DNA of 64,000 bases from Tetradesmus obliquus (taxonomy: Eukaryota; Chlorophyta; Chlorophyceae; Sphaeropleales; Scenedesmaceae): contig CP126194.1 in assembly GCA_030272155.1 (NCBI GenBank), forward strand, positions 2,409,501-2,473,500, written 5' to 3'. Shown here piece after piece: positions 1-64,000 of the stretch. The notes beneath the pieces are model-generated. The model saw nothing but the letters and a program-made list of their open reading frames with translations. It searched no databases and was not told where the DNA came from. Each line of letters begins with the position of its first letter. Position 1 is the stretch's first letter. The translations under genes were made by a program, and so were the position numbers.

Positions 1-40
1 TGCAGCTGCAGCCAGGCGTTGTCACAGAGTACACACTCAC

Positions 41-2296
41 CGATGCACTCCTTGGTAAGCCCCGGCTGCTTGTAGTAGCCTGAGAACAGGCCTGGCCCGC
101 GGATGCACACCTCCCCGGTGGGCGGCTCAGCTGCTGGGTCGTACCCCATCTCTGGCACTGCCTCCAGCCGCACCTCCACGCCTGCGGCAGCAATGCGACA
201 CAACACAGCTCAGTACATTCCAGTACATTTCAGTAATGTAAACGCATTTTCAGGATTGATACCTGCAGGAAGCCACTGCCAGTGGCCCATTTCAGGCGCT
301 GCCTCCAGCCGCACCTCCACGCCTGGTGCAGCAGCCAAAGGCAGGTGATGCTGTGAATCTTATCGTCGGCATTACGTGAACCTGGCTGGGGGGGCTGTCA
401 CTGGCAAGTTGGATGTATGTAGAAGATAACACAACACGTGCAGCCAACACTGGATGGTTGGCGAGGATGTCATAAGCAAATCATTCAATCTCAGCACGAT
501 GCGCATTGGCAGCATCACGCACCTGGCATGGGTGCGCCGACTGTGCCGATGGTATCCCAGCGGAAGGGCTCCGCAATGCTGCTGGCGGCACACGTCTCAG
601 TCAAGCCGTAGCCCTGCAGCACCGGCGCACACATCGCGCAGGACAGGAACTCCTGTGTGGGCTGCGCGAGGGGCGCTGCGCCGCTGAGGATGAGGCGCAC
701 GCGGCCGCCCAGCTTGGCCTTGATGGCGTTGAAAGCGAGGGCGTCTGCCAGGGGTGAGGCCTGCATGCATCAAGCGCGGCACAGTGTGAGGATGCTAAGG
801 TTTGATTTGTGTGTGCCAGCAGTCGCCCAGCTTGGCCTTGATGGCGTTGAAGGCGAGGGCGTCAGCCAGCAGCGAGGCCTGCATGTGTTAGACAGGGAAC
901 AGCAGCAATGGCACAGCACAAAGTGTGGGTGTGTCTGGGTGTGGTGTGTGCCAGGAGGCTGCCCAGCTTGGTCTTGATGGCGTTGAATGCCAGCGCATCA
1001 GCCAGCGGGGAAGCCTGGTTGCAAGCATGCGAAGCACAAGATCAAACGACTTGATTGTCAGCGCTGTCGCCTGGCGACACATGGCAGCCAGCGCCAAACA
1101 CTGCGTGCTTTGCACTGCAAGCCGGCTGCAGGTGGTGCTGCTGAGCTGATGCTGCCAAGGTGCCGGCAATGCTTCGTGTCTTCATTGTCTGCAGCTCACC
1201 TTGTCGTGCTTGATGCCGCGCTTCATGAAGTACGACTTGCGCCACAGGCACAGGTGGAACACCAGCCACTTGAGCACATTGGCGCGCAGCTGCGAGCAGG
1301 GCAGAGACAGCACAACAGGCATCGCTGTCAGTGCTCAGCCTGTGCAGCATACGCACGCCCTAGGCCATGCCCTTTTAGGCACACAGTGCTCGTGCTCCAG
1401 CAACAGCTTGCAGGTGACCACTGCTTGGCTGCAATTTCTCCACTGCCCCTTGCAGCACCTGCTGTTCGCCCTCCTGCTGCTGCTGCTGTTGCCGCCGCGC
1501 ACCTGCTCGTTGATGCCCAAGCAGGTGCATTCGGACAAGCTGCGGGCCAAACACGCCGCCTGTGAGCCTCTCTATTGGTGTTTCACCAATAGAAACCCAC
1601 TGCCGGTTAAACATGCACCCAGCCAAACACGCTGCCGGTCAAGGATGCTGCCGGTCCCTAAAAAGCATATTTACTGTTACTCCTCCAACCCCTCAACAAA
1701 ATTCCATATACTCCCAAACTTCCAACTGCCAATACATACATTGTTCCCAAGTTCTAATCCCAAAACACGCCCCCCACCCACCTGCTCGTTGATGCCGGCG
1801 TAGATGCGGTCAAACACGCGCGGCACTCCGCAGAAGAGGCTGGGGCGCAGCGCCTTGATGTCGTCCAGCACCTTGGGGATCTCGCCCTGCCAGTAGCCAA
1901 TGCTGCCGCCCTTGTGCAGCATGAACTCCTCCGCCAGCCTGCAGGGAGGCTAACAGCAAACATGCATGCAGGGTCAGCGGCATTCTCGCAGGAAACGATG
2001 TAAGGGTGGTGTATAGGATCTGGATGATGCAGTATGAACTCCTCCGCCAGCCTGCAGGATGGCAGCAGCATGCATGCAGGATCAGCAGCATGCTTGCAGG
2101 AAGGACACGACGCTGCCGCCCTTGTGCAGCATGAACTCCTCCGCCAGCCTGCAGGGGGCGGGTTGGCATGTGTCAGGCAATGTTGTTTGGCTGGTGACAA
2201 GGATGGTTGAGCATACGGGGCCGTGTTTTACAGCAGTCCATAGCACTCACAATCTGCTGATCTTGCACACTGCTGTGCAAACATTAGCAGGCGCAC

Positions 2297-2337
<41 letters not shown>

Positions 2338-4217
2338 AGATGCGCACCTGTCGAACACGTGTGCCAGGGGCAGGAAGCTGAGGTAGGAGTCCTCGGGCCC
2401 CAGGCTCTCATTGAAGGAGGCCAGGTACTGGTTGCAGCCAGCAATGGTGGCCACCAGCGCAGCGTGCGTGATCATCACACCCTTGGGCGTGCCTGCAAAA
2501 GAGTTAGCGACAAGCATGAAAGTGGAGAACCGCCACCCGCTCGTTGCACATCATCAAGCTCAATGCAGCTGAGCTGCCAATCTTCAGCCCTGCTGCTGCT
2601 ATCACTTGTTGGCTGCTCCCCCGCCACTGGTGCCAACACAGAGCTGCTGCAGGCTCCCCCGGCTTGCCCGCCCCGTCCCAGCATTTGACCACGTATTGAC
2701 ACAAAATCCAGAACAGTATGAGATGCAGCCGCACCTGTGGTGCCGCTGGTGTACATGATGGTGGAGAGGTCGCTGGGCTTGGGCGGCTCAGGCGCTGCCA
2801 GCTTGGAGCGGCCCAGCTGCTGCAGCTCAGCAAAGCTCAGCAGCTTGTTTTCAGTGGCCCTGGCAGCCTGCATCCGCAAACATAGCCGGCAGCAGCAGCA
2901 GGGGACAGGGTGGGGTTGCAGTGCACAAACGGCACAGCCAACAGACAGCTCGTGTACAGGTTGGAACTGCCTGTACTGCTGCTGATGCTGCAAGCACCCC
3001 ACCATCAGCGCTGCAGCTTTATAGCGTTGAATGTGCCTTCTTCGCAGCTGCAGCTGGATTATATCACCGCCCTCTGGTTGCCGCCACCGCTGCTGCGCTG
3101 CTGTCCCGCTGCTGCCACAGCCTGATCTGCAAGCGCTGCCGCCGCTGCCGCCGCCGCCGCCGCTGTTGCTGCTCACCAACAATTCCTCCAAGCGCGGGCC
3201 CGCTCTGCTCACCCTGATGTCTGCTGCTGCCGCCGCTGCTGCCGCTGCTGCTGCTTCACAACAAAACAACTCCTCTGATCATGCTCACCCTGATGTCTGC
3301 TGGCGCTGCCTCTCCCCAGTAGGCCACGCCTGCCAGCTTGCCCACTGCCTTCAGCGCTGCTGCCATGCGGCCGAGGCGCTTGCCCGCCACCACCACCATG
3401 CGCGCCTCGCTGTGCTCGATGATGTACTCGATGGCATCAGCTCCCAGCGTCTCATACAGCGGCACGCACACGTAGCTCATGCGGTTGCAGGCCTGCAGGA
3501 AAGTGTGCAGGAAGGTTTGCAGGAATCACGCGTCAGCACTGTCTTGCTGTGCTTGATGATGTACTTGATGGCACCCTGGCCCAGCATCCCGCACAGCGGC
3601 ACACACACATAGCTCATGCGGTTGCAGGCCTGCAGGTGACAGCTCTGCCTGCCGCATGTCAGAGCATGTCTGAAGGCAACCGAGTCGGGTGCCAGTGCCA
3701 GGCAGTACAGCATTGCTGTCAGCAGTGTTAGTTGCTGGAACACAAGATATTATGGCCACACACCTGCATGGCTAGCATCCACTCAGGGCAGTTGGATCCT
3801 AGGATGCATATCTTGTCGCCCCGCTTGAGTCCCAGAGACTTGAATGCTGATGCAATCGAGGCAGTCTGCTCCTGCGCCTCTGCATATGTGATGAACTTGT
3901 AGGGCTGCGCCTCTCCATCCACCACGGGCCTGTGGCCCAGGCACAAACTGTTGGGCCATTTCTCGCAGCTGTTCCTGTTGGCAGCAACAACAAGGGCATC
4001 ACCATGAGCACCGATGCCATGCCAAACCAAACTGTGTCCCAGGGGTATGCGGTTGCTTCACGCACTTGAAATTGTCGTAAAGCGTGCTCACGCCCGGAAG
4101 AGATGGGCTGCCGTCTGCAGAAAGAGCGTTCGTCCACACCGGGCTGGCTGCAGGGCGGTGGCGAGAGGCCTTTCTTTCAGGCGCAACCTCGAAGAGCATG
4201 GGATAGCGAGGAGCCAT
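41..4217 (-). CDS. LACS: Long-chain acyl-CoA synthetase (AMP-forming), 3' part outside window
   Basis: Activates free fatty acids to acyl-CoA with ATP through an acyl-adenylate. Nine exons join in frame on the minus strand: 4217-4066, 3974-3764, 3492-3289, 2867-2735, 2492-2348, 1938-1782, 1289-1200, 760-523 and 181-41, giving about 490 residues. The next exon starts off the left edge; its intron begins at 40 with GTGAGT. The P-loop [14 protein letters not shown] is split between exons 4 and 5 (about residues 226-239). [10 protein letters not shown] follows, then YGLTET at about 415-420 in exon 8 and [16 protein letters not shown] in exon 9. These are the signature motifs of the eukaryotic LACS branch of the ANL superfamily. 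The start at 4217 ([16 protein letters not shown]) fits the family N-terminus; there is no obvious targeting peptide, so ER or peroxisome cannot be decided. Introns contain several partial copies of exons 3, 6, 8 and 9. Confidence 0.93.
282..326 (-). repeat. Intronic copy of the 5' edge of LACS exon 9
   Basis: On the minus strand this stretch repeats the acceptor and first codons of exon 9 (GCGTGGAGGTGCGGCTGGAG, then a diverging copy of the next codons). It lies upstream of the real exon at 181-41 and has no usable continuation. Confidence 0.75.
827..1016 (-). repeat. Two intronic copies of the 5' edge of LACS exon 8
   Basis: Copies at about 827-882 and 958-1016 repeat the start of exon 8. 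They encode versions of [18 protein letters not shown] preceded by a splice-acceptor-like AG. Together with the true exon beginning at 760, this makes three spaced copies roughly 120-130 bases apart. Only the last continues into the full exon. Confidence 0.85.
2032..2152 (-). repeat. Two intronic copies of the 5' edge of LACS exon 6
   Basis: The acceptor plus GCTGGCGGAGGAGTTCAT (residues LAEEFM) recurs at about 2032-2056 and 2110-2152, upstream of the real exon start at 1938. A copy of the opposite, 3' edge of the same exon (ATCAACGAGCAG followed by GTG) sits downstream at 1498-1522. Confidence 0.85.
2300..2335 (+). repeat. (CAG)12 array in LACS intron 5
   Basis: An uninterrupted trinucleotide array, read as CTG on the LACS sense strand. 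It lies about 12 bases downstream of the exon 5 donor. Confidence 0.95.
3553..3634 (-). repeat. Intronic copy of the 5' edge of LACS exon 3
   Basis: It repeats the exon 3 acceptor and encodes [18 protein letters not shown], a diverged version of [18 protein letters not shown] in the true exon at 3492-3289. A short copy of the 3' edge of exon 3 with its donor is at 3205-3222. Confidence 0.85.
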
Positions 4218-5489
4218 GATAAGCAGCTGCTGCACCGCTGAAAGGTTGTTGTTGAGATACAGGAAGTGTTAGGGGCTTTGAACAAGAGCTTGTAGGCTGT
4301 CTGGGAGTCGTTGCTGTGTAGGTGGTACTGCCCCGGTGCGAAATGTTTGCGGTTAGTCCCGTGCAAAGCCCTGTTTGTCACTCCTAAACGTCTATGTGGC
4401 TGACATGTCAGACGTAAGAGGGCGAGCCCCTGGGCCCAAAGGAAGGTGAGCGACCTACAGTGTGACAGGTGCTCGCCAGAGGCTGCAACCACTGCTGACA
4501 GCTCACGCTGCAACTAGCCTTGCAATGCAGATGTAGAGTTGTATAAATACGGACGGGTAGCATTCATGTTCAGTAAAGCATGCTCACTCCCACCAGACTG
4601 CGCGCGCGTTTGGGCCGGGGATGATGCAGGCATGCAGCAACTTGATCAACTTGTCTCCAGCTCAGGTTGTAGGTATCATTGGTGGCAGCAATTCAGGACT
4701 CACGTTCATTCCGCCGGTGGGATCAGGGGCATAAGGATGAGGACTTCATTCAGGGTTCGGCTCAGTGAGCACGACATGAAAGGTCGTCAGGCAAACGTTT
4801 TGGTTCAGCCCCAGCAAAATGTGTCTTAACAATCAGACCACTCTTGAAATAAAAAAGAACACATACAGCAGACCTGTCATCGTTAGATAATGGGTACGCT
4901 CCAGCTGGCCACCCTTCTGCCGCAGAAGAGTGCATCAGCTGATGCAGTGCAGTGCTCCTTATGACAGGATCTTCCAGTGTGCAAGCACAGCACTAAAGTG
5001 CCCAGACTTCACCCAGAAAAATCAACTTGACGCCCTGCATACTAAGGTCTGTTGTATGTACAGCACAGTGCTAGTGGGTGACACGCGATACAGCTGGCCT
5101 GGCAAGCTTTTCATTTCTGCGACACGAAGAGATACAAGCTATGCTAATACACCCTTGTAATACGGCAGCAGCGTGCTTGCCTGATCATACGCGCCAGCTA
5201 ACACACACCACTGTTGTCACCTAGTCCGTTGTTGATGTACAGCCAGCAACATCCGCGAGGGCTTGCCCAGGATACCGGAACAACCAGCAAAATTGAAGAA
5301 GTCTGCAAAAACCTCTTTGGCGTCCTCTCGAACGAACCTGCGACCTGTTAGATGAGATCTGTGTCCGCTCACCTTCCGCCAAACTTGCTCTGCCACAGAC
5401 AGCAAAGCCAGGCCAAGGAAGCCGTCTAAGCAGCCAGGAACAGCCAGTAAAAGGATCACCTTCGTCCTTTAACAGCAGCAACAGTCACC
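4218..5489. other. Intergenic region between divergent LACS and PSAI
   Basis: No convincing coding sequence on either strand. It should hold the promoters of both flanking genes, which point away from each other. A lone TATAAATA at 4542-4549 on the plus strand is more than 900 bases from the PSAI start, so I do not assign it. Confidence 0.5.
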
Positions 5490-7279
5490 ATGCAGGTCGC
5501 AGCTCGCGTTCAGTGCAAGGCCCCAGTGGTCGCCCGCCGCGTGCAGCGCGTGGCTATTCGCCCTGTGGCAGCCATGAGCCAGCAGCAGAAGGTGGCTGGT
5601 GCTGCCCTGGCCTCCGTGGCTCTGGCCGGTGCCTTCGCAGCTGCCCCCGTGAGTGCACCTCCGATCTTGCGTTTTGAAGGAGCCCATTGCAGCGAGCAGG
5701 AGCAGTGGCAGCGCAGGCTATTCAGTACAGCGTGATCGCGCTTGCAGGGAGCGTGCAGCTGCAGACGTCGCTCACCAGACCACTTCCCAGACACTGACAG
5801 TGCAGCAGCAGTTGGCAGCATGCAGCCCTGCAGCAGCGCATCCCAACGTGATCTATTACGATATTGACGTTCAATTGAAGCCTGGTGGCATCTGCAGCTC
5901 AGCAGCAGCTGCTGCAGCAGTCTACTGCTTTGGCTACCATGCACGGGCAAGCTGGGCAGTGGCGCCATCCCCCAGCAGGATCAGCAGCAACGTGCCATCC
6001 CAGCAACAGCACCCTCTGGATCAGCACCTCTTCATAGCAGCAAGTCACTGGACGCAGGGTCATTACAGCAGTCAACTGACAATCCGTCTGGGTGTGCTAT
6101 CGCCCCTGCCTGCTGCTGTTGCTGCAGGCTGAGGCCGCTAACGTGGTCAACACCGTGGCCAGCGCTGCTGAGGGCTACCCCTTCGTGCCCCCTTCATGGG
6201 CACCCGCCGTGCTGATTCCCTTCGTGGCCTGGTTCATCCCAGGCTTCGTGATGGCCTCGATGTTCGTGTACATTGTGAGTGTGGACGCTTGGCTTGGGAT
6301 GTTGCATCACAGCAGCAGATGTAGCAGCAGATTGGTAGGGTACAGCACTGTGGCCAGCATTCCAGGCTTTGTGATGGCCTTGCTGTTTGTTTACGTTTTG
6401 AGTAGCCGGCTGTGGAAGGCCAGCAGGGTTTTTGTACCAGCGATCATCAGGGTAGAGTAGGGTGGTGTCTCAGGGGCATCTCAGGCTTTGTGGAGGCCTT
6501 GCTGTCTGGGAGTGGGCGCGCTGCTTGATTAGACTTTGCTGGAGGGTGTGTCCGACCTGCAAACTTGCAGTGTACAGGGATGCTGCTGCTACCACTGCAT
6601 GCTGGCGACAGGCGCATGGCTCCGCTGCTCATCATCTGCGGCAGTTGCCGTTGCTGCGGGCTGATGAGTAGGGGGCTTTGCCTCTATCACCGCATGCAGC
6701 AGCAGCAGCGTTTGTGAACGTCGCAAGGGGGCAGTCGTGTGTGTCGGCATGTGTGTTGGTGTACAGATCAGTAAAGCAGATCAGCAGTATGGCCGTGCCG
6801 GTGTGGCTCGCATGCAGCAGCAGGCTGTGTTGTGTTGGCTGCACATTGCAGCAGCAGATCAGTAGTACAGCTGTGTGCCGTGGCCAGCAGGAAGCAGCAG
6901 CAGCACTGCAGGACATGTAGTTGACATTGCTGGGAGGGAGGTTTTGATGTGTACGGTGGCAGTAGCAACATGCCAACACTCATGACTGGCTTGCGGTTGA
7001 AGCTGCTGTACTTAGATAAGATACAAGTCTTGCGCACGATGACCCAAAAAGCACTGGGTAGCTCGGCCGCAGTCTTGTCTTTCAGTTGTGTTCCTATTCC
7101 CAGCAGCAGATTTGCGTGGATGTTGCGCATGCCCTGCGCACCTGCTGCCGCAAGCAACCTTTTGTGGGCATCGAGTAGTGTGGTTCGCGTGCTTCGCTCA
7201 CATACACCTTTGCTCCTGCTGCTGCTGCTGCTGCTGCTGCTTTGGCCACCTGCAGGAGAAGGAGGCCCCAGAGAAGTGA
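5490..7279 (+). CDS. PSAI: Photosystem I reaction centre subunit VIII precursor (PsaI)
   Basis: Small single-pass subunit of photosystem I at the PsaL/PsaH edge of the thylakoid complex. Three exons, 5490-5648, 6128-6274 and 7256-7279, join in phase 0 to give 109 residues. Residues 1 to about 57 look like a plastid transit peptide followed by an alanine-rich hydrophobic stretch ending in APAEA, suggesting processing before ANVV. The mature part carries one membrane helix at about 77-102 and ends in FVMASMFVYIEKEAPEK, which matches the conserved PsaI C-terminal pattern (MASLFxYIEKE). Nuclear location with a targeting peptide is known for PsaI in Chlamydomonas. The last exon encodes only seven residues plus the TGA stop. 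Intron 2 (6275-7255) contains two decayed copies of the exon 2 end. Confidence 0.88.
6353..6505 (+). repeat. Intronic copies of the 3' edge of PSAI exon 2
   Basis: Positions 6353-6400 encode SIPGFVMALLFVYV, a near copy of IPGFVMASMFVYI at the end of exon 2. A shorter, more decayed copy lies at 6474-6505. Both are downstream of the exon they resemble. Confidence 0.8.
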
Positions 7280-8514
7280 GCTCGTCCTCTCTTGTACCAT
7301 ATCAGCAGCAGGATGCTCAGCCGGCAGGCAAGCAAGCCAGCAACCAGCAGCAGCCCTAGCAGCAGCACCGCTGGCCCCGCCGCTGCAGCTGCGCAGTAGG
7401 AAGGTGGAAGGTTTGGCTTGATGTGTTGGTGTGTGCAGCCGTGTGCACCAGGCAAGCCACAGTTTGTGTGCAGCTGACCAAAGCATGTCTTTGGTGCTGT
7501 CAGCAGCGCATGTGGTTTTGCGGCATGCGAGGTCTGCGAGCCTAGGGGTGTCTGTCCCACCCCAGGCAAGCCAGTTGGCTGGTGTTGAGCTCAGCAACGC
7601 CCTGTGAATGGGCAGTAGCGCAGCGAGTGTGTGTTGTCTTGTGTACCAGCGCTGTCTGGTCTGGTAACTGGTTGGTCACACAGAATGCGCTCTCCACAGC
7701 ATCTGTACTGTACTGTGCAACGCATTCCATCTCAGATGGTGTATTGCATGCAGTGCCACTTGAGCAGTGTGCATGCCGCAGACATGGACATAAATTCGTT
7801 CTTATACATGGCAGTGCCAGCAGAAGATGGCAGCATTGAAAGGGGAATCAGGCTGTGGTTCAAACAGATTTCTCAGTGTATCGCTTGTCAGGATATCAGT
7901 CACACGGGGAGCCTACATGCTTCACTGAACCCTTTTACTGTTGCAGAAACACAGCACTGGCATGCAAATCACCAAGTTTGCACTGTGTGCCAGGACGTTG
8001 CACAGCAACAGCATAAACATTGTGCACACATCTGTTTGCAGCAGGCCTGGGACACGCAACGCAGAGCTCAGCGCAAGAAAACACCTTGGTTAGCATACTG
8101 CGTTGGTGTAAATATGCAAATCTAAGCACATGAGGAGGGCTAGCCTTCTGCCTCATACAGTCAACCACAGCAACCAAACTGCAGAAAGCTGCTACCACCG
8201 GTTAAATCGGGTCGTAAGCAAAGCTAGTCTTCAATTAGTCGGGTTCAATACTGTTCTTGCTTTGCGAATTGCCGGGCATGGCAAGCAAAAGCATCATCCG
8301 CATACAGCAGCACCGTCATCTCGACAAGTGTGTAAGCTTTCAGCACGGTTGCATGCAGTCACATTGGCGATATCTGGAAGTTGCCAGCACAAGGAGTTTG
8401 TGTTCGAGCCACATGGTGCTTGTCCTCTAAAACCTTGCGAGAGTTTGTGTGGTCACTCGACAGTCAAGACTGAGAACAGTGCGGACCATCGTCAATTGCA
8501 TAGAAACGGGCAAA
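7280..8514. other. PSAI 3' region and uS10 promoter
   Basis: No coding sequence recognised. The first part is TG-rich on the plus strand, as expected of the PSAI 3' untranslated region. A TGTAA motif, the usual green-algal polyadenylation signal, occurs at 8107-8111. The uS10 promoter should lie in the last few hundred bases. Confidence 0.4.
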
Positions 8515-9045
8515 ATGGCACTGGCAAGCAGCAAGACGGCCGTCAGGGCTCCCTTCAGCGGGGCCCGCTCCGTTGCAGCCAGGCCCACCAGCCTCCGCAG
8601 CAGCAATGCCGTGTTCCGGCCACAGCAGCGCATTAGCTTTGCGCCTGTAGCAGCAGTTTCAGCAGACATCACCGAGTTTGAGGAGATGGCTGTGGACCAG
8701 GAGCAGGACGCCAGCAGCAGTGCAGCTGTGCCCGCTGGCCAGGCGAAGCTCCGCGTCCGCATGCGGGGCTACGACATTGGCATTCTGTCCAAGGCCTGCG
8801 AGCAGATTAAGGTCATTGCCGGCATGACTGGTGCCAAGATTGCTGGCCCCGTCATGCTGCCCACCAAGAAGAGGGTGTACTGTGTGCTGCGTTCTCCTCA
8901 CGTCAACAAGGATGCCCGCGAGCACTTTGAGATCAGGATCCACAACCGCCTCATAGATGTGGGCAACCTGTCAGCGCAGACGGTGCAGGCGCTGATGGAG
9001 TGGGTGCCTCCCTCAGGCCTGGAGGTGGAGACCAGCATCGTGTAA
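8515..9045 (+). CDS. PRPS10: Plastid ribosomal protein uS10 precursor
   Basis: Component of the 30S head of the plastid ribosome. Single exon, 176 residues. The N-terminal ~50 residues are rich in Ala, Ser and Arg with no acidic residues, typical of a chlorophyte transit peptide. They are followed by an acidic linker. The S10 domain occupies about 78-176: KLRVRMRGYDIGILSKACEQI, then KKRVYCVLRSPHVNKDAREHFE and IRIHNRLIDV. These motifs match bacterial S10 (RLKAFDHRLID-type core, TVLRSPHVNKDSREQFE). The ATG at 8515 was preferred over the upstream ORF extension because it begins a transit-like sequence (MALASSKTAVRAP). The stop is TAA. The gene has no introns, unlike its neighbours. Confidence 0.95.
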   Translation: MALASSKTAVRAPFSGARSVAARPTSLRSSNAVFRPQQRISFAPVAAVSADITEFEEMAVDQEQDASSSAAVPAGQAKLRVRMRGYDIGILSKACEQIKVIAGMTGAKIAGPVMLPTKKRVYCVLRSPHVNKDAREHFEIRIHNRLIDVGNLSAQTVQALMEWVPPSGLEVETSIV

Positions 9046-10937
9046 GCTGCAGCTGCTGCTGGGCCATGCCATGCGCGTGGCTGTGCAGGCTTCCTGCCTG
9101 TACTGTATTATTATAGCTGGTTTGGGGCATAGTAGCGGCGGGGCTGGGGTGTCAGGGCCGGAGTTCTGTTTGGGAGCAGGCTGGAGCATGGAGGTGCCTG
9201 GAGCAGCAGCAGCAGCAGCAGCAGCAGCTGCAGCACAGCGTGTAAGGCGCAGCAGGCTGCAATGAAAGCAGCAGGGCCTGCTGCTGCATCCTGCAGCAGC
9301 ACCGGCAATTGCAGCAGCTGGACTGGCAGCAGCTGCGCAACACACCATGGCAGGCAGTTTGCAGCAGCTGCTGGGCCTAGCAGAAAGTGCACCGTTTGGC
9401 TGCGCGTTGCAGCTGAGAAGCAGCAGCAGCAGTTGCGGCGATGGCAACTGTAGCAGAGGTTTGTCGCAAGCCGGCTGTGGCTAGTGGTGTGCCAGCAGCG
9501 TTGGTTGCATGTGACTTCAATGCTGCTGATGCTTGCAGCAGGCTGTCACATGCACCACTTGCAACTTGTTAATGGTGGTCAGTGGTGCTCAATGGTGTCT
9601 TGCGCTGCAGGGGCAGTCTCTTGCTTCAGCAGTTGGGTAACAAAATGAATCACTGGGCTGTCATGTCATGAGTTTTCATGATTGTGGGGTGCTGTTAGAC
9701 CTGAACAGCCTGGCAGGGGCAGCAGCGGGCTGTTGGCCAGGTGTGCTTCCTTGCTTTGTATGCTGTGTGCAGCAGCTTTGCAGTGACTTACAGTGCACCA
9801 GGGCGCTATGGCAGCAGCAGCTGTTGTGTGCACGGAAGATAAATGTGTTCAAGGCAGAGCAGCAGCGACAGCGTCGTTTACTACTCAATACCAACAGCAG
9901 CTGTTGCGGACAGTGTTGCGAAGGGTCAATTGGCGGCAGCAGCACCCACAGCGTCACACGTGCAAAGGCCATAGGCACAGCAAGCAGCCATAGCCATCCT
10001 AGACAAACATGAAAGTTGTCCCATTACAGTGTGTGAGCCCTGAGCACTGTCACAAAGGTTGTGACCTAGTTTGTTGCAACCAGCAAAGAGAACATACCAT
10101 GATGTACACGTATGCCTGACACACAGTGTGCCACACAGAGCGGCAGTGCAAAGCTGTCTCATGTAAAGACAGAGTACTGCCTGGTTGAACATTGCTGCCA
10201 TGCGTGCACTGCACTGCGACAGTGCACAAGACAGCCTGACAGCAGGCAGCTGCATCAGTGCCCGCAAGCAAACCACACATGCAACACGATCAATCGCAAT
10301 TGTTGCAACAGCTCAACAGCTCACTCATTACGATCGAGATCATCCGGCGGCAGCTCATTGCAATGTCAGCAGGGGCACCAGCACACAACCCAGCTAAAGC
10401 TTGACAACAGCTTTGCAAGCAGCACAGCTGCAGTTGCAGCACACCCAGGGCAGTCAGTGTAATATGACACGGCTCCAAACGCTGCTCCTGAAGGTTCAGA
10501 CTCTGCATTGCTGATGCACTGGCAGCAGCTTGCGCACGATAGCTTGCTGCTGGAAGCAAAGCTGGCAGCATGTGCAACAGGCACACCACTGGCATGCACC
10601 ATCCACACGGACAGCATGCAGCAGTGCGACGTGCATGCCACGCCATGCCATGCATGGCATGTGCACATCTTGGCACTGTTCTCCTCACCACAGGACAAAA
10701 GTCAGTACATCCTACTATGCAGCACTCACCGCCTGCAGCATTGCCAGTCGCCTAAACTCATTGGTGGGGACAAACACCAAAGGCAGCACATCGCAGCTAC
10801 TGCAGCCTCGCGCTCTGTGTGAACGGCAGTGCACCAGCACACACAAGTTGGCACAGCAAGTAAGTAAGGGTTCACATTGTGCGGCCATCACAGAAGCGCA
10901 TACGCACTCCACCACCCGCAGGGCACACTGCTGCTGC
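9046..10937. other. Convergent 3' region between uS10 and RBBP5
   Basis: No coding sequence. The plus strand is TG-rich to about 9,970, then becomes CA-rich, as expected if two 3' untranslated regions meet there. TGTAA occurs at 9241-9245 on the plus strand (196 bases past the uS10 stop). The same motif is on the minus strand at 10028-10024. A (CAG)n tract lies at 9203-9228. Confidence 0.45.
9241..9245 (+). terminator. Candidate polyadenylation signal TGTAA for uS10
   Basis: TGTAA, the chlorophyte poly(A) motif, 196 bases after the uS10 stop codon, within TG-rich DNA. Confidence 0.35.
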
Positions 10938-11229
10938 CTATCCAGTCCCTGGCCACTGCTGCCGCATGCCATACACCCCACCACCCAGCTGCTGCTGCTG
11001 CTGCTGCGCGCCAGGGTTCAGCGCATTGCCTGGCCCGCCAAACCCTGCTGCTGCTCCATACATGCCGCCAGCAGGGCCCCTACCTGGGCCTGCCCCTGCC
11101 CCTGCATACCTAGGGGGCCTGCCCCGCCGCCCGCCCCTGCCCCTGCCGCCTGCTGAGCCTGTGCGGCCTCCCCTGGCAGACCCTGGCCCTGACGGCTGCA
11201 TTTCCTCGTCATCGTCTTCTGAGTCACCT

Positions 11230-11268
<39 letters not shown>

Positions 11269-12832
11269 CACACAATAAGCACGCAACTCAGCTGATACAC
11301 AGCACAAGGAGCTAAGCACCTGAGTGAGCACGATGCAAGCCACACAACTCAGCACACCACGTCCCTCACTGCATCATCCGTTAGAACAACTGCAATGCAC
11401 ATATCAAACACACGCATATGCTACGGTACGAGCAGTGCAGGCAACATCTTCACAGCACCGCAGCCGCCGCACCTGTGGCGTAGCTGTCCTCAAACCTCAC
11501 GCGACGCTTGCGGTCACGCGGCTTGTCCAGGATGAGCTCCTCAGCGCCCCGCTGCGCTTCCTCGCCCTCGGCTGCAGCAGAGCGGCAGCAGCAGCAGCAG
11601 CAGCAGCAAGGCAGTAAATGGCAACGGTGAGTGGCGCTTGATGGACGTTGTGTTCAAGATGGATGCAGATGCAGCGCATGCAGCTACAGCATGTTGCACA
11701 TCAGTATGCTGCATGCGAGCCTTCTGCAGGTATAGGACCCTCGCTTGATGCTTACAGCTGGTGTCGCTGCCCTCTTCCTGCTGCTCCCCTGCTGCAGCGT
11801 CACGCTGCTCCTGGCCGCCGCCTGGGCCCTCTTCCTGCAGGGTCACCTCCTGCAGCACAAAGTTGCAGGGTCAACAGCACTCAAGTACTTGAGTTGTATC
11901 ACAATACATGTGTTGCTGATACTTGGCCTACTTCTTGTTGCTAGCAGATCACCAAGCTGTGCAGCAGCAAACATAAAACATGTCACACATCACAGATGGC
12001 TGCTTGTCATCATCCACAAAGTGTTAACACTCCCAAGCAATGCCCACTCACCGCCGGCAGCCAGTGCAGCGGCTCCTCACTGCCCCCTTCATCCTCCTCG
12101 TCACTGCTGAAGACCAGCAGCCGCTCCCGCGTGACCACATCCACCTCAGCATCTTCTGCTGCATCGCCGTCAACGGCAGGTGGCGCCGGCTTTTCGTTGA
12201 TGTCAAACTCATCCTCTGCCTCCACATACTCTTGGTTCTCATCCAGCTCCTGCAGGCACGTTAGAATCAAGTTGCAAGCTGTTTACACAAGCAAATAAAT
12301 TCAGTGACACCCCAAAGGTGGCGGGCGACAACCTGATATTGCCTGGCGCAGGGAGTCTACATGCAGCCAAGCTGGAACAACACGCAGGATGCAGCCTGTC
12401 TATTTCCTGTAACAGCGTTGTTGAGGCACTACAATGCTTGCATGCATCAGCAGCACTGCACCTGGAAGTCTGGTGCGAACGCGCTCCAGTTTTCGTTGAA
12501 CACTTGGGCCCACAAGTACACCTGACGGCAGCAGCAGCAGTGGCAGCAACAAGAAGATATGGTTCAGGCCTAGCAGCAGCCCTTATGACAACACTTGACC
12601 CAGCTGCGCCTATTAATGCACAGTCAAACATCAGCAGCAGATCACAACACCGTGCATGCACAGTTGTCACGTGCAGCTGAGCATAACCTTTTGTCCACCA
12701 GATCTGTGCACAAGCTCCTCCCTGCTCACCTTGCCGTTGCCTGACAGTGTGACCAGCAGGGAGCGCGTGGGGTGCCACGCCAGGTCCACAATGTTCTCGT
12801 TGCGCGGGCCTGGTGGGTGGGCGATGAGAAAG

Positions 12833-12873
<41 letters not shown>

Positions 12874-15800
12874 TGTCATTTACACCTGCAGCGCCTTTGC
12901 CATGACCAGTGCGACCAGTGCCTACATAGGAGCTCAATGCACCAGGTTCATTGCACTTGAAGGCAATGCGTAACCATAGAGGAGGTTGCGCTGCCGCGCT
13001 ACGCTGGTGCGTCCTTAACATTGTCCACACGCCACACGGACTCAAAACCGCAACATGTTCGATGTGAGCATGATAAAGGCTGGCACACGCATGCAGAAAG
13101 GGGGTGGAGGAGAGGAGGGAGGGAATGAGAGGCGTGCTTGCGCCACGAAGTTACATGCAGCCACCAGCACCACAGCAAACCGGCCCCCTCACCCTCCAAG
13201 AAGCACTCCAGCATGCCGTACAGCCTGCTCTGGTCATTGCACATGTGGTGACACACCCACAACCAGCAAAAACACCAAGAAACCCACCCCACCCCACTCC
13301 ACCTTCTAGGATGCGCTCCAGCTTGCCATACAGCCTGCTCCACAGGTAGACCCTGTGCTCCTGCTTGCCAGCAATGCCGCCAGCCACGTGCTCACCCTCC
13401 CCACTCAGCGCCACATCAACCACAGCAGTCACAGCCGTACCTTCTTCCAATACACACTCCCTGCCGTACAGCCTGCTCTGTTACACACGAATGCTGCGAA
13501 CCAAACAAGCACCAAATTTTGAAGCAGACAACCGCAAGCAACCAGCAATCCGCACCCCTCACCTTCCAGGATGCGCTCCAGCGTGCCGTACAGCCTGCTC
13601 TGGTCATTGCCAACGTGCTGACCGACCCACAAACCAGCACAAACAAGTCAAGAAAAACCCGGCCCCCACCTTCTAGGATGCGCTCCAGCTTGCCATACAG
13701 CCTGCTCCACAGGTAGACCCTGTGCTCCTGCTTGCCAGCAATGCCGCCAGCCACGTGCTCGCCCTCCCCACTGAGCGCCACGGCGCGCCACTGGTTCTTC
13801 TCCACGGCGTTGGTGAAGCTGGCGGTGCAGGGCGCCAGCATGCAAGCCTCGGGCGGGTGCAGCAGCGAGCCCACCCGGCCGGCCTGTGTCAATGACAGAG
13901 ATAGGCGCATGTGCGTCATAAGCAGAAGCACAGGCAGCAGCAGGAACAGTGGTGAGGGTTGGTTGCTGACGCTCAGCAAAGATGGGGACTCGCAGCACAG
14001 CACTTCCTGTGAGTATCAGCGCTGATGCAGCAAAAAGTACGCCGCAAGCATGGCGGCGCAGGGCACCAGCATGCAGGCCTCGGGGGCTTGCAGCAGCGAG
14101 CCCACCCGACCGGCCTGCATGATGGTACATGCCTGGTTTCATGCGTGCGCGCAAAGCTAGAGCACACGCAAAAAACAGGGCCAGTGGCAGCCTAGTCTCA
14201 GAATATTAGGTGTTGCTTGCAGCACAGCACATCCGGTTTCTAGCGTGCACAGCTAGCTACACCACAGCAGCAGCACTCCACCCACCTCCACACCCTCCAG
14301 TGCCTGCTTCAGCTGCTCTGCGCTGTAGCTGCGTGCATCCGGCTGCCGCGGCCGCAGCTCAAACAGGCGCACCGCCTTGTCGCTGCAGTTGACCAGCAGC
14401 AGGCTGCCCTGCCTGTTGAGGCACATGGACATCACCTTCACGGCTGCCGGCAGCTGCACTCAGCACAGAAGCAGGCAGTACACAGGCAGGCAGTGCACAT
14501 GCAGGCAGCAGACTGGTTTGTGTCAAAGTGTGGCATGCAGGCAGTTGACCAGCAGCAGGCTGCCCTGCCTGTTGAGGCACATGGACATCACCTTCACGGC
14601 TGCCGGCAGCTGCACTCAGCACAGAAGCAGGCAGTACACAGGCAGGCAGTGCACATGCAGGCAGCAGACTGGTTTGTGTCAAAGTGTGGCATGCAGGCAG
14701 TTGACCAGCAGCAGACTGCCCTGCCTGTTGAGGCACATGGACATCAACTTGACGGCTGCCGGCAGCTGCAAGAAGTGTATGTGCCAGGCAGCACAAAACG
14801 GTTAAAGTCACGCGGCGTAGTGTGCATACAGTAGGACAATGCACGCAAGCAAGCGAACGGCAACACAGCAAAGCAGCAGAATTGGCAGCTACCAGCAGAA
14901 CCTGATATTGCCAAGAATGACAGGGCTAAGGTCATGCTGCTGTGAGGCCTGTTGATGTGCTTCGACTCGCTCAGTGCCCAGTATGCGTCATCATCATCAC
15001 TTCCAGAAGCCAGCTGCCGGCTCTGCAACAAAACAACTCCCACCTTGACTACGGTACCTGCTGGCTGGCTGTCACTTGCACTACAGCAGTGCATGGAGCC
15101 GCACTTACATTCAAAAGCCGTTACACTGTTACACCAACTGCCAGCAGAGCCCCACCTTGACCACGTCCAGCACCTGCTGGCCGCCTGTGTCGCACAGCAG
15201 TGCGGAACACACCACTGCACAGGCCCCCGCACCCAGCTGCAAAACGACTCTTTGAACCGTCAGCAGCGGCTCACGCCACTGCACAGGCCCCCAGATTCAA
15301 TGCAACCATCACAACACCTGCCAGCAGCGCCCCACCTTTACCACGTCCAGCACCTGCTGGCTGGCTGTGTCGTACAGCGTGATGGTGCCCCGCAGCTGCC
15401 CCAGCAGCACCTCCCTCCCGCTCTTGCTCAGCAGCGCCACGCCGGCCACGTGGTTGGCCACCATCTCCTGCTGCCCGGGCTTTTCAGCAGACGCTGCGGC
15501 AAGAAATGCAGGGCGGCAGGCGGTTGACGCAAGAAGGGTGAGTATGGGTTAATGGGGGAAGCTTCAGCAAGGCAGCTGCGCTGTCAACACGGCCAAAGTT
15601 TGCGGCCGCAATGACCTGTACCAACCTGCGCAGTGGCGTGCAGAATGACGCATTCATATACAGCAGCAGCAGCAGTGCTACGCCGGCCACATGGTTGGCC
15701 ACCACCTCCTGTTGCCCGGGCTTCTCAGCAGACGCTGCAGTGTGCAGAGGGGGCGGGGGTGAGGGTGGTGAGTAGAATTGTGAGTATCAGATGACAAGGG

Positions 15801-17898
15801 CAGCAAGAGAACGGCGGCTGCGCTACAGGAAACACACCAGCAGCTAGTAGAAACAGCTGCGCTGCGGACACAACCAAAGTCTGCGGTCAACATGTACGAA
15901 ACCCGTGTTGAAGGGAGCAGTGAAACAACATTGAACACCGCCGCCGCCGCCGCCGCAGCAGCAGCAGCAGCAGCAGCAGCACCTTTGAAGTCTATCGAGG
16001 CCAGGGGCGTGACCTCCTTGCTGTCGAGGTCTATGATGACGGGCGGCGTTGAGATGAGCGAGGCGACTGCGGTGTAGGGCTTGCGGGGACTGAGGGACAC
16101 GCGCGTGACGCCTGACGACAGCGCTACCTCGTGCACCTGCGGAGCGAAGCCAGTCAACAGCAAGATGAGGCGAGGGCAGGCAGTTGAGCGGGCAGCAAAG
16201 CTGCGTGCATCGAGGCATGCACGGGTAACCGCAGCTATGTTGCCTACACTACCAAGAGGACAGCAGCTGCTCCTGGCAAGTTACTTGATGTGCACATGCT
16301 GCTGCATCCATGTCATCCCCACTGGCAAACAAAAACACACGTGTGCAGGCGCAGTGCCCAAGATATCATGTAGCTGCCCACTCAGAACAAGAACGACTTA
16401 TGTTTATTGTTGTAACGCTTTGTTACATAACAGCTGCGGCCCGCACCAGCTCTCCAGTCAGCACGTCCCACAGCATCACGCGCTTGTCCAGTGAGCCGGA
16501 CAGTAGGTGGCGGCCGCTGCGTGACCATGCCAGGCTGGTCACTGCAGCAGCAAGCGGCGCTGCTCGCTGCTGCTGCTGCTGCTGGTCATCTGGCAGGGCT
16601 TGGACGCTGCAGATCAGAGCGTGACAGCGTGGCAGAAGGGAGATGACAATGGGCATAGTGTCAACATCAGCCAGCAGCTGCTGCTGTGGCCACAGCACTC
16701 GGTTGTTTGTTTTGTGCTTTAACTGGGGTGCTTGATACATGGAGAAGAGTGACGGCAGGAGCTGCAGTGGCCGTTAGCTGCGCGTGCAGCACCGCGCACT
16801 GCGGATTTGCAGTAACAAGCGAAACGGTGCCGCCGCAGCATTCATTGCCTGCTGCCTGGCACTGCATTGCTGCGCCTGTCGCCATGGCTGTGCAAATATT
16901 TCCCAATTCAACTCAGTGTGTTATGCCCGATGCAACTACTGCTGTGTTGCTGACGCATCACCTGTGGCCATTCAGCAGCTTGGCCACGCCCCGTGTCTCA
17001 AAGTCCCAGATGATGATGTAGCCATCCTCAGTGCCGGCTGCAGCAGGGCAGCAATGGAAGCAAAAGAAAGTATTAAAAACAAGGCCGCAGCGCGCCAGCT
17101 GCTGCAGCAACAGCACATGCCCGCTGGTTGCCAGTGATGTGTTCAATCAGCATGGTGTTAGGCATGTGGCTGGCCCAGCACGCAGCTAAAGGTGGAACTT
17201 TATGGCGTAATGCTGGCCGCTTGCTGGTTGCTATTGCTTGAATATCGTAACATATGTGTCATACTGCACATACAGAGTCACTTGCACATTGAGTGCCAGC
17301 TGCTGGGCGATTGCTGGTAAGCGTGCTTTGCTGGTCGCATGGTGCCTGTAGGCCTCATATCAGTGCTGCTGCTGCGGCTGCTGCTGCTGCTGTTTGCTGT
17401 GGTGTTGTCGGCTGTGTCTGCACAATCGCTCACTTGCTAGCAGTGTGCCGCGCCTGTTGAAGGCGCAGCACTTGGCTACGCCATAGTCCAAGTACTCCTC
17501 TATGACCTCTGGCAGTGCTACGCTTTTGAAGGGGTCTGCAGCAGTGACACAGCAGCAGCAACAGCAGCATGGCCACCAGAACAACAACTCGAGCAATGTG
17601 CTTGTCTGATGCAGTAGACGCACTGAGTCAGTGCAGCAGGTGGCTGCGTGTCACTGCTGCTGCCCTGATACTCGCACGGTTGCTGCTGGACACGTATGGC
17701 AAATCACGAAGTGCCAGCGCTGCCTATGCTTGCAACAGAAGGCTGTTTGAATAGTTGCTGTTCATTCAGCGGTTCAAAGGTTCTGCAGCGGAGAATTCTG
17801 AGAGCGCATCTGCAGAGAAGGCTGGTGCTGCTGTTCAGGTGGCTGATGCTGGTGACATGTGTTGGTTGCAAGGCCCTACCTACGAGCTTCCGGTTCAT
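10938..17898 (-). CDS. RBBP5: RBBP5/SWD1-type WD40 protein of the COMPASS H3K4 methyltransferase complex
   Basis: Scaffold subunit that, with WDR5 and ASH2L, supports SET1/MLL methylation of histone H3 K4 in the nucleus. Fourteen exons join in frame: 17898-17880, 17535-17434, 17037-16962, 16606-16447, 16136-15983, 15493-15336, 14453-14286, 13883-13670, 12809-12730, 12521-12462, 12249-12052, 11849-11756, 11571-11473, 11227-10938, giving 623 residues. Diagnostic segments: CCAFNRRGTLLATGTEDG, YIIIWDFETRGVAK, IVDLAWHPTRSLLVTLSG, NENWSAFAPDFQELDENQEY and the acidic hinge DEFDI...DAAEDAEVDV, all in the order of animal RBBP5. The C-terminus is an added Gly/Arg/Gln-rich tail rather than the animal one. 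Exon 1 is only 19 bases (MNRKLV). Introns contain repeated exon edges. The exon 4 donor (16446) is the least certain: GTGCGG was chosen over a nearby GTTATG. Confidence 0.92.
11231..11266 (+). repeat. Triplet array before RBBP5 last exon
   Basis: (CAG)12 on the plus strand, (CTG)12 in the RBBP5 sense, directly abutting the 3' splice site at 11228. Confidence 0.95.
12834..12872 (+). repeat. (CAG)13 array in an RBBP5 intron
   Basis: Reads as CTG on the sense strand and ends about 24 bases upstream of the acceptor for the exon at 12809. Confidence 0.95.
13187..13620 (-). repeat. Repeated copies of an RBBP5 exon 3' edge
   Basis: The end of exon 13883-13670 (RVYLWSRLYGKLERILEG plus its donor) recurs in the next intron. 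There is a long copy at 13303-13415 that keeps the GEGEHVAGGIAGKQEH part, and shorter ones at about 13556-13605 and 13187-13235, with a fragment at 13455-13477. Substitutions accumulate between copies. A matching copy of the 5' edge of the same exon is at 14045-14122, upstream of it. Confidence 0.85.
14388..14770 (-). repeat. Three tandem 156-bp units carrying the 5' edge of an RBBP5 exon
   Basis: The unit starting GTTGACCAGCAGCAG on the plus strand recurs at 14388, 14544 and 14700, exactly 156 bases apart. In the minus sense each unit holds an acceptor, the codons LPAAVKxMSMCLNRQGSLLL and intron sequence. Only the lowest-coordinate unit continues into the full exon (14453-14286). The copies are nearly identical, so this expansion is recent. 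Confidence 0.95.
15130..15740 (-). repeat. Copies of both edges of RBBP5 exon 15493-15336
   Basis: A copy of the 5' edge (EKPGQQEVVANHVAGVALL) lies upstream at 15675-15740. A copy of the 3' edge (VLDVV plus donor) lies downstream at 15130-15195, with a further decayed copy near 15040-15080. The exon is thus flanked on both sides by echoes of its own borders. Confidence 0.85.
15940..15981 (+). repeat. CCG/CAG triplet tract after an RBBP5 donor
   Basis: Mixed (CCG)n(CAG)n tract; sense-strand CTG begins at the donor of exon 16136-15983. Confidence 0.9.
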
Positions 17899-18347
17899 TT
17901 TTGTTCTGCTACTTCAAGCTACATGTAGGCGGACAGTAATTGTCGCGTGTGTCCTGCATCTGTTCAAATGCTGTTGCTGCCCTGGATGCTGCTGCTGGCC
18001 ACCTGCCAGGCACGGGTGGAAACACAATCTAACGCTGCCAGAAACAATTTCGTTTAGACAAACATTTGAATCGATACATGGTTGTTGAGTGCTGATCTTC
18101 AAGCTATGGCGCGGCAGTTTCAAAAGCCTGGACCCTTGTCACCGAACCAGGGCTTGTACTCGTACTCTTGTTCGGCAGTGGGTTAACAGTTTGAAATCGC
18201 TTTTCGGCATCCTTGCAATAACAAAATCTTCAGCTGGTGCTCCTTGATCCATCTTTTCAGCCGGAACAGCAGCATTTGCAAGGACCTGACCTGCTGAAGC
18301 AGTTGCCACCATGCAGCAGTGAAGCCTAGCCAGCAAGCCCTGCAAAC
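17899..18347. promoter_or_regulatory. Shared divergent promoter region, RBBP5 and TBC gene
   Basis: The two start codons are 449 bases apart and point away from each other, so this segment must hold both 5' untranslated regions and promoters. No TATA box or other element stands out. Confidence 0.55.
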
Positions 18348-19975
18348 ATGCAACAGTACGTTAAAAGCGCCAAGGAGCTGCTGGACAACGTAGCAAAGCT
18401 GACCATTCGGCAGGATGCGCTGCAGCAGCGCCCAGCAGCACCGCAGCTCCTGCAAGCATCCTCTTCCCCTGTAGCTCCCAGGCCCTCTGTGCCTGTAGAG
18501 TCACGCATCAGCAGGTTCAAACAGGAGCTGCTTGCGTCGAGAATAAACTTAGATGAGCTCAGGCGGCTGGCGTTCCAAGGCATACCAGATAAAGATGGCC
18601 TACGAGCAATCACGTGGAAGGTACAATGCAGCAGCGGCAGCAGCAGCAGCAGCGGCAGCAAACTGCATATGGATTGATTCTTGCTGAAGTTCCTCAGTGT
18701 GGACAGTTGCTGATGTTTGCATCAGCTTGGATTGCGATTCAAGGGTGCACGATGCAGCGCAGCTGGTGCATACAAGTGTGGCGTAGCTGCGCAAGCATGC
18801 ATACATGTGCGCTGCGCCTGCAGCACACGCACCACACATGCTGCTACCTTTCAAGCTGTCACCAGCCAGCCTCTTGAAAGCTTCAGCTAAAACATTAATT
18901 GCTGCCGCCGTGGGCTGTTTCCTGTAGCTGCTGCTGGGTTACCTGCCGCCTGACCCATCAGAGTGGGATGAAGTGCTGGCACGCAAGCGCACGCAGTACC
19001 TGCTGTTTTGTGAGGTCAGTGTGCACAAAAGCAAACTTGCACTGTGGAGGTGCAAAGTCATATGCGTGCAAGCATGGTTGGCTTCAATGGAAGCGGCACA
19101 AGGGCACCGTACTGCAGCGCTGCAACGCAAGCTTTGGAGTGCAGCACTTGCAGCAATGGTGTGCGGCAAGAGTGATGCCTCTGTAGGTTGCTGTGACAGC
19201 AGCAGGTGCAATCTATCGCATCACAAATGTGTCTCTTGATCTCTGCTTTTGGCAGCAAGAATCTGCACTCCACAGGCACCACCTGTAACATCTGGCAGCC
19301 TTGCATGCTGGTGTACCTAGCGGGCAGGCAGGCCCTCTGCTGAACTGCTGATGCTTTACATACCTTCTTTTTCTTGTTATGACAGCAGCGCTTTATGTGC
19401 CATGCTGCGCCTGCCGCTCACAGGAGCTGATCATCGATCCCAAAAAGCAAGAGGACGAGAGGCAGCAGCAACAGCAGCAGCAGCAGCAGCAGCAAGGCCA
19501 CAGCAGCAGCAGTGCAGAGGCCAGCAGCAGTGCAGACCCAGGCAGCATACACAGCAACAGCGCAGCTGGCGTTGATGCAGGAAGCAGCAGTAGCAGCAGC
19601 AGTGCAGCCAGGGACCCTCTGACTGCTGCTGGAGGTAACAACAGCAGCAGCAGCAGCAGACCTCTACAGACTGACCCTCTGTCAGCTGGAGCCGCTGAGG
19701 TGAGGTGATGTGTTACGCAGTCTGTCACAACAGCTGGCTTGACCAGCTGCGCGTGTGCATATGTGCAGCCTGCAATAGCAGCAGCACAGATGCTGCGCAA
19801 CGCTGCCTACAGGCAACACCACAGCAGATGGTTGCATGCATCATCGTTGTGTGTTGCTTTGCCACCAGAATGAGCGCCCCATGTTGCCAGACATTCACAT
19901 ACGGCAAATGTCACCTCGTACAGCAATTACAACAGGTCACTCATGTAACAGCAGACATGCCTGCGACATCGTGGA

Positions 19976-20014
<39 letters not shown>

Positions 20015-22357
20015 CATCCTGCAGTGCTTCCTGGACTATGCAACCGCTTTCAACAGCACCTCAGCACACACCAAGCACCTAGCTTAGCACAATCGCAGCC
20101 AGGCACTGGGCTCTGGCTGTGCATGGTGGTGTGACTATTGATGGCTGCTGTGCCTGCTTGCTGTTCAGTTTCAATCCTGCTTTTTGTGCTGCTGCATTTC
20201 TACCTTGTGCTGATGCAGCTGAAGCCGGCAGTGCCTGAGGACCACCCGCTGTCCCTGCAGTCCACCAGCAAGTGGCACACCTACTTCAAGGTGCGGCGGC
20301 TGCAGCTGCCCTGTGCCTTGCAGCTGGCAGGAATCCTGCATACTGCCTCGCAGAGCTGCGGAGCTTGGTGTTTATGATATGCGAGCTTGCAAGCTCCGCA
20401 GCCGTCGGCTTGCTCATCATCCGTCATTTGCTGGGTTGCTGTTTGAGCCTCATGCCACATTTGTCGCGTGCCAGTCGAATCCTTTTCTACGATGTCGCTG
20501 CATGACTGCCTGCTTGCGTACCTGCCTGCTTGCCTGCTTGCAGGACAACGAGGTCATGGAGCAGATAGACAGGGACGTGATGCGCACACACCCAGACATG
20601 CATTTCTTCTCAGGTGACCCCAGCAGCAGCAGCAGCAGCAGCAGGATGAGGCCGCCGCAGGCACAGCCACGCAGAATGCTGGCAACAGCAACGAAGCAGA
20701 CATCAGCAGCTGCTTGCGCCCTGTCCAGTACCCTGTTGTGGTGACCATGATACATGAGCCCAACTTTGCTTGACATGCACAGTCACGCATCCACCGTAGT
20801 CCTCAGGACTCGGTGGGTGTCTACATTGTTCTTATACATGCGCAGCCCGCCGCTGCCATTACTGCCGTGGCCTCTCCTTGCTTGCGCAGCTGATGCAACA
20901 TGCAGTGGTTCTGTAACCAGCTGCAATGCACTCTCCTCGCACTGCATTCTGCCATATGTGAGCTTCCAGCTCTTATGCGTACCTCAGCTGACACTGTGTC
21001 TGCTGCTGCTGCTGCTGCTGCTGTTTGCCGCAGGCGACTCCGCGGACGCAGAGCAGCACCGCCGCGAGATGAAGCGCTGCCTCTTCATGTACGCAAAGCT
21101 CAACCCCGGCCTGCGCTACATCCAGGGCATGAATGAGCTACTGGCACCCCTCTACTACCTCTTCAAAACAGACCCTGATGCTACTAGTGGGCGTTATGCG
21201 GAGGCAGATGCCTTTTACTGCTTTGTGGAGCTCATCAGCGAGTTTCGGGACCACTTCTGCCAGCAGCTGGACAACAGCAGCAGCGGGATCAAGGCGACGA
21301 TTGGGAAGCTGGTGGCGCTGCTGCAGGTGCACGACGCGCAGCTGGCGGCGCACCTGGCGCAGCAGAAGGTGGGGGCGCTTTGTACGCTGTTGCCATGACC
21401 TGCGGCTCCGGCATAACTACAACAGCCAGGAGCATATAGTATTGAGACGTGGGTTTAGGGAGTCATGGGTGGCGCCTGGCGCATGAAACGCCGCTGCCTT
21501 GCTGCTGCTGCTGCCTTGCTGCTGTTATGCGCCTCAAGGTCAACCCGCAGTTTGCGCTTCTGCTAGATCACGCTGCTGCTGCTAATCCTGCTGCCCCACT
21601 GCTGTCATTTGCTTTTCAGGTGGACCCGCAGTTCTTTGCGTTCCGCTGGATCACTCTGCTGCTCACGCAAGAGTTCTCCTTCCCTGATGCGGTGCGCATC
21701 TGGGACACGCTGCTGGCCGACCCAGGGGGGCGGCTGGACTGCCTGCTGCGCGTGTGCCTGGCGCTGCTGCTGCACGTGCGGCAGCAGCTGCTGGAAGGTG
21801 CGTGCTTTTCAACCATCATCGATGCAAATGGCTGCAGATGCATGTGTATGGTTGGCAGAGAGGGTTGAAACTGGTTTTTGATGCAGTGTTGGGTGTAGCT
21901 GTGATTGAGATCAGTGCTGGGTCGGGAGTGGCGAACTGCCCGGCTGTGTGCTGGGGTTGAGAGTGGGGTGGGCAGGGTGCCTGAGCATGCAGTGGTGTGT
22001 TCTGCATGCGAGCGTGGTGGCCATTGTCATGTTATAACAAATGCAGTGATGCTTGAGCTGCAGCCAGTACTAGATCACGGTGCACAACACAGCCGACATA
22101 CCGCGCAATGTCAACACTGTCTTGAACCAACGTACATGCATGCTTCACAGCTTCGGGTCACCAGGCACATGCATCTCATGTCTCGCTCAACACGCATGAT
22201 CTGTTTCAGAAGAAATGGCTTTGATGTGCCCGCTGTCGTTCCTGCAGGCGACTTTGCGGTCATTGTGAAGACGCTGCAGCGCTACCCCTCGGTGGACGTG
22301 GACGTCATCCTGCGCGCAGCAGCGCGCCTGCCGCCATGCTCCAGCGTGCTGGTGTGA
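18348..22357 (+). CDS. TBC1D13-like Rab GTPase-activating protein
   Basis: Accelerates GTP hydrolysis on Rab-family GTPases in membrane traffic. Eight exons, 18348-18620, 18928-19014, 19424-19699, 20219-20290, 20544-20613, 21034-21368, 21620-21797 and 22248-22357, join in frame to 466 residues, slightly longer than animal TBC1D13 because exon 3 encodes a Gln/Ser-rich insert. The catalytic arginine finger is in QIDRDVMRT (I244, D247, R250) and the glutamine finger in YIQGMNEL (Q290), so both dual-finger residues are intact. FAFRWITLLLTQEF and IWDTLLAD are the usual distal TBC motifs. The N-terminus (SRISRFKQELLASRINLDELRRLAFQGIPD) resembles TBC1D13 specifically. The stop is TGA. An intronic copy of the exon 7 start lies at 21533-21590. 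Confidence 0.92.
21533..21590 (+). repeat. Intronic copy of the 5' edge of TBC exon 7
   Basis: Encodes VNPQFALLLDHAAA after an AG, a diverged copy of VDPQFFAFRWITLLL at the exon start (21620), in the same order and just upstream. Confidence 0.7.
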
Positions 22358-23354
22358 CAGGCTGCGCCTTGTGAGCAGCACCTCAGTTTACAGTACAGCA
22401 TTCAGCACATTTGATTGTTGGGATCTTCATCGCAGCTGCAGCAACTACGCCCTCGCCCCTGCTGAACCACAGCGTTGTGGTGTAGAGGTGTTGTGCTGAG
22501 AGCATTTTCGCTATTTGGCTCTTGTACTGCGGTAATAAAGCTTGCCAGATGCAGATGCGGCAATTTTGATGTGTGGTTGTTGATTTCAGAAGGGAGGTTG
22601 CTTGCTTGCAGGCAATTTCGCTGCCGTACTGGGCCAGTACTACTGGCCGTCGGCAGACATGAGCTTTGATATGCCGTGGTTCAGCGTATATTCTGCGCAG
22701 ATGTAAATTATACAGTTTTGTTGGGTTGTGTATTACTGCCAGTTGCTGAGATCCGAGTGGTAATCTCGGCAAGTTGCTTATCGTGGGTGAGGGGCATTTT
22801 GGCGCGCAGTGACACACATCAACCTTGGCTGCCGTGTATGAGCATATAATGCAACTCGTTATTAGGATAAAACCTCTGTTATCATCGTCACAAGCTAGAC
22901 AGCTGCACAAGACTCTACTGCCCCCGTTACAACCTGCCACTGCAAGGAAATCAGCGCAGTACTCCACATATTCACCTGTGTAAATAGCTGCTACAGTCTT
23001 TTATTTTACCCTGACAAAAAGCAACTGTCGCGCGTCGCGGGTGACTGAAGTGTGTACATTTCGATGGCGGGCAGCTGCAGCGGAGCACGCTGCGACGTGT
23101 GACAGCAGCCCAAATGAACGTTGAAATAGAAGGTGAGGGAAACTATATTAGTCAATTTGATGAGCGTTGCACCATGCCATCGTGCTGGTCATCCAGATGT
23201 GCTGCCAGGTCAGAGGTCGGGGCACACTGTACACACACCCATGCAGCTGGCACTCCAGCTGTGCAGATCTCAAGAGAAGAGGCCTCAGACTCCAACCTGC
23301 ATACATATGCTGCAATTGTGCTGTATGGCTGCTCTCTGCAGTGTCATAGGCAGC
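22358..23354. other. TBC 3' region and promoter of the membrane-protein gene
   Basis: No coding sequence recognised. TGTAA at 22702-22706, 345 bases after the TBC stop, is a plausible poly(A) signal. An open frame continues upstream of the chosen start of the next gene (23133-23354), but its composition is unlike a protein start. Confidence 0.4.
22702..22706 (+). terminator. Candidate polyadenylation signal TGTAA for the TBC gene
   Basis: TGTAA located 345 bases downstream of the stop codon, in T-rich DNA. Confidence 0.35.
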
Positions 23355-23624
23355 ATGAAGCACAAAAAGGACAAGAAAGGCCCACCACCACCGCCACAGC
23401 AGCAGCAGCAAGGCCAGTCGTCACGGCAAGCACAGCAGCAGCCTCAGCAACATGGCCAGCAGCAGCAGCAGCAGCAGCAGCCTCGGCCGCTTCTGCAGCC
23501 AGGACAGCAGCAGCCACCGTACGCACAACAGCAGCTGCCGCAGCCGCAGCAAGAGGGCTATGCACAGCAGTATCAACAGCAGCTGCTGCAGCAGGGCTCT
23601 GCGCAACAGCAGCAGGTGTTCGGC

Positions 23625-23661
<37 letters not shown>

Positions 23662-26600
23662 TCTTCAGGCCCCCACTGCAGCAACAGCTGGCGCCAGGTC
23701 AGCCACAGTTTGCACAGCCAGGCTCTGCAGCAGGATTCGACTACGCTGCAACCTCTTCGACACCAGTGTCACCCCACGCAGTGAGCACACCGCCTCACAG
23801 GGACTCCAGGGACAGCATCAGCAGCAGTGTTGGCGGTGTTGGCATCCAAAGAGTGACCAGCGGAGGTTTAGCTGCACGCATTCAGGCTGCTGAACTGACA
23901 GCCTCTGGGCAGTTTGACCCTGCCAGCTGGGCAGCAGCAGCAGCAGAGGCAGTCAAAGCAGACAAAGAGGCAGCTGCAGCAGCAGCACGCAGAGCAAATA
24001 GGGAGGAAGAGGAGCGGCGCAAAGAGGCCCGAGCAGCTGCAGTTGCGCTTGCAGCTGCACGTGTTTCAGGGTCTAGGGACCCTGCAGAGCAGCAGCCGCT
24101 GTCTACCAGCAGCAGCTACAGGCCTGAAAGGAGGTCTGAGTCAGACAGTGGTGGCGGTTTAGAGCAGCTGGCATCACTAAGCCCTAGAAGCAGGAGGCTG
24201 CTAGCCACAGCCAGGCAGCAGCAGCAGCAGCAGCAGCCAGGTTTGCATCAGGTGTCGCCATTTGGCAGTGGCTTGGAGCAGCAGCAGCAGCGGTCGCCAG
24301 CAGCAGGATCCAGCAGCGCTGCCGCTGCTGCTGCTGCCATCGCAGCCGCCACTGCTAGCTATGCCAGCAGCAGCACCAACACATCCTCCTCTGCAACAGC
24401 AGCAGCAGCCGCAGATGCGGGTGGGTTTGGCGGTGCCTACGATCCTGCACAAATTGCATCTGAGTACGTGCAATTACGAGGTGAGCAGCCAGGGGCAGGT
24501 GCCCCTAGCTATGGCTATTTCCCTGCAGCAGACCCAGCTAGCCTTGGAGGACCAACCCTTCGAGAGCAGTACGGTGCTGCAGCAGCAGCAGCAGCAGCAG
24601 CAGCGGCAGGCGGTACAGCGGCAGCAGCAGCAGGCAGTACAGTGTCTGCAGTACTGCACGAGCAGTACAGCAGTGCATCAAGCCAGTACTATGGTGGAGG
24701 CTCTGATCTGACAGCACCTCCCCCCACTGGCACTGCTTCTCCTGTCACATGGGCAAACCCTATCGCTGGCTTGGACAGCAGCAGACATGCATCGCCTCAG
24801 CGGCTGCGTGCATTGAATGTACCGGCAGCAGTAGCACCAGCCCTGACCCCTGGTGATAGCCCACGAGGGGTGCACCCTGTACAGCCTCACCTGCCTGGCG
24901 CTGAGCAGTCACTGCGGGAGATCCGCGGTACAAGAGGCCCAGGCAGTACAGATGGCTATGAGGCAGTACAAGAGGGTTTGGGAGCTCCGCGGCCGCTGCG
25001 GTCATTCCCAATTCAGCCGGAGCTGCTGTCAGGATCAGGTGTGGCTGGTGTAGCTGGCTTCCCTGGCCTTGCTGGCAGCTCCAGTGCAGCGAGGTTTAGT
25101 GCAGATCGGCTGATCCCTGTCACAGGGCTGAGCCCCGAACAGCTGAACCCCGCAGCATCAGCAGCAGCAGGCCCAGCAAGTCGGGCTCCTCAATGGCTGC
25201 AGGAGATTGAGCAAGTGCAGTTGGATGCAGGTAGTGCGCAGCAGTCCGCAGACTCGAATGTGCAGGTGCAGCAGCAGCCGCGTGTGCGCGCGCTGATCGC
25301 AGCGGAAGCTGCGCTAAGGCGAGGCTCAAATAGCCCGCCGAGGGCTGCCACTGGCGTTGCTGAGAGTGAGTTTCGAAGGAGGACCTCCTCAGCTTCCTCA
25401 GGAGGTGGGGCAGCAGCAGCAGCAGCAGCAGCAGTGCCAGGCGGCAGCAGCAGCCAGGAGAGCAGCCGGCTGGAGCAGCAGCGGCGGGTGTTGGCTGATG
25501 ATGAGGCGGGCTCACCTGCTGCGGCGGCGGCGGCAGCAGTGCCTGCAGCAGCTGGAGGCGTGCTGGGACCTCTGTTTGGTGAGTGCTGCCTGCATGCAAA
25601 CTCAATGCAACGCCCCTCTGACTGCTGTGCCATGCGGTGATGTGCTGTGCTATAACTGCTTGATGGCAGCTGCTGATGTGCGGCAGCTGCTGACCATGGC
25701 GCCATGCATTTTACCCACCTGCGTTATTTGTTGGTTGCTTTGACCGCAGCTGGAGGTCGAGCTTGCATTTCTGAAGCCTGACAGCAGCCCCATGACACAT
25801 AGCATCATACCTGTGCTGCACCTATTGGCGCTGCCATCTTTGTGTGTGCAGGCATGAAGCGCGTCAGCCAGCAAAGCAGCGGTGGCGGAGCAGCAGCAGC
25901 AGCAGAAGGCGACGTAGAGAGTCCAGCCGCCGGCAAAGCCAAGCGCGCAAGCGGCTTGAGTGCTGGCGGCGCAGCTGAAAAAGAGACAGACAGCCCTCGC
26001 ACGCGCAAACGCAAGCGGCGCAAGCTCTGCTGCGTTCTGTCGCTGCTGCTGGCGCTGATAGCAGCGGGGATCGGCGTGGGTGTGTGGCAGGGCGTAGAAA
26101 AGGGCCGGCCCAAGTCGGCTGTGCAGCAGCAGCAGCAGCCTGCAGGACCGCTGACATTCAGGGTGACTGTTGGGGCGCCTACAGCGGAGCTATCTGCCGT
26201 GGCATGTGCCAAGTGGTTTGGGGACAAGCAGGTGAGCAGCAGCTGAGCTTCATGTATTACAAATTCTGGAGCTGAGCTTTTGAACGCACGCTTAGGCATG
26301 TGTGTAGCACAGCAAACTGCCAGCAGCATTCATCCCAGCTATTGCATTGCATGTTTGCTAGCAGCCACCCTAGGCAGTTAGAACCTACCGCCAGACAACA
26401 AATGACTCATTGGAGCACACTGCGCAGTGGTTATAGTACCTCCCTTGTAATCCTGCAAGACTCAATACGCATGCTAACTGCCGTAACGTGGCAAGCTGTG
26501 CTTTCCTGAACCCCTGCACTCTGCTCTCCACGCTCTTCTGCCCCGCCTGCTGCCAAGCAGCAACTGGACAACTACAGCGCAGTGTTCAGTGCCTCATACG

Positions 26601-27970
26601 CCACAGCACTCAAACTGCCGCCCTCCTACTTCAACGTGGATGCTGTCAAATGCGGTGGTGCCCCCATGACCAGCAGCAGCAGCAGCAGTAGGGTGGGGCC
26701 CTCTCGGCACCTGCTGGCAGCGATGGTAGACAACCCTGGCGCAGCGGCAGCAGGCATGCGAGGCGCTCCGCAGAGCTTAGTACAGCAGGGCTCTTCTGGC
26801 AGGCCGAAGGCAGGGCCAGCAGCAGCACTGTTAGCAGCATCACCCACAGCAGGAGCAGGAGCAAAGGATACCGACATTGTCACCACCTTCAGCGTCCCTG
26901 CTCCTGCCGACGAAGCTGCGCGCACAGAGCGCACTCGGAACATCATGGCGAACTCTGAGGGAATTCTCACCGATCCTCTCAGCCAGTTCTTTGGAGTTCC
27001 TGTGAAGTTCAAAGGCATCGAGCAGCTAGATGCATCAGGAGCGCCAATTGCTGCAGCTGATGGTACTGCAGCTGGTACTGCAGCACGCGATGTGCCTGGT
27101 GAACGTCCGCCACCAGCATCACCAGTGTCACCGCGGCAGCCAGCTGGCGTAACCCCACCGCCTGGTGTAACCCGGCCACTGGTACCGGCACCGGTACCGC
27201 CACCCGTCCTTGCACCTGTTTTAACAGAGCCGCCGCCACTGGAGCTGCCTATCCCAGACGAGAAGCAGCAGCAGCAGCCGAGGAAGCCGCCGCCTCCTGT
27301 ACCAAACCCCAAACCCCAAAAACCCAGCAAGCCTGGCAAGGGTCCTAAACCCTCACCAGCGCAAGGGTTTGACCCGCTGTACGACACCGCCCCCAGCTGC
27401 TCGTCTGCTCCTACAATGGCAAACAGCGTTGCTGATACCTTGGACAGGCTGTGGGGCTGGGAGAACTGGCAGAGCTGTGTGTTCCGAGGTTTCACGTCTG
27501 TGCAGCCGGAGGTTGTGAACAGTGCGTGGGAGGCTGCCCCACCCTGCAAGGCACAGCCGAACTCCGGCAACAGCGCAGCAGATCCGGATGGCATGTTGTG
27601 GGGTTGGGAGCAGTCCGGCAGCTGTGCATTCCGGCGTGCTGACTACAAGCCGAATCTGCAGCGGCCAGTGCTGACGTGGACAGCTGCACCTAACTGCAAC
27701 TTCGCGCCATCAGATGTGAACAGTGTGGCAGATAGCTCAGGGCAGCTGTGGGGATGGCAGGCAGGGCAGAGCTGCGGTTTCAAGGGCAGGTATAGTGAGG
27801 GCAGTAGCCAGGGCCAGATCACATGGTTTGCGGCGCCGAGTTGCAGGTTTACGCCTACTACGGCGAACAGTAAGCCTGATGTGGATGGCCGGCTGTGGGG
27901 CTGGCAGGCTAAGAAAGAGGGAGGCAAGATGGAGAGCTGTGCATTCAGGGTGAGTGGGGTTGAGGAATGA
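23355..27970 (+). CDS. Large Gln/Ala-rich single-pass membrane protein with four LWGW-type Cys modules
   Basis: Function unknown. Three exons, 23355-25578, 25852-26231 and 26561-27970, join in frame to about 1,337 residues. Residues 1-790 are low-complexity Gln, Ala and Ser with a basic start (MKHKKDKKGPPPPP). A basic cluster (RTRKRKRRK, about 791-799) precedes one membrane helix at about 801-820, which predicts the N-terminus in the cytosol. After the helix comes a short domain of about 70 residues (FRVTVGAPTAEL...LPPSYFNVDAVKC) and a Pro-rich linker. Four modules follow from about residue 1142, each of the form WxxAPxC, then NSxADxxGxLWGW, then SCxFR. Two cysteines per module suggest disulphides outside the cell. 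The C-terminus may extend: a GTGAGT donor at 27950 precedes the TGA. Start at 23355 is uncertain. Confidence 0.7.
24577..24606 (+). repeat. Triplet array coding for polyalanine
   Basis: (GCA)n in the frame of the membrane protein. Many other CAG or GCA runs occur through its first exon. Confidence 0.85.
27380..27949 (+). repeat. Four tandem coding modules, WxxAPxC...LWGW...SCxF
   Basis: Modules lie at about 27380-27486, 27530-27630, 27680-27786 and 27825-27949. Each begins with an aromatic residue then xxAPxC (first residue Tyr in module 1, Trp in the others) and ends SCxF[RK]. NSxxD and LWGW are invariant or nearly so. Spacing between LWGW motifs is about 45-57 residues. I recognise the pattern as a repeat but cannot name a curated domain for it. 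Confidence 0.85.
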
Positions 27971-29995
27971 GGCAGGTGTTGTGGTTGCGCTGCAGACAAG
28001 TGACGGCATGGCTTGCCGCACCTCTGGCAGTTCGAAATGCATCGAAGGAACTGTGCAACAGCCTGCTTGCTTTAATGCTGAATGCGCACTTGCAGAATAT
28101 ATAGAATGTACAGTTCCTTGCGTCATTCACAAGGATCCGTGCAATGCATTGAAGCATTTTGCAAAGAACGACTCAACACTGCTTGCGTGTTTTTGCTGCC
28201 TGTTGTGCTGCTGCTGCTGTGATTCTCACCTCACAGCCTGCTGAGCCCTGAGTGTGCAACTGCCACCAGTGGCGAGTGATGACCTGGGGGTGGAGGATTC
28301 TCAAAGGCGAGCCCCGCCTCAAGACTGCTGGCTGCCATGGAGTCAACTTGAACATTGCAGGGCATGCAGCGTGCACAAGCAGCACCATTCTTCTATCACC
28401 AGCAAGCCATTGGGGCTGGGAGGGCTGGGTGTGCGAACACTGAGAATCTGGGGTGATAGCATGCTGCCTTCTGGTGGCCGCAGCATCAGCATCGGCTGTC
28501 GGCATCTGCGCTGTAAGGCTGGCAGCCTGCAGGAATTGGGGCCTGGCTGCTTATACGGCTCATCCAGCATATATCAGTGGCACGCGGCGCTGGTGCTGTA
28601 ATTGACCCGTTAAGAGGTGGTTGCGTGACCTTTTCTTGTTAAGCATAACATAAACTCACTGAGGACTTGGCTCGTGACTATTGTTTGACCTGCATGACCA
28701 TATACTGTGTTGTAGTAAATGTTGAGCCGCCTGCAAGTGCGCCACTGGTGACTTGCTGACAGCGTGGCTGACGATGTTAACGATATTAGTGGTATAGCCA
28801 GAGACGTGGCTTTATGGGGATGGGATGTAGCTCTCTTATATGTGGGGATGCTTAACTCCGACACAGCATGCACTACATGCTCCTGGTAGGTGCCGTGCAT
28901 GCTGTGTCGATATGAGAGCATCTGGGCGCCGGGCATGGTGCTTCTTGCAGTAAACGCTACCCTTGAAGGGTGCTTGGTACCATGCTGCGTGGCTTGTTTG
29001 TGGCCACGAGTCCCTGGAGTACAATAAGCCTAGGTTGACTTATGCCATTAGTGATTGTAGCTGTGCAATTTTCTAGGTTGGCAAGACGGCACAAATGCTG
29101 AGTGCACCCTTGTCCTTTGAGGCCACAGGGTCTAGCAGTAACCTGTGTAACTAACAGTCTTTGAACTCGTTGGTGGTGCTAGGCTGTGAGAACTGAAGTT
29201 ACAGAGACAATGGCATAAACAAGGACTTGCTTCACCAGAGGAGGGCACATCATTGATGACGTGGCACGCTGGTGCGCATGGCCAGCAGCAGGCGACAACA
29301 ACAATTTGAATGTAACCACACTTCACGCCAACAGCTCAACAGCCGCGAAGCTGATGTAAAATGACAAATTCTGATGTCTGATCAAGCCATGCTCAGCAGT
29401 GAACATGCAAACACAGGTGAATCGCAAGATAGCGCAAGCAATGTCCAGTTCCAAACCAGCCAAAGAACAAAAGACGTAAAAAACTGTACATGTTGCAGTA
29501 CTACGAGCGAGGTACAGTGGCACACCTGCAACGCCGCACGTTAAACCGCCAATCAAGCCTACAAATGCAGCAAGCAAGGCATTTTGCAGCCCTGCCACAT
29601 GCCATGCGGCAGGGCACATGGTTGCTGCATAACACGGTCACCACTATAGCAGGCCGTGTGCTGCACATGGACACACCAACTAGAGAGGCACCCACACTTG
29701 TCTGCCAACACCTGCAGCAAGTCGCGGCGAACGCACCCCTGCAACAGCCACCACCGGCGGCAGCGCTACACCCAGCTGCTGCGCCAACTGCCTGCAAAAA
29801 CCCTTCTGCTTCTTCCAAAAACCCATACTTCTGCAAAGGAAGATCCAGGGCCGCAGCCGCAGCTGCTGCACGATGCCCACGCCCCCCCCCCCCCCCCCCC
29901 CCTCAGTCAGCCAGCGCCAGCCGGCGGCAGCTGCGCTGCCATGCGCACAACCATACTCCTGCAAAAGAGATCCAAAGCTGCTGCAGCTGCTGCTG
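27971..29995. other. Convergent 3' region, membrane-protein gene and cyclin C
   Basis: No convincing exon. The plus strand is TG-rich to about 29,130 and CA-rich after about 29,230, which fits meeting 3' untranslated regions. TGTAA occurs at 28597-28601 on the plus strand, and on the minus strand at 29203-29199. The open frames at 28252-28601 contain WGW-like words (SHWGWEGWVCEH) but no intact module. Confidence 0.4.
29882..29902 (+). repeat. Poly(C) run of 21
   Basis: Uninterrupted C21 on the plus strand, therefore G21 in the 3' untranslated sense of cyclin C, about 94 bases past its stop codon. Confidence 0.95.
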
Positions 29996-32466
29996 CTATT
30001 GCTGCTGCACGCCTGCCGCGGCACCTGCAGCTGCCGACCCGCCAGCGCCAGCCGGCGGCAGCTGCGCTGCTGTTGGCTGCTGTGCTGATGGCGGCCGCAC
30101 CACTGCCAGCAGCCGCGCACACTCCTCCTGGCTGATAGGCACCCGGTAGCTTTCATACATGGAGATCAGCTCCAGTGCCACCGCATAGATCTGCACATAA
30201 GCAGCCACCATACATGCAGCAAAACGAGGCAGCAGTAACCGCATATGGCATACTGGCTCGGCTCTCATACATAGAGATGAGCTCCAAGGCCACAGCGTAG
30301 ATCTGCATAAATGCAGCCATTATACGTGCAGCAAAAAGGCGACAGCCGTAAGCGCGTGAGGCACTTCATTGTTTATACAAACACTATGAGATGGGCACCT
30401 GCTAGCTGCCACACATGGAGAGAAGCTGCAGCGCAGGTGTAAACATGCTATGTGTGCAGCAGAAAGGAGGCAGCAGTAAGCTCATGCATTGAACAACCCA
30501 CGAGTTCACACACGGATATGATTGCATGCCTGAAATTTGCTGCTTGCTGCATTCCTGTTTCACCTCCAAAGCCTATGGCACAGCATAGCAGTTCAGCACA
30601 CCTAAATCAGGTGTGCAACAGCAGCATCCCTCAGCCGCCGCACCTGGTTTGTGTCCACATCCACGCCCTCCAGCCACGCAGTGATGTCCCGGCTGCAAAT
30701 CACAGACGCAAGATACAAGCAGCCCAGCGCCAGCACATGTGGCGCATAGATGATGGGCGCATCTGTGCGGTAAACGTCATTCAGCGCAGCCCATGCGTTT
30801 TGGCCGAGGTCTGCCAGCTGAGCATCAGACTCCAGGATCTTGGTGAGGGACAGGTAGGGGCTGAACACCACGAGGTGCGTGTCAAGCTCCTCCAGGATGA
30901 CCTGCGGCCAGAAACAATCACATAGCTTGAACCAGTGAGGGGACAATAACATCATCTCCATGTTCAGCGGCACAGAGCAAAAGCAGCCAACAGGTGGCAC
31001 ATCAGCAAGTCAAACAGCACCCACAACATTGCCGCTCAACGCAAACCATCTGCAGCTGCAGCATGTAACACAGCAGCAGCAGACCGGCAAGCAGAGAACC
31101 GCCACAGCAACCAACACGCCGCTGCTGCTGCTGTTGCTGCTGCCGCCTCACACACCATATCCATGTCCAGCAAGTCTTTCACCTCGTACTGCCATCCAGG
31201 CCGCTTCATGCTGGCCAGCAGCAGCTCGCGGCAACCGGGCACCAGCAAGCACCACACGGCAATGGCACCCAAAAGCAGCACACCAGCCACCATGCAACGC
31301 AGCAGCAAGCAACCCAGCAGCAACTTGCAACAAGCAGCAGCCAACCTGCAACAGCACTGCAGCACAACAGCTTCTGTTCCACGCACCATCTCCATGTCCA
31401 GCAAGTCTTTCAGCTCGTACTGCCACCCCGGCCGCAGCCGCTTCATGCTGGCCAGCAGCAGCTTGGCCGCCACCACGGACTCCTCCACCTTGCTGGCAAG
31501 GTACAAGCAGCCAGGCGCCACCAGGTGCGGGTCGTGGCGGGAGAAGCTGCTGCCCGCACACAGCCGGCGGAAGTAGACCACAGCCGTGGCAGCCACGCTG
31601 CAGGTGTTGACAGAGATATTGCAGTGTGCGTGTAAGCAAGCAAATGAGGTGGTTGGCGAATGATGCATCCAACCCAGGATCGGTGTGGAGAGCTTAAGGG
31701 CTACTGATCGGCGAGCCTCCTCCTACGCCAGCTAGCGTCTGCTCAACACACAGCCTGCTGCTACATCAGAGACCAGGCCGCAAATGCTTCTGCTGCTGCG
31801 TCTGCTTCGTGTGCGCAGCCTGCTGCTCCTACATCAAGCAGGCCGCCATTGCTGTTACTGCTGCGTGTGCTGCTGCTGCTACCGCCATTGTTGAGGCGTC
31901 TGCCGTGTGTGCTCACCGCTGCCGCAGCTTGATGGAGTTGGCCATGTCATAGATGTCTGCAAGGAAACCAAGCACAGCAGGATGAGCTGTTTTGCCAACA
32001 ACAGCAAGTACAGCTGCCTTGTCAGAGTGCAGGAGTATGACAGCAGCTTCAGTGCTTCCTCCGACCATGGACGTTTAACACGTACGGCTAAACCAATGTG
32101 CTGGCGTCCCACGGCAGCATCAACATTGCTGCGGCTTTGCCCATTTCTCTGTGAAGCTCCAATCACAGCACACAAGCAGAGCAGCTCACACTGCGTGAAG
32201 TACACCTTGAGCTGCTGGATGTGGCTCTCCAGCAGCCCCTTGGCCCTGTCTTCCTGCTGACAGCGCAGCAGGCGCTCCTTGGGCATCAGCCATTTGCTGC
32301 AGGAGAGGCAGCGCAGAACAAATGGCGCCAGGTACTTTTGAGAAAGCCAGCAACCGCCAGGTCAGCGCAGCGCTGCCTCCTGTGTATCTTGCGCCTGGTG
32401 CATGCATGCATGCATGCGGCGTTTGATGGCTTACAGTTGGGTAGATGTCCAGAAGTTTGCAGCCAT
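29996..32466 (-). CDS. CYCC: Cyclin C, Mediator kinase-module cyclin
   Basis: Partner of CDK8 in the Mediator kinase module, acting in the nucleus on RNA polymerase II transcription. Six exons, 32466-32435, 32296-32190, 31956-31917, 31597-31387, 30901-30644 and 30190-29996, join in frame to 280 residues. It opens with MAANFWTSTQL, the conserved cyclin C N-terminus. The cyclin box includes MANSIKLRQRVAATAVVYFRR, DPHLVAPGCLYLASKVEESVV and LLDMEM. The second fold contains LDTHLVVFSPY and HVLALGCLYLAS. Length is close to plant and animal cyclin C plus an Ala/Gly-rich tail. The stop is TAG. Introns repeat the edges of exons 4 and 6. It diverges from the START gene. Confidence 0.94.
30258..30305 (-). 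repeat. Intronic copy of the 5' edge of cyclin C exon 6
   Basis: Encodes IYAVALELISMYES after an acceptor-like AG, matching the true exon start at 30190 with few differences. A more decayed copy is near 30410-30435. A copy of the far end of the exon (GGCAGCTGCGCTGCC region) lies past the stop at about 29906-29941. Confidence 0.8.
31152..31225 (-). repeat. Intronic copy of the 3' edge of cyclin C exon 4
   Basis: Encodes LLLASMKRPGWQYEVKDLLDMDM with a following GTG, a near copy of the end of exon 4 (31597-31387), about 230 bases downstream of it. Confidence 0.85.
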
Positions 32467-33011
32467 GGCTAGAACATCATGCTGTTACTGGGACAGCGCC
32501 AGTCTGTTGTGGCCAGCAGGGCGCGTGTCAGCTGGTGCTGGCGCACAGTGGCCCTGACTCTGCCGCTGAGTCAGCGCAGCAACTGCTGATTGCGTTGCAT
32601 GGATAGTAAATAAGGTTTATGAGAGCCTGCTGATGGTCCAGGGAGCCTCAGCAGGACTGCCAACATGAGGCTGGGGAGCAGCAGTGAATGACAGTTACAA
32701 CGAAGCCAGCTGGCGAGCCCTACCACAGAGTATATACAGACCTGGATCTTCTGATTGCCCTTCAATCTCGTGTGTCTCTGAGCGATCAGGCCGTTGTTGT
32801 TACTGGCTGGGGTTCCGGATTGCGTTGTTTCTCTCGACATAGCCCGCGTGCCGTCCAGGCCTGGACACTTCTTGAAGTCGACTGGGATCTACGCAATCTC
32901 TCAGTCTAGGTTATTAGGTGGCACAGAGGCAGCTCCTGGAGTGGCCAACCAGCCATCCAGCCAGCGTTTGCCAGCTAGCCCAAAGACAGCTTGCAGCTCC
33001 TACAAACAGTC
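32467..33011. promoter_or_regulatory. Divergent promoter region, cyclin C and START gene
   Basis: The start codons lie 545 bases apart and face away from each other. A TATATA at 32731-32736 is a possible TATA element for the START gene, about 280 bases before its ATG. Nothing else stands out. Confidence 0.45.
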
Positions 33012-36000
33012 ATGTTTGGCACCACCATGCCTTTGAGCACCTACGATTTGTCGTTGGACGTGCTTGGGCCGATGATGCCTGTCCTGCAAGTGTGGGCTAT
33101 TGGCCTTGCTGTGGGCCTGCTGGTGAGTTCCTTGGAACGCATGAATGCAGTTTAGTTCTCTTATAATTCTGCTGGGGCTCTGCTGTTGCACTGGGGCTAC
33201 GATTCACTCGAAATTCCCTTCATTTTGCAGCTGCCCCGACCTAGGTGGCGTGGCTTGCTCGTGTCAATGCCTGGCCTCTCCAGCCTACGCAACATCGCGC
33301 TGGTGTGCCACCTGCTGGTGATTTTGAGGTGGGTTGTCCAAGGCAGAGTGGGTTGAACCAACTCGGCGAGTCGCGTGGCAGCCCACCATGCTCACAACAT
33401 GTTGCAATACATTTTGGAGAATCTGATTCATTGGTTTCGGTCGTGCGCAGGGAGTTCTGGAAGCACTTCACGCATCCAGGCACTTTCCGTGGCCTGGCCC
33501 GCGCCACGGTGCAGTGGGCGTGCGGCAACGGGTGGACGTTCACCTGGCCCGCGCATGCATGCTCAGAGTCAGTAGGCAAATGCCAGGCAGCTGCTGAGGA
33601 GCTGGCGAGCAGCGACAGGATTGATAACTGGTGAGCAGCAGCTTGCACATCCATGCTGCAGGTTTCGGGGGCCTTGGATGAGGCTGTTCGTGATCAGATG
33701 CACCGTGTAGCCTTTTGATATTGCTGCTGCATCTATTGGCGGCACATCAATGAACTGAACAGCTGGCCTGACAGCAGGGCTGGTCAGGCTGTAGATACAT
33801 CAGCAATGTCGCCCAGCATCGCAATGCATGCATGCATGAATCTACTTCTGCATGTCACCCATAAACAGGCATGCTGTCCTTTGTGGCTCTTCCTCCTCTT
33901 GCCTCATATGGCTTGGTACAGTCGCACACTCCCAGCTACAACCCCACAGCTCGCTACAGCCTCATGCTGTTCCAACCAGTTGTGCCGCTCATTTTTACCC
34001 ATCCCCAGGTATGTCAACGAGAAGGACCTCGCCTTCTTCAAGTACCACGCAGTGCAGGACGGCCCCTGCGAGGGCGCCTCGCCATGGGAGCAGATGATGC
34101 ACAAGGACGTGCCGGGCTTTGTGCAGTACACCAGCTGGCGCCGCACACTGCCCAGCGGCAAGACGGAGTACAAGAGCGTCACTATTTCACCCAACGCCAC
34201 AGCGCGCGAGTTCAGCGACCTCTACTTGGACGACGACTTCAGGTGCGATGCATGGGGTGGTCAGTTGGCGTTGTATGCATGCATGCGCAGGACAGGGCTG
34301 CAGTGTGCGCTGTGTGCATATCAGCATTGTGTGGCATTGTGCAGCAGACTGTATGAATGCTGCAGAGGTGGGAAGTACTACGTGTAGTTGCTACACACAA
34401 CTGCTTTTCTGCAGACATGTTGTTTGCGTAGTATGTGTGGCAAGTTGCGGCATCTTACTGACATGCTTGTTGTTTGTGTTCCTGTGCTGCAGGCGCAACT
34501 GGGTGAGCATTGGTGCTGGCGCAGAGGCAGTTTGACAGCATGCCACTCAAGGAGCAGGCAGTGTGTTTGTTGTGCTGTGCAGAGGCGTGTTTGCAGCTCA
34601 GCTCAGGCAGCAGCAGCGGCAGCATGCACCTTTTTGTGGTCAACAACGATGCTAGTTCTCTGCACCAGCATTGCAGCAATGTCCTTTGTTCGGCAGTACC
34701 TGCATTGCCAACAGCCAGAGGTAGACAGGTGTTGACGCAATTGCAGTGGCATCGGTGATTTGGTCACCGGCACGACTCAGCAGCGTGCTCAGGTCATGCT
34801 TGCAGGAACAGTGCTTTCACTGGGGGCAGCTGTCTAAACACGTCATGGTTGCCTCCTGCATGCATGCTCATCCTTTTTGTCATATATCAATTCATCTTGC
34901 AGGACGGCATGGTGTACCACCATGAGGTGCTGGAGCACGGCGACTTTGCCAGCAGGCAGCAGGTGGTGCGCTGGCTGCGCCGCTTCCCCTTTGCCTTCCT
35001 CAGCGACCGCGACTACTGCCTGGCGCGCCGCGAGTTCAAGGAGGACGACGGCAGCATCTACGGCATCTCCAAGGTGCGCAGCGCTGTGGTTGCTTTGGTT
35101 TGTGCCTTGCTGCATGGCTGTCAGGTTGCTGTCGTGGTATTGTAAATTTCCATTGGCAGCCGGGGCAGCCGGGGCAGAAAGCGGGTCATAGAGCAGAGCA
35201 AAGAAGGCAATGGTGTATATGTGTCACATGTGGCGTGTGGCTGCAGGCATTTGGTCAAGTTTCATGCTGATACAGACATGCATATGAACTGCACTGCTGT
35301 GTGTCTTCTTGTCTCTGCGCAGGCTGTGCCGGATCACCCGAGCGCCTTCAATGGCAACCACGTGACCATGGACGTGTTCCACTCCATGTGGCGCAACCGC
35401 ACCGTGGCCGACCCCTGGGGCAGTGACAGCCCTGCCTGCGAGACCATCCTGCTGCACCACGAGCAGTTCAAGATCAGCGAGGGCCTGGCGCGCTTTGCGG
35501 TCAAGCACGGCATGTGGGGCTTTGTGTGAGTGGCCCGCGCCTGCTTGTTTGCTGGCTGACTGGCTGGTCATGTGTTCCACAGAATGTGCTTGACTACGTT
35601 TGTCAACAGCAGCTAGTTCACACTAGGCTGTGCTGCATCCTGCATCTCAACTTGTGTCACTTCGCCTGCCAGCTCGCCTGTGTTGACAAACAACACGCCG
35701 CTTCGCCGCCCTGCCGCTTGCTTGTGCTGTGCTGCTGCAGCAAGAAGCTGGCGTCCACTGTGCCGCTGTATGTGGAGGCCAGGCGCAAGCGCGTGGAGCC
35801 TACTCAGGAGGTGAGACGCAGGCAGGCGGCCGTCTCGCTTCGGGGTGAAAAGGGAATTTATAGCAGCTGGGCAGTGGAGTAGTGAGCCGTTGTTTGTTGC
35901 GCACAGTAGCCTGTAGCCTGTGTTGTGTTTCGTCTTTGCGCAGCAGGCATCATGCTGACCATTGTTGCGGTGCATGATTGTTGTGTGCAGGACCCCGAGG

Positions 36001-36371
36001 CATATGGTGCAGGCGCTATCCCCAACCCACCCATGCCGCTGAAGCACAGCGACAGCGCATGGAGCCTGCAGTCCATGGGCAGCAGCAACAACAGCAGCTA
36101 CGACGGCAGCGAGTGCTCCGACGACAGCGCACAGCAGGCAGGCGGCCATGTGGCGCAGCGCAGGCGGCGCGGGCGTGCAGTGCTGGTTGCTGGCCTGGCT
36201 GTGGGTGCGCTGGCGTTCAGTGGCGCTGTCGGCGGCTGCAGCAGCAGCAGCCTGAAGGCAGGCAGGCGCCACACTAGCCGCCTGAGCAGGCCGGCAGTGC
36301 AGCAGCAGCAGAAGGGGCAGCCGGTGGTGTCTCACAGGCTGGAAGAGGTGCCTGAGCTGCTGGAGGAGTGA
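33012..36371 (+). CDS. START-domain lipid-binding membrane protein
   Basis: START domains bind sterols, phospholipids or ceramide in a closed pocket; the ligand here is unknown. Nine exons, 33012-33122, 33231-33328, 33451-33630, 34009-34242, 34493-34502, 34903-35073, 35323-35525, 35741-35810 and 35991-36371, join in frame to 485 residues. An N-terminal hydrophobic stretch (VWAIGLAVGLL) may anchor it. The START core is about 130-360: SVTISPNATAREFSDLYLDDDFRRNWDG, YHHEVLEHGDF, FAFLSDRDYCLARR and FVKKLASTVPLYVEARRKR. A second hydrophobic segment (about 421-440) follows four arginines near the C-terminus, giving a possible tail anchor. Exon 5 is only 10 bases yet restores frame and supplies RRNW, a conserved START motif. 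The stop is TGA. Confidence 0.88.
34493..34502 (+). other. 10-base microexon of the START gene
   Basis: GCGCAACTGG, flanked by TGCAG and GTGAGC. It completes an Arg codon from exon 4 and adds Arg-Asn-Trp, leaving phase 0 for DGMVYHHE in the next exon. Skipping it would shift the frame. Confidence 0.8.
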
Positions 36372-39300
36372 AGGCTCGCTGCTGCTGCTGCTGCTGCTGC
36401 TGTTAGAGGCCAGTGGAAGTGCTGCTGGTGCTTTGTGCCGAGTGTGTGGGAACCTGTGCATTGCGGTTGTGTGTTGGGTGGAGCATGCCACTGCTGCTCA
36501 GGGGCATGGTGTGTTGTGTGGCCAGCAGGCAGTCCTGCTTGTCTGCATTCTCATGGACAGTGGTGTCATGTGCGTGCTGTGAGTGCAGCTGTCGCTACGT
36601 GGCCGTCTCTCTGCATGGTTCATGGTTTAGTGACTGCGTTTAGGCAGCCGAGTGACAATGAGCGTGTGTGCGTTCCTGCATGCTGTGTGTGTACGGTCCG
36701 TGCGAGGAGTGGGTTGGAAGCAATGCATGCCACATGGCAGCTGCAGTGCATGTTGTGGATGCAGCTGTTCGTATCTTGCAAGAGACAGCTGAAAAGGGTG
36801 GCCTCGTATGAATCTTATCATTGCCTTGGCGCTGGATGTCGTTTTCCGGCACAACTTGCTTTTCACATGCATGGTTCCTGTTGCGCATGTCTACCAGGTG
36901 TTGCTTGTAGCATGTCCACAGCTACACGCACACATGGTTGCTTCCTGTGTGTTTTTCAGGGTTCAAACAGCCTTGTGTGTGTTCTGGGCTGCTGCTGATT
37001 GTGTGCTGCGCACTCAGGTGTGTGTGGGACAGTCAGGCTTGGCTAACTCTTGCAGAACTTGCAACTATACATTCTCATGTTCCCTTGTGCGGTGGTTGTT
37101 TGGCCCACTCTGTCGTCATGCGTGTGCTGCGCCTGAGGCCGTATCTGTCAGCCAGTGCTGCTGTGTGCACTGCTGGCTTATTGTTTGGCACAGCAGTGTT
37201 GGGTTTCAGGAGGTGATGCATTGGCGCAGAGTCGATGTGCTGTTGCTAGTGTGGGCGGCGCTGCTCCAAACATACATACACATGCAGGAGCAAGCCGTCG
37301 TCAACATGTCAGCCCACCTGAGGTTTGCTTTTTCCAGCTGCTAGCTAGCACTATTTTATGGCCTGCTTGCATGCATCGGCGCACTAAATGCGTGTGTAGA
37401 TGCAGTGCATGCACGTTGCGTGCACGCATTGTGTCACATGCATGTTTGAGCTGCTGCTGCGGCTGGCAGTGCCAGTAGAAGCAGTTGGTGTCTAGCAGAG
37501 AGCCTACTGGCGTCACCAGGACTGTTACCTTTGTCATGGTGGTGTTGTGGTGCAAGGGCGCGCTGTGCTCAGTGGACCGTGAAGTGCAGTGAAAGCGCCG
37601 TTCAGCGGTGGTGGTTTGGTACAGCATACTGAGCATTGTTGAGCCCAAATGCGGGCGCGGGTGCGGGTGCACTGGAAGAAGCAACGAGTGCAGAGAGCTT
37701 TGGGCGTGGTGAGATTGCGCCCGTATGTTGTAGGCGGCAGAATGGCAGATTCACTGCTGTTTATAACTCGTCACGTGTTGAAAGGCAGCATATGTGCGAC
37801 GTGCTGCGACACTGCGTCAGATGGAAGGTGGGCGTTGGCATGGGACAGCGGCTTGTGACAGTGTTGTGCTGCTGTGCTTTGCTTGCAGCAGTTTACAAAG
37901 TGCTTCAGGTTGCAGCGCTGGTCCTCGGCTAAGGCTGAGGTGTGCTGCGCGTGCATTATGCGTTGCGGGTTTAGGGACACTTGGGGACAGCGGTTATATC
38001 AATGCAACGACATTACAGGTTTCAGGGCTGTTGTTGGTCTGCCTGCAACAGATCGGCAGGGCTGGCCTGAAGCTGCAGGGTGCAGGGGTAAGCACAGCTG
38101 TCGCTGTGTTTCCTGCAAGCAGAAGCGTCTGTGCAGATGAGCACCGGGTGCATGGCACTCGCACTATCTATCATCATGTCGTGGTTGGCGCCATGGGCTG
38201 GCGGCAGGCGGCTGATGTTACTTCTTCTCGGGACTTGGCGCATGCATGTGTGTGTGTGTGTTTGATGTAAAGAATCTGCAGGTGCAGCATTTGTCTGAGA
38301 TCATGTGTGCGTGCGTGTGTGTGTTCATAAAGAATAGGAAAGGAGATAGGGGCGTGGAAGGTGCCAGCACTGCAGGCAATGTTGGGTACTGTTCCACGTC
38401 TTCCCTGCATGCTTTTCACGTATGTGCAGCAGGGAAGGACGGCTCGTATCAGGAATGTGTGTGTTTATTATCACAGATTGTACCAGTTTTTGTTGTACTA
38501 CTGGAGCATAAATGCTTGCTTTGTTTGTAGCCCAGGCAGGCTGCGGGCGTTTTTCCTCTGGCAGGCGGGCAGCTGGCAGCCACAGCTGGCTCGCTTACTG
38601 CTGCCTGGCCTTGCGTGTGACTTCGCAACTGTTTTGCCTTATCAAATGGTCGACCCCTCAGGCAGTTCCCATGCATGCCTGTCATGCCGGCCCGGTTGAT
38701 GTTTTGCATGCCTTGTGCGCCAGTGCTCGCACGAGTCCACAGTTTGGCGTGGAACGTGACCTATACACACTTGCTTCTGCTCAGCTTCCAAAGAGCTCTA
38801 GCTGTGTTTTGGGTGGCAGTGGTGCTCCTGGTGACGTGCCTGGCACTGCTATGAAGCCTTTGACCATCAGGTCTACCGGCTTCTGCCTGATTTTGCTGTT
38901 TGTTTTGCCTGTCGGTTTTTGCGTTGCCAGGCGTGTTTCCTTTGTATGGCATGGTGACCTCTGTGCCTTGCGTTTGTGGTCAACGACAGACCATCAGCTA
39001 CTATCCACCGCTGCTTGACTCCCTTGGTATTCCAGGTCACTCGTGTGTTGCGAATGACAGCAGGCCAGCAACCATGCTTTTCAGCCTTTCCTGCAAGAGC
39101 CCTTTGTGACTAAAGCTTTGTGCCAGTTGCGTGCATGTGTATGTATGGACATTTTGGGTGTGTGCGCGTCCATCAGCAGCGTATTGTGTTGTTTCATTGA
39201 CTATTACAATTCATCCCGACTTCTCTTCCAACGCGTGTTGGGGGCACCAACAACCGCCACGATGCTGGCAGCCATTTTTGCGCACTTTTTGAAGTGCTGG

Positions 39301-40214
39301 CTGCTGCCTTGGCGTATGGGGACCTGCGCTTGGGAGAGGGTTTGACTGGCCTTGTGTATTATGGGTGTGTTGGGCTGGGCTGGATGCTGAATGTGCTGAC
39401 TGGGCACTGCTTGCAGGCTGATAACTGGATTGACCCATGCCTCATTTATGTGTGGAAGCCTCTCTCGTGGGGTGGCTGAATGGCTGTGTGTTTTGCCGCT
39501 TGGGCATTCGAGTGGCGGTTTGTTGAAGCTGCTCAGGTCTGAGGCTCTAAGGGCTCATGCTGAACTGGCACCTATTGCAATGTGCGTGTTGACCAGTGTC
39601 ACACCTCAATGTGTGAGCATTACGATCCGAGCTGGCTGGCACTGCTGCCAGTTGTGTCTCTCTGCATAGACAGCGCAGTCTGTGGAGGGACAGGTGAAGG
39701 CACCAGCTGGGGAAGCACACAATGGCTGTGATGTCCATGAAGTGCGTTGCAGAGTTGCAACAGTATTGTAACTGTGGAACATTGTTCTATATTTTGCTTT
39801 TGTCGCACCTGCTGCCTGGCCGTGCACAGCAAGTGATGAGGAGGTGCCCGCTCGAAGTTTTGATATGATGGAACGCTCTGTCGAAAGCGCTTTGCAACCT
39901 TGACCCGTAGTAAAACAATGGAAATATAATGTCAACCTTAATTTGTGGCATTTTACAGTGTGTTGTGCAGACATCCTCAACCGGTCCGGCGGGAGTGGTG
40001 CCTGCAACGAGACACGCACACACTCTAATCTATGCCTGATCTGGCATGTCGGGCGCAGGCCATTCTTGGCGATGACTGCACCAGCTTTCATAGTTATTGA
40101 GCTCTCAAAATTGCAATGCCGCTGGTCACGGACTTGGATTTAAAGCCAACATAGTTGTGCTGCCCTGTTCGCGCAGTAGTTGCTTCGGCGTCTATGCATC
40201 TGTAAAGCTCAAGC
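36372..40214. other. 3.8-kb region without recognisable genes, TG-rich on the plus strand
   Basis: I find no conserved protein segment on either strand. The plus strand is strikingly T- and G-rich from the START stop to about 39,400, the same bias shown by introns and 3' regions of plus-strand genes here. It may be a long 3' untranslated region, a noncoding transcript or a gene too diverged to see. A (TG)n run is at about 38245-38262 and TGTAA at about 38265. The last few hundred bases should contain the promoter of the homeodomain gene. Confidence 0.4.
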
Positions 40215-42183
40215 ATGGCGGATCCTTTCACAGGGGCCCCTGCTCCACTGCAGGAGCAGCTTGTGGCAGCCCCAGCAGGCAAGATCAGGACTCTGCACCC
40301 AGCGCAAGCACAGCAGCAGCACAGCAGAGCCACTCTTGCACACCAACGCCCCCTGCACAGCCCCACACAGCCCCCAGGCCTTTCGGGGAGTGTGTTGTGG
40401 TGAAAACCCTTGTTACATTGGCAGTTGTAGCAGTTGTACTCACCTGCTGCTGGGCTGTACTGTACTGCAGGGGCAGATGGAGCAGCAGCAGCAGCAGCTG
40501 CAGAAGCAGCAGCAGACGCAGGCACAGCCAAAGCCTCAAGAAACGTAAAGACACCTCTGCAGAAAGAGGTGCTTGAAGCCTCGTACCAAAGTGAGCCTGT
40601 CTCTGCAGCAGTGCTGCAGCTGTCCTGCAAGCCACCAGCTACCTACCGGCGAACATCACCAGCTCCAAGCAGCAGCAGCACAGGCAGCAACTGCGTCTAG
40701 CAATTGACAGACACAGTGCATCCCAGCTGCCCATCATTGCATGCTCACTTGCTGAAACCAGCCTGCCAGCGCTCTTAATCTTATTCATCCATGAACAAGC
40801 AGCTGCCAGCCGATGACACTCTCTACACCAGTGCTGCTGCGCCCCCAGCTGCTCATAACACGCTGCATGCACAGCATGTCAGCGCTGATCCTACAACATG
40901 CTGTGTGGCCGCTGTGATGCTGCGCTGCAGTCGACCCCTCACCCAGCCTGCAGCACCGCAAGGCACTGGCTGAGCGCATCGGGCTGACAGAGGAGCAAGT
41001 CAACGTGAGCAGCGGCAGCAGCAGCGGCAGCAGCAGCGGCAGCAGCAGCGCGGGATACAGCAGCAGCAGCAGCAGCAGCGTCAACAGCGGCAGCTGCAGC
41101 AGCACCGGGGGTGGCAGCAACTACAGATGCAGAGGAGGAGGCAGTACTGCAGTGGATTGATTAATGCTAGCAGCTGTTGCGGCTGCTACGTCTAGTTAGG
41201 CAGTCACTTGTTGCGCGCATGTCACTCAGCATGGCGCAGCAGCAGCAGCAGCAGCACCCCGCAACTGCACGCACACCATACACCGCACACATGTGCAGTT
41301 GTAACGCATTCATCATAGTGTCCATGCATTGTAAGTAGACATGCTGAGCTGGCCCTGGCAGCTGTGCAGCTACCAGGGGTTGCAACCATCACAGTAACGC
41401 CTCATGCGGCTGCGCCTTTGTCATGTCACTACCAATATCAACGGATGCACATTTGCTTCCCGGCTTCTTTGCCTGCCTGCCTGACCCTGCTGCAGTCCTG
41501 GTTCAACGGCAAGCGGCGGCGAGACAAGAAGAAAGCCGACGGCACACCCGCGCCTTCTCCCGCAGCAGCAGCAGGAGCAGCAGCAGCAGCCAGCAAGCCA
41601 GCAGACAGTGAGCAGCTTGCAGCAGCGACACCGGCGGACAGCGGCGTGGGCGCAGGGTACACATCGGGCTATGCATCAGGCTATGAGAGCGATGCGGGCC
41701 CGGCTGCTGCTGCTGCTAGCACTGGCGCACAAGCAGCAGCAGCAGCAGCTGGTGGCTTACCTGCAGGTGCTGGCAAAGCTGCCGGCAGCAGCGCATCTCC
41801 TGCTGCTGTTGCTGCTGCTGGTGCTGGCAGCAGCGGTGGCGCTGCCATGTCTGCGGTGTCTGCTGAGCTGCTGGAGGCTGCCAAGACCTCACTGCCTGTT
41901 AAGTTTGTGGAGGATGGGCCGCCACTGGTGAGGGTGGTGCTGCGTGCAGCAGCACAGGGGCACATGCTGTTGAAGGGGTTCATATTCCTGGGTGAAACAG
42001 AGCAGCAACTGCACCAGCAGAACAAGCACAGTGTGTCAGCAGCAGATGCTACTGTGGCTGCAGCGAGGGGCAGCAATGTTCCTGCGCAACTGCACGACGC
42101 AGCTGCGTGCAACCGTGACGGGTGTCACATCACGCCACTACCTGACAGTGACTTCAAGATGCTGAGAAGCTGTGCACTCCTCC

Positions 42184-42224
<41 letters not shown>

Positions 42225-42524
42225 TCCTTCATCTTCGACAGCGTGCCTGCGCCCAGCACCAAGAAGGGCATGCAGGCGGCCGCGCTCATCGCCGCAAAGC
42301 GCAAGAAGCTCGCGGCAGCAGCAGCAGCAGCAGCGGGCGAGGCGGGCGGCGCTGAGCAGGATGATGAGCAGGGGCCGGCCAAGAAGCAGCGTGTGGGCGG
42401 GTGCGTGGTGTCTGGCTGCTGCTGCTGCTGCTGCTGCTGCTGCAAGCGCAAGTTGTGTTGTGCTTGCTTTTGCATGTGTGACGTGCCTTCTGCAGGGTGT
42501 GCACACTTACCTTGCTTACGTTCA

Positions 42525-42572
<48 letters not shown>

Positions 42573-44274
42573 CCTGAGCCCGTGGACGACCAGCTGATGT
42601 ACCAGCAGGCGCTGCAGCAGCAGGCCGCAATGCACGCAACCAGCACACACCAGCAGGTGGGACCGGCGGCAGCAGCAGCAGCAACCTACGCAGCATCAGC
42701 AGGGCACTGCTTGTACAATGTACTTGTTGTAGCAGGCTGTGGCTGCCGCCAGCACATGCCGTGTGCCACAACAATGTGTGAGGTCTTCTTGCATGTTGTT
42801 ATTTATGTTAAGCATGAACAAGGTGACTGCAAAAATCACTGCTGCTGCTGCTGCTGCTGCTGGCAGGTGCCCACCGGGCGTGTGCTGGCCAAGGCGGAGC
42901 GTGAGAAGCAGCGCGAGGAGGCGCGGCGGCAGCGGGAGATGGAGCGGGCACGCGCTGCACAGGTGGGCACAAACTCACTGAGATGTTCAAGTAACGTTCC
43001 AAACACGTGGTGAACCGTGTGTACAGCGGCTTAGGGCTAACTATTCCTGCCTGCCGCACCCTTGCAGCCAGGCCTATCTGCCACACCTTATGCATAACCA
43101 GCCTGCCACACCCTTCCTGCGGATTTGTGACGGCACACCACATGCCACACCTATCTGCCGCCTGCCGCCTGCCACCCCCTACTTGCATCTGCCTCTTCTT
43201 CCACCCCAACACAGGAGCGCGAGGCCAAGCGCCGTGAGGCTCAGGAGGAGCGTGAGCGCCGCGCCGAAGAGAAGCGCAAAGCAGCAGACGACAGGCGCCG
43301 CGAAAAGGAGTCCGCAAAGGCCCTAGCACAACAGGAGCGGGCCGCAGGCCGCGGCCCCCGCATAGGCCGGCCCCCAATGACTGATGCGGCAGGGGGCAGC
43401 CACCATTATCATAGCCATAATGTGCCTGATGATTGTGAGCTTGAGAGGGAGGCGCTGCTGCTGCGGGCGAGGGCGAGTGCTGCTGCGCAGGCTGCTGCGC
43501 GGGGGCTGGATGCGTCTGCTGTGGAGCCTGTGGTGGGGCCGCCACCTGAGTTCCCGCCACCTTACTTGCAGCTGCAGGTGAGATCTGTCAAGGGTGTGAC
43601 GAGTGAAGTTGCGAAGGGCATGTGTGAATCGTGTTATGCATGCAGGCATAGCGGGATGTGAGTCCTGCAGCTGTGCTGCGCCATGTTGGCTGCTGTGTGA
43701 GATCTGGGTTGTGCTGTAAGGAGTCCACTTTGCGTCTGCTGTGGAGACTGTGGTGGGGCCGCCACCAGAGTTCCCACCGCCCTACTTGCAGCTGCAGGTG
43801 AGGTGGTCTTAAGGGTGCAATGTGTGAAGTCTGGATGGGCATGTGTGAATCGTGTTATGCATGCAGACACAGCGGGATGTGCTTTGCTGCAGCAGGCGTG
43901 CAGCTGTGCCGCACCATGTTGGCTGCTGTGTGAGTGCTGAAATGTGCTGTATTGAGTCGATTGTGTGTCTGCTGTGGATCCTGTGGTGGGGCCTCGCCAG
44001 AGTTCGCGCCGCCCTACTTGCAGCTGCAGGTGGGGCGGCTGGAGGGGTGCCCCAGGTGTAATTGGTGTTGCGCCGGCCAAATCATCTGCTCCCAGCTGGC
44101 GACGCCATCTGCACCCCAAAACATCACCTCCCTGCCATTGCTGTTGCTGCTGCTGCTGCTTCTGTTGCTCATGCGCCACGTTCCCTCAGCCCGCCTTCCC
44201 GCCTGAGCTGGGTGACGATCTCGGCCAAGTGCTCATTGAGGCGTGGGGCTTCACCGCCTGCCTCGTTGACTCGC

Positions 44275-44322
<48 letters not shown>

Positions 44323-47300
44323 GTAGCCCGCCTTTCCCCCAGAGCTGGGTGATGAGCTTGGCCAAGCCCTCATTGAGGCGTGGGGCTTCACCGCCTGCCT
44401 GGCTTGACGATCTTCAAACAATCCTAACACTGCTGTTGCTGCTGCTGCTGCTGCTTTGTTCAATCGCAACTTCTCCTCCCCTCAGCCCGCCTTCCCGCCT
44501 GAGCTGGGTGATGAACTAGGCCAAGCCCTGATCGAAGCGTGGGGCTTCAGCGCCTGCCTTGCTGACCTGCTGGGGGCGCCTCCCTTCAGCATGGAGGCGC
44601 TACTGGGTGGGCTACAGCAGGGCAGCAGCAGCGGGCTGCTGGGGCTGCTGCACGTGCTGCTGCTGCGGCAGGCGCAGGCAGACATGGAGGAGGCACACGC
44701 CACTGGCGTGCTGCAGGTGGGTGGGTGGATGGGTGGTTGGAGCAGACAAGGGTGCCTGTTGTGCTGTGTTGGGGGTTGATGCTGTGGTGGTGAGTGATGC
44801 ATCGGGGCAGTGGTCGACACCTGGCCACAGCGTGCTGCAGGTGGGAGGGTGGATAGGTGGGTGGGGCGGAGCGGTGCTTCTGTGTTGGGCTAATGTTGTG
44901 GCGAGGAGTGGTCAGATTGGGATGGGTGGCTTAGGTAGAAGGAATGTTTTATGATGCTTTGGTGGGGAGTGATAACTTGGGTCGTTGCTCACAAGCGGGT
45001 AGCTGCCAGCAGGCTGGGGGTAGTTTATCAGAGCCGCAACGCGTCAAACCTTACGGATGCGGAACTGCAGCGGTGTGTCGCTTCTGTGGCACCTGCGATC
45101 GCTCCAAGCTCACCATCACACGCCTCTGCTGCCGCCGCCGCTACGGCCGCCGCCGCCACTGCTGCTGAACCCTCGCAGTCGCCGCAGATCCACCTGTGTG
45201 ACCGCACGCTGGTGGCAGCAGCGCAGCGCTTGGAAGAAGCCTGGGCGTGGGGCCTGGACCCTGACCTGTGGCGGGCCCACCTGGGGCCTGCCACCTGGCC
45301 TGAGGTGCTGCGGCAGCACGCACTGGCCTCAGGGGCGGGCGGCAGCAGGTACCCGCTGAAGCAGCAGCCGGCTGCTGCTGAGGTGAGCTGTTGGGGTCTG
45401 GTTGGAGCAGCGTTGTGGGTGGGGGCGGGCATGTGGGCGTCACGGTGTTGGGGAGGGGCTGGGGCGGCAGGAAGTATTACATACTTGAGATCGCTTAACT
45501 GAGCAACTGCCCCTCCTTCTGCTCGCGTCCCACGCCAATCTTTCAACCCACTGTCCACCCGACACCTGTGCAAATCATGTGCAGGGCCCGGACGGCGCAG
45601 CAGCAGCGCCGGCAAAGATGAAGCGCTTCCGCGGCGGCCCCTCTGCCAGCTATGAGGGCGAGGACATACTGCCAGGTGGCACACCAGAGGGCCCTCAGGC
45701 CTGAAATACTACACACTCGAGATAACCAACTGAGCAATTGCTCCTCCTGCTGCTCGCCTCCCGCGCTAATCCTTCCAACCCCTTGACCTACTCGACTGTT
45801 CATTTCATGTACACAGGGCCCGGACGGCGCAGCAGCGGCGCCGGCCAAGAAGAAGCGCTTCCGCGGCGGCCCTGCTGCCGGCTACGAGGGCGAAGACCTA
45901 CTGCCAGGCGGCGCGCCAGACGGCCCGCTGAAGCTGCAGCTGCCGCAGCGCTTTGCTGAAGGCACGTGGATGGCTGCTGCGTGGCGGGTGCTGGCGGGAG
46001 TTGGGCCGGAGGGCATGTACGTCAACGATGTGAGTGTGTTGGCGGCTCCTGGCCATTGGGGTTGCTAAGGTGTGCTCCTCCTTCCATGCACATTATGGCA
46101 GGCTTGAACTTGATGCATGGTGTGCTTTGTCAACTACAAGTATGTCCCTGCCAATCATCTCTTCGGCAGCGCGGTGTCCTTGGGGAGCGGGGCCTTGCGC
46201 AGCCTGGCGGGCAGCATGGCACGCACTGCTGTAGCGCAGCGCTTGACGTTATGCTGTCACACTGTGCCGCTGTCTATGTGCAGCTGGTGCGCGTCATTGC
46301 TGAGCGCGGGCTGCGCAGCCTTGCGGGCAAGCACCCCGAGGCCAGCCTCACAGGGGCGCTCAGCAGGGAGGTGCTCTTCACGCGGCTCAAGCCGGGCACC
46401 TACGCGCTGCAGGTGGGGCGATGCATCAATCCTGTGATGTTATAACATGCTGCAACATTTAACAACATGGTTTGACCTGCTCAAGCCGGGCACATACGCG
46501 CTGCAGGTGGGGCGGGGCTGCCAGCAGTGTTGAAATACAGTCATAACATGTTGTTTTTGCATCTCCCACTAAATTCCAGCCACGCAGGCAGCAACACGAG
46601 CTAGGCACGTTGTCGTGATTAGAAGCTCTGTTCTTGATGAGGCTCAATGCAAGCAGGCTGTTCACACTTACTTTGAGCTGCACTGCTGCCGCCTTGCTGA
46701 CACGCCTGCGCGTATGCTGTGTGTATGTGTCTGCTGTTGCTGTGTCAATCGCTGCTGCAGTCTATTGTTGCGTACCACCAGCGCATGGCAGCTGCGGGCC
46801 AGACACCAGTAGTGGAGCCGCCTGCTGATGTGGCACGGCCTGATGGGGCTGCTGCTGCTGCCATGGACGTTGATGGGCATGATGATGAGGAAGAGGAAGA
46901 AGAGAGGTGAGGCCACAGCTTTGAAAAGTTTGGTGAAACCGCCTGCTGATGTGGCACGGCCTGACGGGGCTGCTGCTGCTGCTGCCATGGATGTTGACGG
47001 GCATGATGAGGAGAACGAGGAAGAAGAAAGGTACGCAGCCAGCTGAAGTGATCAGCTTGCTATGTTACACCCTATCCCTTTGCATAAGGCATTTTCATCA
47101 TGGGCAATCACGCCAGCGCATCACTCACATAGAAACTCCATTACCGTACCCGGCTCTGCCCTGCCCTGCTCATGTCGTCACTGCAGCGATGAGGAGGAAG
47201 CATTTGCAGCAGTCTAACGGTGCACTTCATGGTCCTGTTTGGCTCAAGAGATCAACACACACCCCTGCCATCCCTCCCTTTCTTGCTCTGTTCTGCCCTT

Positions 47301-47787
47301 GCTGCAGTGACGAGGAGGAAGCGTTCGCCGCAGCCCCCGAGGACGCCCCCGGCTGCACGGCCTGGGCCGCAACCCTAAAACACAGCGGCTACGACAGCCT
47401 GAGCCCGCAGCAGCGGCTGGAGGCGCTGCTGTGGCTGGGTGGGCTGGTGGGTGAGGGCCCTGGGGTGCGGGGACGGCTGGAGGCACGGGAGCGGGAGGCG
47501 GCAGCGCTCCGAAAGCAGCTGCTGGAGGACGGCAGGGTGAGCACAGGGCACGTGATGACCATAGTTGCAAGTGCTTAATGCTCAACTGTGCAACAGTGTG
47601 CTGTGAGTGTGGGTTCGGGGTGAGGTGCAGAGGCCGGCAGGCGGTGCTGCTAACAGCAGCAGGAGTGCTGTTTTAGGCTTTTGGAGTACTGCTGAATGAG
47701 CTCATGCAGATCTGTGTCAACTTGGATGTGCAATGAAGCAGAAACTCAGGAGCATAGCAGTCAGCGCTAGACAGGTGATGCAAGAAA

Positions 47788-47823
<36 letters not shown>

Positions 47824-50188
47824 GCAGGCTGAGAAGAAGCGCCGCCAGGAGGAGGCTGCCCGCAGGCAGGAGGAGGCCGCTGCGCGGCAGCGTGCTGCAG
47901 CTGCTGCAGCACAGCGACACCTTGAAGAGCTGCAGGTGGGGGCCTGCTGCCACTGCTGGGTTGGCCCCCTTGCGTTATATGGTGCTACAATGTCCTGTTG
48001 TTTGCAGTGAGTTTGCAGTTTATATGTAAGCGTGCGGGCGAAGTGGGCATTGAATGTTGTGTGCATCACCTTGAGCAGCTGCAGGTGAGGGGCTGCTGTG
48101 ATTGCTGGCCAGACGCATGCATCAGTTGTTCAGCTCTCTGTTCATACGCAGTGGCGCTTACTGTGCTGCTGCCGCTGCTGTTCATACTGTGTTGGCCTGT
48201 CACACCATGCAACACCATTGATGGTAAAGCAACGTGAAGCAGTATGATAGAGCATGCCACAGCAACATTGCTGCTGCGCTTTTGTACCCGTTGCAGGCCA
48301 AGCAAGCAGCTGGGGAAGATGTGCCTGCTGATGTGATGGCAGCAGCAGTGGCAGCAGCAGCAGCAGCAGCAAGTGGCGGCACAGCAGGCGCTGCCTCAAG
48401 GGCAGTCACGCCTTCACCAGCAGCAGCAGCTGCAGCATCATCAAGACCACCAGCAGCAGCAGCAGCAGCAGCAGTAGCAGCTGCAGCACCTAAAGCAGAA
48501 CTTCAGCCTGCCAGCGAGCAGCAGCAGCGAGAGACGACAGCAGCAGCAGCAGCAACAGCACCTGCAGACACCACACCTGCTGCTCCTGCTGACCAGCAGC
48601 AACTACCAGCCACACCGCAGCCCGGCGAGCCACACCAGCAGCAGCAGCAGCAGGATGCAGCTGGCACTAGCCCAATGCCTGCAGATGCAGCAGCAGCAGC
48701 GGGACAACCAGCATCCACTCAGCAGCAGCAGCAGCAGCAGCAGACTCCACCTGCTGCAGCCCAACCGCAGCAGCAGCAGCAGCAGCAGCAGCCGGAGCTT
48801 TCACCAGAGTCGCTGAAGCAGCAGCAGCTGGAAGCGCAGCGTGCCGCTGAGGCAGAAGCAGCAGCAGCAGCTGAGTCAACGAGGCGTGCTGTGCGTGCTG
48901 AGGCCATCCGGCGATGCGAGGAGCTCAACTGCCTGCGGTTAGAGCCGCTGGGTTTAGATCGGCGTTATAACAGGTACTGGCTGCTGACGTGTCCCGACTT
49001 TGCGGCCCTGGCTGGCTATGCTGGGCGGGCGGGAGATCTGGAGGCGGCTGCGAAGCTGTTAGGTGAGTTGTTACTTTTGGTTGTCACTTTTGGATGTCGG
49101 TAAGCGAGTTTGCGGCATTTGGTGGGTGCAGCAAGCATGATTTGTGTGGTGGTGTGTTAGCAGGACGCCTGCTGTGCAGCGGCCGGCCTGCATGGTGTTG
49201 CCTGCAAGGCTTGCGGGCACCATCAATATGCTTGATTTTGTGTGGCGACCTTTGTTTGCATGCTGCTGCTGCTGCTGCTGCTGTTGCTGCGCAGGCACCC
49301 CGCGTGACGCCAATGCTGGGCGCATCTTTGTGGAGCCTGCTGCTGCTGGCGGCCGCTGGAGGGTGCTGCTGCGCACACAGCAGCTGGACCAGCTCAAGCA
49401 GGTGCGACAGTGTTTTGAATGGTCATATGTGTGGCAAGTAGCAACCAGTGGGTGCGCAGCAGGTGCTGCTGTGCTTCAGATTGCACAGGGACACGACACA
49501 GTGCTGCCTGGACTACAGTATGCTTGCAACATGGTATGCCACATACCAGGCAAGCCGTACTTTAGCTGTGCTGACTGCTGTCGCCATCGTCTCACCACTG
49601 CTGCTGCTGCTGCTGCTGCTGCTGTGTGCTGTCAGGTGCTGGAGCCGCGGGGCCTACGTGAGGGTCAGCTGCACCAGGCGCTGCTGCGGGTGGAGGCGTC
49701 AGTGCGCGCAGCAATGCCGGCTGGCCCCTTGGCCATGCCGCGGCCTCTAGGTGCGACAGCTGCATCAACTTGCGCCCTGCTATGCCAATGCAGTAGAAGC
49801 AGTGATGCAGCTTCCGTGCAAAAGGCTTTTTGTTGAGTGCACCGTCAATGCGGGCTTTGTTTGTGTCCTTTTCATGGCACAGCTCTCTTTGCGCAGTGCT
49901 GCGGCGGTTGGCCGCAGCTATGAAGAGGACGCAAATGGCACAAATCTTAATGCGCACGGCCAAATCATGAGGCATGTTACAGGCTCAAACGGATTGTGCG
50001 CCTGCTGCTGCTGGTTTGTGATCCGTCGTACATTTCATAATCCTGCAGGGCAGCAGCCGCCTGAGCAGCAGCGGGCAGCGCGGGAGGCTGCCGGGCGCTG
50101 GCTGGCCAGCCAACCGCTGCTGGCCGCCAGCCTCACCAGCAGCAGCCAGCAGCAGTCCATTGAGGCAGCACTCAGCAGCGCTGCAGAT

Positions 50189-50229
<41 letters not shown>

Positions 50230-51076
50230 GGATGCAGACACAGGGGATGCAATGCAGCTGGATTTGGTGGTGAAGGATGAGGAAGGCGAAGTAGCAGCAG
50301 CAGATGAGGATGCAGCAGGTGCCGATGGAGGTGGTGGCAGCAGTGAGCAGCAGGATGCGTTTGGGCCTGTAGTGATGCAGCTGAAGCGAGACATGCTGCA
50401 AGTGGAAGCGCTGCTGGCAGACACCCTCAAGGTGCGGCGGCTGACTTGTATTAGTGTGCCTTGTTTGAATGTGTGTACCATTTAAGGGATGAGATGAATG
50501 CAAGCAATTGCACGACAACATGCAGTCTCAAGGGTACTAGAGCAGCACCTTCAGCATTGACTCACCAACATGCGGTGATCATCAAATGACGCCAGCCTGA
50601 CCTCTGCACATGCTCCCAGCCATGATGCACACTCCCTGCTGCCTTTCAAAACCCGTCTGTGCATTGCTCTGCAGGTGACCACGCCTCACTTTGACCACCA
50701 AGCCTGGGTGCAGTCTGTCGCAGCCGCCAGCAGCCTCAGCACCCTCCGGTCAAACCTAGCGCAGCTCGAAGATGCCCTCACACACGAGGGCCAGGGCCTT
50801 GAGAAAGGCAAGAAGACCCGCGGTCAAGCCAAGGCAGAGAGTGAGCGCATTCCGCTGCTGTCGCCTGCCTGGCATGTGTTATCGGGCACGCCTTGTGTTA
50901 AAGGAGCATGGCTGGGGTGCGGGGCAGAGGTGCCAGCAGCTGCGATAGGAGCTGATGGGCTCCTGCAGCCAGTGCCGCTGGTGCAGCCAGCTGCCGCAGC
51001 AGCAGCTGCTGTATTAGGTGCACCTGACGGTGCTGCTGATGCAGCAGCGGGTGGCGAGTTGGCTGCTGTAAGCCAT

Positions 51077-51107
<31 letters not shown>

Positions 51108-51535
51108 AAGCTGAGGCGGCGGCGCAGCAGCGGCAGCAGCAGCAGCGGCAGGAGGCGCTTGCCAGCCTCGCCTGGCTGCCTGCCACTGCTGCTGCGCTGA
51201 GCTTGCGCGTTGCTGCGCTTGATGCTGTGCTGCAATATCCGCAGCTGGGGCCGCAGCGGGCGCAGCTGACAGGCAGGGAGTGCTTGGCGCGCTACAGGTG
51301 AGGCTGTTGTAGGGCTTGGACGAAAGGTGTGCGTGTTGCACTTGTTGTCGCCGTGACGCTGACGGTGTGGCGTCTCTGGTGTGATGGTCGAAGGGAGTTG
51401 CTGTTGTGTAGAACTGCTGTTGGCCTCCTGCTGTGGTCCAATCTAGAAGGCCTGCTGTAGTCCAGGGCACGCAAGCAGCTCGGTAGCTAGGCAGGGAAAC
51501 AAAACTGGATTGCAACCAGCTCAATTTGCATATGC

Positions 51536-51574
<39 letters not shown>

Positions 51575-52662
51575 AAAACATTCTTTTCAGGTACATCGTC
51601 AAGCCTGCACCCTTGTATGTGCCTGCAACTCTGGAGCAGCTGCTGTCCCAAGAACGGGCAGCAGACAAGCAGCTAGCATTGGCTGCTGAGCCGCAGCAAG
51701 ACGAGCAGCAAGACGCAGCCAACAGTCCGGAGCCACAGCAGGACAGCAAAGAACAGCAGCAGCAGGAAGGACAGCAAGACCAGCAGCAGCAAGAACAGCC
51801 GCCAGACCAGGATGAACAGAAGCAGCAGCAGCAGCAGAAAGCAGAAGAGGAGCAGCAGCAGCAGCAGCAGCTGCAGCTGTGGCAGCAGGAGCAGCTCTCA
51901 TGCAGCCGCTCGCTGCAGGACGTGCTGGTTACCCCGTTGCGTGTGGTGTATGGATACTCTCTGGCAGGGCGAGGCCTGCTGCAGCTGCTGCGGGGCCTGC
52001 CGCCTTACCCTGACTGGGTGAGAGGCGCAGCTGCTGCTCTTGCGCTTGATGTAGCAGTAGCAGTAGCTTACAGAGCTTGCAGTTGTGTGCTGTGTGCTTG
52101 GGGTTCAGGATCCGCTGCATGAGAGCGTGCGTGTGTGTATGTGTGTAGGTGCAGCAGCTGCATGGTCAGCGCCTGCATGGGCACTTGTCATGTGGTGGGT
52201 GTCAGTGAGCTAGGTAGTAAAACTATATCTTATGCTGCACTGTCTGCTTTAGCGCAGTACTCACGAATCATGCATTCCTGTTGTGTGTGCCCCTGTTGCT
52301 GCCGCTGCAGACGCAGCAGGCTCGGCTGGAAGAGTTCAGCTTTGAGGTTGAGGCCTTCCGCAAGGCAGTACAGTCAGCACAGGAGGACGGCACGTTCAGC
52401 ATGACAATCCCAGAGATTCGCGCCGCAAAGCAAGCCGCAATTGAGGCAGAAGCAGCAGCAGCCAGGGCTGAGGCTGAGGCAAAGCTGGCTACAAAAGCAG
52501 CAGCAAAAGAGGTGGCAGCAAAAGAAGCAGCAGCAGAGGAGGCAGCGGCGGCTGCAGCTGCTCGGCAGGCTGAGCAGGAAGCTAAGGCTGCTGCTGCTGC
52601 TAAGCTTCTGCCGCCCAAGGGGAAGATGAAGCTCAAACTGCCAGGAAAGGCTGCATCCAGCA

Positions 52663-52697
<35 letters not shown>

Positions 52698-53222
52698 CAT
52701 AAGGGTGGCGGTGCTGCTGGAGCCAAGCAGCAGCAGCAGCACAAGCAGCAGCAGCACAAGCAAGAGCAGCACAAGCCAGAGCCGCACAAACAGCCGCACA
52801 GCGCAGCAAACGGCACTGGCAAGGCTGCTGCTGCTGCAAAGCCTACAGGTAAGCTGAAGCTGAAAGGTGCTAAGGTGCCGGGCAAAGCAGCAGCAGCAGC
52901 TGGCAGCAGCAGGGATGCCAGCAGGGAGAGTAGCCCTGCGCCGCCGCCGCGGCCACCACCAGCAGCAGCAGCAGCCAGCAAAAAGCAGCAGCAGCAGCAG
53001 GCTGCTCACGCGAAGCCGCAGCCGAAGAGCCGGGGCTTGCAGCAGAAGGGAGCAGCAGCTGCTGCCAAAGGCGGCAAAGGCAGCAGCAGCAAAGCAGGTG
53101 GCGGGGACAAAAAGAAGCTGACTGGCCGGCTGCGGCTGCGGCAGACTGCCACGCCAGTGCAGCAGCAGCCTGAGGAGGAGCAGGTTGATGCGGAACTGAT
53201 GGACTCTTCAGATGATGATTGA
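40215..53222 (+). CDS. Homeodomain-DDT-HARE/HTH-WHIM protein, RINGLET-like ISWI partner
   Basis: Plant relatives (RLT1/2) partner ISWI remodellers to space nucleosomes. Twenty-two exons join in frame to about 2,098 residues: 40215-40389, 40471-40590, 40931-41004, 41496-41927, 42225-42400, 42572-42656, 42867-42962, 43215-43577, 44486-44716, 44996-45382, 45817-46029, 46284-46412, 46761-46906, 47308-47536, 47828-47935, 48297-49062, 49295-49401, 49636-49750, 50049-50431, 50675-51297, 51591-52017, 52311-53222. Domains in order: homeodomain about 82-137 (NVKTPLQKEVLEASYQ to SWFNGKRRRDKKK); Lys/Arg/Glu coiled coil; DDT from 508 (FPPELGDELGQALIEAWGF); HARE-HTH 770-827 (KHPEASLTGALSREVLF); WHIM1 about 908-940; WHIM2 about 1203-1310 (RLEPLGLDRRYNRYW, GRIFVE, LEPRGLREGQL). 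Long polyQ/polyA and Lys-rich stretches fill the remainder. The first exon and its donor are the least certain. Confidence 0.88.
42185..42220 (+). repeat. (CTG)12 array before exon 5 acceptor
   Basis: Sense-strand CTG array ending four bases before the exon at 42225. Confidence 0.95.
42525..42568 (+). repeat. (CTG)n array before exon 6 acceptor
   Basis: About 14 CTG units directly joined to CCAG at the exon start (42572). A shorter CTG array at 42415-42442 follows the preceding donor. Confidence 0.95.
43578..44031 (+). repeat. Two downstream tandem copies of exon 8 edge plus intron, units of about 220 and 232 bp
   Basis: The end of exon 8 (SAVEPVVGPPPEFPPPYLQLQ plus GTGAG) is repeated at 43731-43800 and 43963-44031. 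The intervening intron is also repeated, including GTGTGAATCGTGTTATGCATGC and CCATGTTGGCTGCTGTGTGAG. The duplicated unit therefore spans exon edge and intron. All three donors remain plausible. Confidence 0.95.
44183..44409 (+). repeat. Two upstream copies of exon 9 (DDT) 5' edge
   Basis: Copies at 44183-44270 and 44325-44409 repeat the start of the DDT exon (44486): acceptor, then PAFPPELGDxLGQxLIEAWGF. Each is followed by a CTG array of 6-12 units. They keep frame for about 25 codons. Confidence 0.95.
44276..44312 (+). repeat. (CTG)12 array between duplicated DDT exon edges
   Basis: Lies between the first and second copies of the exon 9 start. Confidence 0.95.
45578..45705 (+). repeat. Upstream copy of exon 11
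   Basis: It repeats acceptor and codons GPDGAAAAPAKxKRFRGGP of exon 11 (45817). It then meets a stop after EGPQA, so it cannot substitute for the real exon. Confidence 0.9.
46478..47213 (+). repeat. Edge copies of exons 12, 13 and 14
   Basis: A copy of the exon 12 end (LLKPGTYALQ plus GTG) lies at 46478-46512. A copy of the exon 13 end (PPADVARPDGAAAAAAMDVDG to EEEE plus GT) is at 46932-47031. A copy of the exon 14 start (SDEEEAFAAV) is at 47183-47213, closed by a stop. Confidence 0.9.
47789..47820 (+). repeat. (CTG)n array before exon 15 acceptor
   Basis: About ten CTG units running into GCCGCAG at the exon start 47828. A copy of the exon 15 end (HLEQLQ plus GTGAGG) is at 48066-48088. Confidence 0.95.
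50189..50228 (+). repeat. Coding triplet array (polyalanine)
   Basis: CAG array read as GCA within exon 19, giving an uninterrupted Ala run. Confidence 0.9.
51538..51573 (+). repeat. (CTG)12 array before exon 21 acceptor
   Basis: Ends about 18 bases before the exon at 51591, with TAAAACATTCTTTTCAG between. Confidence 0.95.
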
Positions 53223-54790
53223 ATTAGCCAGCATCAGCCAGGCAGCATCAGATAATCATAGTTATAACGCTGTGTTTGTCGGTGGGTGGTTGTATGCTAC
53301 TGGGACCTGCAGCAGCAGCTACACCTGCTGCAGTGCGCTGCTGTACGTGCTACGCGTAGGTATACCGGTGATTGTGCAGCAGTTGAGCGATTCAGAACTG
53401 TCCTGCTTGCTCGCAGCTGGCCTTGTTGGTAACGCCCAAAACATAACTGGGTACTGGTCATGGGAACGGTTGCATTCCTGCTTCATTTTGTTACAACGGG
53501 AAATCCTGCTAGCCGGTCATATGGAATGCATACACAGCAACCAAGCGAGAACCTGGAATCGCATTTGTGCTGTTCCTCTGATCAGCCTGAGGGGCCAGGC
53601 GGCGCGCTGTTGCGGTAGCAGGTACAGCAAGAAAACATCAACTTGCTTAGAATTGCCTGCGTGGCCTGGATGTGTCACACAGGCCCTGCGTCCCAAGTGT
53701 ATTGTTGAACACCAAAAAGATGCCGTGCCTGGCAACCAGAGCAGGATGGTACACCTTTCGACCTGGCATGGTTATGCAGTGCCTGATCAGGTCATGACAT
53801 GCTATGCACTACAATGACTCGTCATACAGTGCAGTGCAAGGGCAGATATTGATCAACAAGAAGACAGTCCCAGTGTTGTGTTATGCCACTCAGGCCACTA
53901 CTGTTCAGTGGCGGCTGCAAGAAAGGCTCCTGATCTGACAGCCTCCCAGTCTTGCACAAAATTTGCGGCGGCACCCCTCCGCCGCCAGGACGCACATGAA
54001 ATCTTTGTCATGCAGCCCATCACAACCAAATCACCGGCATTCGTACAACTGATGTTGCTGTCTATGCACTGTGGTAGCTGCCTACAGCTGTTAAAGTACA
54101 GACACGCCCAGCAATACCAGCTGCTACAAGCAGCCACTGAAAACAGGCACATCTCACAGTGCCGTCAGATGCGCCGGTACAACTTGCTGCGAACACGCAC
54201 CACACCAGCCTGCTCGGCTGGCTCCATCTGTCAGCACCATCAATCAAAGCATGTGTGTTATAACTCCACCCTCAACAGATCAAATGGCGAAGCAGAGACA
54301 GCAAGCGTCACTCGGCACCCTCAGCAGACCTTGGTGCAGTGCATATGCATGCAATGCTGCTGTAGGCCAAGGAAAGTGAGCAGGAGCATGTCGCAGCTCC
54401 CGGGCTCAAGCCCAAAAACAAACTGTCGTAGTGGACACATAAACCAAAAATTCAGGTACTGTCACATTATCTGCTGGCATGCCATGTAAGCACGAGACAA
54501 CCACACACGCGAATTATCAGACCAAATCAACATCTGCGGCTCCCTTCAAGCGCCATACAGATAACAGAACTGAGGAGGCAATTCTGCTCTTGCAGTGCAA
54601 CAGGTGCATGATGGCATGCATGCTGTGCTGGTAGAGCACCGTGCAGTGCAGTAAGCATGCAGTGCATGCAGCTGCAGCCCATGTTCATGCATCACCAACA
54701 AAATGGGTGGTCAACAACGAAGCCTGCATGCGTACTTGCTCTGACAGCACTCACTACATGCAGCAAGAAGCGCACCAGAAGATCATTTAC
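53223..54790. other. Convergent 3' region, homeodomain gene and secreted-protein gene
   Basis: Open frames at 53212-53817 and 53878-54489 have no recognisable motif or splice partners and I do not call them. Composition is TG-rich on the plus strand up to about 53,620, then CA-rich, as for converging 3' untranslated regions. Confidence 0.4.
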
Positions 54791-56272
54791 CTAATTGTCA
54801 AGGCTCTGCCTGTTAGGGCCACTGGACTTTTCCGTCTGGCTCATCGCCACAGCAGAGTCAGCCTGCGCAAGCGTTATAACGCCATTTGAAATGCCGCTGA
54901 CAGCCAGGGACCCCACAGCCTGGCTGTTGCTCAGCCCCCAGGAGCCCCTGGCTGTGCCCCAGGTCTTGCGCTTCTGCACTCCTTGCTTCCACACACCTGG
55001 CCGTGAGATGAGGTTGTTATAAGCCACTGGTGTGAACTTTCCGCCCTTGTTTGCAGCTACTGCATCTGTGGCGGAGATGGAGGTGGCTCCCTCGTAGGTC
55101 TGGGAGTGAGCCATGCCACCCATGACCTGCGCATGTGCAATGAGAAAGCAAAGAGTAAGACTGATGAGCCGATACAACAAGGAAGCAGGTGAGTGCCTGA
55201 CTTAAGCTGAGTGCAGTCGTGCTGACCAATGGCTGCGGCTGCTGTGTCACAAGGCATGCACCACAACAGCTGCAGGAAAAGCCCGCACAATGCATCAACT
55301 GTCCAATACGGCAACGTAGACAAGGAGCTCACCAGTGCTGGCATGTTGTCGTTGCCTGCTCGTGCGCAGCGCAGCAGCAGAAGCAGCAGCAGCAGCTTGA
55401 GATGGAGGAGTGTGAGTTGCACATGAAGGAGAGCCAAGTGTATCTCCTGCAACGAGCTGTGCCACAAGCATGGAGCAATGCATCATACAGTGAAGTAGAG
55501 CCAGCCAGCTGATAGCAGTGTCAGCTGCAGCTCTGCTGTCATGCATAGATACACTCATGGATAGCAGCACACACACCAGCACGACACAGCAGTGACTTAC
55601 CACTGCCGCCTGCCAGGATGTTGCGTGGCGCAGGCAGGTCCTGCACTGAGCGCTGACGTGGCAGAATGGTGACCTGGCGCCTGTCATTGTTGTTAGTAAC
55701 AGGATCGGGCTCCACTGTGGCATATGAGCGGCGCTGCTTTGGGGCGACCAGGCGGTGTGCTCCAGTGAAGACAGCGTTTGATGTTGCCTCGGCTGCTATG
55801 CTGAGCGGGGTGACTGCTGTTCGGCTTGCAGGAGTTGGAGTGCTTGCAGGATTGATGACGCGGGCAGCGCTGAAGGAAGAATAGCCGCTTGCATCTCCTT
55901 GGTCATCTGATGAGTCATCCCAGCCTGTGTGGCTGTGCAGCAGCCGAGCAGAGTGCGTAGGCAGCGCTGCAGGGTGGCGGCAGTTGGGATGAAAGCAGCA
56001 GCACAGCAAGTTGAGATTCAGGGTTGAGACGCTTAGTTGACGTGGCCATGGCTGCCCACGAATTATGTTTAAGGCAATGAAGCAGCAGTATGGAGTGGCA
56101 GTGTTTGATGGTTCGCTGCAGCAGTGTGCACGCAACAGGACTACATTGGCAGCGCTGCCAACAGAGCCTCAGGGCAAGCATGCGCGCGTCACTGCGGCCG
56201 GCTCGGCGGCTTACCTGCTGACAGCACACAGAGCAGGGCCACACATATGAGCTTGTTGTGCTGCATGGCCAT
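54791..56272 (-). CDS. Secreted protein of unknown function
   Basis: Not recognised. Four exons, 56272-56215, 55924-55601, 55355-55333 and 55126-54791, join in frame to 246 residues. The first exon encodes a clear signal peptide (MAMQHNKLICVALLCVLSAG), so the product should enter the secretory pathway. The mature protein begins with an acidic stretch (WDDSSDDQGD), is rich in Ser, Ala, Thr and Asn, and has no cysteine and no membrane segment. Segments such as GMAHSQTYEGATSISATDAVAANKGG and NLISRPGVWKQGVQKRKTWG look like structured protein. The 23-base third exon was inferred because without it the frame into VMGGMAHS breaks. The stop is TAG. Possibly a wall or matrix protein, but that is speculation. 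Confidence 0.65.
55333..55355 (-). other. 23-base microexon of the secreted-protein gene
   Basis: GCAACGACAACATGCCAGCACTG, between an AGCAG acceptor and a GTGAGC donor. It adds NDNMPAL after a shared Gly codon and changes phase 1 to phase 0, as the next exon requires. Confidence 0.65.
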
Positions 56273-57588
56273 TGCTGTTGTCTGCTGCAACTATGCAACA
56301 GCTGCTGGGCAGGAAAGGTTCTGCAGGTCACGTAGCATGCGGGCACGCAAACCCAGGTTCTGTCAGTTACGTCTGATCCGTGACATAAGCCCTGCAGCGT
56401 ATCTGCCTTCTTTGCTTTTGTTGGGTGCTGCTTATGGCAATGTCTGCTTCCTGCTTACTCAGCGCGCTGCGGTTTTCCGGTCACCCGCTGTACATCCACA
56501 GGTGACACAAAGAGTCAAAGTTCATTCGACATACTCACCAGCAAAAATTTCACTTGCTGCGCTGGTATACGTCTGGCTTGAGATGCGAGCTCAACGAGGC
56601 TTTGGCCAAGCCCTGCGTTGTGTGAGCTCCACGAGAGTTCAGACCACGCTGAAGCAACTACAGCTACACATTACTGGTAAAGCTGGAGTTTTCAACAAAA
56701 TGGACTCTCAACTACACACGTTGCTGTGGAACTTGACCGGCAAGATTAGCATATCGAGGTGGCTGTCAGGTCGCGTAATGTAACCGCCGCATGCATGCAA
56801 CAGTTCTGTGCTTGCATGAAAGCTTGCGATGTGTTAGAAACTATGTTGAGCGACGTTATCTGCAGGGCGGTATTGCTGGAGGCCTGACACCAGTTGGTCG
56901 TAGATAAAGAAGCAGGTACGGCACAGCCCAGCATGCTCTGCTGGCAGCAGGGGGAGGTTCAAGCCTAAGAGCCTGAGCAATGCGTCAGCACCAACAAACG
57001 GGCACATGAAGCTGTTTGAGAGCAGTGTTTGCCTTAACAGCGCTAGATGGCTGAGCAGAGAAGTCTTTCCCTGCGCTGTGTACCAGGTAACAGCACCGGT
57101 ACCGCCTGTGCAGGCATGCTGTTCAACTGCCTGACGACTTCTGCCAGCTGGTATTAAGGAGACGGCAGCCATCATGTATGCACTATTCATGCATATGCAG
57201 TGCCAGTCACAAGGCAGGGCACTATGCTCAAAGCACTACAGTGAGCTACAGCGCTGGTTGTACACATGCATGTGTGCAGCACATATGTGCAGCACATATG
57301 TGCAGCACATCTCGCCGCTCTCCAACAGCAGCAGGAAGCGCAGCCATGTGTGACGATAAGAAGGAGGATCCTGCTGACATGGCAGAACCAGGTGCCACAT
57401 GTGCACAGTGTCGTGGTGTGCAAGAATACTATGTCGAATAGCGTCAACCACATCGCCAATGAAGGACGAAAACAATGCACGAAGCTCCCTCATAGTTACC
57501 TGTTGCATTGACACCACAAAGCTGCGGCTGCCTCTGCTGCTGGCAAGATGACTACCTGTCAGCCAGGGTACCAGGCCAGGCCCTAGCC
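56273..57588. other. Region upstream of the MYND genes with unassigned open frames
   Basis: The minus strand holds a 118-codon frame (57190-56834) and another stretch at about 57510-57370 (VTMRELRALFSSFIGDVVDAI, then HSILAHHDTVHMWHL). Both have protein-like composition, free of triplet repeats. They could be exons of one unrecognised minus-strand gene or a relic. A short tandem repeat of CATATGTGCAGCA lies at about 57270-57310. Confidence 0.35.
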
Positions 57589-58828
57589 ATGCCGTCGAAT
57601 AGTCGTCCAGAACAGGAGCAGCAGCAGCAGCAGCAGCAGCAGGCAGTGGCTGCAGCGCGTACGCTTCAGGGCCTGCTGCGAGGCGCAAGGATGGTGCACA
57701 TGCTGCAGCATCCACCCCCTGCCGTGCCAACAGAGCAGCAGGAGCAGCTGCTGTCCATCTGCTCCCTGACCCTGGATCAGCTGCATCAGGCGCTGAAAGG
57801 AGTGTGCGGCTCAGCAACAGCAGGCCAGCAGCTGAGCAGCGTCCTGCAGCTCGATGCAGCTCACAATGCAGCAGCGTTGATAGCGTGGGCACTGCAACGG
57901 CCCACGCAGCTGCACTTGGAGGCACTGATAACTGAAAATAGCGTCCATGCAGACACAGTGGCAGGCGTGCTGTTCCTCGTGCACAATGCTTTCTTGGGTC
58001 ACTTGGCGGTACTCCAGAGTTTGGAGGGCAGCGGTGCGGCGCTGGCCTTAGAGGTGACGCAGCAGCTGCACCGGTCAGGTGGGCAGGATCAATCAAGCAG
58101 GATGCTGCATTTCAATTGCATCAGTTGCATGCAAGCAGGCTATTGAAGCATCCAAGAAATGTATATATTTTGTAGTGTGGGTGTTGCTCGATTGCAGGAG
58201 AGCATAACCTCCGTCGGTGTTGGAGTGCCGCTTCCTGGTCTCAGCTGATGGCTTCATGTGTTGTGGCTGATACCACCGTCAGATGGTGCTCGGACCAAAG
58301 AGTAACCCAACTGTTAACCCTTACAACGCTCTGTCTCAATTGCTTTGGCTGGTTTGGGCAACAGCAGGTATCAATTATGTGTTGTCAACTGACCTACCAC
58401 CTACACATCATATGCACTGAACTTTGTGTGTGGCACATCTGCACTTTGCTGCAATGCAGTGCATGCAGGTTGGCTCACCTTTTGCCACGTGCAATGCCTC
58501 AAGCTGGCAGCTTGATGCTTTGCGCTCTCTGTGTAACTGCTGCAATGCATATGTCATATGCACGGATGTGACGTCAGCAGAGAATGCACTTGTCCTCTTT
58601 TCAAACAGTCACTGGTGCTGGCGCTGCTGCTTGCTGTACTATGCCGTGCAGGCCTGCTGGAAAGGTTGCCGGCAACTCTTGGGCAGTGCGCTGAGCAGCT
58701 GCAGCAGCCTGCCGCGCAGCCGGATGCAGTCAAACTGTTTTCTTTGCTGAATGAACTTGTGGCGTGGCTCATGCCGATGTGGCGCATTGCATTAGCAGCA
58801 ACGTTCAGCTCACAAAGCAGCGACTCTG

Positions 58829-58860
<32 letters not shown>

Positions 58861-61586
58861 ACAGCAGCAGCAGCAGCAGCAGCAGCGCCAACTCTCCTGC
58901 GTGCAGTGCTGCCGCTGCTGCAGCAGCTGCAGCGCTGCGGATCGGCACTACCAAAAGCAGGTGAAACTGCAGGCATTGGCAGCAGTGACATTGCTGATGC
59001 ACTTGAATGCTTTCAGCAGTGGCAAGCAACTGCAAGCGACTTCTTGTATTGCCTCTACTCGCTACATGATCAGTACAGTCAGGCGATGTCACAAGAGGTG
59101 CTGCTGCTGGTCAAGCGCAATGTCAGTGACCCAGCGTCGCTACAGCTTCTGATACAGCAGCTGGCGGCATACACTGCGTCACTGCACGAACAGCACAGGG
59201 TACATCTGCAGCTGCTGCAGCTGCTGCAGCAGCAGCAGCAGCAAGATTTGCAGTGCCCACCAAGCCACAGCAACAGCAGCAGCAGCAGCAGCCCTCCACA
59301 TCACAGGCCGGAGACTGTGCAATCCAGCAAGCAGCAGCTGCGCGCGGACCTGCCGCCCATCCCTGCCTTCCACCAGCATCAGGACATGCCGCAGATGCTG
59401 CCAGGTGGCCAGGCCTACCTGGAAACAGCAACAGTTCTGGACTTCGACAGACCTATACATGCAGCCGTTGAAGATTACTTGGGCAAGACAAGCGAGCTGG
59501 CTGGGGTGCTGGTGTTTGCTGTCGACTGTGCTCAGCAGCAGCTGCCATTGGGTAGCGAGGCCCCTGTGCTGTCAGCTGCTGTGCTGATGCTGGTGCTAGA
59601 GCTTCAGCTGCTGGCCGCCTGGGCGCTGCAGCAGCTGCAGCAGTGGCAGCAATAGCAGCAGCAGCAGCTCCAGTCATCAGGGCAGCAGTTGCTGGCACCG
59701 GCAGCAGCACTGGATCCCGTCACAGCAGATGTGCTGCTCAATACCAACGGGCTGCTGATGCGCCTGCTGAAGGGGGCGCTGCAAGCAAGTGGCAGCACCT
59801 TGCTACCTGAGCTGCTGCAGCAGCATGGCTTGCAACTGCTGCGGGCCCTCGCAGCGCCTGTGCAGCAGCTGCTGCTGAGCAGCAGCCGGGAGGCTGTGCT
59901 GCGCAGAGTTGCTGCAGGGGGCAGATACTTTGACGGGCAGCTGTTTGCACTGAGAGCAGCAGCAGCTGGGATGCAGCCCATTGAACTTCACGGCAACCCA
60001 GGTGAGTGTGGCTGGCTACTGTGGCAGTGGCCTGCCAGGCGGAGTAAGGCTTTGCTGGTGTATCAGGCGGAACTGGTCAGTGCTACTGTGGTTTGCAAGC
60101 CTTGCTTATTGTGTTGCAGCAGTTCCATCCCCAGATGTCGACAAGCAGTGGTGCAAGTATGTGTTGCGCCGTATGTCACTATGTATTTGCTGATTGCTAG
60201 GCCTGTGTGCCTTGCCTGCTGTGTCGCAGAAGTCTCACCCCCCCAGATGTTGACGAACAATGTCGTGACCATGTGCAACCACGATTGCATGTTCCACTGT
60301 TGTATGACCATGTTGTGTGCGTGGTGTTGCTGACCCTTGCAGGACCTTGTGGCCTGGGGCAGCTAACCGTGCTAGCAGCAGCACATCCGGGGGCCTACAC
60401 AGCCCTCATTGACTGCTGCCTGCGCTCACCGATGATGGCAGCAGAGGACATGCTGGCTGCTGCGCAGCTGCTGCAGCCTGCGGTCAATGCCCTGTTGCAC
60501 TGCCAGGCAGCTTCCAGCAACACAGCAGCGGTGGCAAGCTTGGCGTCTGCCCTGACCAGCTTCAGCAAGCGAGCCGTGCAGTTTACACGCGCAGCAAAGG
60601 AGCTTGCTGCAGCAGCAGCTACGGAGGCAGGCGGCAGCAATGCATCAGTGGCAGCAAGCTTTCCAGCCGTAGCAATGCTGCTTGCTGATAGCGAGGCGGC
60701 ATGTGCAGTGCTCAATGCGGCTGTCACTGTCAGCAGCAGCGCCAGCAGCAGCAGCCAGGCAGCCGCCAGCGTAGCATTCCTGGCTGTGCTGCAGGCACGC
60801 AGCCTGCTGCAGCTGGCAGATGCAATGCAGGCGGCAGGGCCGCAGCTGCTGTTCACGAGCTTGTCCGCGAATGTCACCTACAGCTTTGCATAGGCTCTTG
60901 GTGGTGATAAGTTGTGGGCCCTGCCCGTCCCGCTCCAAGGGGACAAGAATCAGCATACTGTGGGCGGCCAATGGCGCTTCTGGCAGCTGGCTGTGCTGCG
61001 GTCTTTCAGGCGTCTGCTGACCGCCTGGTGGCTCTTGGGTATATTGCCAGCAGCAGCTGCAGCAGTTGCAGCAGCAGCAGCACCTCAGCTGGCAGCATCA
61101 GCAGCTGCTACAGCATGGCCAACCACATTCAGCTGTCAGAGCCAGGGCACTTTGTGCAGCAGCAGCAGCAGCGGCAGCAGCAGCAATCAGAAGGCAAAAT
61201 GGGGTTACATGCTGCGATTGCCGGTCATCAATGCACAGTGTGCAGCAGCAGCTGCAGCGTTTGACGCCAAGTGGCACAGCTACAACTGGGATGCGCTGGA
61301 ACAGCAGCTCTTCAGCCCCTGCGCCAGTGAAGCAGGGGCAGCGCAGCAGCTGTACCAGGATGCGCTGCAGCTGTGCAGGGTGCTGATGGACCCAGCACCG
61401 CTTGCTGTGGCCTGCAACAACCCGGGCTGCAGCAACCTGGCTGGTGTGAGTGAGGCAGCGGCGTCCTGCAAGGCCTGCGCGGGCTGCGGGTGCCGCTACT
61501 GCAGCGTGGAGTGCCAGAGGGGAGACTGGAAGAGGCACAGGCACGCATGCAAGCGCATGGCTGCTGCACGCATGACGTTCGGGTAA
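57589..61586 (+). pseudogene. MYND-finger protein A, two in-frame TAG codons
   Basis: Three exons, 57589-58078, 58652-60001 and 60343-61586, keep one frame for 1,027 codons ending in TAA. TAG occurs at codon 498 (59653-59655) and codon 797 (60891-60893). The frame continues as typical sequence after both, so the product would be truncated unless the codons are read through or spliced out. Most of the protein is Leu/Ala/Gln-rich and helical (for example LLERLPATLGQC). The C-terminus is a MYND zinc finger: CNNPGC, then CKACAGCGCRYCSVECQRGDWKRHRHAC, with the expected Cys and His ligands. MYND fingers bind proline-rich partners; large MYND families are known in chlorophytes. The first TAG sits in a CAG/CAA tract, so one C-to-T change could have made it. 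Intron 2 holds a duplicated segment of about 100 bases. Confidence 0.75.
58828..58886 (+). repeat. Coding triplet array, MYND A
   Basis: Interrupted CAG array read as GCA and ACA, giving Ala/Thr runs. It is the site where paralogue B differs most. Confidence 0.85.
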
Positions 61587-62693
61587 CCACCAGCAGCCAG
61601 CACTGCAAAAGCAGCATCAACGGGTTGTTCTGGTGCAATGGTAGCAAGATCACCATGACCTTGGCCAAGGTCTTGGCCAGATCGTCTGTGGCATAAGGGA
61701 TGTAGGCCGCAGGAGCAGCTGCAGCCATTGCTGAGCAGTTTGATGCCTACATCCCGCAGCATTTGGGGTGGGAGTATGCAAGGTGTTTGGCTGCAAGCTC
61801 GTGGCCCAGACCAGTCGGCGGTTGTGCTTGGACTCCACGGGAGCAGCATCAAACAGCGAGCTGCGCAATAGAGACGCAGTCATGAAGCCTGCCTTGGTGT
61901 TGATGCAGTCACCTAAATATGAAGTATATGGTGCTTGTGTCGGGGGGCGGGGTGATGATATGCAGCGCCAGTGGTGCTGTGCTGTTAAACTGTGTGCTGG
62001 CAGCTGAGGTAATTCACAGCACTCTGAAGCTTCAGAACCCAGGGGTTGCAGCGCCGGTGCCCAGGTACAGCACCGCTACTGTAGTGATGCTGTTGAGTTC
62101 GGCTTCATGTGAAGCATTTTAGTGCGTTGTTGCATCTGGCAGCATGCATAGACCTGTATGTACAGCTGTGCGTGAGTTTCGGTGTGAAGATTCTTGAATG
62201 TCGTGTCACCTGAAGAGCACATCGCCATAGTCACGTCGCCCAAGCTGCGCTCGCTGCCGTGCACCTACCTTGCGAGTTTTTTCAATTTAACCAAGTCGTT
62301 GACTCAGTACGTCGCGATGTCGCAAGATGGCACCGAGTCAGCGTCAGGACTTGCCAACCCCTACCTTCCGATGTGCTGGGCTTCACACCAACATTTCCTA
62401 GCTTCATTTCTGGTGACTGGAGACCTTGTGAGTTCAGTCATTTGACTAGTGACATCGAGGTTACTGTTATATTGCAGGACCGTCAAGCTGTGCGTTCGCA
62501 GCTGCCGAGGCAGTTTACAGGTCCTGTCACGCCTGCCAAGTGCACCTCAGCGGTTGGGCCAAACTAACGAACCGTTAGTACAGTTGAGATCTATTACTAT
62601 AGTAAAAGCGGGTAGCACCTGAACATCCCAACCAACACAGCAACAGCAGCAGGCAAGCGACTTGTCAAACAGAGCTGCGTGGACGCCCAAGGC
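61587..62693. other. Spacer between tandem MYND paralogues
   Basis: No gene called. Short protein-like stretches appear: IAEQFDAYIPQHLGWEYAR at about 61721-61777 on the plus strand, and MKYMVLVSGGG at 61919. The latter resembles the first residues of CTP synthase, but the similarity stops at once. They may be exon relics. Confidence 0.3.
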
Positions 62694-64000
62694 ATGCAAC
62701 CCAACCAAAACCAGCTTCTGCAGCTGCGGATGCAGCTGCTGCAGCGGCAGCAGCAGCAGCAGGCACTGGCCGCAGCACAGGGGCTGCGGGACCTGCTGCG
62801 TGGTCCAAGGCTGTTGCAGCTGCTGCAACAGCCACCTCCTGCCGTACCGACAGCACAGCAGAAGGAGCTGCTGACAGCTTGCTCACTGACTCTGGAGCAG
62901 CTGGATCAGGCGCTGCAAGGGGACCTTGCATCAGCAGCAGCAAGCCAGAAGCAGCTGAGCAGCGTCCTGCAGCTTGATTCGGCTCACAATGCAGCAGCGC
63001 TGATAGTGTGGGGGCTGCAACGGCCAGCGCAGCTGCAGCTAGAAGATGTGCACACAGCTGGGGTCATGGTCGGCACAGTGACAGGTGTCTGGTACTTTGC
63101 TCTTGCTGCTCTGAGAGCGCAAATAGAGTTGCTGGATGGGTTGGAAGACAGCAGCGCGGCGCTGCTGACATTGGACCTCACGCAGCAGCTGGAGCGGTCT
63201 GGTGAGCAGGCTCAACCAAGCAGGATGATCGTGAGATGTTGTCATCAGGATCTGTGTACCATGTTTTGTGGTTGGTTGTTAAGCCATGACCATCCTAGTT
63301 AGCAGCGAAGGCGATTGTGTTCTCTTAAGACAATGTCACGGTGCCCGTGCTGCTGCTGCTTGCTGCTCTGTGCTTTGCAGGCCTGCTGGAAAGGTTGCCA
63401 TCAACTTTGGGGCAATGCACTCAGCAGCGGCAGCAGCAGCAGCGGCGGCAGCGGCGGCAGCAGTGGCAGCAGCCACCAAAGGCGACTTTTGACACCTTGA
63501 TGTTTGACTCCGTGGGTGAACTAGTACACAAGCTGCTGCGCATGTGGGGCCTGGCGTTAGCAGCGTCCACATTGTTACGTTCACCCATGCAGCAGCAGCA
63601 GCAGCGGCAGCGCCAGCAGCAGCTGCAGCCTGAGAGGCAGCAGCATCAGCAGTGCCAACTGTTGTGCGTGTCGCACTGCCGCTGCAGCGCTGCGGACCGG
63701 CACTGTCAACAGCAGGTGGCGCTGCAGGAATTGGCAGCAGTGACATTGCTAATGTGTACAAGTGCATTCACATGTTGCAGACAGCGGCAGGCCAGCTCTT
63801 GCAGTGTTTCAGCACGCTGTGTCATCGCTACCAGCCGCCAGAGCTGTCGGATGAGGTGCTGCTGCTGCTGAGGCGCGCAGTCAGCGACCCAGCTTCGCTA
63901 GAGCTGCAGCTGCAGCAGCTGGCAGCGCAAACCGCGATGCTGCACCTACAGCACACAGCGTACCTGCGGGACCAGCAGCAGCAGCAGCGGCACCCATCAG
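62694..64000 (+). pseudogene. MYND-finger paralogue B, partial and frameshifted
   Basis: Tandem copy of MYND A, cut by the right edge before any finger domain. Exon 1 (62694-63201) is intact and ends in the same phase as in A; shared segments include LSSVLQLDSAHNAAALI and PPPAVPTAQQKELL. Exon 2 starts at 63381 (LLERLPSTLGQCTQQ). It matches A in one frame through VGELVHKLLRMWGLALAAS, but from about 63650 the matching sequence (LQRCGPAL, then GIGSSDIANVYKC and DEVLLLLRRAVSDPASLEL) is in another frame. At least one frameshift lies at about 63590-63700, in or after the CAG tract. The frame of the second half has a TGA at about 63630. Either the copy has decayed or a small intron was missed. Confidence 0.65.

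Follow-up and report, generated by a model that had tools for sequence, protein, structure and literature searches.

The window analysed here is the whole 64,000-nt stretch of the Tetradesmus obliquus assembly GCA_030272155.1 (contig CP126194.1, positions 2,409,501 to 2,473,500 of the forward strand). Genes were modelled ab initio, using neither RNA nor annotation, with a self-trained hidden Markov gene finder (training set 314 kb). An initial run drifted to tiny exons and triplet-repeat acceptors and was dropped, as were long-ORF seeds, which brought excess noise; the setting used was the stricter of two tried, the milder one having yielded more small exons. A Pfam search covering six of the eight window models, two of these partially, returned matches to AMP-binding, Ribosomal_S10, WD40, RabGAP-TBC, Cyclin_N and Homeodomain. 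The model labelled PSAI in the first-pass annotation of this DNA had a Pfam match to Ribosomal_S10 only, and it is probably a fusion of two genes.

To locate copies of exon borders, each exon edge was searched against the adjacent intron at a score threshold of 36. In the window, 18 of 137 edges had copies, giving 23 copies, none of which was assigned to two edges and six of which had near-threshold scores of 36-43. Self-BLAST of the window returned 27 direct pairs within 4 kb and 0 inverted pairs within the same distance. The 23 copies, all found by the edge scan and some also by self-BLAST where stated, are as follows.

286..325, minus strand: copy of the 5' edge of exon 41-181; also self-BLAST.
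824..884, minus strand: copy of the 5' edge of exon 523-760.
957..1017, minus strand: copy of the same 5' edge, more diverged than 824..884.
1500..1517, minus strand: short, weak copy (score 36) of the 3' edge of exon 1782-1938, carrying a donor GT.
2028..2057, minus strand: second copy of the 5' edge of exon 1782-1938.
2112..2154, minus strand: copy of the 5' edge of exon 1782-1938, with 37 exon nt identical and the acceptor retained.
3543..3635, minus strand: upstream-intron copy of the 5' edge of exon 3289-3492 in the AMP-binding/LACS-like gene, matching at 85% across 94 nt by self-BLAST.
6358..6403, plus strand: copy of the 3' edge of exon 6128-6274 (the model labelled PSAI).
14541..14615, minus strand: copy of the 5' edge of exon 14286-14453; 156-bp unit, 0 differences in 69 exon nt, identical intron part.
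14697..14770, minus strand: third copy of the same 5' edge; upstream flank not alignable.
15261..15292, minus strand: weak copy (score 40) of the 5' edge of exon 15156-15236.
15670..15738, minus strand: copy of the 5' edge of exon 15336-15493 (WD40/RBBP5-like gene).
21537..21580, plus strand: copy of the 5' edge of exon 21620-21797 (RabGAP-TBC gene, by Pfam); score 43.
30261..30307, minus strand: copy of the 5' edge of exon 29996-30190.
30390..30434, minus strand: second copy of the same 5' edge; weak, score 40.
31150..31226, minus strand: copy of the 3' edge of exon 31387-31597 (cyclin gene); also self-BLAST.
43981..44023, plus strand: copy, within the homeodomain-gene array described below, of the 3' edge of predicted exon 43747-43797; also self-BLAST.
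44184..44269, plus strand: copy of the 5' edge of exon 44486-44716.
44325..44404, plus strand: copy of the same 5' edge; acceptor TAG.
46176..46213, plus strand: weak copy (score 37) of the 5' edge of exon 46284-46412.
46479..46512, plus strand: copy of the 3' edge of exon 46284-46412; the 28 exon nt differ at 1 position and the intron part is unalignable.
46939..46964, plus strand: copy of the 3' part of exon 46761-46906; also self-BLAST.
47181..47212, plus strand: weak copy (score 39) of the 5' edge of exon 47308-47536.

The homeodomain-gene array at 43511-44038 comprises three copies, two of which were called exons by the gene finder. The first-pass annotation had described degraded exon-edge copies in the introns of six named genes, more than twenty cases in all, and the scan bears this out, with at least one copy in each gene (the TBC gene just one). 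Its one to four copies per edge were recovered in part, as no edge in the window had more than two and 3-4 were found at some edges elsewhere, and its picture of filled introns proved an overstatement, a detectable copy being present in 67 of 320 introns only.

The sample comprised the window and 15 further places on ten contigs (16 blocks, 314 kb). At least one copy was found at 78 of the 562 edges scanned there, 60 of the 425 edges outside the window among them. The copies total 105, including 8, all outside the window, that were each assigned to two edges because the gene finder took neighbouring copies for exons, which leaves 97 distinct copies. Copies were present in 15 of the 16 blocks. 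Of the 45 predicted genes that had at least three exons, 29 carried a trace. Introns with copies were longer (median 401 versus 257), and longer introns also offer more room for matches.

Same-size control segments had copies in 38/1200 intergenic, 46/1200 intronic and 38/1200 non-coding draws, counts that include repeated draws from 20-23 distinct places per class, and the ratio of edges to non-coding controls was 3.6-4.4. Against random positions with exons included (82/1200, 63 distinct places), the excess at edges was only twofold. For exons of at least 200 nt, copies occurred in the right-side intron in 21/170 cases and in the wrong-side intron in 0/145 (Fisher p 2e-6), and the reverse-complement intron control gave 2/555. 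A separate self-BLAST set of 120 non-redundant pairs was reduced to 40 clean ones by leaving out 48 without a junction, 30 with several and 2 failing the intron criterion. In these, donor copies lay downstream of the exon (24/24) and acceptor copies upstream (16/16), exactly the geometry that had been claimed. The results confirmed that copies of exon borders, splice signal included, are present in introns.

An artefact of gene models or assembly is extremely unlikely to account for these copies. The models are ab initio, some arrays were called extra exons, eight copies were assigned to two edges and a small number of arrays are 98-100% identical, all of which might be expected from an artefact; however, mis-assembly could not produce the 5-23% exon-part divergence of 56 of the 76 testable copies, the wrong-side introns were empty under identical models, and eight gene models had Pfam or PDB matches. 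Several copies were nevertheless taken for extra exons by the gene finder, and in two genes the PDB homologue (one aligned per gene) has a single copy where the gene finder called 2-6.

The nearest copy lay at a median distance of 121 bp (IQR 106-145), with a shift of 80-180 bp at 63 of 77 junctions, and further shift groups appeared near 205-260 and 290-350, about two and three units. The spacing of ~120 bp or its multiples therefore indicated small tandem duplications. The copies adjoin the original in the same orientation, as tandem duplicates do, and clear arrays of 3-5 units are present. In the intron-part test (77 of the 105 copies), the intron part of the unit was alignable (z>3) in 41, borderline in 6 and unalignable in 30. 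Tandem duplication running from exon into intron, as proposed, is supported by geometry and unit size and, for those copies where it aligns, by the intron part, but in the simulations described below random duplication and decay was not sufficient alone. The shift of the copies modulo 3 was even (38/35/32 for remainders 1/2/0), and a splice signal at the far end of the copies was not above chance (39/105 versus 36.5 expected), which together indicated that the copies are not duplicated exons. Whole-exon copies may exist as exceptions in a small number of arrays that were called extra exons.

Splice sites and identity profiles were analysed in 78 of 103 copies. AG was kept in 38 of 40 copy acceptors, and 35 of the 40 scored above the 5th percentile of real sites; among copy donors, 24 of 38 did so, and GT was gone in 11 of the 38 (GC in 4 of these). 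Identity between exon and copy fell from about 0.9 to about 0.45 as a cliff within about 8 nt of the intron. Of 29 indels, 22 shifted the frame. Differences between exon and copy occurred at rates of 0.063/0.052/0.175 by codon position (105 copies), and 125 of 207 differences in the self-BLAST set fell at position 3. The changes private to the copies were distributed 30/30/47 by codon position against 37/34/36 expected, and were mildly rich in synonymous changes (47 versus 33.7 expected). Translation of the copies, considered on account of the position-3 skew, was rejected, being weakened by the split of the private changes and opposed by the frameshifts. The codon-position skew leaves a residue that lacks an explanation. 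As frameshifts and amino-acid changes accumulate in them, most copies look, from their sequence, like non-working exons.

Copies were also sought at corresponding junctions of LACS paralogues in a post hoc, partial comparison. Two diverged paralogues (L002 and L003) carry copies of their own edges at a junction that has copies in the window gene, namely the acceptor at window position 1938. At the next donor, the copy is weak in the window (score 36), L002 has one copy, and in L003 the copies are visible through their having been called small exons by the gene finder. For the acceptor at window position 760, L002 lacks a copy and the L003 model has no junction that corresponds. Used as queries, putative M11-like and carotenoid-oxygenase-like exons hit their own gene only at the thresholds used, a third query hit other places, and a ClpR-like query hit its own region only.

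Selection might keep the copies because they serve a function, such as that of alternative or decoy splice sites; this would agree with the strong and nearly always retained acceptors, with the codon-position skew and with a junction whose copies are common to three paralogues. We consider it improbable all the same: most indels are frameshifting, more than a quarter of the donors have lost GT, the spacing shows no frame preference and the far end no splice signal, and similar copies follow stop codons. Such copies were found at 7 of 31 coding-sequence ends, and splicing is therefore probably not the cause of the copying. The copies are not specific to splice junctions.

Copying coupled to splicing or RNA, in which only the exon edge and its splice signal are copied, is very unlikely for the same reason. 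The loss of identity within a few nucleotides of the intron would suit it, as would 8 of 20 young copies in which homology beyond the intron start was undetectable; against this, the intron part is also repeated in many arrays, and the copies keep to the side expected of duplication and are almost never inverted.

The remaining alternative is plain random tandem duplication followed by neutral decay, the borders looking special just because one partner is constrained. It accounts for the geometry, the direct orientation and the alignable units, the private changes are near neutral, and heavy indels fit the unalignable share among older copies. Neutral simulations were compared with the observations at indel settings around the rate measured in non-coding pairs, 0.18 per substitution. 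The simulated ratio of junctions to non-coding segments was 0.88-1.03 (about 0.9-1.0 around the measured rate), whereas about 4 was observed. Where exon divergence was at most 5%, unalignable intron parts numbered 0/73, 0/64, 3/90 and 1/98 in simulations, against the observed 8/20, or 5/13 for copies one unit away; almost no young patches without intron homology are thus predicted. The simulated identity profile was gradual (0.82 in the exon, 0.69 at intron positions 7-10) and not a cliff. Heavier indels were tried as a rescue: under the heaviest setting, 11/44 and 71/204 older copies were unalignable versus 12/28 and 9/28 observed, and the young copies stayed unmatched. Random duplication with neutral decay is therefore not supported as sufficient for the junction excess and the young patches that lack an intron part, and we regard it as unlikely, if less so than the alternatives above. 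A higher duplication rate in genes could also be a source of the excess.

On balance we favour recurrent tandem duplication in which the constrained exon also renews the patch derived from it. Short tandem duplications, mostly of 80-180 bp with a median of about 120, would arise repeatedly across the genome. Where the two ends of one fall in a coding exon and in the adjoining intron, or in a coding exon and downstream of the stop codon, the full exon would stay beside the rest of the gene, and at least one outer copy of the border would be stranded in non-coding DNA, where it may gain frameshifts and amino-acid changes and in some cases lose its donor site, while selection would hold the exon copy constant. 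Homology-dependent exchange between direct repeats ~120 bp apart, by slippage or short gene conversion, would renew the exon-derived patch, and the intron part of the unit would drift out of register. What the data show directly is the copies with their geometry, unit size and spread over the sampled contigs, and the misfit of the simulated neutral model. We infer this renewal because the patches persist beyond simulated neutral decay and because young patches are often without the intron part. The position-3 skew exceeds that of a neutral copy of a constrained exon, for which renewal alone gives no explanation, and the favoured mechanism gives no account of the 120-bp unit. It is possible, though we put it forward only tentatively, that coding borders continually seed and refresh their own copies in neighbouring non-coding DNA; the selected exon would act as a fixed template, exchange over about 120 bp would re-impose the edge, arrays might last at the same junctions over the whole age of the paralogues, and introns would lengthen steadily.

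These findings bear on the open questions of intron growth and the origin of new splice sites, since border duplication is common enough here for statistical study. The copies supply ready-made putative competing splice sites beside the real ones, a natural test of spliceosome choice, and each pairs an exon patch with an intron part as a double clock, which simulated neutral duplication does not fit. For annotation, the copies taken for extra exons are a warning.

No genome-wide description of exon-border copying was found among the literature matches listed. Tandem exon duplication, including that of mutually exclusive exons, also produces local copies of coding sequence; it copies the whole exon with both splice sites, whereas mostly one edge is copied here. 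The AGGT model of intron gain duplicates exonic AGGT splice sites, whereas here a native junction with its intronic signal is involved. Introners are transposon-like elements that create introns (PMC9860276); both systems have a mass effect on the introns of a genome, but introners are one family spread across loci, whereas the copies here match their own exon, 3 of 105 having matches elsewhere in the 314 kb searched (outside 3 kb, all short). Fill-in at staggered DNA breaks yields small tandem duplications, and the introduction of the same paper refers back to studies of insertions that occurred naturally in humans and plants (PMC8355091); this process is a candidate mutational source of the short direct duplications here, and the passages at hand draw no link to exon borders or to the persistence of one part. 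Novel introns of Drosophila are described as duplications of coding sequence with a proto-splice site (PMC2891723); in both cases local tandem duplication alters gene structure, but in Drosophila exonic segments become new introns, whereas here existing junctions are copied into existing introns. A close parallel is the potato RdRp gene, in which a direct tandem duplication covers an intron end together with the beginning of the exon that follows, taking in the splice signals, and a further 83-bp duplication lies in an intron. That is one event in one gene, where the exon part of the upstream copy is largely exonic and a new intron arises; in T. obliquus, such copies occur at 78 of 562 scanned edges and seem to be intronic, and their exon patches survive longer than the intron parts. 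Single cases of such duplication are thus known already.

We examined the window, one stretch (C4:2409501-2473500) of the 104.7-Mb, 17-contig assembly, together with 250 kb from 15 further places on ten contigs, which gave a sample of 314 kb, about 0.3% of the genome. Simple repeats were masked during the repeat and copy searches; CAG/CTG triplet runs are abundant throughout the window (e.g., 2300-2335, 42526-42568 and 58828-58886). A gene finder that models codon usage and splice sites, self-trained on the 314 kb, converged on an AG/GTGAG-like donor and a CTGCAG/G acceptor (the slash marks the exon border). Its ab initio predictions comprised 56 genes, 376 exons and 320 introns, with a median length of 130 nt for exons and 270 nt for introns. 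Of the eight window models, six were compared with Pfam, two of these in part, and gave the domains AMP-binding, Ribosomal_S10, WD40, RabGAP-TBC, Cyclin_N and Homeodomain. The window genes called LACS, RBBP5 and cyclin C are presumably such, the labels being in part those of the first-pass annotation. The model at 5490-9045 probably joins two genes, the PSAI of that annotation and a ribosomal S10-like gene.

Within 4 kb and with simple repeats masked, the window contained 27 direct pairs and no inverted pairs. The remaining blocks resembled it, with numerous direct pairs separated by 80-500 bp and a total of six near inverted pairs. Inspection of 15 pairs from these blocks revealed that many consist of an exon edge and its splice signal duplicated about 100-250 bp away, and that the spacer between edge and copy often looks unrelated. 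Repeats of other kinds were also present. At 16096-16372 of the sampled place L008L009, two identical 71-bp direct repeats, at a distance of 206 bp, enclose an unrelated 135-bp segment; the arrangement does not resemble an exon edge and could represent a small mobile element. In the sampled place L010L011 (1-1135 and 10953-14469), a 191-bp unit is repeated in tandem about six times, and a further region is dense in diverged direct repeats and in part adjoins predicted exons.

The first-pass annotation had proposed that tandem duplication, with one breakpoint in the exon and one in the intron, leaves copies of 5′ exon edges upstream and of 3′ edges downstream. Among 120 non-redundant direct pairs from the self-comparison, 40 had exactly one junction in one member and a second member that was at least 90% intronic; the copy lay downstream in all 24 donor cases and upstream in all 16 acceptor cases. 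In a separate scan, every exon edge in the 314 kb was compared with the intron next to it; 78 of 562 edges had a copy, compared with 2 of 555 when the intron was reverse-complemented. For exons of at least 200 nt, copies occurred on the correct side at 21 of 170 edges and on the wrong side at 0 of 145. Eight of the 105 scan copies, none of them in the window, were scored under two edges, in arrays whose neighbouring copies the gene finder took as exons. Copies were present in 15 of the 16 blocks and in 29 of the 45 predicted genes with at least three exons; the window held 23 copies at 18 of 137 edges, and the other blocks had copies at 60 of 425 edges. The original observation is therefore right, and the window is representative of the sample.

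The nearest copy lay a median of 121 bp away (IQR 106-145; 63/77 within 80-180), and more distant copies clustered near two and three times the nearest-copy distance. Splicing probably does not set the unit size, because non-coding local pairs have a similar lower limit (0/67 under 100 bp, with a few at 60-96 bp under the settings used for the 120 non-redundant pairs). Nor is the copying itself probably tied to splicing, since 7 of 31 gene 3′ ends are likewise followed by a copy of the coding end (1/31 in the reverse-complement control; p 7e-5 relative to the intergenic control); at gene starts, an upstream copy was seen in 2 of 32, not above control. In the joined place L012L013, a glutamate-cysteine-ligase-like gene has its last 70-odd coding nucleotides, stop codon included, duplicated immediately downstream of it (5402-5474 and 5515-5589; 91%).

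Identity between copy and edge was about 0.9 in the exon part, stayed high over the splice signal and, without gaps, dropped to about 0.45 by 8 nt past the exon border. Comparing two copies with each other gave an equally steep fall, from 0.92 over the first 10 exon nucleotides to 0.39 at intron positions 11-20 (31 pairs, 17 arrays). Aligned arrays showed that the intron parts are repeated too, more diverged than the exon parts, and the intron part was alignable in 41 of 77 testable copies. Across all blocks, AG was retained in 38 of 40 acceptor copies and GT in 27 of 38 donor copies (Fisher p 0.006); 2 acceptor copies lacked AG and 11 donor copies lacked GT, four of the latter having GC. Such an imbalance would be expected if it were the decoy donors that do harm. 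The copies were gene-private, with 3 of 105 matching anything elsewhere in the 314 kb, each over a short length. Two LACS-like paralogues, on contig C6 and elsewhere on contig C4, each had at least two copies of their own edge where the window gene has two, so that the shared junction is either a duplication-prone place or the site of old arrays held in step with the exon. At the donor that follows, the window gene has a weak copy (score 36, the scan threshold), a single copy is present in the sampled place L002, and those in L003 lie among pieces called small exons.

We then simulated duplications of 118 bp, placed either at real junctions or in non-coding DNA; the exon was constrained, the copies were neutral, and the identical scan was applied. 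The simulated junction/non-coding ratio was 0.92 (0.88, 0.95 and 1.03 under other indel settings; the measured indel rate was 0.18 per substitution). The observed ratio was 3.6-4.4 (13.9% at junctions vs 3.2-3.8% in non-coding controls), and only 2.0 against random positions with exons included (6.8%). Among copies differing from the exon by at most 5%, intron homology was undetectable in 8 of 20, compared with 0/73, 0/64, 3/90 and 1/98 in simulations; for young copies one unit away only, the count was 5 of 13 (p 0.0007 vs 3/90). One copy matched 54 of 55 exon nucleotides with no homology past the exon part. Among older copies, the proportion lacking intron homology was matched by the simulation with the most indels (11/44 and 71/204 simulated, 12/28 and 9/28 observed). 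Tandem duplication thus held in outline, with all 40 pairs in the expected geometry, but not in quantitative detail, and a real puzzle remains beyond random duplication and decay. The junction excess and the young patches without intron homology point to some process that favours or preserves the patch derived from the exon. We favour recurrent small tandem duplication combined with patch renewal: small duplications would arise repeatedly, and the homologous patch in the copy would be renewed from the constrained exon via slippage or short conversion. Selection acting on the copies and a more frequent birth of duplications within genes are candidate alternatives.

Differences between exon and copy were concentrated at the third codon position (0.175 vs 0.063 and 0.052 at the others), an excess larger than renewal, selection on copies or a higher birth rate explains cleanly. 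Changes private to a single copy fell on the codon positions as 30/30/47, against 37/34/36 expected if identical base changes fell at random; 47 were silent, 57 changed an amino acid and 1 created a stop (34, 70 and 3 expected). Such changes deviate little from neutrality apart from a slight synonymous excess, some of which may stem from exon-lineage changes common to a younger copy. Most copies do not seem to be working exons: 22 of their 29 indels were frameshifting, copy spacing was independent of reading frame, and a complementary splice signal at the far end of the copy was not found above chance. In a Snu114-like GTPase and in glutamate-cysteine ligase, the gene models contained certain segments two to six times, whereas the one solved homologue aligned for each has these segments once. 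In the Snu114-like gene (L024, 2627-2959), a 137-bp unit is repeated at 100% identity, and the coding part of every copy was called an in-frame exon where the aligned homologue has one. The WD40 gene of the window (13158-13781) contains a larger duplicated segment, shifted by 371 and matching at 87%, in which a 116-bp core reaches 98%; both copies were taken as exons.

Border copies as a genome-wide habit were not found in the titles and abstract openings among the matches listed, in a search that covered few subscription journals. Related events are described: one duplication spanning an intron-exon boundary in the potato RdRp gene (PMC4974935), and duplicated coding sequence that gave novel introns in Drosophila (PMC2891723). 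Fill-in at staggered breaks is a possible source of small duplications (PMC8355091).
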